Shown here one piece after another: positions 1 to 64,000 of a DNA stretch of 64,000 nucleotides. The DNA is from Neocallimastix lanati (nom. inval.) (lineage: Eukaryota; Neocallimastigomycota; Neocallimastigomycetes; Neocallimastigales; Neocallimastigaceae). Numbering within the stretch: position 1 is the first letter of the stretch; every line of letters starts with the position of its first letter. The translations under genes were made by a program, and so were the position numbers. The stretch spans positions 494,501-558,500 of the forward strand of contig JACVTC010000074.1 of NCBI GenBank assembly GCA_016946835.1, written 5' to 3'. The notes under the pieces were generated by a model. That model was not told the origin of the DNA and made no database searches. It saw only the letters and a program-made list of their open reading frames with translations.

Positions 1-299
1 TTTATATTTGTATTATGTATTTATTGTACTAAATTTATTATAATATTTTATATTATTATTTATTTTTATATTTGTATTATGTATTTATTATACTAAATTT
101 CTAATATATTTCTTATATATTTCTTAATTAGTAAATTATAGCTCTTATTTTAAATTATTAAATTTTATAAAATTAATATAATAGTTTATATTATAAATAA
201 TTCATATTAAAATATATATTTTTTACTACATAAATTTTAATTATTTCAAGATTTTATTTCATGTGTTATTACATAAATGTTATATGTTCGTCATATATG
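1..299. other. AT-rich sequence, no gene seen
   Basis: Only A/T-rich low-complexity sequence is visible, with a short direct duplication of a TTTATATTTGTATTATGTAT motif near the left edge. No coding frame, RNA gene or transposon boundary could be recognised. Confidence 0.6.
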
Positions 300-1204
300 A
301 TATATAATAATTTATAACATTTATACATAAAATTTATATATGTTATTTTTGTTAATAAAAAGAGTTATATTCATATTTTATTATTAATTTTAAATTAAAT
401 ATTTAATTTATATTTTTAATTATTATTAAATTAAATTAAATTAAATTTTTAATTTAAAATTCATAGATCAAAAAAATTTAAATTAAAAATTAATAATTTG
501 TTTATATATTTATCTTTCTTATGATCAAAAATAAACAATAAATAAAATAAATAATAAGAAATTAAATAAATAAATAATAAATTATAAAAAAATAACTATT
601 TGGATATAGAAAAAAAATGAAACAGTTTAGAAGAGAGTCATAATTATATGTAATATTTATATATTATTATTTGATTAACTATATTTCATATAAAAGAGAT
701 CAATGTTTTATTTGTATATTTTTATTTATTAATATGTAAAATAATGTTTTTTTTTTTTTTTTTTCATTTCTTATATGGTATATATTATTCTGCAATATAA
801 ATAGTCAATTATATAAATAATTTATATTTATATATACATAAAAATACTAGTGAATAATTCATTTAACATGAAATATATTATAGAGAAATAAAAAGAATAA
901 ATTGTTAGTTTGATATGATTTAAAAATATATAAAAAAAAAATTTGAATGGAAAGCCCTTTTTATAATAAGAAAAAACTTTAAAAATAGAAAAAGAAAATA
1001 AATATTACTTAATTTGTATTAAAAAACTTCTGTTGTTTCAATTTTTATTTAGTTTAAAAAAAAAAAAAAGAAAAGAAAAGAAATAAAATAAAAAAAAAAA
1101 AAAAAAAAAAAAAAAAATAAATATTACTTAATTTGTATTAAAAAAACTTCTGTTGTTTCAATTTTTTTATTTAGTTTAAAAAAAAAAAAAAGAAAAGAAA
1201 AGAA

Positions 1205-1238
<34 letters not shown>

Positions 1239-2240
1239 AATATCACTTAATTTGTATTAAAAAAACTTCTGTTGTTTCAATTTTTTTATTTAGTTTAAAA
1301 AAAAAAAAAAAAAAAAGAAAAAAAAGAAAAAAAAATTTTAAAATTTATATATGTAATTTTTTTTTTATTTTATTTTATTATTATATTTTTAATTAAGAAA
1401 AAAACTTTAATGATTATGTTTCACATAAAGTTTTAATAATTTTTTTTAAAAAAAATTATTAAAACATAAACAATAAATCATAAATCATATATCATGAAAC
1501 ATAAATAATTAAATAATTAAATAATATATAATATATAATATATAATAAATAATAATTATAAAAAATAATTATTAAAAATAAAAAAAAAAAAAAGATAATA
1601 AATAATAATAGTCAATGACAAAAAATAAATAATTAATATTTTGTTAATTAACTCTTTTTCGAAGTATATATTTTATTTAAGTTTACTAATATTTCTATAT
1701 TTTTAAAGTAAAATTGATTTTAATTAGAATTAATAATATTTAATTTTATATATATATACAGTTTTTTTTTGAAAAATATTTATATTACGTTTGATGTTAA
1801 ATTATATTAAAATTAGAGATATATAATTATTTTATAATACAGTAATTAATAATATTTTTATTTTATTTTTAATAAGTATAATTAATATCATTAATAAAAT
1901 TTTTAATAGTACTAATGAATATATAAATTTTATTTTTAAATTTATCAATACTATTAGTATGTATATATTAATTATTTAATTCTTTATTTATGAATAACTT
2001 TGAAACATTTTTTATTTTTAAAAGTAAGGTTTAGGTATAATTAATTATAATTACTAAAATGAAAATTCCATTCTTTTTTTTTTTTTTTGAATTTAAAATA
2101 TTATATATAAATAAAATCCTTTTTTATTTTTTATATATTATAAAAATTATATAAATAATATATATATTCTTATATCAATATTTCTCTTTAATTATAAAAA
2201 GTTGATATAAAAAATTGTGTGTAATCTTAAAAGGATAAAA
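300..2240. repeat. Long duplicated block, copy 1 (unit head)
   Basis: This noncoding block recurs at about 8205-11265, where two solo LTRs have been inserted into it. Shared landmarks are a GTTATTTTTGTTAATAAAAA stretch, a GAAGAGAGTCATAATTATAT stretch, the GGAAAGCCCTTTTTATAATA stretch, the CTTCTGTTGTTTCAATTTTT repeats, and the sequence before a gypsy fragment. Shorter related blocks occur near 35.8, 48.2-48.7 and 57.5-57.8 kb. In most cases it lies on the 3' side of a protease copy, so it appears to be part of the unit that was duplicated. Position 340-360 is the empty site for the LTR at 8235. Confidence 0.8.
1010..1330. repeat. Tandem repeat, about 120-bp unit x3, with poly(A) spacers
   Basis: Three copies of a module (CTTCTGTTGTTTCAATTTTT followed by ATTTAGTTTA, a long A run, then AAATATTACTTAATTTGTAT) begin near 1027, 1147 and 1268. 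The same module is expanded further at 9870-10490. It is noncoding. Confidence 0.85.
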
Positions 2241-2274
2241 AAAAATTGATAAAATTATATTTTTATTAAAGATG

Positions 2275-2632
2275 TGTCTAAAATAACTTTCTTCTATTTT
2301 AGAGAAAAGGGTCACTTTCAGGAGGATTGCCGAAAACTAAATCAAACTATAAATGAAAATAAAAAAAGATACTGACCTGGAAGGAATATTTTTTATATTA
2401 TTCTATAACAAAATTTAAGCCATACATGTTAGGAAATAAAGTTCCAATAGTTGTACACATAGATCGCAAACCATTGCTTGGTATATTTTACGAATAAAGA
2501 GCCTAACAATGTAGAACAAATGAGATTTTGCATGACAGTAAGAATGCTTGGAGTAACTATCAAATACAAAAAAAGAAAGAATAATATCTTAGCAGATGTT
2601 TTATCTCGGTTACACAAAAAAAGTCAAAGTTA
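2275..2632 (+). pseudogene. Ty3/gypsy pol remnant: zinc-knuckle piece plus RNase H tail
   Basis: Two pieces of an LTR retrotransposon polyprotein are joined by an internal deletion. Around 2290-2340 a degenerate CCHC knuckle reads REKGHFQEDCRKLN, with the first two Cys replaced by Phe. Around 2420-2630, across frameshifts, the RNase H end is recognisable as a DRKPLLGIF piece and then TIKYKKRKNNILADVLSRL, the usual end of gypsy RNase H. Protease, RT and integrase are absent. The paralogous position at 11.3 kb keeps an integrase instead. Confidence 0.8.
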
Positions 2633-2640
2633 GGACAAAA

Positions 2641-2730
2641 TAAAAATAGTTTTATTATTTTTTAATAAATTCTATATTAATTTTTTATTTTATAATTTTT
2701 ATAGATACATATAATATTTTATATATTAAA

Positions 2731-2763
<33 letters not shown>

Positions 2764-3173
2764 GTATATATTTTTTAATTTTTTTTATTTTTTTCTAAAT
2801 TCTATTTGCTCTTAATTTTCTAACTTATATTTATTATCCTTTCTAATTTTAATAAAAAAATTATTTTTAAAAATAATATTTTTTTTAATATAATTTTAAT
2901 AATAGAAAATAATTACTAATATTATTTAAAATTTTCATTTTTTAATTTTTTAATTTTTTAATTTTTTTTGTTTTGTTTTGTTTCTTAATTATATTTTAAG
3001 ATATTCAAACTATTAATTTTAATTATATATTAAAAATTTATTCCTACTGTTAATTATTTTAATGTAATTTATTTTATATTTATATTGATATTTTTAAAAT
3101 ATTATTATGTTTTTAATTTAAATCAAATTTCAAATTCACTTTATAATAGCAAATTTAAAATTTAACTACACTC
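2641..3173. other. 3' flank of protease copy A
   Basis: This AT-rich sequence is similar to the sequence downstream of the other protease copies (12820-13430, 22500-23100, 36430-37300). It starts with the shared TAAAAATAGTTTTATTATTT stretch also seen at 12820. No gene is seen. It marks the extent of the duplicated unit. Confidence 0.7.
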
Positions 3174-3640
3174 TTAAGTATTTTTTATTATTATTATTAT
3201 TGATAATATATTTTTATAAATTTTTTTTAATAAAAATGAATATTGATAAATTATGTTTTATTTTCTTTAATTATTGATTAATTTCAATATTTAAGTATTT
3301 TTTATTATTATTATTATTGATAATATATTTTTATAAATTTTTTTTAATAAAAATGAATATTGATAAATTATGTTTTATTTTCTTTAATTATTGATTAATT
3401 TCAATATTTAAGTATTTTTTATTATTATTATTATTGATAATATATTTTTATAAATTTTTTTTAATAAAAATGAATATTGATAAATTATGTTTTATTTTCT
3501 TTAATTATTGATTAATTTCAATATTTAAGTATTTTTTATTATTATTATTATTGATAATATATTTTTATAAATTTTTTTTAATAAAAATGAATATTGATAA
3601 ATTATGTTTTATTTTCTTTAATTATTGATTAATTTCAATA
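3174..3640. repeat. 117-bp tandem repeat, four copies
   Basis: Four near-perfect copies with a 117-bp period start at TTAAGTATTTTTTATT (3174, 3291, 3408, 3525). The same segment is present once, more diverged, downstream of the other protease copies (13432, 23097, 37303, about 48800). This is therefore a local amplification of a 3'-flank segment, not a CRISPR or an independent satellite. Confidence 0.95.
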
Positions 3641-3918
3641 TTTATATAAAATCTAATAAATTTTGATTTGATAATAGTTATAATTTATATTAAATGATTT
3701 TTTAAAGAAAAATAAAAATTAAAATAAATAAAACTTTTTTTATTTTATTTTTTATATTTATTATTATTATTTCATGTATAGTTTTGTTTTTAATTAAACG
3801 TTTAAAAAATATTCTTATTAATATTAATTTTATCATACTGAATATTAAATTTAAAAATTAAAATGTTTTTTTTTTTTTTTTCTTTATTGATGAATTAATT
3901 TACAATACCACACCAATG

Positions 3919-4013
3919 TAGATTATGAAGATATAAAGATCATGTTTAAAAAGGACACTAATAAATCTCATAAATCAGTATATTTAATTAATTATAAAAA
4001 TAACACACCAATG
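3919..4013. mobile_element. 95-bp insertion with 10-bp direct repeat
   Basis: The insertion interrupts the last dockerin exon of copy A. It is flanked by CACACCAATG at 3909-3918 and 4004-4013, and is absent from all four paralogous exons, which are 98 nt long. No inverted ends are visible. A 10-bp target duplication is compatible with a small MULE-type or other transposon fragment. Confidence 0.75.
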
Positions 4014-4530
4014 ACCATCTTCAACACCCCATTGACCATTTTCATCTATTTGTGCTATAGCTTTAGTTTCCATACAACATGGATATCCTATAATAATGAA
4101 ATTTTAGATACAATTTAATATTTATTTAATTTAATTAAATTTTATAGATATATATAGAAATATATATTTTTATTATTATTTACCTAATGAAAAGGACAAG
4201 CACTATAAGAAATAAAGAAAAAATTATAATATTGTTAGTATTTGTCAATTCGTCAACTTTAATTTTATATTACATTATTTATAAATATAAAATTTCAATT
4301 CCAATACTAAAACTATTATAAAAATTAATATGAAAATATTTTATTAAATTTAATTTTTTTTTTTTTAATATACAATACAATAAAACAAAAATCATCATTT
4401 TCATATCCCCAGTTTCCTGATTCATCAGTTGTAACAACTTCTTTTGTTTTTAAACAACATGGATATCCTTTTATATTAAATGAAAAAAAAGTATATTTAA
4501 TTTTTTTTTTAATAAATAAAATTAATGTTA

Positions 4531-4532
4531 AA

Positions 4533-4563
<31 letters not shown>

Positions 4564-4690
4564 TAAAAATAAAAATAAAAAAATAAAAATAAAAATAAAA
4601 ATAAAAATAAAAATAAAAATAAAAAAATAAAAATAAAAATAAAAATAAAAATAAAAATAAAAATAAAAATAAAAAAATAAAAATAAATAT
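4531..4690. repeat. (AAAAT)n microsatellite inside an intron
   Basis: The pentamer AAAAT is repeated about 30 times with rare A insertions. It lies in the intron between the 16-nt microexon and the first dockerin exon of copy A. The same intron carries shorter versions in B2 (about 23990-24030) and C (about 38215-38280). Confidence 0.9.
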
Positions 4691-6221
4691 TAATATAAAT
4701 ATAAATATAAATATAAAATAAATTATTGTAAATATTTACCACTTGGATGAAAGCACTTAATTATTATGTTTTAAATTTAAAATGATTTAATACATATTAT
4801 ATTTATATTTAAAACGTTTATTTATAAGTATTTATTTGTTTATATGTATTTTATATATTATATATATTTTATTTCTTTAAATTATGAATTATTCAATAGA
4901 TAATACTACTTACAATGTTGGAATATTTCTTTCTATTATTATTATAATTTTCAAGAATAATTCCCGTTAAAACAGAATATTTAGTACTTTCTTCATTTAT
5001 AATATTATTTAATTCGTTACATTTATTACTATAAACAATTTCACATTTTTTTTCTAATTCTTCTTCAGTGATATTATCAAGGATATCTTTTTGATGACAT
5101 CCTGTATAATTGCCTAAAATATTATTCAGTCTTACATTATTATATCTTGAATTTAAATTAAGATATGCTGTTTTATTATAATTATCAATAAATCCAAATG
5201 ATTTATATTTTTTAGCAATGGAACAGACAGATTGATTAGCAAATTGACGTTTATATAATGTTTAACATTTATCTGATTTAAATGTTTCTCTCTTATTTAA
5301 AAGTTCACTATCTTTCATATTTTTAAATTCAAATTGGCATTCCTCATTCTCTTTAACTTCTTTTTCACATTCTTCAATTGACTTTTCTACAGTGGTACAA
5401 TATCCAAATTCACTATGACATCCATTTTCTATGAGACATTTCTCCCAAGGATCATTTTCGAAAGAAATGCATTCTCCTTCTTTGGAACAACATCCACTAG
5501 AACAAGAGGCATTTACTCCTCTACCACATTTAACATTAGTATCAATATATTGCCAAGGGAAAGCCTTTTGGATACCACTGTGGCTTTATGATACCATAGG
5601 ATTGGGAAAGTTGTATTTCGCCAAGTGGCGTGTCATAAAAATTCAAATTTTACTAATACGCCACTTGGTGAAATTTAACTCTCCCTATTATTTGAAATAT
5701 TAAATAAAAATACATTTATTATATTTATTTAATAATCAATATTATTTAATTTTTTTTAATATTTAAATATTTTCTTTGAGAAAATAAATAAAATCAATAC
5801 TAATAACATTTATTCATTCTTTTTTAATATTTAAATAATATCATTATTAATAATATTTTATTTTTTTTTTATAATAATTTTCAATTGTTGAAATGAAACC
5901 TAGTTAAAAGCCACATTATAATAATACGCCACTTGGCGAAATGCAACTTGGTGAAATGCCTCTAATACTGTATTACAATGTGGCTTATAAAAATAAATGA
6001 ATATGAAAGGGTTAAATATTTTAAAATAATAAATTATAAAGTAAAATAAAAAAAAAATACAAAAAATAATAAAATAAAAAATAAAAAATAAAAATAAATA
6101 ATAAAATAAAATAAAAAATAAAAAAAAAGAATAAAGTAAAATATAAAATAAAAAAATAGATTAAAACAAAAAAAATTAAAATATAAAAAATAAAATTTTT
6201 AATTTAAAATATATATAATAA

Positions 6222-7655
6222 ATGGATGATCAATTAGAAATAAGTGAAACTAGTAAAGAAAAAAATCAAATCATTGTAAACAGAAAATATAAATTTAATT
6301 TACGGTATATAACGAATAATACAAAAGTATTCAAATGTACTGAATATAAAACATTTAAAACATGTAAATCTTACATTGTTCTAAATGATAATAATAAAGT
6401 AATAAAATATGAAAACAAACATACTCATCCAGGAAAAGAATATGATGCATCTGTATCAATAGTAAAACATAAAATGAAAAATGAAATTAGAAAAACATCA
6501 ATCCCATATGATATAAATCCAAAACATATGTATAATGAAATATCTGAAGAAATTGGATTGATATGCCCTGTTGATATGCCTTGAATATAATTCAATTAAA
6601 TCCCAAATATCAAAATATATAAAAAAACAACTACCTCCTGATATATCAAAATTTAATGAAATTCCAGATGAATCTGAATATTATATAAACGAAAGAGATG
6701 AAAATTTTATGATATTCAAAAATTCTAATATTATAATTTTTTAATCACCATTCCAAACAGAATTGTTCATTAAATACAACGAAAATATGTTTGCTGATGG
6801 TACATTTTATATTGCACCAATATTTAGTTATCAAGTGTTTATAATAAGAGTATATGCTCCAGAAATAAATAGTTTTTACACTACATCATTATCTATATTA
6901 AATAATAAAGAACAAGCAACCTATTAATTGTTATTTGAAGAATTAAAAAAGAATGCAAGCAAATATAATAATAATATTATAGTTAAACCAAAAATTTTCA
7001 TTGTGATTTTGAAAAAGGTATATCCAATGCTGCCATTAAAATATTTCCTAATATTACTATTAAATATTGTGTATGGCATTATAAAAGATCGTTAGAAGTT
7101 CAAAAAAATAAATTATGTTATAATGAAGTTGAAAATAATAATAAAATTTATTTGTTTTATAATGCTATTACAAATTTTCCTTTTATAAATCCTGAATATA
7201 TATTTGATATTTATAATTATATTAAAATTATATGTAAAATATATAATTATTTCCATTTTTTAAATTTTTTGGAATTTTTTGGAATATTTTAATAAGACTT
7301 ATTTATATAAATATGATATTTAATAAATTATTATAACGATATAAATCACATAACAAATAATGCTTCAGAATCTTTTAACAATTACTTAAAAAAATTGTTT
7401 TACAAAAAACCTTCTTTCTATGAATTGATTTATCATTTAAAAAGAGAAGAATCTTAATCTTACAATAATTACAAAAGGAAAATTGAAGGAGTTTGGAAAA
7501 AAAAAAGAAGGAAGAATATTAATAAAAACTGATGAAATCAATGATTTAATTAAAAAATACAAAAAAAAGGAATCAGAATTAATTAATAAAAAATGTGATA
7601 AAAATGATATCATTGATTTATGGTATAAATGTTTATTAGAATTAAACAAGCTCTA
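6222..7655 (+). pseudogene. MULE transposase with FLYWCH-type zinc finger, degraded
   Basis: The N-terminus (6222-6560) encodes a FLYWCH-like finger: FKCTEYKTFKTCKSYIVL, then a THPG stretch with C-x10-C and H-x-H spacing. A MULE transposase core follows, including MFADGTFYIAP (first catalytic Asp context) and FHCDFEKGISNA, and then the C-terminal CVWHYKRSLE region and a TNNASESFNNYL segment. The frame is broken by a 13-bp tandem duplication near 6558-6583, TAA stops near 6742 and 6924, a frameshift near 7010, and several more after 7260. The order and motifs match the copy at 43757-45197. It is non-functional as it stands. Confidence 0.88.
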
Positions 7656-8100
7656 AATTTATAAATAATAATTAACTAGAATATAGTTTAAATTATATTA
7701 ATATCAATATTATTATATTTTATTAATATCAATATCATTATATTTTATTAATATCAATATCAATATTTAAATTTTATTAATAATAAATATTTAATATTAT
7801 AATAAATTTTATTAATAATAAATATTTAATATTATAATAAATTTTATTTTATAATTTAATTAATTTAATAATAAAATATAAAATTTTATTTATTTTATTT
7901 AAATAAAATAAAATGGAAAGGTTTTATTATTAAATATTTAATAATAAAATATAATAATAAAATGAAAATTAATTAAATAATTGAAAATAAATAAAAATAA
8001 AATAAAATTCTTAACGGAAAACTTATTTATTCTTTTATTTATTATTTTTTTAGTTTTTATTTTATTTTTTTAATGCTAAAATACAATAAATAAAAATATA
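7656..8100. other. AT-rich transposon interior with short direct repeats
   Basis: Short tandem motifs built on TTTTATTAATATCAATATCA repeat after the transposase end. The same motif follows the other MULE transposase (45340-46100), which supports both being members of one transposon family. No gene is seen. Confidence 0.7.
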
Positions 8101-8234
8101 CGTTGAAAATAGTGGCGCATTACATATATTATACACATTGTACAAAATTTTATGATGATTATACATAAATTATATCGAAATGCTTTACATTCGTCGAAAT
8201 GTACCGCATTATACATTAAATTTATATATGTTAT

Positions 8235-8800
8235 TGATATAAAATGAAGTATTCAAACCTTAATTAATATAAAATTAGTTTTATTATTCAAACATAAATT
8301 AATGTCATAAATCAAATTTAAATCTAATGATTTTACAACAATTTCAATATGTGGCTTGATTTATATATATTAATTATATTTATAATTAATAATAAATTTT
8401 ATAGCATAAATCAATGTTTTAATTATATTTTTATTATTTTATATTTATATTTATATAGTTATTAAATATTTACTTAAATAATAATTATTAATAGTTTATT
8501 CTAATCACAAGAACAATTAATTAAATAGTTAATTATAACTAAATAACATAAAAATAAAGCATTTCTCGGAATTAAGAGAAGTCGCTGTCGTGTCGAGTCG
8601 TAGTTGTTGTGTAAAAGTTAAGATTAAAAGTTATATTATGTTAAGTTAGTTTGTAATTAAAAGTATAAGAAAGTTGTTAAATAGTCTTTTTAAATATATG
8701 TAGTTTCTATATAAAATTAAATAAATAAATAAATAATAAATTAATAAATTTAATAAATAAATCCCAACAAAAGTACATCGAACTTTTGAGTTGTATATCA
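8235..8800 (-). mobile_element. Solo LTR, family 1
   Basis: This 566-bp sequence starts TGATATAAAATGAA and ends GAGTTGTATATCA, and is flanked by TTAT on both sides (8231-8234, 8801-8804). The uninterrupted target is visible at about 340-360. Other copies are at 19344-20363, 26413-27046 and 42541-48102. A related sequence in reverse orientation precedes a copia-type Gag at 59724, so the LTR's own direction here is probably minus. No internal region is present. Confidence 0.88.
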
Positions 8801-8969
8801 TTATTTTTGTTAATAAAAAGAATAATATTCATATATTAAACTTTATTTCTAACAATTATTATTAATTTTAAATTAAAAATTTAATTTAACTTTTTAATTA
8901 TTATTAAATTAAATTAAATTAAATTTTTAATTTAAAATTCATAGATCAAAAAAAATTTAAATTAAAAAT

Positions 8970-9445
8970 TGATAGTAGTTCAGGTTCGGTTCTTTTAAGG
9001 TTTATTCTTTATTTGGGATATAATTTATATGTTTTATAAAAATAATTTTATTTAAATTTTATTTATTTAGAAGAATTACATTTACTTATAATCATTAAAA
9101 ATGTAAACTAACATTTATTCCTAAAATTAATATTTATTTTCATATTTAGATCTCAAGAATTATACTAATCTATTATTTCTTATTCTTGGACAAAGAAATA
9201 AAACTATTTCTAAGTATTTTTCTCTTATATAATTATTTACTATAATAAAGTTTTCTATTATTAAAGTATAAATATTAATTATTTACTTTCATTAATGTTT
9301 AAATTAAATAATAAAAATATATAAATTAATTTCTAATAAGAAATACAATAAAAACTAGATTAATACATAAATTTATGCTTTTACTACATTTCTTAATTAA
9401 CATAAATTTATTATTAATTAGAGTTTTTATATCTATTTCATATCA
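8970..9445 (+). mobile_element. Solo LTR, family 2
   Basis: It starts TGATAGTAGTTCAGGTTCGG and ends CTATTTCATATCA, flanked by AAAT. It is the reverse complement of the LTRs at 19451-19927 and 28457-28917. Direction is assigned from resemblance of its start (TGATA..GTTCAGGTTC) to the LTR at 27295 and is tentative. Confidence 0.83.
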
Positions 9446-9869
9446 AAATTAAAAGTAACTATTTGTATATAAAAAAAAAAAATAAAACAGTTTAGAAGAG
9501 TCATAATTATATGCAATATTTATATATTATTATTTGATTAACTATATTTCATATAAAAGACATCAATGTTTTATTTGTATCTTTTTATTTATTAATATGT
9601 AAAATAATGTTTTTTTTTTTTTCATTTCTTATATGGTATATATTATTCTGCAATATAAATAGTCAATTATAAAAATAATTTATATTTATATATACATAAA
9701 AATACTAGTGAATAATTCATTTAACATGAAATATATTATAGAGAAATAAAAAAAAAATATTTTGTTGGTTTGATATGATTTCAAAATATATTAAAAAAAA
9801 TTTGAATGGAAAGCCCTTTTTATAATAAGAAAAAACTTTAAAAATAGAAAAAGAAAATAAATATTACTT

Positions 9870-10201
9870 AATTTGTATTAAAAAAAACTTCTGTTGTTTC
9901 AATTTTTATTTAGTTTAAAAAAAAAAAAACTTCTGTTGTTTCAATTTTTATTTAGTTTAAAAAAAAAAAACTTCTGTTGTTTCAATTTTTATTTAGTTTA
10001 AAAAAAAAAAAAAAAAAAAATAAATATTACTTAATTTGTATTAAAAAAACTTCTGTTGTTTCAATTTTTATTTAGTTTAAAAAAAAAAAAACTTCTGTTG
10101 TTTCAATTTTTATTTAGTTTAAAAAAAAAAAAAAAAAAAAATAAATATTACTTAATTTGTATTAAAAAAACTTCTGTTGTTTCAATTTTTATTTAGTTTA
10201 A

Positions 10202-10233
<32 letters not shown>

Positions 10234-10268
10234 AGAAAAAAAAACTTTTGTTGTTTCAATTTTTATTT

Positions 10269-10305
<37 letters not shown>

Positions 10306-10345
10306 AAAAAAAACTTTTGTTGTTTCAATTTTTATTTAGTTTTTT

Positions 10346-10382
<37 letters not shown>

Positions 10383-10490
10383 AAAAGAAAAAAAAAAGAA
10401 AAAAAAAAAAAAAGAAAAAAAAAAGAAAAAAAAAAGAAAAAAAAAAAAGTAAAAAAAAAAAAAAAAAAAGAAAAAGAAAAAAAAAATTAA
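9870..10490. repeat. Expanded CTTCTGTTGTTTC / poly(A) tandem array
   Basis: Eight copies of CTT(C/T)TGTTGTTTCAATTTTT are separated by poly(A) runs of varied length and sometimes by AAATATTACTTAATTTGTAT. The array ends in an A run with scattered G. Copy 1 of the block (1010-1330) has only three. The long Lys-rich frame here is an artefact of the A run. Confidence 0.9.
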
Positions 10491-11269
10491 AAATTTATAT
10501 ATATTATTTTTTATTTTATTTTATTATTATACTTTTAATAAAGAAAAAAACTTTAATGATTATGTTTCACATAAAGTTGAGGAAAATTTTTTTTAAAAAA
10601 AATTATTAAAACATAAACAATAAATCATAAATCATATATCATGAAACATAAATAATTAAATAATATATAATATATAATATATAATAAATAATAATTATAA
10701 AAAATAATTATTAAAAATAATAAAAAAAAAAAAAAAAAGAAAATAAATAATAATAGTCAATGACAAAAAATAAATAATTAATATTTTGTTAATTAACTCT
10801 TTTTCAAAGTATATATTTTATTTAATAATATTAATATTTTTATATTATTAAAGTAAAATTGATTTTAATTAGAATTAATAATGTTTAATTTTATATATAT
10901 ATACAGTTTTTTTTTTGAAAAATATTTATATTACGTTTGATGTTGAATTATTTTAAAATTAGAGATATATAATTATTTTATAATGCATTAATTAATAATA
11001 TTTTTATTTTATTTTTATAAAGTATAATTAATATCATTAATAATATATAAAATTTTTAATAGTACTAATGAATATATAAATTTTATTTTTAAATTTATCA
11101 ATACTATTAGTATGTATATTAATTATTTAATTCTTTATTTATGAATAACTTTGAAACATTTTTTATTTTTAAAAAATTTTTAAAAGTAAGGTTTAGGTGT
11201 AATTACTAAAATGAAAACTCCTATTTTTTTTTTTTTTTTTTTTTGAATTTAAAATAATATATATAAATG

Positions 11270-12106
11270 GAAAAATATGTTAGACTTGATATTATTGGGC
11301 TTCTTCCTTACACAAAAAAAGGGTAATCAATATACTATTGTCTTAGTAGACTTTTTCATTAAGTGGGTAGAAATAGAGTCACTTAGTTCTTTCTATTACC
11401 TCTCAGGATAGGACTGACTTTTTAATTAAAGTATTCTCTGGACATGGTGCTCCAAATATCATAACCACGGATAATGAAACTCAGTTTACTTCAGACTTTA
11501 CTAAGATTTTTATAGATCTTTATGATATATACATAAAATCTATTAGTGCATACCATCCTAAATCTAATGAGCTAATGGAAAATAGAAACAAGGAAATTAG
11601 TAAATATTTAAGTCTTTTTGATAAAGAAAATATAGACTGGGATTAAATTCTACCTGTAACATTAGGGACATTTAAGATTAGCAAATAATACTACTATCAA
11701 GCATTTTAGCTTTGAACTTCTGTGTGATGGCATTGCTCATCAATCTTTTGAATTGTTGATTACAAGAAAAAGTATTCCTATGATTAATAAATTTCAGGAT
11801 GAAATTCTATTAGGAAAATTTGTTGATTATTGTAAATGGATCAAGGAAGCTTGTGAAAATGTCAGAAATGCAAACGAATATTGGGCCACAAAAAGATATG
11901 AATAGAATTCCATGAATAAAGCCAGACATTTGAAACTTGGAGATAAAGTATATGCAAAAAACGTTTCAAGAACCAAGTTACTACCATATTTTGTTAGTTC
12001 TTTTGAAGTTATAATTGTTCTATTTAATAGAGTCACCTTAGCTAACCCTAATACTGGAGAGCTAGTGAAAAAGAATATACACTTTAAAAATTTAATGAAA
12101 GAATAA
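11270..12106 (+). pseudogene. Ty3/gypsy integrase fragment
   Basis: Across several frameshifts and stops the integrase core can be followed: LDIIGLLPYTKKGNQYTIVL, then ITTDN, and later AYHPKSNELMENRNKEISKY. The C-terminal SH3-like part (11912-12106, open frame) reads GDKVYAKN ... ANPNTGELVKKNIHFKNL. Catalytic-region signatures are visible but the frame is broken near 11396-11410 and at 11645. No chromodomain follows. RT and Gag are absent. Confidence 0.85.
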
Positions 12107-12300
12107 CTTGTCTAAAGCCAAGTTTTTAAGGGAAGACATCTTGTTAAGGAATGAAAATAAAAACCTAAATCTTTATAGTTTTTATATTTACAACCCTTAA
12201 TAAAAAATTTTATTTATTATTAATAACGCTATTAATTGTAAAGAACGGGGAATAGGCTTAAACGCGACAGATCAGCACATTCTGATAAAGGGAAAGTTAA
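12107..12300 (+). other. Possible 3' end and LTR start of the gypsy remnant
   Basis: Directly after the integrase stop there is a purine-rich stretch (AAGGGAAGAC) and then TGTTAAGGAATGAAAATAAA, which has the form of a polypurine tract followed by an LTR beginning with TG. A less AT-rich patch at 12240-12290 would be in that LTR. No second copy was found in the window to confirm it. Confidence 0.35.
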
Positions 12301-13804
12301 TTGAAATATGTATTATTAAAATAAGTTTTATTAATATATAAAAATTTTAAAATAATATTTAATTAATTAATCGATGTAATACTTCAATTTACATGGAAGT
12401 TAATTAATAAAAACCACAAAGAAAAAAATATTTTCATTCGTAAAGTTCGTACTATTTATATTTTTAACGGAAAAACAGTTTTAAAATGTAATTATAATAT
12501 TAAAGAAATATTTAGAAATATGCTATTAATAATTAATATAATGTAAAGCTTCTTGAAAATAGATTTTAATTTATGAAAATGAATCTTATAGAAAAAGAAT
12601 AAAATAATTTTTAAAATAAGAATTTTTAATCCATTATTGGCAAAAGAGATGCCACAATAGTTTTTACAATTTGAGAATATTCCTTCATTAATAAAAAAGA
12701 ATATAAAAATACTTTTTTTTTTCAATAAATAAACTTTTTACATAAAGTTTTATTTATAATATGAAAAAATACTAAAAATAAAAGCTACAAAAAAAAATTA
12801 TTTCATTTAAAAAATAAAAATAGTTTTATTATTTAATAAATCTTTTATTAATTTTTTATTTTATAAAAATTTTTCTTTTTGATGTTTATTATATAATTTT
12901 TTTTTTTATAATTTGTATAGATTTATAAAATTGTATTTTTATATAATTAATTTTTTTTTTTATTTTTTATTTCATTTTTTTTATTTTTTTAATTTTTTTT
13001 TTCTAAATTCTTTTTGTTTTTAATATTCTAACTTATTTTTATTATTCTTTCTAATTTTTTTTTATTAAAAAATATTAAATATTATTACTAATTTAAAAAA
13101 ATTTTTTAAAAATTTATATGTTTATATTATTTTTATAATAGAAAATAATTACTATTTTTATTTAAAATTTTCTTTTTTTTAATTTTTTAATATTTAATTT
13201 TTTTTGTTTTTTGCTTTTATTTCTTAATTATATTTAAAGATAATCAAATTATTAAATTAAATTTTAAATTTACTTTATAATAATAAATTCAAAATTTATT
13301 CCTTTTGTTAATTATTTTAATATTTTTTTTTAATATTGATATTGTTATTTTTTTAATATTATTATATTTTTAGTTTAAATCAAATTTCAAATTCACTTTA
13401 TATAATAGCAAATTTAAAATTTATCTATATTGTTAAGAATTTTTTATATTATTGCTAATAATGATATATTTTCATGAATTTAGTTTTAATAAAACTAAAT
13501 ATTGATGAGTTTTATTTTTATTTTTTTTTTTGATATTGATAATTTCAGTATTTATATAATTTCTAATAATATTTGTTTGATAAATATGATGATTTATATT
13601 ATATGTTTTTTTGAAAAAAAAAAAAAGATTAAAAATGATATAAATTTTTTTTTTTTTTTACTTTTTAATTTTATTATTATTTTTTCATTCCTATTTTTAC
13701 TTTTTAATTATTCGTTTAAAATTATATTTTTTTGATATTAATTAAGTTTATCATGCCGAATATCAATTTTAAAATAAAAAACGATTATTTTCTTTATTGG
13801 TGAA
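12301..13804. other. 3' flank of protease copy B1
   Basis: AT-rich sequence. From about 12820 it is homologous to the sequence downstream of the other protease copies, including a single diverged copy (13432) of the segment that is tandemly amplified at 3174-3640. Small open frames here are low-complexity and not supported. Confidence 0.65.
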
Positions 13805-16421
13805 TTAATTTTTAATACCACACCATTGACCATTTTCAACACCCCATTTACCATCTTTATCCATATATACAACAGCTTTAGTTTCCATACAACATGGATA
13901 TCCTATAATAATGAAATTTTAGATACAATTTAATATTTATTTAGTTTAATTAAATTTTATAGATATATATAGAAATATATATTTTTATTATTATTTACCT
14001 AATGAAAAGGACCAGCACTATATGATTAGAAATGAATAAAAAATTATATTACAATTAGTATTTATCAATATATTAATTTTAATATTACAATAAATAGATA
14101 ATACTACTTACGAAATTGGAACATTTTTTTTTATTATTTTTATAATTTTCAAGAATAGGTTCCATTAAAACAGAATATTTAGTACTTTCTTCATTTATAA
14201 TATTATTTAATTCGTTACATTTATCACTATAAATATATTCACATTTTTTTTCTAATTCTTCTTCAGTGATATTATCAAGGATACCTTTTTGATGACATTC
14301 CATATAAGTGTGTAGAACATCTGTCAATCTTATAGTATTATAACTTAATGTTGAATTAAGATATGATGTTCTATTATAATTATCAATAAATCCAAATGAT
14401 TTATATTTTTTAGCAATGGAACAGACAGATTGATTAGCAAATTGACGTTTATAGAATGTTTGACATTTATCTGATTTAAATGTTTCTCCTTTACTTAAAA
14501 TTTCACTATTTTTCATATTTTTAAATTCAAATTGGCATTCTTCATTCTCTTTAACTTCTTTTTCGCATTCTTCAATCGCCTTTTCTACAGTAGTACAATA
14601 TCCAAATTCACTTTGACATCCATTTTCAATGAGACATTTCTCCCAAGGATCATTTTCGAAAGAAATGCATTCTCCTTCCTTAGAACAACATCCACTAGAA
14701 CAAGAGGCATTTACTCCTCTACCACATTTAACATTAGTATCATCTGGTGAATAAATACTACGCTTACCATTATTAACAAAGTAATTAGGGGTTTTAATGC
14801 CTGGAATAATTTCTAAATTATTAATAGCATCTTTGAAAGACAATTGTTGTAATTTTTTACTCATTGATTCAGTAGTGTAATTATCTGGAAATTCAGACAT
14901 AATTAATGCAGCAATACCTGATACAATAGGAGCTGAACATGATGTTCCACCAGTCTCGATAAATGATTCACTACTTCCATCTGTAAAATTAGCACAGGTT
15001 ACTTCTACTGGTGCAAATATATCAACACAATCTCCGTAATTAGAATTATATGCTTTGAAATAACCGTTTTCATTAATAGCATCGGTTATACCTCCAACAG
15101 TTATAGATTTACGATATCCTGAAAAAGAATCGAAATTTCCACTTTCCTTACTTTTACATACATTTTTATTATCATTACCAACAGCATTAACAATAACAAT
15201 TCCTTTTTCATTTACAGATTTAAGCATATCATCAATTAATTCCAAATAGTATGGCCATTGTATAGATAAATTAACAACAGTTTTATGAGGAGTAGCATGA
15301 TCTCTAATATAACCTAATGCAAAATATGTAGAAATTAAAGTATCATCACAAGTAATCATGTGTAAATTGGCTTTTTTAGCTACTCCACTATGTCTACCTC
15401 CAGCAACTGATAAATCCATAATACCATGTCCTGGATAATAACCTTCCATATAGGTACAATTCTTTTTTTGTTTTTCTGTGGTTTCATTAATTCCATTTTG
15501 GGTAGCTAAGGCATCACAAGTTACTGTTCTTTCATAAGGTGTTCCTTCATAAGTATCAAAATCAATATGATCAGCTATTAAACCTCCATCAATGGCATAA
15601 ATATCGATTCCTTGACCTGCAGTACTTGGATAATAATAATAATTATCATCAATACGTTTACCTTCATAATAATAAGGAGATTGAGAAATTAATGGTAAAT
15701 GAATAAAAGTAGTATTTTTAATTTCTTTAACATTTTGAACACGGACATCCTTCCAACCGGTTTCTCTTTTGATAGCTTCAAGATTATAATATTCAGGTTT
15801 ATTATGTTTATTAAAAGTTTCTTCACTTCTTTTATTCAAATTACGTTTTACTTCTACAGGAGTATCCATTTGATCATTTCCAATAATATTTAATTTTTCA
15901 TTTTTTTTACAGTATAATACATTTTTCATATTACAAACAGTTTTGGCAGTTTCTTCTGAGAGATAAGCACTTACAAGTTTGTAATTTAAAACATCAGTAA
16001 TATGCATAACCAAATTTGATTCAAATGGAATATATTCAGAAGAAGTAGAATTATCAGATTTATTCAATTCCAATGAGCGTTTATAAAATCTATTGTCTTG
16101 TTTATTTATGAATAAAAATTTTTTTCTTTGTTCATTACGTTTTTCTTTTGGAAGAGACTCTAATTCATCAAGTTTATTATCTAATTCACCATTTTCTAAG
16201 ATATATGTTTCTTTCTTTTCTTCAATGACATCATAAATATCGTTCATTCTATCATTGACTAATTCATCAATTTTATTTCGAACTGTCTGACTTTCTTCAT
16301 TATAATATTTATCTGATTTATTTCTTAAAATAGCCACAATATAATAAGAATTTTCAGAATGAACGAAAGACACACAGTTCAAAAAAACTAGAATTATCAA
16401 TGAAAAAAAGTAATTATTCAT
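13805..16421 (-). CDS. Secreted subtilisin-like (S8) protease with chitin-binding module and dockerin, copy B1
   Basis: There are three exons: 14112-16421, 13999-14017 (19 nt) and 13805-13902, giving about 808 residues. The start gives a signal peptide (residues 1-22, ending SFVHS). A long propeptide-like region follows. The S8 triad is Asp278 (AIDGG), His332 (PGHGIMD) and Ser494 (GGTSCSAP), with oxyanion Asn416 (AVGN). Residues 566-609 form a hevein-like chitin-binding module (CG...CSSGCCS.EGEC...C...GCQ.EFGYC). A Cys-rich region of unknown fold follows. Exons 2-3 encode one fungal dockerin: CWSFSLGYPCC, then [11 protein letters not shown] and stop. Introns are 94 and 96 nt with GTAAGT/GTAAAT donors and AG acceptors. 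The frame continues 8 codons into intron 1, so unspliced reading would miss the dockerin. Predicted role: extracellular endopeptidase docked to the fungal cellulosome. Substrate is unknown. It is the best-preserved copy in the array. Confidence 0.92.
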
Positions 16422-16628
16422 TTTTTTTTTATTTTTAAATAAATATTATATTAAAAGTTTAGTTTTTAATAATTTTTTTTTAAATTTATTATTTATTTTT
16501 CTTTTTAATTTTTTATTATTTTAATATTGCTAATATTATAAAATATCATTTAATTTATAATATTTTAAATATTATTAATATTATTTTTTTTATAATTTAA
16601 AAAAAAAAAAAAAATATTAATTTTGCAT

Positions 16629-16635
16629 TTATATA
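16629..16635 (-). promoter_or_regulatory. TATA box upstream of protease B1
   Basis: The minus strand reads GTATATAAATG here, 208 bp upstream of the ATG. The same GTATATAAATA motif stands 219 bp upstream of the ATG in copies C and D, within otherwise diverged AT sequence, which supports function as the core promoter. Confidence 0.6.
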
Positions 16636-16779
16636 CTTTCAAAAAATACATATTATATTTATTAATATTTTTTTATTAATATTATTTATTTATAATAAAA
16701 AAAGAAAAAGAAAATTCTTTTTATTCTTTTATTACTATTAATTCTTTTTTTTTTTAAAAAAAAAAAAAAAAAGATTAAA

Positions 16780-16915
16780 ATTTAAAATTTAAGGTAACAC
16801 AAAAAATGATGAAAAGAAAAATTTATACGGAACAATAATAAGAAGAAAAAAAAATAGAAAATATATCATTATTACTAGCTACTTTATTTAAAAAAAAAAT
16901 TTAACTTATTTATTA
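16780..16915. repeat. Dispersed GGTAACACAAAAAATGAT repeat
   Basis: A module of about 150 bp contains TTTAAGGTAACACAAAAAAT, GGAACAATAATAAGAAAAAA and ATATATCATTATTACTAGCT. Copies or parts occur at about 17930-18060, 19310-19345, 25620-25740, 27195-27295, 28365-28460, 41155-41260 and 20360-20430. Several LTRs have inserted into it. Its nature is unknown; it is often followed by the TTTATTA heptamer array. Confidence 0.75.
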
Positions 16916-17790
16916 TTTATTATTCAATTATTATTCAATTATTCAATTATTTATTATTTATTAATAAATACTTTTTTTATTATTTATTATTTATTATTTA
17001 TTAATAAATAGTCTTTATTATTTATTATTTATTATTTATTAATAAATACTCTTTTTATTATTTATTAATAAATACTCTTTTTTATTATTTATTAATTATT
17101 CATTATTTATTATTCAATTATTTATTATTTATTATTTGTTATTTATTATTTATTATTTATTATTTACTATTTATTATTTATTATTTATTATTTATTATTC
17201 AATTATTTATTATTTATTATTTATTATTTATTATTTATTATTTATTATTTATTATTTATTAATAAATACTTTTTTTATTATTTATTATTTATTATTTATT
17301 AATAAATACTTTTTTTATTATTTATTATTTATTATTTATTAATAAATAGTCTTTATTATTTATTATTTATTATTTATTAATAAATACTCTTTTTATTATT
17401 TATTAATAAATACTCTTTTTTATTATTTATTAATTATTCATTATTTATTATTCAATTATTTATTATTTATTATTTGTTATTTATTATTTATTATTTATTA
17501 TTTACTATTTATTATTTATTATTTATTATTTATTATTTATTATTTATTATTTATTATTTATTATTTATTATTTATTATTCAATTATTTATTATTTATTTT
17601 TTATTATTTATTATTTATTATTTATTTTTTATTATTTATTATTTATTATTTATTTTTTATTATTTATTATTTATTATTTATTATTTATTATTTATTATTT
17701 ATTATTTATTATTCAATTATTTATTATTCAATTATTTATTATTTATTATTTATTATTTATTTATTATTTATTTATGTTAAAGAGTCAATA
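16915..17790. repeat. (TTTATTA)n heptamer array with 338-bp higher-order duplication
   Basis: A long array of TTTATTA units is interrupted by AATAAATACTCTTTTT and TATTCAATTATT spacers. A composite pattern including the unique AATAGTCTTTA and TATTTGTTATT variants occurs twice, 338 bp apart (for example 17011 versus 17349), showing segmental duplication within the array. Open frames here are repeat artefacts. Confidence 0.9.
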
Positions 17791-18207
17791 GTTTGGATAA
17801 TAAATAAAAAAAATTTTATTTATTAATATTATTAATTATAGTAATAAAAAAAAGAAAATTCTTTTTATTCTTTTATTACTATTAATTCTTTTTTTTTTTT
17901 AAAAAAAAAAAAAAAATTAAATATAAAGTTTTTAAGGAAAATTTAAGGTAACTCAAAAAATGATGAAAAGAAAAATTTGTACGGAACAATAATAAGAAAA
18001 AAAAAATCGAAAATATATCATTATTACTTGCTACTTTATTTAAAAAAAAAATTTAACTTATTTATTATTTATTATTTAATTATTATTCAATTATTCAATT
18101 ATTTATTATTTATTAATAAAAACTCTTTTATTATTATTTATTATTATTATTATTTTATTTATTATTTATTATTCAATTATTCTATTATTATTTATTATTA
18201 TTGATCA

Positions 18208-19030
18208 CGTGGTTTTATATATTATTATTTGAATACCAAAAACATGCCAAAACTAATCAAAACTGCTATAAAATTCCAATTCACATATATATGTTTTAAT
18301 CTAAATTAATGCGAAAATGACATTCAAATACATTATTATTTTTGGAGGTATATTTATATATATGAATGATATAGCTTGATATATTTAATTAAATGATATA
18401 GATTGATGGTTTATATATTGTTATAGATAGTATATATATATATTAAATTGATATATCTTAAGTGTGCGTATATACTGTATTATGTTTCAACTTTTACTAT
18501 TATTATTAATGCAGGTTTGAGATAGCATATTGTCATGATTGATATTATCACCATAATTTTGAACAGCATATATGAGACATATTTCAACTATGTTTATCGT
18601 ATATACATTTATGATCAAGTATCTTTCATATATTATATAAACTAGCTGCAGAATACACCAAATATATACTAATATAGCTAATAATTGTAACAACTTATCA
18701 AACTATAATATATCAAATACGTGTTGTCAGAGTTCGCTGAATATGTATGTTCACAACATTGTTTGCATATAAGTTGTTGCAAGGTTTTATGCAATATACC
18801 TATCATATATATATATATATCAACTACATTGTTTAAATATTAATATAAACTATTTTATTTATATATATTAATATCAATTGGAACCTATTTTAATATTGGT
18901 ATTTGGATGCCTGTTTATACCAAAACTAGAACGAAAACAATTCTAATTAGCAACCCTAAAAACACATATGATTGATATATAATGATAGTAGTTTAAGGCA
19001 TCCAAATATCCTATCATATTAAACCAATAA
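18208..19030. mobile_element. Putative DNA element with imperfect inverted ends, copy 1
   Basis: The left end (TGGTTTTATATATTATTA then TTTGAATACC) and the reverse complement of the right end (TTGGTTTAATATGATAGG then ATATTTGGATGCC) align imperfectly over about 30 bp. An internal perfect 11-bp inverted repeat (ATTTGGATGCC/GGCATCCAAAT) lies near 18902-19008. The first about 690 bp recur at 29089-29785 with very high identity. A 68-codon minus-strand frame (18487-18693) is open in both copies but resembles nothing I recognise. No transposase is present. Confidence 0.55.
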
Positions 19031-19343
19031 GATATAAAATAATAAATAATAAATAATAAATAATTGAATAATAAATAATAAATAATAAATAATAAATAAT
19101 AAATAATAAATAATAATAAAATATTATTTATTAATAAATAATAAATAATTAAATAAATAATTGAATAAATAAATAAAAATTTTTTTTTATTATTCTTATT
19201 TATATATAACGAAAAGAAAAAAAGAAAAAGAAAATTCTTTTTATTCTTTTATTACTATTATCTATTATCTTTTTAAAAAAAAAAAAAAAAAAAATTAAAA
19301 TTTTAATATAAAATTTAAGGTAACACAAAAAATGATAAAAAAT
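19031..19343. repeat. AATAAAT heptamer array (complement of TTTATTA) and GGTAACAC module
   Basis: A short heptamer array in the opposite orientation is followed by one copy of the dispersed GGTAACACAAAAAATGAT module, into which the family 1 LTR at 19344 is inserted. No gene is seen. Confidence 0.75.
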
Positions 19344-20363
19344 TTTTTATGGAAAATATTCAAACCTTAATTAATATAAAATAAATTTTATTGTTCAAAC
19401 ATAAATTAATGTCATAAATCAAATTTAAATTTAATGATTTTATAATATTTTGATATGAAATAGAAATAAAAACTCTAATTAATAATAAATTTATGTTAAT
19501 TAAGAAATGTAGTAAAAGCATAAATTTATGTATTAATCTAGTTTTTATTGTATTTCTTATTAGAAATTAATTTATATATTTTTTATTATTTAATTGAATC
19601 ATTAATGAAAGTAAATGTAATATTTATACTTTAATATAGGAAAACTTTATTATAGTAAATAATTATAAAAGAGAAAAATATTTAGAAATAGTTTTATTTC
19701 TTTGTCCAAGAATAATAAATAGTAGATTAGTGTAATTCTTGAAATCAAAATATGAAAATAAATATTAATTTTAGGAATAAATGTTAATTACAAGTTAAAT
19801 AATGATAATGTAATTCTTCTAAATAAATAAAATTTTAATAAATTTATTTTTATAAAACATATAAATTATATCCCCCAAATAAAGAATAAACCTTAAAAGA
19901 ACCGAACCTGAACTTCGTACTTTATCAATTTTTAATATATGGCTTGATATCTAATTATTATTTATATTTATAATTAATAATAATTTTTATAGCATAAATC
20001 AATGTTTTAATTATATTCTTATTATTTTATATTTATATTTATATAGTTTTTAAATATTACCTTAAATAATAATTATTAATATTTATATTCATTTAATAGT
20101 TTATTTTAATCACAAGAACAACTAATTAAATAGTTAATTATAACTAAATCACATAAAAATAAAGTATTTCTCTGAATTAAGAGAAATGTTATGTTGTGTA
20201 ATGTTATGCTAGTTTGTAATTAAAAGTATAAGAAAATTGTTAGATAGCTTTTTAAATATATGTAATCTCAATAATAAAATTAAATAAATAAATAAATAAT
20301 ACTTTAAAAAATTTAATAAATAAATCCCAACAAAAGTACATCGAACTTTTGAGTTATATATCA
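19344..20363 (-). mobile_element. Solo LTR family 1 (5' edge lost), interrupted by LTR family 2
   Basis: It begins at the AATATTCAAACCTTAATTAA segment, lacking the first about 13 bp of the family, and ends GAGTTATATATCA. A complete family 2 LTR (19451-19927) sits inside it with an ATTT target duplication. The outer element is therefore the older insertion. Confidence 0.85.
19451..19927 (-). mobile_element. Solo LTR family 2, nested in family 1
   Basis: It starts TGATATGAAATAGAAATAAA and ends CTTCGTACTTTATCA, with ATTT on both sides (19447-19450, 19928-19931). It is nearly the same sequence as 28457-28917 and the reverse complement of 8970-9445. Confidence 0.88.
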
Positions 20364-20409
20364 AACAATAATAAAAAAAAAAATTCGAAAATATTTCATT
20401 GTTACTTAT

Positions 20410-20570
20410 TACTTTATTTAAAAAAAAATTTTACTTATTTATTTATTTATTATTCAATTATTTATCTATTATTTATTATTTATTATTTATTATTTATTAT
20501 TTATTATTTATTATTTATTATTTATTATTTATTATTTATTATTTATTATTTATTATTTATTATTAATATT
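20410..20570. repeat. (TTTATTA)n array
   Basis: A pure heptamer array follows a GGTAACAC-module remnant (GAACAATAATAAAAAAAAAA). It is noncoding. Confidence 0.85.
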
Positions 20571-20579
20571 ATTAATACT

Positions 20580-20869
20580 ATTATTATTATTATTATTATT
20601 CATAGCCAAGTTCTGTATATTATTGTTTATAACACTATTATTCAAATTATTCGTAATTATATTCTCATTAATATTATCAATATTATTTTTATCTTTACTA
20701 TTGCCATTTCCTTAATAATTACTATCCTTGTTACTAATTTTATTTGTTAAATTATTTAAATTTAGTTCTAAAATTTTCCGATTTCTTAAATTGTATGATA
20801 TATTATTATAAATATTGTTAATATAATTTTCATTGTTGATATTTAAATTATTGTTGTTATTATTACCTA

Positions 20870-20900
<31 letters not shown>

Positions 20901-21790
20901 ATTATTATTATTATCATTGAAATTTCTTTTAGCTTTAATTAGTGATACATATCTTTCATTTTTACTTCGTTTGGTAGAAGTAAATTAGTTTTTTGGAGAA
21001 TTGATTTAGTTAGAAAAATTATGATCTTGTTTTATTCAAGTCAAGTCAGCATAATCCTCAGAAAGACGACCAGGCTTATCACAAAAGAAACAAGTTTTAA
21101 TTTGTAAATGTCTCATTTTATTTACATTATTGTAATTATTTGGGATATTATAATTAATTTTATGAATAGTATTAGAAGGCATATTTATAGAAGTATTTTT
21201 CAAGTTCCTAAAGTTCATACCATTTTTATTCCACGAATTATTAGAGTTATTAAAAGAAGTAACATCTAGTATCTTAGTAGATGAATAATTGTTATAATTA
21301 TTTGAACTTCTTTCATTTCTCTAGTGAGATTCCTGTAATATATTTTCATATTTTTCTGCTCTGCATCTTCTAACAAATCATATTCCTCAAGAGCAATCTT
21401 TATATAAATTTGTGTTCTTGGCAGAAGAGTATTTATATAATTTATAATTGAAATAGAAGCTTTATCCTCCGTTTCCAGTTGGTCATATAAAACTAAGTAT
21501 TTCTTATTAAAATTATACACTGTCTCTTTTAATTCAATAATTAAAATTTTTGATTGATATCTTAATTTGTTGAATTTTGGTTTTTTCTTTAATATTTCTT
21601 TTTATGAGATCAACATATTCATCTAATGTAAGAGCTCTATTTACCTCTTTTTCTTTTTTCATAAGTATCCTTACGATGTCATTTTCAGCAGCCGCAATTA
21701 TGTAATTAAATTTTTTTTTTATCAATAGTAATATCTTCTCTCATAAATCAATCATTAATTATAAATTTCAAAATTTGAGCATTTCTACGA
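20580..21790 (-). pseudogene. LTR-retrotransposon Gag remnant with Asn-rich tail
   Basis: Three broken minus-strand frames (21534-21725, 21266-21520, 21036-21218) together read like a Gag. They include an acidic/Lys helical region (EEYDLLEDAEQ) and then a degenerate zinc knuckle CFFCDKPGRLSEDY, in which the His and last Cys of CX2CX4HX4C are replaced. Downstream (20600-20960) the same strand continues as an Asn-run linker with an NLRNRKILELNLN segment. No protease, RT or integrase follows. The exact superfamily is not clear. Confidence 0.65.
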
Positions 21791-22070
21791 AATCCATCAA
21801 TTCTCGGAAAAGTCTAAGTATCAATGTAAGTATTAAAAATTATAATAATAATTCTAATTCCTAAAATTTACAGAGTCCTCAACTTTAAATAATTTAATTT
21901 ATTTATTAAAAAATAGGTAATATATTAATAATATATTCTAATATATAGAACTATATAAATTTTATATGAATTAAAATACTATTATTATTATAATTATAAT
22001 GATACAAATTGAAATCAAAAAGATATAAATTTAATATATAATATTTAATTAAAAAAAAAAGATAAAATAA
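21791..22070. other. AT-rich sequence, no gene seen
   Basis: Nothing recognisable beyond AT-rich sequence between the Gag remnant and the start of the duplicated protease 3' flank. Confidence 0.5.
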
Positions 22071-22074
22071 AAAA

Positions 22075-23458
22075 AAAAATTTTTTTTTTTTTAGTTATTT
22101 TATTATTATAACTGATTAACTAATAAAAAAATTTTATTAAAAATTTTATGTTATATAAAAAGGAGATTCTAATTTTTTTTTTTTTTTTTTAAAGAAGTCA
22201 TATAACCCTAATTCAAAGAAGTATGGTTGATATTAATTTAATAACTTTATTAATATAGAGTTATATATTCTTGTTTAACTTTAATGAAATATTAAATTAA
22301 ATTAATATGTATCTTGAACAAGTCACAATACAATATAAAGACATATAATTTTATCTGTACTTTAAATTTTTGTTAACAACTTATTTATATTCAAATATAA
22401 TAAATTTATATTAATTAAAAAACAATTTTTTAAAGATTAAAAGTCATATTTTAAAATGACTGATTGCTATTAATTTTTCGCTTATATAAGTGTTCCAATT
22501 TCATAAAAAAAATAAAATAAAAATTTTTTTAATAAATTATTATTTATTTATTTATTTTATAAATTTATAGATATATTTTATATATTTAATTTTTTTTTTT
22601 TATTTTTTTTTTTTATTTTTTTTTTTTTTAATTTTAATTATATTTTTTATTTGTCTAATTTTGTTCTAAATTTATTTTATTCTTAATTTTCTAACTATTT
22701 TCTAACTTATATTTATGATTCTTTTTAATTTTTTTTTAATTAAGAAAAATTAAATATTATTATTAGTATAAATTTTTTTTTAATAATATAAATATATTTT
22801 ATATTACTTTAATAAAAGAAAATTATTACTATTATTATTCAAAATTTCTATATTTAATTTTTAAATTTTTTTTTTTTTTATTCTTTTTTTTTTATATTTT
22901 AAAATAATCAAATTATTAATTTAAATTAAATTTTAAATTTATAATAATAAATTTAAAATTAAATCCTTTTATTAATTATTTTAATGTAATTTATTTTATA
23001 GGAATATTGTTACTTTAAAAATATTATTTTGTTTTTAATTTAAATCAAATTTTAAATTCACTTTATAATAGCAAATTAAAAATTTAACCATATTGTTAAG
23101 TATTTTTTTATTATTTCTATTGATAATATAATTTTAATAATTTATTTTTAATAAAAATAAACATTGATAAATGATATATTTGTTATTGAAAATTTCAATA
23201 TTTATATAAAATTTAATATTTTTGATTTGATAAATGTTAACTTTTATGATTTTTGAAAAAAAAAAAAAAAAAAAAAAAAAATAAAAATTAAATATAAAAA
23301 AAAATTTATTTTTTATTTTTAATTTTTATTATTTTTTTTAATGCCTTGTTTTGATTTTTAATTATATGTTTAATAATATATTTTTTGATATTAATTAAGC
23401 TTATCATACTGTATATCAAATTTAAAGTATACAATGATTTTTTTTCTTTATCGATGAA
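22075..23458. repeat. 3' flank of protease copy B2, duplicated at 35990-37670
   Basis: It shares long stretches with 35990-37670, such as TATGTTATATAAAAAGGAGA, GAAGTCATATAACCCT, GACATATAATTTTATCTGTA and the ATGACTGATTGC segment. The similarity runs straight into the protease gene in both places, so flank plus gene were duplicated together. Confidence 0.85.
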
Positions 23459-23998
23459 TTAATTTGGAATACCACACCAATGATCATCTTCAACACCCCA
23501 TTGACCATTTTCATCTATTTGTGCTATAGCTATTGTTTCCATACAACATGGATATCCTATAATAATGAAATTTTAGATACAATTTAATATTTATTTAAGT
23601 AAATTTTATAGATATATATAAATACTGTATATTTTTATTATTATTTACCTAATGAAGTGAACCAGCACTATATGATAAAAAATGAATAAAAAATTATAAT
23701 ATTATTAGTATTTGTCAAATTTAATATTATAATATAAATGTAAATTTTTAATTCTAATATCAAAATTAGAATAAAATTTAATATGAAAATATTTTATTAA
23801 ATTTTAATTTTTTTTTTTTTTTTTTTTTTTTAATATACAATACCATAAAACAGTAATCATTATTTTCATATCCCCAGTTTCCTGATTCATCAGTTTTAAC
23901 AACTTCTTTTGTATTTAAACAGCAATGATAACCTATTAAATTAAAGGAAAAAAAAAGTATTATTAATTATTTTTTTAATAAAAAAAAAAAAAAATAAA

Positions 23999-24029
<31 letters not shown>

Positions 24030-25533
24030 TATTTATAAATATAAATATAAATATAAAATAAATTATAAATATTTACCACTTGAATGTAAGCACTTAATTA
24101 TTATATTTAAAGTTTAAAATGATTTAATATATATAATATTTATTTTAAAACGTTTATTTTTAATTATTGTTCATAAATATATTTATATATTATATATATA
24201 AATATTATTTCTTTAAATTATAAATTATTAAATAAATAATACTACTTACGCCTTCGTAACATTTTTTTCTATTATTACTATAATTTTCAAGAAGAGGTTT
24301 CATTAAAACAGAATATTTGCTATTTTCTTGGTATATAATATAAGGTAATTTTTTACATTTACTACTATTAATTATTTTACATTTTTTTTCTAATTCTTCT
24401 TCATTGATATCTTGGTAACATTCCATATAAGTATCTAAAATATCTTTCAATCTTACATTGTTATATTTTAAAGTTGAATTATGATATGTTGTTCTATTAT
24501 AATTATCAATAAATCCAAATGATTTATATTTCTTAGCAATGGAACAGACAGATTGATTAGCAAATTGACGTTTATAGAATGTTTGACATTTATCTGATTT
24601 AAATGTTTCTCCCTTACTTAAAATTTCACTTTTAATTTTAATATTTTTAAATTCAATTTGGCATTCCTCATTTTCTTTAATTTCTTTTTCACATTCTTCA
24701 ATTGCCTTTTCTACAGTGGTACAATATCCAAATTCACTTTGACATCCATTTTCAATGAGACATTTCTCCCAAGGATCATTTTCGAAAGAAATGCATTCTC
24801 CTTCCTTAGAACAACATCCACTAGAACAAGAGGCATTTACTCCTTCACCACATTTAACATTAGTATCATCTGGTGAATAAATACTACGCTTACCATTATT
24901 AACAAAATAATTAGGGGTATTAAAGGTTTTACTATATCCTAAATTATTAATAGCATCTTTGAAAGACAATTGTTGTAACTTTTCCTTCATTGATTCATTG
25001 GTGTAATTACCTGGAAATTCAGACATAATTAATGCAGCAATACCTACTACAATAGGAGCTGAACATGAAGTTCCTCCAGATTCAATAAATGATTCAGTAC
25101 TTCCATTCGTAGGACCAGCACTGGTAACTTCTATTGGTGCAAATATATCAACACAATCTCCATAATTCGAATTATGCGCTTTAAAATAACCATTTTCATT
25201 AATAGCCGTGGTTATACCTCCAACAGTAATAGATTTACGATATCCTGAAAAAGAACTGAATTTTCCACTTTCCTTACTTTCACATACATTATTATTTTCA
25301 TTACCAGCAGCATCAACAACAATAATTCCTTTATCATTTAAAGAATTAAGAATATCTTCAATTTTATACAAATATTTGTACCATCCTAAAGATAAATTAA
25401 CAACAGTTTTATAAGATTTAGCATTATTTCTAATATAAGCTAATGCAAAATAGGTGGAAATTAAAGTATCATCACAGGTAATCATGTGTAAATTGGCTTT
25501 TTTAGCTACTCCACTAAACTTTCCTCCAGCAAC
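23459..25533 (-). pseudogene. Subtilisin-like protease with two dockerins, copy B2 (5'-truncated)
   Basis: Five exons are visible: 24250-25533, 24077-24092 (16 nt), 23844-23932 (89 nt), 23649-23667 (19 nt) and 23459-23556 (98 nt). All are in frame with GT/AG borders. Encoded in order are the C-terminal part of the S8 domain (oxyanion Asn in AAGNENN, Ser in GGTSCSAP), the hevein-like module, the Cys-rich region, dockerin 1 (CLHSSGYHCC ... WGYENNDYCFM) and dockerin 2 (CWFTSLGYPCC ... WGVEDDHWCGIPN). Homology stops at 25533 within VAGGKFSG. Upstream is the AT repeat, so signal peptide, prodomain and catalytic Asp/His are gone. A Met at 25485 opens a long frame, but the product could not be a secreted active protease. 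It has no stop codons, which suggests recent truncation or use as a reservoir. Confidence 0.88.
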
Positions 25534-26170
25534 ATAATATTTATTAATTTTTTATTTATTATTATTTATTAATAATGAAAATTATTTTTTTTTTAAAAAA
25601 AAAAAAATTAAAAATTCTTGTGGAAAGTTTAAGGTTACACAAAAAATAAATAAAATTTTTTTTTTTTCAATAGAAATGAAGATATTAAAAAAAAAAAAAA
25701 AAAAATTTATATGGAACAATAATAAAAAAAAAAATTTATTATTTTAATATTTAATTATTTATTATTTATTAATAATTATATTATTTATTATTTATTATTT
25801 ATTATTTATTATTTATTATTTATTATTTATTATTTATTATTTATTAATAAAAACTCTTTTTATCATTATTTATTAATAAATACTCTTTTTATTATTATTT
25901 ATTATTTATTAATAAATACTCTTTTTATTATTTATTATTTATTATTTATTATTTATTATTTATTATTTATTATTTATTATTTATTATTTATTATTTGTTA
26001 ATAAATACTCTTTTTTATTATTTAATAATAAATACTTTTTTTTATTATTTATTATTTATTAATAAATACTCTTTATTATTATTTATTATTTATTAATAAA
26101 TACTCTTTATTATTATTTATTAATATTATTATTTATTATTTATTAATAAATACTCTTTTGTTATTTATTA
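25534..26170. repeat. GGTTACAC module and (TTTATTA)n array
   Basis: The break point of copy B2 leads directly into a GGTTACACAAAAAATAAAT module and then a heptamer array with AATAAATACTCTTTTT spacers. The array is like the one upstream of B1, so recombination between such arrays is a plausible cause of the truncation (inference). Confidence 0.8.
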
Positions 26171-26412
26171 TTCCATTATTTATTTTTTAATAAATATTCT
26201 ATCTATTCTTTTTTTATTGTTAGAAATAAAGTTTTATATTATTAAATAATAAAGTAAAAAAAAATAATTTAAATATATTTAATATTAGCTTTATATATAA
26301 TTAATTCTAGCATATTAATAATAATGTAATAATATCAAATAATGTGGCGTATAGAAATAAAAAGAAATACGTATATGTAATGTAACACTATCTTATATTA
26401 ATACATGTATTT
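26171..26412. other. AT-rich spacer
   Basis: No gene is seen. A small less AT-rich patch (AATGTGGCGTATAGAAATAA) near 26341 resembles the GTGGCGTAT motifs near MULE ends and may be a transposon remnant. Confidence 0.4.
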
Positions 26413-27046
26413 TGATATAAAATGAAATATTCAAACCTTAATTAATATAAAATTAGTTTTTTCTATTCAAGCATAAATTAATGTCATAAATCAAATTTAA
26501 ATCTGATTTTACAACACTTTCAATATGTGGCTTGATTTCTATCAATTAATTATATTTATAATTAATAAAAATTTTAAATCATAAATCAATTATTTAATTA
26601 TATTATTATTATTTTATATTTATATTTATATGGTCATTAAATATTTCCTTAAATAATAATTATTAATAGTTTATTTTAATTACAAGAACAATTTATTAAA
26701 TAGTTAATTATAACTAAATAACATAAAAATAAAGCATTTCTCTGATTTAAGAGAAGTGTGAAGTTAATTTATATTATGTTTAGTAATGTTAAGTTAGTTT
26801 GTAATTAAAAGTATAAGAAAGTTGTTAAATAGTCTTTTTAAATATATGTAGTTTTTTATATAAAATTAAATAAATAAATAAATAATAAATTAATTTGTAA
26901 TTAAAAGTATAAGAAAGTTGTTAAATAGTCTTTTTAAATATATGTAGTTTTTTATATAAAATTAAATAAATAAATAAATAATAAATTAATAAATTTAATA
27001 AATAAATCCCCAACAAAAGTACATCGAACTTTTGAGTTGTATATCA
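26413..27046 (-). mobile_element. Solo LTR family 1 with internal tandem duplication
   Basis: It begins TGATATAAAATGAAATATTC and ends GAGTTGTATATCA, with ATTT on both sides (26409-26412, 27047-27050). A segment of about 100 bp (TTTGTAATTAAAAGTATAAG ... AATAAATTAA) is duplicated in tandem around 26790-26990, making this copy longer than the 566-bp copy at 8235. Confidence 0.9.
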
Positions 27047-27294
27047 ATTTTAATTAAAAAAAAGAAATTTTAATAATGTCATTGTTGGTAAATTAAATAA
27101 AGGAATTATTAAAAAATAAAATTGAAATTGATCAGTTTACTAATAAAATAAAATTAAAATTAATTTTTTTTAAAAAAAAAAAAAAAATTAAAAATTCTTG
27201 TGGAAAGTTTAAGGTTACACAAAAAAATAAAAAAATTTTTTTTTTTTTTTAATTGAAATTGAAGATATTAAAAAAAAAAAAATTTATATGGAAC

Positions 27295-27988
27295 TGATAA
27301 AGTACGCCTTTGGTTCAAGTTCTCTTGTTGGGAGAAGTTTTATAAAATTGTTATTTAATTATGAAATTTATTTATTTATTTAAAAATAATTATAAAATTA
27401 ATTAATACATGTATTTAATATTTATCTTGAAAATATAAAATAATTATAATATAAATTTGGCATAGAATTGTGCTGCAAAGAATAATTATAAAGAATTATT
27501 CTTGTTTTTATATTTGAAATTCATAATAAACTATTTAATTAATTAATTCTCTTAGAGTAACTATTAAGTATTTAAAGTATTTAATATAAAAGTATAAAAT
27601 AAAATATAAAATATTCATAAAATATTAATAAAAATATAAATTTATTATAATTAATAAAATATTAATATAAAATAATAATTATTAAAATAATTAAAAATAT
27701 AATAAAATAAAATATTAAATATAAAAATAATAAAAATAATAAAAAGAAATTTATAAATTATTTCAATTTTAACATAACATAAAATTTATGTAATAAATTT
27801 TATGTTTACATTAATTTTTATGTTCTTTCATAATTTTATGTCTTTACATAATTTTAATTTTCTCACGTTATTTTCGATCACGTTTTATTTATGTCACGAA
27901 TTTGCAAATGATTTATTAATTTATTTTTATGTAATTATTAATAAAATAATTTATTAATAATTAAAGTTTTTATTTACGTTTTATATCA
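27295..27988 (+). mobile_element. Solo LTR family 3
   Basis: This 694-bp sequence starts TGATAAAGTACGCC and ends CGTTTTATATCA, with perfect GAAC target duplication (27291-27294, 27989-27992). It is inserted in the dispersed GGAACAATAATAAAAAA module, whose uninterrupted form is at about 25712. Its start resembles the complement of family 2 ends, so the two families are related. Confidence 0.88.
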
Positions 27989-28084
27989 GAACAATAATAA
28001 AAAAAAAAATTTATTATTTTAATATTTAATTATTATTTATTAATAAATATATTATTCAATTATTCAATTATTGATTATTTATCT

Positions 28085-28241
28085 TTTATTTTATGTCTTT
28101 ACACAATTTTAATTTTATCACGTTATTTTCTATCACGTTTTATTTATGTTACGTATTTGCAAATGATTTATTAATTTATTTTTATGTACTTATTAATAAA
28201 ATAATTTATTAATAATTAAAGTTTTTATTGGAGTTTCAGAT
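28085..28241 (+). mobile_element. Partial LTR family 3 (3' part)
   Basis: It matches the last about 155 bp of 27295-27988 (TTTATGTCTTTAC..., TATCACGTTTTATTTATGT, TTGCAAATGATTTATTAATT) and ends TTTCAGATCA. The upstream part is replaced by AT repeat. Confidence 0.75.
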
Positions 28242-28364
28242 CAATTTTTAATTTAAATTATTTATTTTATTTTACTTTATTATTTAATAATATTAAACTT
28301 TATTTCTAACAATTCTTTTTTTTTAATAAAAAAAAAATTAAAATTTAAAATTTTAATATAAAAT

Positions 28365-28456
28365 TTAAGGTAACACAAAAAATGATAAAAAAAAAATTTG
28401 TATGGAAAATAATAAAAAAAAAAAATCGAAAATATATCATTATTACTTTTTACTTT
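28365..28456. repeat. GGTAACAC dispersed module, interrupted by LTR
   Basis: One more copy of the dispersed module, split by the family 2 LTR at 28457. It continues at 28918 with CTTTATTTAAAAAAAAATTT. Confidence 0.75.
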
Positions 28457-28917
28457 TGATATGAAATAGAAATAAAAACTTTAATTAATAATAAATTTAT
28501 GTTAATTAAGAAATGTAGTAAAATCATAAATTTATGTATTAATCTAGTTTTTATTGTATTTCTTATTAGAAATTAATTTAAATATTTTTATTATTTAATT
28601 TTAATATTTATACTTTAATATAAGAAAACTTTATTATAGTAAATAATTATAAAAGAGAAAAATATTTAGAAATAGTTTTATTTCTTTGTCCAAGAATAAG
28701 AAATAGTAGATTAGTGTAATTCTTGAGATCAAAATATGAAAATAAATATTAAATGTTAAGAATAAATGTTAGTTTATAATTTTTAATAATGATAAGTAAA
28801 TGTAATTCTTCTAAATAAATAAATTTAAATAAAAATTATTTTTATAAAACATAAATTATATCCCCCAAATAAAGAATAAACCTTAAAAGAGCCGAACCTG
28901 AACTTCGTACTTTATCA
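28457..28917 (-). mobile_element. Solo LTR family 2
   Basis: It starts TGATATGAAATAGAAATAAA and ends CTTCGTACTTTATCA, flanked by CTTT (28453-28456, 28918-28921). The intact target sequence is visible in paralogous modules at about 18030 and 20405. Confidence 0.9.
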
Positions 28918-29088
28918 CTTTATTTAAAAAAAAATTTTATTTATTTATTATTTATTATTCAATTATTATTCAATTATTCAATTATTCAATTATTTATTAT
29001 TTATTAATAAATACTCTTTTATTATTATTTATTATTATTATTATTTTATTTATTATTCAATTATTCTATTATTATTTATTATTATTGA

Positions 29089-29785
29089 TCACGTGGTTTT
29101 ATATATTATATTTGAATACCAAAAACATGCCAAAACTAATCAAAACTGCTATAAAATTCCAATTCACATATATATGGTTTTATGCTAATTTAATGCGAAA
29201 ATGGCATTCAAATACATTATTATTTTTGGAGGTATATTTATATATATGAATGATATAGTTTGATAAATTTAATTAAATGATATAGCTTGATGGTTTATAT
29301 ATTGTTATAGATAGTATATATATATATATTGAATTAATATATCATAAGTGTGCGTATATGCTGTACTATGTTGCAACTTTTATTATTATTATTAATGCAG
29401 GTTTGAGATAGCATATTGTTATGATTGATATTATCACCATAATTTTGAACAGCATATATGAGATATATTTCAACTATGTTTATCATATATACATTTATGA
29501 TCAAGTATCTTTCATATATTATATAAACTAGCTGTAGAATACACCAAATATATACTAATATAGCTAATAATTGTAACAACTTATCAAACTATAATATATC
29601 AAATACGTGTTGTCAGAGTTCGCTGAATATGTATGTTCACAACATTGTTTGCATATAAGTTGTTGCAAGGTTTTATGCAATATACCTATCATATATATAT
29701 ATATATATATCAACTACATTGCATAAATATTAACATAAACTATTTTGCTTAAATATATTAATATCAATTGGAACCTATTTTAATA
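29089..29785. mobile_element. Putative DNA element, copy 2 (right end missing)
   Basis: It is nearly identical to 18208-18900, including the open 81-codon minus-strand frame at 29334-29579. The similarity stops after GGAACCTATTTTAATA, where the GGTAACAC-module sequence resumes. The inverted right end found in copy 1 is lost. Confidence 0.7.
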
Positions 29786-30064
29786 TATCATTATTACTAG
29801 TTACTTTATTTAAAAAAGAATTTTTTCTTATTTATTATTTATTATTCAATTATTATTCAATTATTTATTATTTATTAATAAATACTCTTTTATTATTATT
29901 TATTATTATTATTATTTAATTATTATTAAAATTAATGTAAACATAAAATTTATAACATAAATTTTATGTTATGTATATATGTAAATAATTTATATATTAA
30001 TTGTGTTTTATTTTTTTTTTAAATTATTTTATTTAATTATAAAAATAATTTACACAAATAATTA
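29786..30064. other. AT-rich sequence containing the empty site of the element at 54903
   Basis: A short heptamer stretch is followed by ACATAAATTTTATGTTATGT and TATGTAAATAATTTATA. The same sequence flanks both sides of the MULE-like element at 54903-56100 and so shows what that target looked like before insertion. No gene is seen. Confidence 0.6.
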
Positions 30065-30235
30065 GTATCCATTTATGACCATAACAGATATAACTGTTAA
30101 GTGTGATATACTGGCACACTAGTACAGCATCACCCCTCCAGACGTTGTTACACATCTGCCTGGGGCGGTATTCCCTAACATTTCTACTGTAACAATTTTA
30201 ATGATTTATTTTATCTCACTAGGTCATTGTAGATG
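30065..30235 (-). other. SINE-like / structured RNA element, copy 1
   Basis: This comparatively GC-rich sequence (minus strand) aligns over most of its length with 53565-53747. Hairpins are visible at 30131-30167 (outer CCCC/GGGG stem plus an inner seven-pair stem closing a GTAACA loop) and 30100-30120 (AGTGTG/CACACT), and there is a short ACAG/CTGT stem near 30080-30096. The minus strand also has TGACCTAGTGAG, resembling a Pol III A box. It is noncoding. Borders are uncertain because no target duplication was found for this copy. Confidence 0.6.
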
Positions 30236-30239
30236 TGTT

Positions 30240-31000
30240 AACTAATAAACAAACTACTAAATGTGAGATTTTATTATTTATTATTATACTAAATTATCTT
30301 ATTATTTAATATTTTCATAATTATGGTTTTATATTATATTTTTTTTTAATATTAATTTTAAGATGCGTTACTTAGTTAATATCGACTCAAAGAGTCAAAA
30401 TAAAAATAATAATACATGATTTATAATCAAAAATTTATAATTAAAATACATGATTGGTTTAGAATTAAATGAAAACCTAATAATTATTTAAATAAATATT
30501 ATTATTAAAATTATATGAATAAAAGAATTAATAACTAAATAAATATTTATTCCAAAAGGTATTTAGTATATAAGGCAAGGTAAGGCACCATTGAGTAACG
30601 ATAATCAAGGTATAACAATGCTGTAAGAATCTATAATTATTTTTAACAAAATAATTATATTTTCTTAGTTAAGTTATAATAATATAACTTTTATTTAAAT
30701 CATATTATTTTCGTACACTTAATTATAATTAAAAATTTATTTTATATTATATTAAATATTTATTTAATTTAGTATTAGAAAATTATTAGATAAATAGTTT
30801 TTATATATTTAAATAATAATTATAATTTATTTAATCATTCATTTAGATATTAAATTTATTAGTTTAGTAATTTAGTTAAACTATGTAACTTAAACATTAC
30901 TCTATGTTATATAATGTATTCTGTATTTTATAATGTATCTTATATTTTGTTTAATACATAATTTAATATTATTTATATATTGTTTTCCTTATATGTAAAT
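30240..31000. other. AT-rich sequence of unknown origin
   Basis: No gene is recognised. Slightly less AT-rich patches occur near 30360-30410 and 30555-30630 (AAGGCAAGGTAAGGCACCAT). They may belong to a long LTR of the gypsy remnant that ends at 32446, but no second copy is available. Confidence 0.4.
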
Positions 31001-31710
31001 TCATATTTATATGATCGAAATATCTTTTATTCTTTTTCTTTTATTTTCGATCATTAGATTAGATTAACCAATCGGTTAATTAAGGTTTTTTCCAATTACT
31101 TTATGGAAGTAATTGGTTTTACTTAATTAATGCGATGATCGATATGGATAGAATATCGATCAAAAGCTTATCTATTTTTTTTATATCTAATCTTTTCCTA
31201 GATAAGAGATTTGTTAAGATTAGAAAACACTTTTTTAATTATCCTTATTTTTTCAAAAAAGTACAAATAAGGCTCTTGAGTTCTCTTTGAGAAATCAAGA
31301 GTTATTATTATAACAAATATAATAAATAATAATAATAACAATAATAATAAAATAAATATTTTTAATTACTTTTATATTAATAAAAAATAAATTGTTTAAT
31401 AAGAGAATTTCTTAAAACATAAACCGACTCTATTTTGAAATTTAGTGTTTCGTTTATTATATTTACTATAATAAACTCCAAGTAATTAGATTTGAATCAT
31501 AGGTAAGTATGATTCTTTTCTAATCTTTAATATTAGCAGTTAGAGCTAATATTAATGATTAATAATTTAATTACATTTTATTATTAAATCATTACAGATA
31601 CTGATATCATTACACCTACATATATCTCCATTGACCACAAGCATCGGAATACGTTAAGTTTGTATTTAGATTAAAGGGTAAACTTGGTCGGAAGCCTTTA
31701 ATCTAATAAC
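31000..31710. repeat. Cluster of short perfect inverted repeats
   Basis: At least five stem-loops occur within about 700 bp: GATCGAAA/TTTCGATC (about 31013-31055), TTAACC/GGTTAA (about 31067-31082), CCAATTACT/AGTAATTGG (about 31092-31116), GATCGATAT/ATATCGATC (about 31137-31161), CTCTTGA/TCAAGAG (about 31272-31302), and TTAGATTAAAGG/CCTTTAATCTAA (31666-31677 with 31695-31706). This density is not seen elsewhere in the window. Confidence 0.7.
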
Positions 31711-32240
31711 CTTATAGATATTAATTTTTATTTTATTTTATAAGTTTATTTATTCAAATTATAAGAATGTTATTTTGTTATTAAGCTTTTAATTAACTAG
31801 ATTTTATTTAATATGTTTTATTATAAAGTTATCAGATTATTTTATAAATAATAATCTTAAAAAGATTTAAAAAAAGGAATAATTTTTAGTTCTTTTATTT
31901 TTGAAAAACAATATAAAATATTTAATAATATATTTTAATAAATACTTATTTAAAGATAACACTATAAAATATAATTTTAATATATAAAATAATAAAATAA
32001 ATATATATATAATATAAGATAATAAAAATATAAAAAATAATATAATTAATAAAAGCAATTTTTTATTAATAATATTCAACTATATTAATTAATATAAAAA
32101 AAGGGATAATATTAATTAATATGTAATACAATATTAATTAGGTTATGAACGGTACAAGGATTTAAGGAGTACAAATTATATTTTTAATTAAATTATTATT
32201 TTTGTAGTATTGAATATAAATTAATTTGTATCATATCCTT
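31711..32240 (-). other. Probable LTR of a minus-strand gypsy element (one end visible)
   Basis: Read on the minus strand, a purine-rich tract (TGGAGAGAG) is followed by TGTCAAGGATATGATAC, with the LTR-like TG at 32244. This lies just downstream of the integrase/chromodomain fragment at 32446-32799. That is the normal order of polypurine tract then 3' LTR. The far end of the LTR was not identified. Confidence 0.5.
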
Positions 32241-32445
32241 GACAATACTCTCTCCAAGAATTCGCATTCCAGGCGAATTCAAAGAATACTAATATTTTTG
32301 ATATTAGTTTATTCAAAAGAGTACTCAAGAAGTATTTGAAATTCATTTAAATATAAATGTTCAATTGGTCATGTGAATTTCAAACTAGTTGGAGAAATAA
32401 ATTGAATTGAATATATATTTTTATAAGAAAAAAATTTTTTTTTTT

Positions 32446-32799
32446 TTAATTAAAAACTATATGAGATCGAGACTGGTTTCCTGTTATTATTAATATATTT
32501 AATAAAAATATTTTGATTTCTTGGATTATCCTCAACTTCAGAAGAAGATACCCAATTATAGGAGGAACGATATTTATAACGAATTTTATATTCGTATTGT
32601 TTCTTCTTATAGTTAGTTCTAAAACCCGCTATTTCAATAATATCCTTAATAGACTCAGGATCTTTATATCGTTTTTTTCTAAACTTTTCAGGTACTGGTA
32701 TGAATGGTTCGAATTCAGAGACGCGGAGAACGTTATAATGCTTAGGAAAGGGGGAATTTTTAAGCTTAATTTCATAATTATTATTATGTAAAACATTGG
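32446..32799 (-). pseudogene. Ty3/gypsy chromovirus integrase C-terminus
   Basis: An uninterrupted minus-strand frame enters from 32799 and ends at TAA 32446-32448. It encodes the SH3-like end of integrase (YEIKLKNSPFPKHYNVLRVS, EFEPFIPVPEKF) followed by a chromodomain-like segment (DIIEIAGFR, then YEYKIRYKYRSSYNWV and SSSEVEDNP). The aromatic residues expected of a chromodomain are largely kept. The rest of pol is cut off exactly where another element's LTR begins at 32800. Confidence 0.8.
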
Positions 32800-33414
32800 T
32801 GTAAAGATTTAATAAATCTTTAATACATTAAATATCTTAATTTTTCGTACAATTAATTTATTTAATGTATATGAATTTATTTAATATAAAATTTATTGAA
32901 ATAAAATTTAATTATTTTTTAAATTGAAAATATTTTTTTGATTAGTTAGTTAACTTAGTTTAGTTTTAAATAGTTAAATATTAATTTAGGAATAATCTTA
33001 GATAATAAATATTTATAAAAATAGTTTTTCAATATTAAATATATAATTAAAATTATTATAAGTATTAAAATAATAAATAAAATAAATAGTTTAAAAAATT
33101 AATTTTAGTTTTAGTAAATTACCAAATAATAAAAATTATTAATTAAAAAATCTTTTGTTTATAAATAAATAGCTTTATACATATTATTAAATAGCATCAT
33201 ATATTAATAATGTAATAAGAAAAAATATAAATAGATGTAATCTTTCTCAATTAAATCGATATATTAGTTATTAACTATTTTACATTAATAACATAAGAGA
33301 AATTTATAATTGATAAAGGAATTTATTAATAAAAGATATTATTTATTTTTTTTTTGTTTAAATTGTAGTGTTTTTTATTATTATTATCTGTTTTAATTGA
33401 CGGATTTATTACCA
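32800..33414 (+). mobile_element. LTR family 4, probable 5' LTR of the gypsy remnant
   Basis: It starts TGTAAAGATTTAATAAATCT and ends CGGATTTATTACCA. It matches the solo LTR at 45378-46002 along its whole length with small differences. Here it is followed about 430 bp later by a plus-strand Gag/protease, so it is best read as the 5' LTR. The matching 3' LTR is missing. Confidence 0.82.
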
Positions 33415-33844
33415 TAACTAATACCTAGTAAGATTTAAACAAGACACGTTATAACAAGTAAAAAACTACTATTGTGTTTGGTTTCTACTATTGTGTTTGG
33501 TTCCTACTGTGCTTAGTTTATACTGTGTTTGATTCATACCGTGTTTACCGTTACTGTGTTGTCTTATTGCACTTTATCTTCAAGGTATTTTATTTTTATT
33601 GTGGCTCTTCTATGCCATATTATTTAATATTAATATATTATATTATATTATATTATATTTGTTTCGTTTACTCGTCGCACACCAATACAATTGGATATCG
33701 TGCTGACGACTTTATGAATAATAATATAATATTAATATAATAATAATTAATTACTAGAACAAAAAAAATTAAGAATAAATAAAATAAATTATATAAATAA
33801 ATACCTCAATAAATAAGCAGGTCTGAAAATCAATAAAATATTAG
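33415..33844 (+). other. Gypsy leader with degenerate short tandem repeats
   Basis: Between LTR and Gag is a run of imperfect copies of a CTACTATTGTGTTTGGTT-like motif (33460-33560), then AT-rich sequence. It is the expected place of a primer-binding site and leader, but I cannot match the bases after the LTR to a specific tRNA. Confidence 0.45.
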
Positions 33845-35430
33845 TTGAAATTTAAGTATACAAATAAATTAATCAAGTTGGAAGAATTGGATCTCATATT
33901 TCAAAATTTAAATCTTGAAGATCAAATGGAACAACAACCTAATCCAGCTCCTCAACTGAAGATTATCAACGACCCTCCCTTATTCTCTGGAACTACGAAA
34001 GACCTCGATGGATTTTTTGACAAGGATAAAGTTAGCTATCGAGGCAGATCCACGAAGGTTTCCCGATGATAGAAGGAAAGTCATGTTCGTTATCTCATAT
34101 TTTACTGGAAGAGCACTTAACTGGGCTTCTTGCTTGCGGGGGTATAATAACGAAGTTCTTAGAAACTATGAGAACTTCATTAATGAACTAAGAAGAAATT
34201 TTGGCGACCATGACATTGATGTTGCTGTCGCTAATGGGAAACTTAACAATATTCGTCAGTCCAAGTATGGCCACGTTATGGAATACATCACTGCATTCCA
34301 GAAGATAAGCCAATACTCGAACTTTAATGAGTCCGCAAAAATCTTTATGTATATTAAAGGACTCCATCCCAAGATGAGAGAACATTTAGCTCTCGTAAAT
34401 CCAAATCCCAACAACTTAGAGCAGCTATTTAGGGAATCTGTGAATATAGAAAGTCTTACCAAGAGAAATGACATCCAAGAATATTACTTAACTCATCAAG
34501 ACCGTAGAAGTTATAATCAAGACGATCCAATGGATGTGGATCTTTATCGCATTAAAAAAGGTCAAAAAGTCACAAGATATTTTCCATCACACAACAAGAA
34601 CTATATTGAAAACGAATCAAATATTGAAGAAAAAAGAAAGAAGAGACTATGTTTTAAATGTGGTGAAGATGGATACATGCAATTTAATTGTCCAAATAGA
34701 ATAAAACCAAAAAAACTTCAAAATAATCAATAAATGAAGATCCCTCTTCTTCTGCCACTTCTATATCTACCTCTTCTTCTGTTAGGAGAATTAAGAAAGT
34801 TGTAAAGTTTGATAATATCTACATAGTTTTGGATATTATTAAAAATGAATTCGATGAGGTTAAAGCAAAGGTTCTCATTGATTCCGGCTTTGATATTAAC
34901 TGTATACATCCAGAATTTGCTAGAGTGAATAACATTAAACTTATAAATATTGATAACTCCTTTAAAGTTGCTGGTTTGGGTTATGGTTTATCTACTGTGA
35001 AGAAAATTACCGAGAAATGTATTCTTCGTTTTAAGAATCATTATGAAATAATTCAATTACATTCTCTTCGTATCCATGATGTAGATATCATTTTAGGACT
35101 CTCTTGGATTGAAAAACATTCCCCTATTAACTACCATGATTCAAAGAAAATCTCTTTCAGTTCAGGATACTGTGCTCGACACTGTAATGTAGGAAAAAGA
35201 AATAGAAAAAACAAGAATAAAAAGTAGTTAAACAAAATTTCTACTAAAGGAAAGGAACCATATGAAGAAGTTTCCTTAAAAAAGGAAAAAATTAATCCTA
35301 AGCGTAAGTATTCCTTTGAATCTGATTCCGACATGAATTCTGATGAAGAAATTACGATTAGAGGTCGTCGTACTCCTATTAAAACTTGTTGTGAAAAAGA
35401 AGAACTCAATGATTTAAAAATTTTTGTATA
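33845..35430 (+). pseudogene. Ty3/gypsy Gag and aspartic protease, truncated
   Basis: The Gag begins in one frame (PPLFSGTTKDLDGFFD) and shifts at about 34020 into a long frame (34008-34733) with the retrotransposon capsid signature (FTGRALNWA, NFINELRRNFGD, YIKGLHPKMREHL). It ends in a knuckle CFKCGEDGYMQFNC where the expected His is Tyr. A second frame (34829-35227) is a retropepsin: VLIDSGFDINCI (active-site DSG) and DVDIILGLSWIEKH. After about 35430 no RT, RNase H or integrase is found. Base composition is distinctly less AT-rich than the surroundings, which suggests a relatively young insertion. Confidence 0.9.
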
Positions 35431-35736
35431 ATTAATTATGATAGTGATGTAAATGATAGTTTTATGTTTGATAATAATGATGAAAAAATAATGAATTTAG
35501 TGATAGTAATAATATTAATTTAAATTATAAATAATAATAATATTTTTATTATATATTTAGAAGAAATTGACTATTTAATTTAATATATTTAATATTATAA
35601 TTAATAATATATATATGAATATTGAATAATATATGAATAAGAAATTATTTTAATTATTATTATTGACAGAAGAGATATTAAATTTAATATTAAATAATTA
35701 TTTAATAATAATATACAAATATGTTACTATATATAT
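35431..35736. other. AT-rich junction
   Basis: No gene is seen. It includes a run of Asp/Asn codons directly after the protease, probably decayed pol linker, then AT-rich spacer leading into the duplicated block. Confidence 0.45.
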
Positions 35737-35955
35737 TTGTTTTATATCATAATATTCTTAATATGCGCATCGATTTCTATACATTATTTATACTTAATGT
35801 ATAGAAATTTGAAAGGAAAACCTTTTTTTGTAATAAGAAAAAATTCAAAGAAAAAATTTGTATGGAAAGCCTATTTTGTAAAAAAAAAAAAATTAAAGAA
35901 TAGAAAAGGTAAAAAATTTTACTTAATTGATAGTAAAAATTTTCTATTGCTTTAA
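35737..35955 (+). CDS. Small Lys-rich protein with N-terminal membrane segment (doubtful)
   Basis: The 72-codon frame starts MFYIIIFLICASISIHYLY, a hydrophobic segment, and continues with two related basic stretches (GKPFFVIRKNSKKK and WKAYFVKKKKLKNRK). The corresponding positions in the other duplicated blocks (about 945-1040, 9800-9900, 48365-48420, 57655-57720) hold recognisably similar but interrupted sequence. It could be the least damaged copy of a small gene in the repeated unit, or chance. No family is recognised. Confidence 0.25.
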   Translation: MFYIIIFLICASISIHYLYLMYRNLKGKPFFVIRKNSKKKFVWKAYFVKKKKLKNRKGKKFYLIDSKNFLLL

Positions 35956-35989
35956 TTTTTATTTAGTTAAAAAAAAAAGGAAAAGAAAA

Positions 35990-37026
35990 AAAAATTTTTT
36001 TTATTTTGATTATTTTATTATAACTGATTAACAAATAAAAGAAATTTTTATAAAAAATTTTATGTTATATAAAAAGGAGATTCTAATTTTTTTTTAAAGA
36101 AGTCATATAACCCTGGTTCGAGGAAGTATGGTTGAAATTAATTTAATAACTTTATTAATATAAAGTTATATATTTTTGCTTAAGTTTAATAAAATATTAA
36201 ATAAAATTATAAATATATTTTAATTACAAATTAAATATAAATCAATATGTATTTTGAAAAAGCCACAAAAATATATAAAGACATATAATTTTATCTGTAC
36301 TTTAAATCTTTGTTAACAACTTTTTTATATTCCATATATAATTAATTTATTTTAATTAAAAATCATATTTAAAAATGACTGATTGCGATTAATTTTTCGC
36401 TTATAATGGTTCCAATTTCATAAAAAAAATAAAATAAATTTTTTTTTAATAAATTTTTATTTACTTTTTTATTTTATAAAATCAATAGATATATTATGTA
36501 TTATTTTAAATATTTAATTTTTTTTTTTTACTTTAATTATATTTTTTATTTGTCTAATTTTGTTCTAAATTTATTTTATTTTTAATTTTCTAACTTATAT
36601 TTATGTTCTTTTTAATTTTTTTTTGAGAAAAATTAAATATTATTATTAATATAAATTTTTTTTAATAATATAAATATATTTTATATTACTTTAATAAAAG
36701 AAAATTATTACTATTATTATTTAAAATTTCCATATTTAATTATTATATTTAATTTTTATATTTAATTTTATATTTAATTTTTATATTTAATTTTTTAATT
36801 TTTTTTTTTTTTTTTTGTTTGTTTTTGTTTTTGTTTTTGTTTTTGTTTTTGTTTTTGCTTTTGCTTTTGTTTTTGTTTTTGTTTTTGTTTTTGTTTTTGT
36901 TTTTGTTTTTGTTTTTGTTTTTGTTTTTGTTTTTGTTTTTGTTTTTGTTTTTGTTTTTGTTTTTGTTTTTGTTTTTGTTTTTGTTTTTGTTTTTGTTTTT
37001 GTTTTTGTTTTTGTTTTTGTTTTTGT

Positions 37027-37057
<31 letters not shown>

Positions 37058-37670
37058 GTTTTTTTTGTTTTTTTTTTATTCTTTTTTTTATATTTTAAAA
37101 TAATCAAATCAAATTATTAATTTAAATTAAATTTTAAATTAACTTTATAATAATAAATTTAAAATTTATTCCTTTTATTAATTATTTTAATATAATTTAT
37201 TTTATAGGAATATTGTTACTTTAAAAATATTATTTTGTTTTTAATTTAAATCAAATTTTAAATTAACTTTATAATAGCAAATTAAAAATTTAACTATATT
37301 GTTAAGTATTTTTTTTATTATGGCTATCAATAATATATTTTATTGATTTTATTTTTTATAAAAATAAGCATTGATAAATGATATATTTGTTATTGAAAAT
37401 TTCAATATTTATATAAAATTTAATAATTTTTGATTTGATAAATATTATAAATTATATTTTATGATTTTTTTTTTAAAAAAAAAAAATAAAAAATAAAAAA
37501 TAACTTTTTATCTATTATTTTTTATTATTATCAATATTTTTTATTTTCTAATTTTGCTTTTTAATTATATTTTAAAAATATATTTCTAGATATATATATA
37601 GATATTAATTAAATTTATTATACTGTATATCAAATTTTAAAATTTAAAATGATTTTTTTCCTTTATTGAT
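35990..37670. repeat. 3' flank of protease copy C, duplicated at 22075-23458
   Basis: It is homologous to the sequence downstream of B2 throughout, including the ATGACTGATTGC segment. It differs mainly by the huge (TTTTG)n expansion at 36818-37055. Confidence 0.85.
36818..37055. repeat. (TTTTG)n microsatellite, about 47 units
   Basis: This is a nearly pure TTTTG array with two TTTTGC variants near the left end. The same position in the paralogous flanks has only TTTTGTTTTGTTTTG (about 2968-2983) or less, so the array expanded after duplication. Apparent Phe/Val, Phe/Leu or Lys/Thr frames across it are repeat artefacts. Confidence 0.97.
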
Positions 37671-37673
37671 TAA

Positions 37674-40600
37674 TTAATTTGGAATACCACACCAATGACC
37701 ATCTTCAGCACCCCATTGACCATCTTTATCTACATATACTACATTGTTAGTTTTCATACAACATGGATATCCTATAGTAATGAAATTTTAGTTATAATTT
37801 AATATTTATTTAATTATTTTAATTTTATAGATATATATAGAAATATATATATTTATTATAATATACCCAATGAAATGGACCAGCACTATATGATAAGCAA
37901 TAAAGAAAAAATTATAAAACTATTAGTATTTGTCAATTTATCAACTTTTATTTTATATTACATTATTTATAAAATATAAAATTTTAATTCCAATACTAAA
38001 ACTCTAATAAAAATTAATATAAAAATATTTATTAAATTAAAAAAAAATTTTTTTTTTTTATTTTTTTTAATATACAATACAATAAAACAAAAATCTTTAT
38101 TTTCATATCCCCAGTTTCCTGATACATCAGTTGTAACAACTTCTTTTGTTTTTAAACAGCACGGATAACCTATTAAATTAAAGGGATAAAAAAAGTATTG
38201 TTAGTTATTTTTTTAATAAATAAAAATAAAAACAAAACCAAAAACAAAATTAAAAATAATAATAAAAATATAAATAAAATAAATTATTATAAATATTTAC
38301 CACTTGGATGAAAGCACTTAATTATTATATTTAAAGTTTAAAATGATTTTATATATTTAATATTTATATTTAAAATATTTATTTATAAGTATTATTAATA
38401 TATGTATTTATATATTATTTATATATATATTTTATTATTTTTTTAAATTATGAATTATTCAATAGATAATACTACTTACGCCTTTGGAACATTTCTTTTT
38501 ATTATTAGTATAATTTTTATGAATAGGATCCATTAAAACAGAGTATCTCTTATTTTCTTCATATATAACATAAGGTAATTGTTTGCATTTATTACTATTA
38601 ATTATTTTACATTTTTTTTCTAATTCTTTTTCATTGATATTATCAGGGATACTATCTTGATGACATTCCATATAAGTATCTATAATATCTTTCAATCTTA
38701 CATTATTATATCTTAAAGTTGAATTAAGATATGTTGTTTTATTATAATTATCAATAAATCCAAATGATTTATATTTCTTTGCAATGGAACAGACAGATTG
38801 ATTAGCAAATTGACGTTTATAGAATGTTTGACATTTATCTGATTTAAATGTTTCTCCTTTACTTAAAATTTCACTATTTTTCATATTTTTAAATTCAAAT
38901 TGGCATTCCTCATTCTCTTTAACTTCTTTTTCGCATTCTTCAATCGCCTTTTCTACAGTGGTACAATATCCAAATTCACTTTGACATCCATTTTCAATGA
39001 GACATTTCTCCCAAGGATCATTTTCGAAAGAAATGCATTCTCCTTCCTTAGAACAACATCCACTAGAACAAGAGGCATTTACTCCTTCACCACAACATTA
39101 GTATCATCTGGTGAATAAATACTACGCTTACCATTATTAACAAAATAATTAGGAGTATTAAAGGTTTTACTATATCCTAAATTATTAATAGTATCTTTGA
39201 AAGATAATTGTAGTAACTTTTCTTTCATTGTTTCAGTGGTGTAATTATCTGGAAATTCAGACATAATTAATGCGGCAATGCCTACTACAATAGGAGCTGA
39301 ACATGAAGTTCCTCCAGTTTCAATAAATGATTCACCACTTCCATCTGTGAAATTAGCAAATATATCAACACAATCTCCGTAATTAGAATTATATGTTTTA
39401 AAATAACCATTTTCATTAATATCCGTGGTTATACCTCCAACAGTAATAGATTTACGATATCCTGAAAAAGACTCGAAATTTGGATTTTCTTTACTCTCAC
39501 ATATATTTCTATTTTCGTTACCGGCAGCATCAATAATAACAATTCCTTTTTTATTTAAAGATTTAAGCATACCATTAACCAAATCCAAATAGTACGGCCA
39601 TCTTAAAGATAAATTAACAACTGTTTTATGAGGAATAGCATGATCTCTAATATAACCTAATGCATAATAGGTGGAAATTAAAGTATCATCACAGGTAATC
39701 ATGTGTAAATTGGCTTTTTTTAGCTACTCCACTATACTTTCCTCCTGCAACTGATAAATCCATAATTCCATGTCCTGGATAATAACCTTCCTTATAGGTA
39801 CAATTATTTTTTTGTTCTTCTGTGGTTTCATTAATTCCAGTTTCTGTAGCTAAGGCATCACAAGTTACTGTTCTTTCATAAGGTGTTCCTTCATAAGTAT
39901 CAAAATCAATATGGTCAACTATTAAACCTCCATCAATGGCATAAATATCAATTCCTTGACCTGCAGAACTTGGATAATAATAATTATTATCAATACGTTT
40001 ACATTCATAATAATAAGGTGATTGAGATATTAATTGTAAATAATTAAAATTGGAGACATTTGAAAATTCTTGAACACTGACTTCCTTCCAACCAGTTTCT
40101 CTCTGGATAGCTTCAATATTATAATATTTAGTTTCATCATATTTACTAAAATTTTCTTCACTTCTTTTATTCAAATTAAGTTTTACTTCTACAGGAGTAT
40201 CCATTTGGGCATTTCCAATAATATTTAATTTTTCATTTTTTTTACAGTATAATACATTTTTCATATTACAAACAATTTTTGCAGTTTCTTCTGAGAGATA
40301 AGCACTTACAAGTTTGTAATTTAGAACATCAGTAATATGCATAACCAAGTTTGATTCAAATGGAATATAGTCAGAAGAAGTAGAATTATCAGATTTATTT
40401 AACTCCAATGAGCGTTTATAAAATCTATTGTTTTGTTTATTTAAGAATAAAAATTTTTTTCTTTGTTCATTACGTTTTTCCTTCGGAAGAGACTCTAATT
40501 CATCAAGTTTTTTATCTAATTCACTATTTTCTAAGATATAGGATTCTTTCTTTTTTTCAATGACATCATAGATATCGTTCATTCTATCATTGACTAATTC

Positions 40601-40756
40601 ATCAATTTTATTTCGAACTGTTTAACTATCTTCATTATAATATTTATCCGATTTATTTCTTAAAATAGCCACAATATAATAAGAATTTTCAGAATAAACG
40701 AAAGACACGTAGTTCAAAAAAACTAGAACTATTAATATAAAAAAATAATTATTCAT
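37674..40756 (-). pseudogene. Subtilisin-like protease with two dockerins, copy C (full length, disabled)
   Basis: Exons are 38480-40756, 38301-38316 (16 nt), 38081-38169 (89 nt), 37867-37885 (19 nt) and 37674-37771 (98 nt). The signal peptide start at 40756 and all domains are present: prodomain, S8 domain (Asp in AIDGG, His in PGHGIMD, Ser in GGTSCSAP), hevein-like module, Cys-rich region, dockerin 1 (CFHPSGYPCC ... WGYENKDFCFI) and dockerin 2 (CWSISLGYPCC ... [13 protein letters not shown]). Four lesions separate it from B1/D: a TAA replacing Gln of SQTV (about 40622-40624); one extra T near 39715-39722 shifting the frame after the His motif; a 21-nt in-frame deletion removing PVEVTCA before NFTDG; and a 4-nt deletion near 39092 at the first Cys of the chitin-binding module. 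It is a pseudogene unless stops are bypassed. Confidence 0.92.
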
Positions 40757-40974
40757 TTTATTTGTTAATCTTTTAATAATTATTATTATTATAGTATTAT
40801 TTTAGTTCATAAATATTTGAAATTTATTTTTAATTTAATATTTATAATATTTCTAATATTATAAAATATCTTTTAATTTATATTATTTTAAATATTATTA
40901 ACATTAAAATTTTTTTTTTTTTAAAAGTTTGTTTAAAAAAGAAATAAAAAAAAAAAAGATAAATATTTTAGTAT

Positions 40975-40981
40975 TTATATA
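40975..40981 (-). promoter_or_regulatory. TATA box upstream of protease copy C
   Basis: The minus strand reads GAGTATATAAATA, 219 bp upstream of the ATG, at the same distance as in copy D. It marks the shared promoter though the gene itself is broken. Confidence 0.6.
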
Positions 40982-40999
40982 CTCACCAAATAAATTTAA

Positions 41000-41520
41000 A
41001 AAATACGTATTATAATTATTATTTTTTTTTATTATTATATTTTTATAATTAAAAGATAAAAAAGAAAATTCCTTTTATTCTTTTATTGCTATTAATTCTT
41101 TTAGTAAAAAAAAAAAAAAACAAAAAAAATTAAAATTTAAAATTTTAATGGAAAATTTAAGGTAACACAAAAAATGATAAAAAAAAATTTTATTTTTTTT
41201 CATTGGAACTAAAATATTAAAAAAAAAAAATTTGTTAAGAAACAATAATAAAAAAAAATTTGAAATTATTATATATTATTTTATTAATAAAAAAATTTTA
41301 TATTTAATTTATTTATTATTTATTATTCAATTATTTATTAATAAATACTCTTTTTATTATTTAATTATTTATTATTATTTTTCAATTATTATTTATTCAA
41401 TTATTTATTATTTATTATTTATTATTTATTATATATTATTTATTATATATTATTTATTATTTAATTATTTATTATTTTTTATTATTTATTAATTATTACT
41501 TATATAATTAAATTATTACT
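41000..41520. repeat. GGTAACAC module and short heptamer array upstream of copy C
   Basis: It contains GGTAACACAAAAAATGATAA, GAAACAATAATAAAAAAAAA and a TTTATTA-type array, as upstream of B1. No gene is supported in it. Confidence 0.75.
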
Positions 41521-41739
41521 TTTTTTTTTAATTTTTATTTATATATAAAATTTTTAAAATAACTAATTTATAAATTGTTGAACTTATAATAAATTATTAA
41601 ATATTAAAAAATAAATTAATAAAAAAATAAAATATTATTTACTTTTTTTTTTTATTTTTTACTTTTTTTTTTTAATAAAAAAAATATAAATATATAGATT
41701 TTTATTATTTTTTAATATTTAAATCATTGATTTATAAAT

Positions 41740-42540
41740 ATTATTCAAAGGTTCTTTCCAATTATGATTGGTTTATACTTTAGAAAATAAAATTATTTAG
41801 AAATATTAATCTTTTCTTTAAGAAGTCAGTTTGTTAAAATTATTAGAATAATTTTAAATTATTAAAATAATATATATTTTTATAATAAACTTTTGAATTT
41901 TTTAATAAAAAATAAAGTTATTTATAATAAATAATTATAATTAATAATAGTAAAAAGTAATTAATAAAATATATTTTGCGTCTTTTTCATTATTACTTAC
42001 AATATTTATATTAATATTGATTCTATGATAAATTCTAATAAAAGATAAAAATTTATTGATACTTCCTATTCCTATCTCTCTCTGTACTAAATAAATTTAA
42101 ATATTAAATAATAAATATATAAAGTATATTTGTTTTGTAATATCTAACTTTATTTGATATTTTTAAAAGCTTAATTAGTTTAACTTTTAGTTCTAGTTTT
42201 ATAGGCCATTAAGTAACATTTAATTATTATAATTATTATTATTTAAAGTAATTTCTCAATAAACCCTAATTTCTCAATAATTCTCAAAAATTTACATTTT
42301 ACAAAGTTTTCTTCATAATTTTTAAACTATAATTTTATATTATTAAACTTTTGGATAATTTTTCAATTTATAATATCTGTAACTTTAAATAATAATAAAT
42401 TAAAATATATATAATAAAGTTTCATTCCATGATAATCTAAAATTAATATTATTTTTAATTTATTATTATTTAAAGTTTCATTCCATGATAATTTCTAAAA
42501 AAAAAAAATTTTAAAATATTTTTGTTTAATTATTATTAAA
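41740..42540. repeat. Upstream segment duplicated at 53100-53990
   Basis: Shared landmarks are TTTTTAATATTTAAATCATT, AAGTAATTTCTCAATA, ATACATTTTACAAAGTTTTC-like and a TTTCATTCCATGATAATTTC direct repeat. It lies on the 5' side of copy C, as the partner lies 5' of copy D, extending the duplicated unit by more than 1 kb. It carries the empty site for the SINE-like insertion at 53565. Confidence 0.8.
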
Positions 42541-43009
42541 TGATATAAAATGAAATATTCAAACCTTAATTAATATAAAATAGTTATTATTATTCAAACA
42601 TAAATTTATGATATAAATCAAATTTAAAGGGGAGTGTGCATTTCGAAAATTTTTATTACATAAATTTGTATTTTGTTGTATGGCTTAAATATTTTTAATT
42701 TTAAGCCACTTAATTTTATTGAAATTTTAATGAATAAAAATTAATTAATTAAATAAATAAAATTACAATTCTCAAAAATTTTCAAACACGTAATTTTATG
42801 TGGGGCGTATATCTAATTGTATCATAGTTTTGTGGCTTTTTTCTACAATTTTTTAAAAGCCATATATTCACAATATGGCGTGAATAATAAATGTGGTGAT
42901 ATTTTATGACGAAATTTTATAAGCCACTAAGAATTTGGCGAAATTCAACTGGACGAAATTCAACTTTTGGCGAAATACAACACTTCAATAAATAATAATT
43001 AGGTTAGGT

Positions 43010-43560
43010 ATTTCTATTTAACATTAAAAAATTAAAAAAAAAAAAGTTTTCTTATTTATTATTTTTATTTTAACATTGAAAAATAAAATAAAAATAAATA
43101 AACATTTAATTTTTTAATGCTTAAAAAATAAAATAAAAATAAATAAACATTTTATTTTTTAATGTTTAAAAAAAAAAAAAAAATAAGAAATAAGAAAACT
43201 TTTTTTATAAACATTGAAAAATAAAATAAAAATAAATAAACATTTTATTTTTTAATGTTTAAAAAATAAAAAAAAAATAAGAAATAAGAAAACTTTTTTT
43301 TAAACATTGAAAAATAAAATAAAAATAAATAAACATTTTGTTTTTTAATGTTTAAAAAATAAAAAAAAAAATATGAAATAAGAAAACATTTTTTTTAAAC
43401 ATTGAAAAATAAAATAAAAATAATAAGAAAACTTTTTTTTAAACATTAAAAAATAAAATAAAAATAATAAGAAAACTTTTTTTTTAAACATTAAAAAATA
43501 AAATAAAAATAAATAGAAATTTATTTTTTAAGCATTAAAAAATAAAAAAAAAATAAAATA
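43010..43560. repeat. Tandem repeat of about 60-110 bp units in MULE 2
   Basis: Repeated AACATTGAAAAATAAAATAA, AAATAAACATTTTATTTTTT and AATAAGAAAACTTTTTTT segments occur in five to six imperfect copies between the subterminal region and the transposase. They are noncoding. Confidence 0.8.
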
Positions 43561-43756
43561 AAAAATAAAAAATAAAAATAAAAATAAATAAATAAAATAG
43601 TAAATAAAGAAATAATAAATAATTAATAATTAAATAATTATTTAAATAATTATACAATTAATTAAAAAAAGGTTTATTATTTTAAATATTAAAAAAAAAA
43701 GTTTCAAAGCATTTAAAAATATATTAAAATATTTTATTGAAAAATTTTAATTATCA

Positions 43757-45197
43757 ATGGAAGACAATATAAAAATTGAAATAATAAGTGAAACAAATCG
43801 AGGAAATGAACAAATTATTATTAATAAAAAACACAAATTTAATTTTTCATTTCAAAGGAAAGATAAATCAAAAATTTATAGATGCACTGAAATATAAGAC
43901 TTTAAATAAATGTAAATCTTTAATTATTTTAAATGATAAAAAGGAGGTTTTAAAATATAAAAGTTTACATAACCATCTCGAAAAAGAAATTGATGTATCT
44001 ATTATCAGTAGCAAAGCATAAAATTAAGGAAGAAATTAAGAAAAATTCAATTCCTATGGATATAAAACCTAAACATATATTTAATGCCGTTTCTCAAGAA
44101 ATGGGACTTATATGTCCCGAATATAGTACAATTAGATCCCAAATAATAAGAAATATAAATAAACAATTTCCTCCAAACATAAAAAGTTTTGATGATATTC
44201 CCATTGAATCAAAATATTATAAAACGAAAAGAAATGAAAATTTTATGATATTTAAAAATACTGATCTAATAATCTTTCAATCACCATTCCAAGCATATTT
44301 ATTTTCGAATTATCATAAAAATATATTTGCGGACGGTACATTTTATGCAGCACCGAAATTTAGTTATCAGTTATTTATAACAAGAACTTATGTTGGGGAA
44401 TTTAATATGTTTTACACTACTTCCATTTCTATATTAAAAAATAAAAAACAATCTACATATGAAACATTATTTAAAGAATTAAAAAAAATGTAAATAAATT
44501 TAGGAGTAATACATTAATTACTACAATTAATTTTCATTGTGATTTTGAACAAGGTATATCTAATGCCGCAAAAAAAGTTTTTCCCAATATAAATATTAAA
44601 TATTGTGTTTGGCATTACAAAAGATCATTAGAAAAACAAAAAAAATATATCATGTTATCATGAAGTGAAGAATAATAATGATGTATATATTTATTATAAA
44701 GCTATTTCGAACTTACCGTTTATAAACCTTAACTATATATTTGATATTTATATTATAATAAAAAGAATTTGTCAAAAAAAAAAGTATAATAATTTTCTGC
44801 AATTTTTAGAATATTTTAATAAAAATTATTTACTTAAGTATAATGGTAATAATTGGAATTATTATGAAAATATAGAGCATTTAACAAACAATGCATCAGA
44901 ATCTTATAATAGCTACTTAAATAATATATTTCCAAATAAACCTTTATTTTATAAATTAATATATATATTAAAAGAAGAAGAAAACTTATCTTATAATGAT
45001 TATCAAAGGAGAACTAAAGGAAATTGGAAAAAAAAGTAAAAAATATTTAGTGCAACTGATGAAATTAAAATTTTAATTGAAAATTACAAAGGTAAGGAAA
45101 TAAATTTATTTTGTAATGGATGCAACAAAAATGAATTATTTAAATTATGGAAAGAATGTTTAATTGATTTAAACGATATAAATATTAATTTAAAATA
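43757..45197 (+). pseudogene. FLYWCH/MULE transposase of MULE 2, frameshifted
   Basis: The start at 43757 gives MEDNIKIEIISETNRGNEQ. The FLYWCH-like finger (YRCTE, NKCKSLIIL, HNH) is split by frameshifts near 43888 and 44005. The transposase core is open at 43990-44493 with NIFADGTFYAAP. A one-base loss near 44490 is followed by FHCDFEQGISNAA and YCVWHYKRSLE. The C-terminal part is open at 44665-45039 (TNNASESYNSYL), then continues after an A-run shift to 45197. Only about five small indels separate it from a continuous frame, so it is younger than the copy at 6222. Confidence 0.9.
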
Positions 45198-45377
45198 AAT
45201 AATCTTAATTTAAAAAAATGCTAGAAAAATACAAATTTATTTACCTATTGTGTTTATTTAATAATCTTAATAGAAATTATCTTTTAGTTATTTTTATTAA
45301 TTTATAACTAAAACCGATTTATTTGATACTAGTTAAAATTTTATTAATATCAATATCAATATTATATAATTATAAAT

Positions 45378-46002
45378 TGTAAAGATTTAATAAATCTTTA
45401 ATACATTAAATAGCTTAATTTTTCATACAATTAATTTATTTAATGTATATGAATTATTTTTTTAATATAAAATTTATTGAAATAAAATTTAATTATTTTT
45501 TTAATTGAAAATATTTTTTAATTAGTTTAGTTAATTTAGTTTAGTTTTAAATAGTTAAATATTAATTTAGGAATAATCTTAAATAGTTAATATTTATAAA
45601 AATAGTTTTTCAATATTAAATATATAATTAAAATTATTATAAGTATTAAAATAATAAATAAAATAAAGAGTTTAAAAAATTAATTTTAGTTTTAGTAAAT
45701 TAATAAATAATAAAAAATTATTAATTAAAAAACCTTTTGTTTATAAATAAATAGTTTTATATATATTATTAAATAACATCATATATTAATATTGTAATAA
45801 GAAAAAATATAAATACATGTAATTTTTCTTAATTTAATCGATGTATTAGTTATTAACTATTTTACAGTTAATAACATAAAAGAAGTTTATAATTAATAAA
45901 AGAATTTATTAATAAAAGAAATTACTTTAATTTTATTTGTTTAAATTGTAGTGTTTTTTTTTATTGTTATAATCTGTTTTTTTTATTGACGGATTCATTA
46001 CA
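45378..46002 (+). mobile_element. Solo LTR family 4 nested in MULE 2
   Basis: It starts TGTAAAGATTTAATAAATCT and ends CGGATTCATTACA, with TAAAT on both sides (45373-45377, 46003-46007). The target was a short ATTTTATTAATATCAATATC tandem repeat that resumes after the insertion. It matches 32800-33414. Confidence 0.92.
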
Positions 46003-46509
46003 TAAATTTTATTAATATCAATATCAATATTATATAATTAAAAATTTTATTAATATCAATATCAATATTATATTATTATAAATTTTATTAATATCAATAT
46101 ACTTTTCAAAATTAATTATGTTATTAAAAATATTAAATTCAATAAAAGATTTTTATTATTTTATTAAAATTATAATTGTTATTATTATATTTTAATAATA
46201 ATTGATTCATATTGATCAAACATTATAAATATTACTATGCAAATAATTAATTATTTTAATAGGATCAATTATTCAACTCTTATTGTTTTAATTTTTAATT
46301 CTTATATCATTTAAATTAATATATATATATCGTTTATGAAAATATGAATTATAAATAATTAAAATTATTTACTTTTCATTTAAATTTTTTTATTTACTAT
46401 AATAAAATATAATAATTAAAAGACAAACGTTATTATAACTAAATTTTTTTTTTTAGAAAAATAAATGAAAAAAAATTAAAATATATAAGATTCCTATATA
46501 TATAAAATA

Positions 46510-47360
46510 ATTATTATATCTTATTTTATTTTATTTTATTTTATTCAATCTGTACTTTATACTTATATTCTACTATTTTATTTTATTTTATTTTATTTTA
46601 TTTTATTCAATCTGTACTTTATACTTATATTCTACTATTTTATTTTATTTTATTTTATTTTATTTTATTTTATTTTATTTTATTTTATTTTATTTTATTT
46701 TATTTTATTTTATTTTATTTATTTTATTTTATTTTATTTTATTTTATTTTATTTTATTTTATTTTATTTTATTTTATTTTATTTTATTTTATTTTATTTT
46801 ATTTTATTTTATTTTATTTTATTTTATTTTATTTTATTTTATTTTATTTTATTTTATTTATTTTATTTTATTTTATTTTATTTTATTTTATTTTATTTTA
46901 TTTTATTTTATTTTATTTTATTTTATTTTATTTTATTTTATTTTATTTTATTTTATTTTATTTTATTTTATTTTATTTTATTTTATTTTATTTTATTTTA
47001 TTTATTTTATTTTATTTTATTTTATTTTATTTTATTTTATTTTATTTATTTTATTTTATTTTATTTTATTTTATTTTATTTTATTTTATTTTATTTTATT
47101 TTATTTTATTTTATTTATTTTATTTTATTTATTTATTTTATTTTATTTTATTTTATTTTATTTTATTTTATTTTATTTTATTTTATTTTATTTTATTTTA
47201 TTTTATTTTATTTTATTTTATTTTATTTTATTTTATTTTATTTTATTATATTTTATTTTATTTTATTTTATTTTATTTTATTTTATTTTATTCAATCTGT
47301 ACTTATATTTATGTTTTTTATTTTATTTTATTTTATTTCATTTTATTTTATTTTATTCAA
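46510..47360. repeat. (TTTTA)n satellite-like array, about 850 bp
   Basis: The array is almost pure TTTTA, with occasional TTTA phase slips and three to four copies of a TTCAATCTGTAC...TATTCTAC spacer near its edges. It lies inside MULE 2 near the right end. Confidence 0.97.
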
Positions 47361-48159
47361 TCTGTATTTTCTGTTGATAATATAAACAAGGTATTAATGT
47401 ATTAATAATAATTAATAATATTTAAAATAAAATAAAAAAAGTATAATAATTATATTATATATATAGTAATTATATATATATATATATATTTTTATTTAAT
47501 TCTCTAAAAAAAAATTTTTAGTCATAATAAACATCTTAATTATTTTTATTATTATTTAAAAATTTATTTATTCATTTATAATTTATTTATTTATTTATTT
47601 ATTTATTACATTACAATACGCCATGTTTTCCAAAATGCACTACAACAAAATACAAATTTATGTAATAAAAATTTTCGAAATGACACACCCCCAAATTTAA
47701 AAATAATGATTTAAATATGTGGCTTGAATTATAAATTTTGTAACATAAATCAATATTTTAGTTATAATCTAATATTTATATTTATATAGTTATTTAAATA
47801 ATTCCTTATAAATAATCATTATTAATATTTATATTTATTTAATGGTTTATTTTAATCATAAGAACAAGTAATTAAATAGTTAATTATAACAAAATAACAT
47901 AAAAATAAAGTATTTATATGAATTAAGAGAAGTTAAAGAAATGTAAATGTAACTTTGTGTGTAATTGAAAGTGTATGAAAGTTGTTAGATAGTTTTCAAA
48001 TATTTAAAATCTCAATAATAAATTAAATAAATAAATAATACTAAAATAAATTTAATAAATAAACACCAACAAAAGTACATCGTACTTTTGAGTTGTATAA
48101 CATAAGTCAAATCTTTAAATATAATTATTTCCATTATTAATAATTGTAAATTAAAAATT

Positions 48160-49151
48160 TATTTATCAAAAATATGTCTTCGTTTCCTTTTTTTTTTACT
48201 CGTATATTATATAATATTATGCATTATAAATTGTCAAAAATAAAAATAATTTATATCTTTATGTTAACAAAAATACTTATGAATAATTCATTAAACACGA
48301 AATATTATATAGAAGAAAAAAAATAATTTGTTGATTTGATACTATTTCAAAAAATATAAAAAAAATGAATGGAAAACCCATTATAAAATAAGAAAAAGTA
48401 AATTATTTAACTGGTATTAAGAACTTTATGTTATATATTAAAAAAAATAATAATAAAAAAATAAAAATAAAAGAAAAAAAAAATTTTTTTTTTTTTATTT
48501 TATAATTATTATCGACTGAATAATAAAAAAAATTTAATAATTATGTTATCCAAAAAGGTGTTTCTAATATCTTTTTAAAAAGATTGTTATTAATACAATA
48601 AATCATGAATCATATATTATGAAACATAAATAATAAATAATAAATAATGAATAATAAATAATAAATAATAAATAATAATTAAAAAATAATAAATAATTAA
48701 ATAATTTGATAGAATATGTGAAATATTAATATGTTTTTAATTTAACTCAAATTTTAAATTCACTTTATTATAGAAAATTTAAAATTTAACTATGTTGTTT
48801 AGCTTTTTTTTTCATTATTATTGCTATTGATAATATATTTTTATGAATTTATTATTAAAAAAATTATATATTAATAAGTTAACATTTTTAGTTTCTTTTG
48901 TTATTGGTAATTTCAATATTTATCTAAAATTTAATAATTTTTGCTTTGATAAATGTAATAATTTATATTATATGTTTTTTTGAAAAAAAAAATGAAAAAT
49001 AATTTTTATTTTTTATTTTTTTATTTTTTATTTTTATTATTTTTTCATACTTATTTTTGCTTTTTAATTATATGATCAAAAAAAATTTTTTTTGATATTA
49101 ATTATATCAAATTTAAAATTTAAAATAATTTTTTTTTTCTTAATTGATGAA
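48160..49151. other. 3' flank of protease copy D
   Basis: It begins with a diverged copy of the duplicated block (GGAAAACCCATTATAAAATA, AATCATGAATCATATATTAT) and continues into the flank shared by all copies (for example CTATTGATAATATATTTTTA near 48833). No gene is supported. Confidence 0.7.
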
Positions 49152-51752
49152 TTAATTTAGAATACCACACCAATGACCATCTTCAGAACCCCATTGACCA
49201 TCTTTATCTACATATAATACATTTTTAGTTTCCATACAACATGGAAATCCTATAATATTGAAAATTTAGATAAATTTAATATATATATAATTTAACTAAA
49301 TTTTATAGATATATATAAATATTTATTTTAATTATCATTTACCTAATGAAAGAGACCAGCACTATATGATAAAAAATGAAGAAAAAATTATATTATTATT
49401 AGTATTTATCAATTTTAATATTATAATCATTAAAATAATGCTACTTACGACTTTGGAACATTTTTCTAAATTATTAGTATAGTTTTCAAGAATAGGGTTC
49501 ATTAAAACAGAATATTTTCTATTTTCTTCGTTTATAATATTATTGAATTGAAAACATTTATTTGTATTAACTTTTTCACATTTTTTTTTTAATTCCTCTT
49601 TTTTGATATTATCAGGGATACTATTATAATGGCATTCCATGTAATTGCTTAAAAAATCTCTCAGTCTTACAGAATTATATATTGAATTTGAATTAATATA
49701 TGTTGTTTTATTATAATTATCAATAAATCCAAATGATTTATATTTTTTAGCAATGGAACAGACAGATTGATTAGCAAATTGACGTTTATAGAATGTTTGA
49801 CATTTATCTGATTCAAATGTTTCTCCCTTTTTTAAAGTTTCACTTGCATTCATATTTTCTTTAATTTCAAATTGGCATTCTTCATTCTCTTTAACTTCTT
49901 TTTCACATTCTTCAATCGCCTTTTCTATAGTGGTACAATATCCAAATTCACTTTGACATCCATTTTCAATGAGACATTTCTCCCAAGGACCATTTTCGAA
50001 AGAAATGTATTCTCCTTCCTCGGAACAACATCCACTAGAACAAGAGGCATTTACTCCTTCACCACATTTAACATTAGTATCATCTTGTGAATAAATACTA
50101 CGCTTACCATTATTAACAAAATAATTAGGAGTATTAAAGGTTTTACTATATCCTAAATTATTAATAGCATCTTTGAAAGACAATTGTTGTAACTTTTTCC
50201 TCATAGACTCAGTGGTGTAATTTTCTGGAAATTCAGACATAATTAATGCAGCAATTCCTGATACAATAGGAGCTGAACATGAGGTTCCTCCAGTTTCGAT
50301 AAATGATTCACTACTTCCATTCGTAAAATCAGCACAGGTAACTTCGGCTGGTGCAAATATATCAACACAATCTCCGTAATTAGAATTATATGCTTTAAAA
50401 TAACCATTTTCATTAATAGCATTGGTTATAGCTCCAACAGTTATAGATTTACGATATCCTGAAAAAGAACTGAAATTTGGACTTTCCTTACTTTCACATA
50501 TATTTCTATTTTCATTACCAGCAGCATCAATAATAACAATTCCTTTTTCATTTAAAGCTTTAAGCATATCATCAACCAAATCCAAATAGTACGGCCATCT
50601 TAAAGATAAATTAACAATAGTTTTATGAGGAGTAGCATGATCTTTAATATAACCTAATGCAAAATATGTGGAAATTAAAAAATCATCACAGGTGATCATG
50701 TGTAAATTGGCTTTTTTAGCTACTCCACTATATTTTCCTCCTGCAACTGATAAATCCATAATACCATGATATGGATAATAACCTTCCATATAGGTACAAT
50801 TCTTTTTTTGTTCTTCTTTGGTTTCATTAATTCCAGTTACTGTAGCAAAGGCATCACAAGTTACTGTTCTTTCATAAGAAGTTCCTTCATAAGTATCAAA
50901 ATCAATATGATCAGCTATTAAACCATCATCAATGGCATAAATATCAATTCCTTGACCTGCAGAACTTGGATAATAATAATTTTTATCAATACTTTTACCT
51001 TCATAATAATAAGGTAATTGAGAAATTAATTGTAAATGATTAATAGTGGAAACATTTGAAAGATCTTGAACACTGACTTCCTTCCAACCAGTTTCTCTTT
51101 TGATAGCTTCAAGATTATAATATTCATGTTTATTATTATTGTTAAAATATTCTTCACTTCTTTTATTCAAATTAAATTTTGCTTCCACAGGAGTATTCAT
51201 TTGATCATTTCCAATGATATTTAATTTTTCATTTTTTTTACAGTATAATACATTTTTCATATTACAAACAGTTTTGGCAGTTTCTTCTGAAAGATAAGCA
51301 CTTACAAGTTTGTAATTTAAAACATCAGAAATATGCATAACCAAGTTTGATTCAAATGGAATATATTCAGAAGAAGTAGAATTATCAGATTTATTCAACT
51401 CCAATGAACGTTTGTAGAATCCATTGTCTTGTTTATTTATGAATAAAAATTTTTTTCTTTGTTCATTACGTTTTTCTTTTGGAAGAGACTCTAATTCATC
51501 AAGTTTATTATCTAATTCACCATTTTCTAAAGTATAGGTTTCTTTCTTTTCTTCTATTACATCATAGATATCGTTCATTCTATCATTGACTAATTCATCA
51601 ATTTTATTTCGAACTGTTTGACTTTCTTTATAATAATATTTATCTGATTTATTTCTTAAAATAGCCACAATATAATAAGAATTTTCAGAATAAACGAAAG
51701 ACACACAGTTCAAAAAAATTAGAACTATCAATGTAAAAAAGTAATTATTCAT
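49152..51752 (-). CDS. Secreted subtilisin-like (S8) protease with chitin-binding module and dockerin, copy D
   Basis: There are three exons: 49449-51752, 49343-49361 (19 nt) and 49152-49249, giving about 806 residues with no stop or frameshift. Introns are 87 and 93 nt. The domain order is the same as B1 with a single dockerin: CWSLSLGFPCC (Tyr to Phe), then [14 protein letters not shown]8 motifs are kept, but the contexts drift. The catalytic Asp is in AIDDG instead of AIDGG. The catalytic His follows Tyr (YPYHGIMD) instead of Gly. The hevein-like module has lost one Cys (EGEC to EGEY; codon at 50007-50009). It could be an active protease with weakened chitin binding, or an early pseudogene. 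The frame runs on about 28 codons into intron 1 if unspliced. Confidence 0.9.
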
Positions 51753-51970
51753 TTTTTTTATTTTTAAATGATTATTATATTGATAGTTTAGTATTTAGTA
51801 ATTTTTTATATTTTTATTTTTATTTTTCTTTTTAATTTAATATTTTTAATATTTTTAATATTATTAATATCATTTAATTTTTAATATTTTAAATATTATT
51901 AATATTAAAAATTATTTTAAATTTTTATAATTTTGTTTTATAAAAGAGAAAAAAAATAAAAATTTTATAT

Positions 51971-51977
51971 TTATATA
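51971..51977 (-). promoter_or_regulatory. TATA box upstream of protease copy D
   Basis: The minus strand reads GTGAGTATATAAATATA, 219 bp upstream of the ATG. The element and the distance are the same as in copy C. Confidence 0.6.
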
Positions 51978-51989
51978 CTCACAAAAAAA

Positions 51990-52790
51990 TCTAAACTATA
52001 TATATATATATTTCTTTAATTCTTTATTAAAAGAAAAAAAGTTTTTATTTATTAATTATTTATTAATTATTTGTTATTATTTATTATTATTATATATTTA
52101 TATATTATTTATTATTTATTAATTTATAGTTAAAACATGGAAAAGAATATTCTTTTTATTTTATTATTGTTATTAAATTTCTTAAAAAATAAAAAAATTA
52201 AAATGAAATAAAATTTTTAAATGGTAATACAAATTATCAATATTGCATAAATTATAATAAATAATATTTATTTAAATTATTTAAAGGAAATTATAAATTT
52301 TTTATTTTTTATTTAATGGATATTATTTAGTTAATTTTTTTTTAAAAAATTTTTAATTTATATCTGAACTTAAAAAATTATATTAAAAAAAAAAAAAATA
52401 TGTTAATTATTAAACCTATAATAAATATTAAAATTTATTATTAAATAATCCATAAAAAAAATATAAATATATATTTAAATAAACATTAATATAAATATTT
52501 AAATAAATATAAATAATTTTTTTTTCATAGATTATTTAAATCAATAAATAAAAATATAATAATTGTAATAATAAATATTTATTATTTAATTTATTAATTG
52601 AAAGATAAAATTTTTAAATATATATTAAAAAAAAGGAATAATTTTAAAAAGGATTTTTTATATAACTATGTTAAAATAACTTTTTTTCTTTTTTTTTTTT
52701 TTACAAGATTATTTATAATAATATTGATATAAATTGAAATATTCAAACCTTAATTAATATAAATTTATTTTTATTTATGAATATTTATTT
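51990..52790. other. AT-rich sequence; partial LTR family 1 start near 52729
   Basis: No gene is seen. Around 52729-52770 the sequence TTGATATAAATTGAAATATT then CAAACCTTAATTAATATAAA matches the beginning of LTR family 1, but the rest of the LTR is absent. Confidence 0.6.
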
Positions 52791-52799
52791 GTTTATATA

Positions 52800-52945
52800 T
52801 ATATATTATATTTATAAATATTATTTTTTTAAATTATAAATTATTCATTAGATAATGCTACTTTCGCCTTTAGAATACTTTTATCTATTATTAGAAAAAT
52901 TTTCATGAATAGGTTTGATTAAAATATTTATAATACTAAACATTC
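52800..52945 (-). pseudogene. Relic of a further protease copy (end of exon 1 and first intron)
   Basis: About 140 bp aligns with the end of exon 1 and start of intron 1 in copy C. Shared features are the AAATTATAAATTATTCA intron stretch, the donor region (GATAATGCTACTTTCGCC, where the GTAAGT donor is changed), and the last codons including the segment for SVLM-P-H-N. The rest is AT repeat. It is evidence of at least one more member of the array. Confidence 0.7.
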
Positions 52946-53099
52946 TTCACATTATAAATATATATATAAATAAAAATAAATATAAATAAATATATATATA
53001 AATATTTAAATAAATCTAATTATTTATAAATATAAATATATAAATAAATATAAATATAGAATAAATATATATAAATATATAGATTATTATTAATATTTT

Positions 53100-53564
53100 T
53101 AATTTTTAAATCATTGATTATAAATATTGCTCAAAGATTCTTTTCAATTGCGATTGGTTTTAATAAGAATAAATTTGTAAAATGAATAATAATAATTAAT
53201 AAATATCAAAAATAATTAATTAAATAAATATATTTTTGTGTCTTTTTATTATTTCTTATTATATTTATTTTATGATAAATTCATTATTATTACTTATTAT
53301 ATTTATTCTATGATAAACTCCAAAAGATAAATAATATTGAATAAATATTATATTTATTCTATGATAAACTCCAAAAGATAAATAATATTGAATAAATAAA
53401 ATGTATTTGTTTTATAATATCTAACTTTATTTGATATCTTTGATATGATAATTAGTTCACCTACACTGAAATTCTAATAAATCATATTAAACTTTTATTT
53501 CTGTTTTACAGGCCAATAAGTAACAAATAATTATTATAATTATTATTATTTAAAGTAATTTTCT
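53100..53564. repeat. Upstream segment duplicated at 41740-42240; includes 50-bp tandem repeat
   Basis: It is the paralogue of the segment upstream of copy C. A 50-bp unit (TATTATATTTATTCTATGAT then AAACTCCAAAAGATAAATAA) is repeated in tandem at about 53294-53393. Confidence 0.75.
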
Positions 53565-53747
53565 GATGCTCGTGGTCATTAGAGATATATGTAGGAACGT
53601 TAGGAATGCATCTCCGGGCAGTGTGTAACGACGATTGAGAGCGGCGAAGCTGATACAGTATGCCAATAACTCATCACCTTACAGTTAATTAATAACTGTA
53701 TGGCCATATGGGAGATGGGTACCCATATGTGCAAGTCTATGTTTTGT
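53565..53747 (+). mobile_element. SINE-like structured element, copy 2, with 16-bp target duplication
   Basis: This 183-bp, comparatively GC-rich insertion lies between perfect TTTAAAGTAATTTTCT repeats (53549-53564 and 53748-53763). The paralogous segment at about 42235 has the target without the insertion. It aligns with the complement of 30065-30235. Visible stems are 53612-53641 (hairpin with GTAACG loop), 53658-53677 (GTATG/CATCAC with one bulge), and 53681-53687 with 53693-53699 (ACAGTTA/TAACTGT), plus the palindrome ATGGGTACCCAT. An A-box-like TGGTCATTAGAG is near the 5' end and a TTTTGTTTT tail is at the 3' end. There is no coding potential. It is not matched to any family I know. Confidence 0.75.
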
Positions 53748-53991
53748 TTTAAAGTAATTTTCTCAATAATTCTCAAAAATATACATTTTACAAAGTTTTC
53801 TTCATAATTTTTTGACAATAATTTTATATTATTAAACTTTTGGATAATTTTTCAATTTATAATCTCTGTAACTTTAAATAATAATAAATTAAAATATATA
53901 TAATAAAGTTTCATTCCATGATAATCTAAAATTAATATTATTTTTAATTTATTATTATTTAAAGTTTCATTCCATGATAATTTCTAAAAAA

Positions 53992-54320
53992 TGATATAAA
54001 AAAAGAAAATAGAAACTTTAATTATTAATAAATTATTTCACTAATAATTACATATATATAAATTAATAAGCATTAAACTATCACTTGATTAATTATCATA
54101 TGATTTATAAAATGATCTGATATAAAACAAATATACGAAGTAACATATTTGTATATTTGAATATTTGTATATTCAGATATTAAATTTATATCTTATTATT
54201 TATAATAATTTATATTATTATATATATTATATTATTATTTATATTTTATATTATTTATATTTTGTATATATTATTTATATTCCTTATATATATTTCTTAA
54301 ATATTAAATTATACTTCTTA
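53992..54320. other. LTR family 2-like relic and AT-rich sequence
   Basis: TGATATAAAAAAAGAAAATA then GAAACTTTAATTATTAATAA resembles the start of LTR family 2, decayed. The remaining sequence is AT-rich with no gene. Confidence 0.45.
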
Positions 54321-54329
54321 TTTTAAATT

Positions 54330-54780
54330 ATTAAAGTTTATAATTATTAAAGTATATATAATTAATATAATAGTTTATATTATTTATATATTATTAATAT
54401 TAAAATATTATTATTTATTTATATATATATTTATATATATATATTTATTTATAATAATTATATATTATTAATACTTTACAGTATAATTAATATTAATTCT
54501 TATTCTTGTTTTTGTTTTTTCTTTAGTAGAAATAATATTGTAATTATAAAATTATTAAAGTTTATAATTATTAAAGTATATATAATTAATATAATAGTTT
54601 ATATTATTTATATATTATTAATATTAAAATATTATTATTTATTTATATATATATTTATATATATATATTTATTTATAATAATTATATATTATTAATACTT
54701 TACAGTATAATTAATATTAATTCTTATTCTTGTTTTTGTTTTTTCTTTAGTAGAAATAATATTGTAATTATAAAATATTA
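54330..54780. repeat. 224-bp tandem duplication
   Basis: Two nearly identical copies with 224-bp spacing, as shown by TTTACAGTATAATTAATATT then AATTCTTATTCTTG ending near 54510 and again near 54735. Noncoding. Confidence 0.9.
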
Positions 54781-54902
54781 ATAAAAATTATTAATAACTC
54801 AAAATACACTTATTAAACCAGCTACAACATAAAGAATAACGTGACATAAAATAGATTTATGTAATATAAAATACATAAAATTAATGTAGACATAAATTTT
54901 AT

Positions 54903-56100
54903 GGGGGAGGTGCATTTCGCAAAATTTCATTTCGGAAAAGTTTCATTTCGCAAAAAAAATTTTTTAAAGTTAATAAATAAATAAATTAATAATAAAACAA
55001 ATAAATAATATAAATAATTTAAATAAATAACTAAATAAATAAAAATAAATAAATAAAACTATAATAAATAAATAAATTTAAAATTAAATTTTTTAAAAAA
55101 AAGAAAAATATTTATATACATATATATAATGAATATACATTATATAATAATAAATATTCATTAGAATTAAAGCTTTAAAAAAATAAAATATTTTATCATA
55201 CATTTTAAATGTTCTATAATATATGATTAATAATAATTTTATATATATATATAAATAAGTATTAATAATTTAAAAGTTATATAAAGATAATAATTTAAAA
55301 TAAATTTTTTAAAAAAAAGAAAAATATTTAAATACATATATATAATGAATATACATTATATAATGAATATACATTATATAATAATAAATATTCATTAGAA
55401 TTAAAGCTTTAAAAAAATAAAATATTTTATCATATGTTTTAAACGTTCTATAATATATGATTAATAATAATTTTATATATATATATAAATAAGTATTAAT
55501 AATTTAAAAGTTATATAAAGATAATAATTTAAAATATAAGTATAAAAATTAAAAATAATTAAAAAATAATTATTATAAAGATTATATTTTAAATTATTAT
55601 CTTTATATAAGTATAAAAATTAAAAATAATTAAAAAATAATTATTATAAAGATTAAAAAATAATATATAAATGATTAATTGATCATTTTTACACCTTTTA
55701 AGTTTTCTATTGAGAATTTTATTTTATTTTTATTTTTTTTTAATTTTATTTTATAATTATATTTTATTATTAAATATTTTAATAATAAAACATTTCCATT
55801 TTATTTTATTCAAATAAAATAAATAAAATTATATATTTTATAATTGAATTATATTTTTTATATTACTTTATAATTTATTTTTTTTATATTTTATTTATTT
55901 TTATTTATTTTTATTTTATTACTTTATTATATATATATATATATTTTTTTTACTGTAAATGTTATTAAAACTAAAAAAAAAAAATAAAAATAAAAATAAA
56001 AATAAATTTAACCCTATTCCTATTTATTTATTTTTACAAGCCACATTGTAATACATGAATAAATGATCAAATATAAATTATGTCTAAATGCAATACCCAT
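54903..56100. mobile_element. Non-autonomous MULE-like element (about 1.2 kb)
   Basis: The left end GGGGGAGGTGCATTTCGC resembles the MULE 2 end. The right end complement, GGGTATTGCATTTAGAC, is a weaker match. The flanks ACATAAATTTTAT (left) and ATAAATTTATGTTATG (right) correspond to one uninterrupted sequence at about 29945, which supports an insertion with a roughly 9-11-bp duplication. The interior has a 234-bp tandem duplication (55080-55540) and a long inverted repeat. There is no transposase. Confidence 0.55.
55517..55604. repeat. 22-bp perfect inverted repeat
   Basis: The arms are 55517-55538 and 55583-55604 (AAAGATAATAATTTAAAATA plus TA, and its complement). They sit at the end of the internal duplication of the MULE-like element and are followed by a repeat of the spacer. 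Confidence 0.85.
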
Positions 56101-56740
56101 AATATAAATTTATGTTATGTAAATATGTAAATAATTTATAAATTAATTAAATTTTATTATATTTCATTTTAATTATTTTATTTTATATATTTTTATTATA
56201 TTTTTATTATATTTATATTACATTTTTATTATATTTTTATATGTTATAATTATTATAAATATTTTATTTTTTAGATTATAATTTTTATAATATTTAACTA
56301 AATAATTAATTCATTACATTTTAAAATAGTTTATAATTAAAGAAAATTATATAGAGAATACTTTTTCTTTATGTTAATTCTTTGCAATTGTAACAAGCAA
56401 ATAGTAATATTATTGCCAAATTAATATATATTTTTCTTAATTAAATTAGTTTAATCATATTAAAAATATGAATTTATAAAATTTAGTATTTAATTAAATA
56501 AATTTAAATTATAAAATAAATAAATAAATTTATATTAATAAATTATATAAAATAAATTGTCAGAAATAAGTTTAATATAATTAATAAATAATTAATAAAT
56601 AATAAAAAAAAAAAATAAATATAATTAATAAATAATTAATAAATAATAAAAAAAAAAAATAAATATAAAATAAATTTAAGTGTAAATAAATATAGTTATA
56701 AACAATAAATTTATGTATACTGTGGCGTATATCATTTAAT
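56101..56740. other. AT-rich sequence, no gene seen
   Basis: It contains AT-rich sequence and a direct repeat of a TATAATTAATAAATAATTAA-(A)n unit near 56576-56665. No gene, RNA or transposon border is supported. Confidence 0.5.
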
Positions 56741-57044
56741 GGGGGAGAGCGCGTTTCGGAACCGCACGTGAATATATATATAAGCCACATGTTTTTTGAG
56801 ATGGCGTATTATATATAAATTTTTTTATATAAATAATGTAAATCATTATTTTTTTTGAAATATATCACATTTTAAATATTTTTAATAATTATTTTTTCAA
56901 AGAAATTATATGTGCCATTTTATTTTAATTTTTTAAATATTATTTTCATAAATAAAAATTTATAAAAAATAATGTAAACCACATTCCGAAATGAAATTTT
57001 ATGTAAAAAATTTTAAAGCCACATTCCGAAACGCACAACCCTCC
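56741..57044. mobile_element. MULE-type MITE (about 304 bp)
   Basis: The left end GGGGGAGAGCGCGTTTCGGA and the complement of the right end GGAGGGTTGTGCGTTTCGGA form inverted ends. Subterminal AAGCCACAT/ATGTGGCTT motifs are on both sides. It is flanked by ATTTAAT (56734-56740, 57045-57051; 8 of 9 bases if extended by two). It has no coding capacity. The ends are related to those of MULE 2 and the 54903 element. Confidence 0.82.
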
Positions 57045-57230
57045 ATTTAATGATATATATCATATGAATCAATGTAAAATTATTATAGATAGGAATATAA
57101 ATTTTAAATGTAAATAATATTATGTACGAGATTTTCTTTAACAAAAAATTTAATAAATAAAGTGTGATTTATAATATAAATAAATATAACTAACTTTTCG
57201 CAATACTGAACCTGACAACTTTATCAAAAA

Positions 57231-57485
57231 TTTTAAAATATTTTTGTATAATTTTAATTATTATTAATTAAAATTAATTAAAATTTTATTTTAATAATAA
57301 TTAAAATTATACAAAATATTTTAAATTAGTTTTTTAATTAATTTTTTAATTTAAATATTTTTGATCTATTAATTTATCAAAAACTTTAAAATATTTTGTA
57401 TAATTTTAATTATTATTAAATTAATTTTTTAATTGATTTTAATTAATAATAATTAAAATTATACAAAAATATTTTAAATTAATTT
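57231..57485. repeat. Two adjacent long AT palindromes
   Basis: Arms of about 33 bp (TTTAAAATATTTTTGTATAA then TTTTAATTATTATTA and the complement) occupy 57231-57265 / 57291-57323. A second diverged copy of the same palindrome is at 57388-57418 / 57450-57480. Just before them, GAACCTGACAACTTTATCA resembles the end of LTR family 2. Confidence 0.75.
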
Positions 57486-57499
57486 TTTAATTTAAAAAT

Positions 57500-57830
57500 G
57501 TAACTCAATGTATATAGAAAAAAAAAAAAAGAAATTATTAAGAAGAGAGTCATAATTATAAACATTTTTATATTATTATTTTTTTTTGATTAACTATATT
57601 CCAATTAATGTTTTCTTTATTTATTTTTTTATTTAATAATATGATATATAATATTTTTTTTGTAATAAGAAAAAAATTTAAAAATAGAAAAAAAAATAAT
57701 TTTTCATAATGACATTAAGAAATTTCTGTTGTTTTAATTTTTATTTAATTAAAAAATAAAAAAGAAAAAAAAAGAAAAAAGAAAAAATATAATTTTTTTA
57801 TTTTTTAATGAGTGAAGCTCAGATTAATTA
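57500..57830. repeat. Partial copy of the duplicated block
   Basis: It matches parts of 600-1080 (GAAGAGAGTCATAATTATA, GATTAACTATATTCC, GTAATAAGAAAAAAATTTAA, TTTCTGTTGTTTTAATTTTT). It is not followed by a protease within the window. It may be the remains of another unit of the array. Confidence 0.7.
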
Positions 57831-58084
57831 TTTTACATTATATATTTTATTTATTAATATTATTTAATTTAATAAAAAAGAATCATTTTTCTAAATAATA
57901 ATTTTTACATATATTTTATATTAACTTTATTTATAATCAAGCATAATATATAAATTATCTTCTATTTTTTAATATTCACCCTATATTAAGTCTTTATTAG
58001 ATTTTATTATTTATATTCATATTTACATTTTATATTCTATATATATAATTTTTTTTTAATTATCAAAAATTATGTAGTTAAATT

Positions 58085-58300
58085 TTTTAATGTTAATACG
58101 GAATACTGATTTTATTAAAGAATCAGCTAGAATATCAGTTGTTCGAACATATTCTAATTTAATATTCCATAATTTTTTCTTGAATAAATTTGTATTTTTC
58201 GTCAATATGTTTACAATTTCCTTTTTATATTTTCATTTTCATCTTCAGCAATTGCTATACAAGCTTTATTACCTACTTTTATTTTTATAAAAACATTTAT
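58085..58300 (-). pseudogene. Copia-type RNase H C-terminal fragment
   Basis: Read on the minus strand across two frameshifts, the sequence gives NKACIAIAED, then KHIDEKYKFIQEK, then KLEYVRTTDILADSLIKSV. These are the ends of a Ty1/copia RNase H (the ..HID.KYHF.R.. and T.DILADxLTK motifs). Nothing upstream of it is preserved. Confidence 0.72.
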
Positions 58301-58309
58301 ATTTATGAT

Positions 58310-58510
58310 TTCTTCAAATAAATATTATTTTAATATTATTTTAATTATTAATGACAATTCTTTTATAATTATTACTATACTGTTTATATTTATAATTTAT
58401 TTTATTATTTATTATTCATCAATTATTTATTATTTATTATTTATTATTTATCATTTATTTAAAAAATATAATTAGTTTTTTTTTAATTTATTTATTTATT
58501 TATTTATTTA
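58310..58510. repeat. AT-rich sequence with short heptamer array
   Basis: A small TTTATTA-type array and AT-rich DNA. No gene is seen. Confidence 0.6.
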
Positions 58511-58519
58511 TTTAATAAT

Positions 58520-58575
58520 TTTCAATTGGCGAAATGCAACCAGTCTAACTGCAACTTGGCGAAATAAATGGAATG
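58520..58575. mobile_element. MULE-end motif relic
   Basis: CAATTGGCGAAATGCAACC and CTGCAACTTGGCGAAAT are the same subterminal motifs as near MULE 1 (5930-5965) and MULE 2 (42935-42985). No partner end is found nearby, so this is probably a decayed terminus. Confidence 0.5.
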
Positions 58576-58589
58576 TTGTTAATAATAAA

Positions 58590-59703
58590 AATTTGGATAA
58601 AGATAATTCAGGTGGAAATGGTGACTTGGATAATGGAAACATGGATTTGAATAGTGGAAATATGGAATTCGGTAGTATAAGTAACAATAATAATAATAAT
58701 AATAATAATTATAAAATAGATGAATTGAAGAATTAATCGAAGATATGGATATTAAAGATGAAATTTTTTAAAAAAAAAAATTTAAAAATATCTTAAATTC
58801 TTCCTCAAATGTAATAGCGATTTCGAACGATGATTTGAAACCCTCCTTATTATTACCTCATCATATAGAATTATTACCTAATGGTAGCAAGCCTATTAAG
58901 CAAAAGGCCTATAGAATTTCCCAAATGCAATTTGGAAGCCCTAAAAGAAGAATTAAGAAAATTAATTGATAAGGGATTAATGGTTTCTTCTCACTCCCCA
59001 TGATCTTCTCATATAGTATTGGTACCTAAGAAAAACGGGAAGTGGAGACTATGTATTAATTATAGACTAGTAAATAAAATTACAAAAAAAAAAGATGACC
59101 TATGCTATTCCTATAATTCAGGAGATATTTGATGCTTTTAAGGATGCTTTTATATTTTCTACTATAGATCTTTTTAGAGGGTATTATCAGATACCCATAT
59201 ATGGAGAGTGATCAAGAAATCACAACCTTTACTACTAAGTTTGGAAATTACTACTTTAAGGTAATGCCCTTTGGATTGACCAAAGATCCTGCCACTTTTC
59301 AACGAGAAATGAATCGGATTTTCTTTGATTTTATTAATAAATGCGTAGTTCAAATATATTTGGATGATATTATAGTATATTCACCATCTATAGAACATCA
59401 CTTAATAGATTTGTCAAATGTATTTAAACTTCTGAGAAAATATAATAAGTTAAAGTTGAATATTGAAAAATGTCATTTCTGTTATCTTTGAAGTTGAAGC
59501 TTAAGGACATAAATATCTCCAATAAAGGTCTACTCCCACTAGAAAAGAAAACTGATGCTATCACCAAGTTAGATCATCCAATGAATATTACTGAATTGCG
59601 TTCTTTTCTTGGTATGGTTGGTTACTACAGAAATTTTATTGAAAATTACGCGTTGTTATCATTTCCTTTGTGTAAACTTCTAAAGAAAAAATTCTTTACT
59701 TGA
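58590..59703 (+). pseudogene. Ty3/gypsy reverse transcriptase fragment
   Basis: After an Asn/Gly-rich linker, the RT start (IELLPNGSKPIKQKAYRIS) is followed by LEALKEELRKLIDKGLMVSS, VLVPKKNGKWRLCINYRLVN, FSTIDLFRGYYQIPI, the open frame 59201-59491 with VMPFGLTKDPATFQREMN and the catalytic YLDDIIVYS, and then LRSFLGMVGYYRNFI at 59470-59703. There are stops or frameshifts near 58735, 58925, 59002, 59095, 59205, 59490 and at the end. RNase H and integrase do not follow; an LTR-like sequence begins about 20 bp after. Confidence 0.9.
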
Positions 59704-59723
59704 ATGGACTAATAACCATACTA

Positions 59724-60262
59724 TTGTTAGGATTTATTTATTAACTTTAATAAATTATTATTTATTTATTTAATATTATTAAGATTACAAATATTGATTC
59801 AAGTAAAATAATTATACTTGACTACACATTTAAATACTATCTAACAACTTTCTTAACACCTTCAATTACACACTAACTTACTTTACACTTTTCTTAATTA
59901 ATAGAAATGTTTTTGTTTTTATGTTATTTAGTTATAATTAACTATTTAATTAATTGTTCTTGTGATTAAAAAGAACTATTAAATGAATATTGTTATTATG
60001 TCCAATAGAAACAAAAATTTAATATATGAGTAAATTAAAAAATATAAATAATAAAGTAAAGTAATGATGAAAAACAACAATGTTTAAATTAATGTATAAA
60101 TTAATTTTAGTCTAGAACAAGCCACAAAGTTAGTATAAATACATGTAAATTTTTCTCTTTAAATCTTTGTAATATATAAAGGTAATTAACCTTTATATAT
60201 TTTCATATATATATAAGTAAATAAAATATATTTTAAATAAATAACTTTAATTGAAACAATAG
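59724..60262 (+). mobile_element. LTR related to family 1, before a copia Gag
   Basis: It starts TGTTAGGATTTATTTATTAA and runs parallel to the complement of LTR family 1 (CTAACAACTTTCTTA, TTAGTTATAATTAACTATTT, AATTGTTCTTGTGATTA, AACAAGCCACA). It ends about ACTTTAATTGAAACA, 66 bp before the Gag start. This placement suggests it is a 5' LTR and that family 1 solo LTRs come from copia-type elements. Confidence 0.7.
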
Positions 60263-60327
60263 GTTAAGAGTCTCAATCTGAGATTATAATTCATTAAAAA
60301 AACATTTTATTATTTTTCTACAAAACA

Positions 60328-61695
60328 ATGACTCATTACGATTTGGGTAGTAAGCTTAATGGAAGAAACTATAGTCAATGGTTTCTTCTTCTTACCAGCC
60401 ACTTACGTTCTGATAGATTTAGTGACTACATTACTATTGATGCAGTCAATAACACAAGAAATAATTTCCGCGCCACTGCAATCGAAGCAGCTCCATTGGT
60501 CCATAGGGATGACGAAGGGCCAAAGGGATGACGAAGGCTCTTGCTCGACAGCGAGATATCGTCCAAGAATTCCCGCCAAACAGTGGAAGAGGCAGAAGCT
60601 AAAAAGACCACTGTAAATTCAGTTATTATTTTTTCAATGTGACTGAAAAAGTACTTATGTATATTGATATTCCCCAAGAGAAAAAAATCTAGAAATTAGA
60701 ATATTTCTCTATTATTGGGATGAAAAGGAAAATCATAGCCTCTTTTATTAGTTAGAGTCTATAACCTCAAGGCTAAGAACGTTCAAAACGTAATGGATGT
60801 TCTAAATGAAAATTTTTTGAGATTTTTAATGTGTTATCCGACACAAATCTACGTATTGATAATCTGGAAAAATTAATTATGATGCAAGAAGCCCTTCCAA
60901 GGGATCTTGCTAAAGAATTCAGACCTAGGGCTAATATTGACTCTACTGTGTTTTATAATGAAATTAAAGGACACAGTTACCTTTTACAACTACAAGTTGA
61001 AAAGAGGCAATCAATACGCCCAAAAATAAACCGATTGTTAACGAAGTCAAGGTCGACCCAATGGACGACTTTGATCATATCAATGATTATAAAAAGAAGT
61101 TTCGTCCTATTTGCGATATAATAGGACATACCACCAAGATCAAGAGAAACTACTCCAAGAAGAAGAAGAAGAATTCCAATAAAAATCTTTAGCATTGTTG
61201 AAGAAACTCAAAAACCTATAGTATGAAGACATTAACAACAAGTTTAAGGATGGCATGTAGAGTCTCGGACCGGCCTTCGGTGGACAGTTATTTTTATGGA
61301 TCACGAACATAATTCTATATTCACACATAACCTTCTAGAAACTTCTGAGTTTAACATTGGAAACATTTCTCCAAGGTCAAAACTTATATGTTTTGTGTCA
61401 GAATTTTGACCACTTTACAAGTGATTCGGTTACACAAAACGATATTGATCATGTGAAAAAGACCAATTCATCCCTATGGACTCTTAACACTGGTACTTAT
61501 GAACACATGACAAGGGATAAGTCTTTTTTTTCTGATTTCATCCCAAATAAGGTGGTTCTACGTTATGTCAACAACACCACCTGTACCTTTGAGGGTTATG
61601 GAACTTTTCATGGTACCATAAACAATTTTCCTGTTACCTTAAATGGGGTTCTTTATTCCAAGGATGTAAATAAGAACTTTATTAGTGGTATATGA
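60328..61695 (+). pseudogene. Ty1/copia Gag-protease region, degraded
   Basis: The start gives MTHYDLGSKLNGRNYSQWFL and LLTSHLRSDRF, the typical copia Gag N-terminus. The Gag body continues over several frameshifts (VLSDTNLRIDNLEKL, LPRDLAKEFRPRA) to a poor knuckle near 61100-61170. The frame 61357-61695 is the copia protease / pre-integrase region: LWTLNTGTYEHMT in place of the usual W.hDSGA..HMT, then VLYSKDVNKNFISG. The catalytic Asp is replaced by Asn. Integrase and RT do not follow. Base composition is much less AT-rich than the surroundings. Confidence 0.87.
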
Positions 61696-61699
61696 TGAG

Positions 61700-63027
61700 G
61701 GCCTAAATCTGAAGGTGTCAAATCTTCGGATGAAGTAGCAATTATATCTATATAAGAATTTTAATAGTTTGACACTATCCACTTTACAATCTTCTTCTCT
61801 TAAAGAATTTAATGTAGGAGTTAATTCGTCATTATCACTTAATTCTTCAAGTCTAAAAGTATTTATCAATTTTTCATGTTTTTTTACATCTAAGAAAACC
61901 AATTATTATATCACCATCTTGTTCTTCAATAAAGAGGCGCAATAGTTTCAAAATTAGTTTTATCTTGGAATCGACAAAGAGTGGCACATAAGGGGTGAAT
62001 GAATAAAGAATTTGAAATTATAGTTTTCAGACCAATTAATAAATCAAAATGCATAATATCATGTTCCACTACACAAAAATTAGCTGTAAAAAAAAAATTA
62101 TTAATATATATAAAGTTAAACTAACAACTAATTGAATTTACCACAGTTTTATCACCATGTAGACTTTTGGTTAAATAACTACGTGCTTTAGGAACAAAAT
62201 TTAAAAGTTGTCCCATATTTATGTTACACTTGGTATTTGCAATGTCCTCAATTTTTTTGGTTACATAGTTTAATATTTAATTTTTGAACCATATTGATAT
62301 GTTTTTCTATTCTAGTATTACCCTGTGGACACCAACAAATGTTACCTTTTTGTTTTGCATAACTATCTTTACATTTTTATTTAAATTTATATCAGAAATC
62401 TCTTGAGGTTCATCTGACATTTCATTATATATAATTTGGGAGTTAGAATTTATCTTGTTTATTTACTTAATATTATCATTATTATTCTTAGCATTTGAAA
62501 TATTTATTGAAGACCCGTTTTTATTATTATTATTTTTAAACATTGAATTTTTATAAACCCTATTGGAAATTTTAATATAATTTTGATTATTATATTTATT
62601 AATATCTTTATTGTCGTTTAAAGTATTCATATTATTATTATCTATTTCCTTTAATATATCAGGAGAAGATGATCTACTATTTAATTTCTTGTTTGAAATT
62701 TCTTCTTGATCTTCTAAGGAGAGTCGTTTTCTTTTAATAGCGTCTACAACAAATGTTCGAACGTTTTTGATTAACGAGAGGTCACGAACTCTCATTTTAA
62801 AAGTTTTAAAGAATCCTTTTTACTTTGGCCAGTGATACTTTAAGGCCTTTACCTTGAACAGTCATGGTATAGTATCTATAAAGCTCTTCAACTTCGGATA
62901 TTTTGGGCATTTCCTTAAAGGCTTTCGTTTAAATATACCATGTTTCGATATCATAGTTTTCATCATTGATATGTATAATATTTTGGATCATGCTAGATAG
63001 CGTGTTCATCTTAATAAATTCTTCCAT
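61700..63027 (-). pseudogene. LTR-retrotransposon Gag / retropepsin remnant, opposite strand
   Basis: The start near 63027 reads MEEFIKMNTLSSMIQNIIHI and DENYDIETWYI before a stop, then KAFKEMPKISEVEELYRYY. A second frame (62463-62795) is MRVRDLSLIKNVRTF followed by a basic and Asn-rich linker. Around 62150-62280 the strand reads INMGQLLNFVPKARSYL, the helical segment that precedes many retropepsins. At 61905-62085 it reads VVEHDIMHFDLLIGLKTII, the second half of the protease fold. The DSG/DTG active-site piece was not seen. The superfamily is probably gypsy-like but not certain. Confidence 0.6.
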
Positions 63028-63650
63028 TTTAACGTATAAAATAATATTCTTAATCTAATAATACATTCAATAATACAAAAATCAGCAAATTTCAAGTTCA
63101 ACTAATTTAAGTAATTGTTTATAAAAGCCAATCATGATCCCAATGTTCTAAATATACCTAATCTTAACTCAAAATCTAATTTCACATTCTAACGCAGAAA
63201 AGTTTTTCTTTTTTGGTCTTAGTTGGAATACCCAATGATTGGAATTTTGTGAAACGAGATTGTATTGAGTACTTCAATATGATTTTTTAGTTCAATATTC
63301 TTATATATTTTCAAGAAATAGGTAATGGTATCAATGATGCTGGAAATTCATGTAAAGTGACGCTTCCCCAACTACAAATATTTTCGAAAAAAGAATGGAT
63401 TCAAATACCTCAGGTTGCAGAGGTTTATATTTTGGGTATCATGTTTCAATGTCAAGCAGTACTTTAAAAATAATTCCTATACTCATCTTATTTTTTTTTT
63501 TTAACAACATATAGTCTATGGAATCAATCTACGTGTTCTATAGGTAATGCCTTTATTCTTACTAAGAAACATTCATTACAAGTCTGATATGTATTCTCTG
63601 AATGGCTTCAGAATTCACACTAATCATCTATCTATTCTTCTTGGAGACTT
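63028..63650. other. Less AT-rich sequence, no gene assigned
   Basis: Composition is close to that of the retrotransposon fragments on both sides, so it is probably LTR or leader of the copia-type element that starts at 63655, but no terminal motif or second copy is visible. No open frame of note. Confidence 0.4.
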
Positions 63651-63654
63651 CTAA

Positions 63655-63960
63655 CATGAACACCACTGATTTACAAGATAAATTAACTGACAGTAACTTT
63701 TGTAACTTGTTTATTCTTCGGATTAATGGTTCCAATTATTTCATGGGCTAGAGGTAGATATTCATCAGATATTGATCATGCTATCATCAACTCAAGTAAT
63801 GCTGGATAAAATATCAAATCAAGTGCTTATTTTGTTGGTTAATCCTTATGTATCTTATCATATACCTCTCGTAGTTTATTACAAGAAAACTACCACAGAT
63901 GATTTCATTTTTGTTACCGAAAAAAAAAAAAATTTATTAAATGGTCAAGAAAAGTAAACT
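63655..63960 (+). pseudogene. Copia-type Gag N-terminus, damaged, at the window edge
   Basis: From ATG 63655 the frame reads MNTTDLQDKLTDSNFCNLF, then LRINGSNYFMG, a TAG, RGRYSSDIDHAIINSSNAG and another stop. The L..ENY..W....R..L pattern of copia Gag is recognisable, as in 60328. Stops at about 63748 and 63808 show it is inactive. It continues toward the end of the window. Confidence 0.6.
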
Positions 63961-64000
63961 AGTAATTATAACCTTGAAAAGAAGTTTCCGACTGAGCTAC

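Follow-up and report, generated by a model that had tools for sequence, protein, structure and literature searches.

Dockerin-bearing subtilases of the gut fungus Neocallimastix lanati: an array in turnover, a likely link to the cellulosome, and a hevein-like module with no evident claim on chitin

What would a subtilisin-like protease do when a fungal dockerin is attached to its C-terminus, and does a hevein-like module between the two direct it to chitin? These questions are raised by a group of related genes in Neocallimastix lanati, located in a stretch of 64,000 nucleotides that we call the window (contig C710:494501-558500 of a 199-Mb assembly in 762 contigs; the published PacBio genome is given as 200.97 Mb in 970 contigs, PMC8561657). 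The answer that we favor, and consider fairly probable, is that the genes code for subtilases of the proteinase-K type with fungal dockerins at the C-terminus, enzymes that are predicted to leave the cell as zymogens and likely attach to the cellulosome, where protein on plant fibre would be their substrate. Herein, the module would serve as a spacer or contact piece, serpins of the same genome could restrain the enzymes, and the array as a whole would be in turnover.

A tblastn search with copy B1 as the query reveals five family loci in the window (relic A included), all of them minus-strand and confined to 3592-51752 (Table 1). Searching the whole genome adds a sixth copy, L010, which is open, 93% identical, and located on the same contig (488738-491074), left of the window. 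The array hence totals six loci, with B1, E, and L010 open and A, C, and D' broken. The preliminary description spoke of five loci plus a relic; its minus-strand array holds, whereas its count does not, as the relic is one of the five and the sixth copy lies outside the window. It was right about the two open copies (B1 and D, the latter named E here) and about the one truncated and the other broken copies. Truncated copy C begins midway through the S8 domain and lacks the part equivalent to the first 338 of the 770 B1 exon-1 residues, including the catalytic Asp and His. D' has two frameshifting lesions; the 1-nt lesion falls within a homopolymer of A and might reflect a sequencing error, an explanation that suits the 4-nt lesion less well. 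Copy A is a fragment adjoined by what appears, by eye, to be inserted mobile DNA. B1 and E are 84% identical across 774 residues, and this identity, together with purifying selection over the whole exon 1, argues that the array is not a product of chance. B1 also has about 3.4 kb (flanks included) in common with E and with D', and mobile-element DNA is found between the copies. Turnover by duplication and decay is supported at the sequence level, in line with the birth and death of the family proposed earlier.

Table 1. Positions of the array copies and their parts in the window
Feature	Position	Strand	Remarks
B1	13805-16421	minus	open; tblastn extent 13.5-16.4 kb
B1 exon 1	14112..16421	minus	770 aa, open: signal-peptide-like start, propeptide, S8, hevein-like module, Cys-rich region
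B1 Asp278 to His332	15426..15590	minus	catalytic; codons 15588-15590 and 15426-15428
B1 Asn416 to Ser494	14940..15176	minus	oxyanion Asn (codon 15174-15176), catalytic Ser (codon 14940-14942)
B1 hevein-like module	14595..14726	minus	residues 566-609, eight Cys
B1 Cys-rich helical region	14121..14588	minus	residues 612-767
B1 exon 2	13999..14017	minus	predicted 19-nt micro-exon, first dockerin part; GT/AG junctions
B1 exon 3	13805..13902	minus	predicted; remainder of single dockerin and stop
E	49152-51752	minus	open; tblastn extent 48.9-51.8 kb
E exon 1	49449..51752	minus	open; hevein-like module short of one Cys (Cys to Tyr)
E exon 2	49343..49361	minus	predicted 19-nt micro-exon
E exon 3	49152..49249	minus	predicted; dockerin (matches CBM_10 at E 9.1e-13) and stop
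D'	37674..40756	minus	broken; exon 1 38480-40756, 1-nt and 4-nt frameshifting lesions; tblastn extent 37.4-40.8 kb
D' dockerin 1 exons	38301-38316, 38081-38169	minus	predicted
D' dockerin 2 exons	37867-37885, 37674-37771	minus	predicted
C	23459..25533	minus	5'-truncated; exon 1 remainder 24250-25533; tblastn extent 23.2-25.5 kb
C dockerin 1 exons	24077-24092, 23844-23932	minus	predicted
C dockerin 2 exons	23649-23667, 23459-23556	minus	predicted
A	3895..5544	minus	relic; exon 1 fragment 4895-5544, in-frame stop; tblastn extent 3.6-5.5 kb
A dockerin traces	~4385-4468; within 3987-4103		dockerin 1 remnant; dockerin 2; home-made profile
A extra dockerin end	3898-3939		weak match, E 0.073

The window also holds other elements. 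Gag and aspartyl protease reading frames of a Ty3-type retroelement are located at 33960-35227 (Pfam), and a higher-GC stretch at 58000-62000 contains short frames that by eye resemble remnants of Ty3 and Ty1/copia retroelements. One repeat occurs in two copies that are 71% alike (6023-7958 and 43562-45496), with transposase-like fragments by eye and, at 43954 in the second copy, a weak ZSWIM RNaseH-like match under its cut-off. A direct repeat of 0.87 kb (18033-18896 and 28917-29786) is 94% identical, closer than the surrounding protease copies. Finally, a simple repeat at 46489-47405 keeps three overlapping plus-strand frames open over some 290-300 aa; these are likely an artefact and not genes.

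The S8 domain is of the proteinase-K type, and its catalytic set is intact. Spliced B1 matches Peptidase_S8 (Pfam PF00082) with an E-value of 1.5e-18 and 67.6 bits (cut-off 21.8), exon 1 alone gives 1.4e-18, and the AlphaFold2 model of exon 1 (mean pLDDT 87.7) adopts a subtilase fold. Among 95 aligned rows, His332 and Ser494 are kept in all, Asn416 in 94, and Asp278 in 92. Judged by its sequence, B1 would thus be a competent protease. The signal-peptide-like start, recognized by eye, suggests secretion, and the long propeptide may keep the enzyme under zymogen control. Inhibitor_I9 (PF05922) gave no match at E-values up to 5, neither in the spliced protein nor in the propeptide alone, in a search where the HMMER filters drop most weak matches. 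The predicted propeptide elements (residues 25-31, 45-68, 138-144, 147-154, 156-163, and 168-173) would be compatible, if an insert is allowed for, with the beta-alpha-beta-beta-alpha-beta order of Inhibitor_I9. No Pfam match was obtained for the Cys-rich region of B1.

At the C-terminus, spliced B1 matches the fungal dockerin profile CBM_10 (PF02013; E 7.6e-15, 55.5 bits, cut-off 23), which bears out the earlier reading of this tail as a dockerin; the C-terminal parts of E, C, and D' match this Pfam profile as well. When used as a query against solved fungal dockerins, the double dockerin of D' retrieves 2j4m (E 1.2e-14) and 1e8p (E 1.3e-8). As a true fungal dockerin on a subtilase makes a cellulosomal protein likely, the proposed tethering to the cellulosome is likely as well, and dockerin homology suggests that the enzyme would dock onto the fungal complex.

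Exon 1 measures 2.3 kb in the open copies. Downstream of it, each dockerin of the array is encoded by a micro-exon (19 nt, or 16 nt in the case of dockerin 1) and a longer exon of 89-98 nt, the borders being GT/AG; the intron between them follows the Gly of the opening segment (CWSxxLG for dockerin 2). These joins are predicted, and the dockerin joins in our model of D' recur at the end of a public gene model (P0003). B1, E, and L010 have one dockerin, and the copies with two (A, C, and D') are all broken. Searching the genome for the split-dockerin pattern yielded 12 matches against none in a reversed control; seven of the 12 belong to the protease clade (L012 plus the array's six loci). The CBM_10 matches listed (150 of 1440 candidates) cover profile positions 1-36, 2-36, or 2-35 of 36, nearly the whole profile, so the dockerins there are unsplit. 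Dockerins split with 16-/19-nt micro-exons therefore look rare in this genome. Relatives L013 and L014 are intronless and read without interruption across the corresponding split sites, so introns have been gained or lost within the family.

P0003 is an NCBI "subtilisin-like protein" from Neocallimastix lanati and proves to be a gene model of broken locus D'. It matches D' exactly in long pieces with changing frames (residues 1-297, 298-484, 486-679, 685-714, and 721-752), and gets past the lesions by these frame changes. Outside the array, L012 (another contig, 81% identical) is open up to the natural end of its frame and contains public protein P0002 exactly, and L013 and L014 (54-55%) are open relatives elsewhere in the genome. 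A genome search for S8 domains gave 70 matches; 30 loci were fetched with 1.5-kb flanks, corresponding to 28 distinct places (three loci being one place). Dockerins were found at ten of these, namely the six array loci, L012, L013, L014, and L038. The other 18 are without a dockerin in the stretch read (1.5-kb flanks), and docking is thus not general to the family.

Proteinase-K-type enzymes are usually broad in specificity, which speaks against a dedicated processing enzyme that would trim scaffoldins or other cellulosomal proteins instead of feeding on plant or microbial protein. We consider such a role unlikely, even if the dockerin would put the enzyme right next to cellulosomal proteins and a processing role of cellulosomal proteases is raised in a review (PMC12484212). 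Digestion of protein on the plant fibre, once docked, would be the more probable task of the subtilases. On the other hand, a term search of the main text of the gut-fungus metaproteome study PMC8026616 and of the cellulosome-localisation study PMC8262932 found no protease named as part of the cellulosome.

The module between S8 and the Cys-rich region is hevein-like by its cysteines, eight in B1 (in the hevein order) and seven in E, and its fold match to hevein is weak. For CBM18 (PF00187), B1 scores 8.1 bits and E 9.6 bits, below the cut-off of 27.8. Both have Glu at the two ligand-aromatic positions, i.e., hevein positions 21 and 23, the sugar-stacking (tryptophan) positions. In the relatives, modules were located by a cysteine pattern blind to these aromatics. 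Beside S8, 81 modules occur in 75 of the 95 aligned rows, with an aromatic at position 21 in 16, at position 23 in 12, and at both in four; the 20 rows without a module there include E (Cys lost) and P0003. Further downstream, 24 of those proteins hold 34 modules, with an aromatic at 21 in 15, at 23 in 15, and at both in 11. The pair is rarer beside S8 than downstream, yet many downstream modules are also without it. The genome contains at least 150 CBM18 copies above the PF00187 cut-off, and among the matches listed (150 of 1081 candidates) none falls inside the window. More canonical modules beside S8 are kept in some relatives (L028, L033, and L034; P0090 and P0091), from which we infer that the module is hevein-derived and has drifted.

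It was proposed earlier that the proteases act at chitin or fungal walls, and a hevein-like module could in principle keep a docked enzyme at chitin for remodelling its own wall or for attacking other fungi. This proposal is improbable and now unsupported, since it rested on a module that fails CBM18 and is without the aromatics. Of the architecture described earlier, S8 and dockerin stand, and the chitin-binding label is not supported. The sequence offers no reason to expect that the module holds chitin, and it is most likely a disulfide-bonded spacer or protein-contact module. More generally, pair-less hevein-like modules are common beside S8, and a cysteine pattern alone is no proof of chitin binding in gut fungi.

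Over the whole exon 1, ten comparisons gave dN/dS values of 0.37-0.56, i.e., purifying but loose selection. The values are 0.50-0.56 between open array copies, which is only moderate constraint, 0.37-0.40 for these against L013 or L014, and 0.53 for L013 against L014. Constraint on the hevein-like module is mixed: comparing E with B1 or L010 gives a dN/dS of 0.85, a value that rests on few changes (7 against 2), B1 and L010 show no change, and between B1 and L013 it is the most constrained part (0.15, other parts 0.36-0.46, rough values as dS is near 1). The Cys-rich region reaches 0.77. That the array is merely decaying, with half of its copies broken and the rest under relaxed constraint and of little function, is very improbable despite its three broken copies and these dN/dS values, considering the three open array copies, the open L012, L013, and L014 elsewhere, and the catalytic residues kept.

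Protease inhibitors that carry this docking tag are also encoded in the genome and would be well placed to restrain the protease. A serpin search gave 11 matches at ten places. At five of them, L055 and the four loci L050-L053 that lie inside a 36-kb stretch, three dockerins precede the serpin domain; the frame of L053 is interrupted by a stop. At L049, several canonical CBM18 repeats stand before the serpin frame (C18:367427-368506), an arrangement not named in the literature passages cited here. Dockerins were searched for and not found at the other four places (L047, L048, L054, and the fragment L056/L057). As dockerin and CBM18 forms are found for serpins and proteases, both families come with both anchors in this genome. 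Dockerin serpins could bind the same scaffolds, where they might meet and restrain the subtilases. Going one step further, we tentatively suggest that both vie for shared docking sites and that the composition of each cellulosome would thereby set its own proteolytic activity, that S8 proteases and the serpin with canonical CBM18 might form a parallel, chitin-wired pair, and that dockerin serpins (celpins) might mainly restrain the fungus's own docked subtilases and not foreign proteases. Should the docked subtilases prove active, proteolysis would be among the activities of the fungal cellulosome, and self-restraint versus shielding would become a directly testable question for the serpins.

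For gut fungi, both proteases and serpins with dockerins are on record in the literature. Dockerin-bearing transcripts of Orpinomyces include both (PMC4672494). For the phylum, PMC8778642 reports an S08 expansion as well as celpins, the latter probably a protection from proteinases in the environment. Another passage of the latter paper places S08A copy number lowest in two groups that include the gut fungi, contradicting its remaining passages. In the review PMC12484212, an S8 peptidase is counted among cellulosome components, and a bacterial cellulosomal serpin is noted to inhibit subtilisin-like proteases. By title and abstract start, we found no open-access paper on this S8 family, its hevein-like module, or a pairing with celpins, a weak absence, as subscription papers and supplements mostly lie outside such a search.

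How do these proteases compare with known systems? P0003 and relatives P0004, P0032, and P0081 combine, like the array, S8 with one or more fungal dockerins (precomputed Pfam PF00082, PF02013), whereas P0032 (from Anaeromyces) and P0081 differ in that, by eye, the dockerins are joined to S8 without a Cys-rich region. With proteinase K and the fungal cuticle-degrading proteases (3f7o, 3f7m), the array shares S8 but differs in its long propeptide without a Pfam I9 match, and those enzymes are not known to bear dockerins. Bacterial cellulosomal subtilisin-like proteases likewise present an S8 protease as a cellulosome component (PMC12484212). On the other hand, the dockerins of fungi diverge from those of bacteria, and fungal scaffoldins are described as without sequence homology to the bacterial parts (PMC8262932). 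The celpins of gut fungi, finally, carry the same kind of docking module as the proteases, but on an inhibitor instead of an enzyme (passages of PMC8778642).
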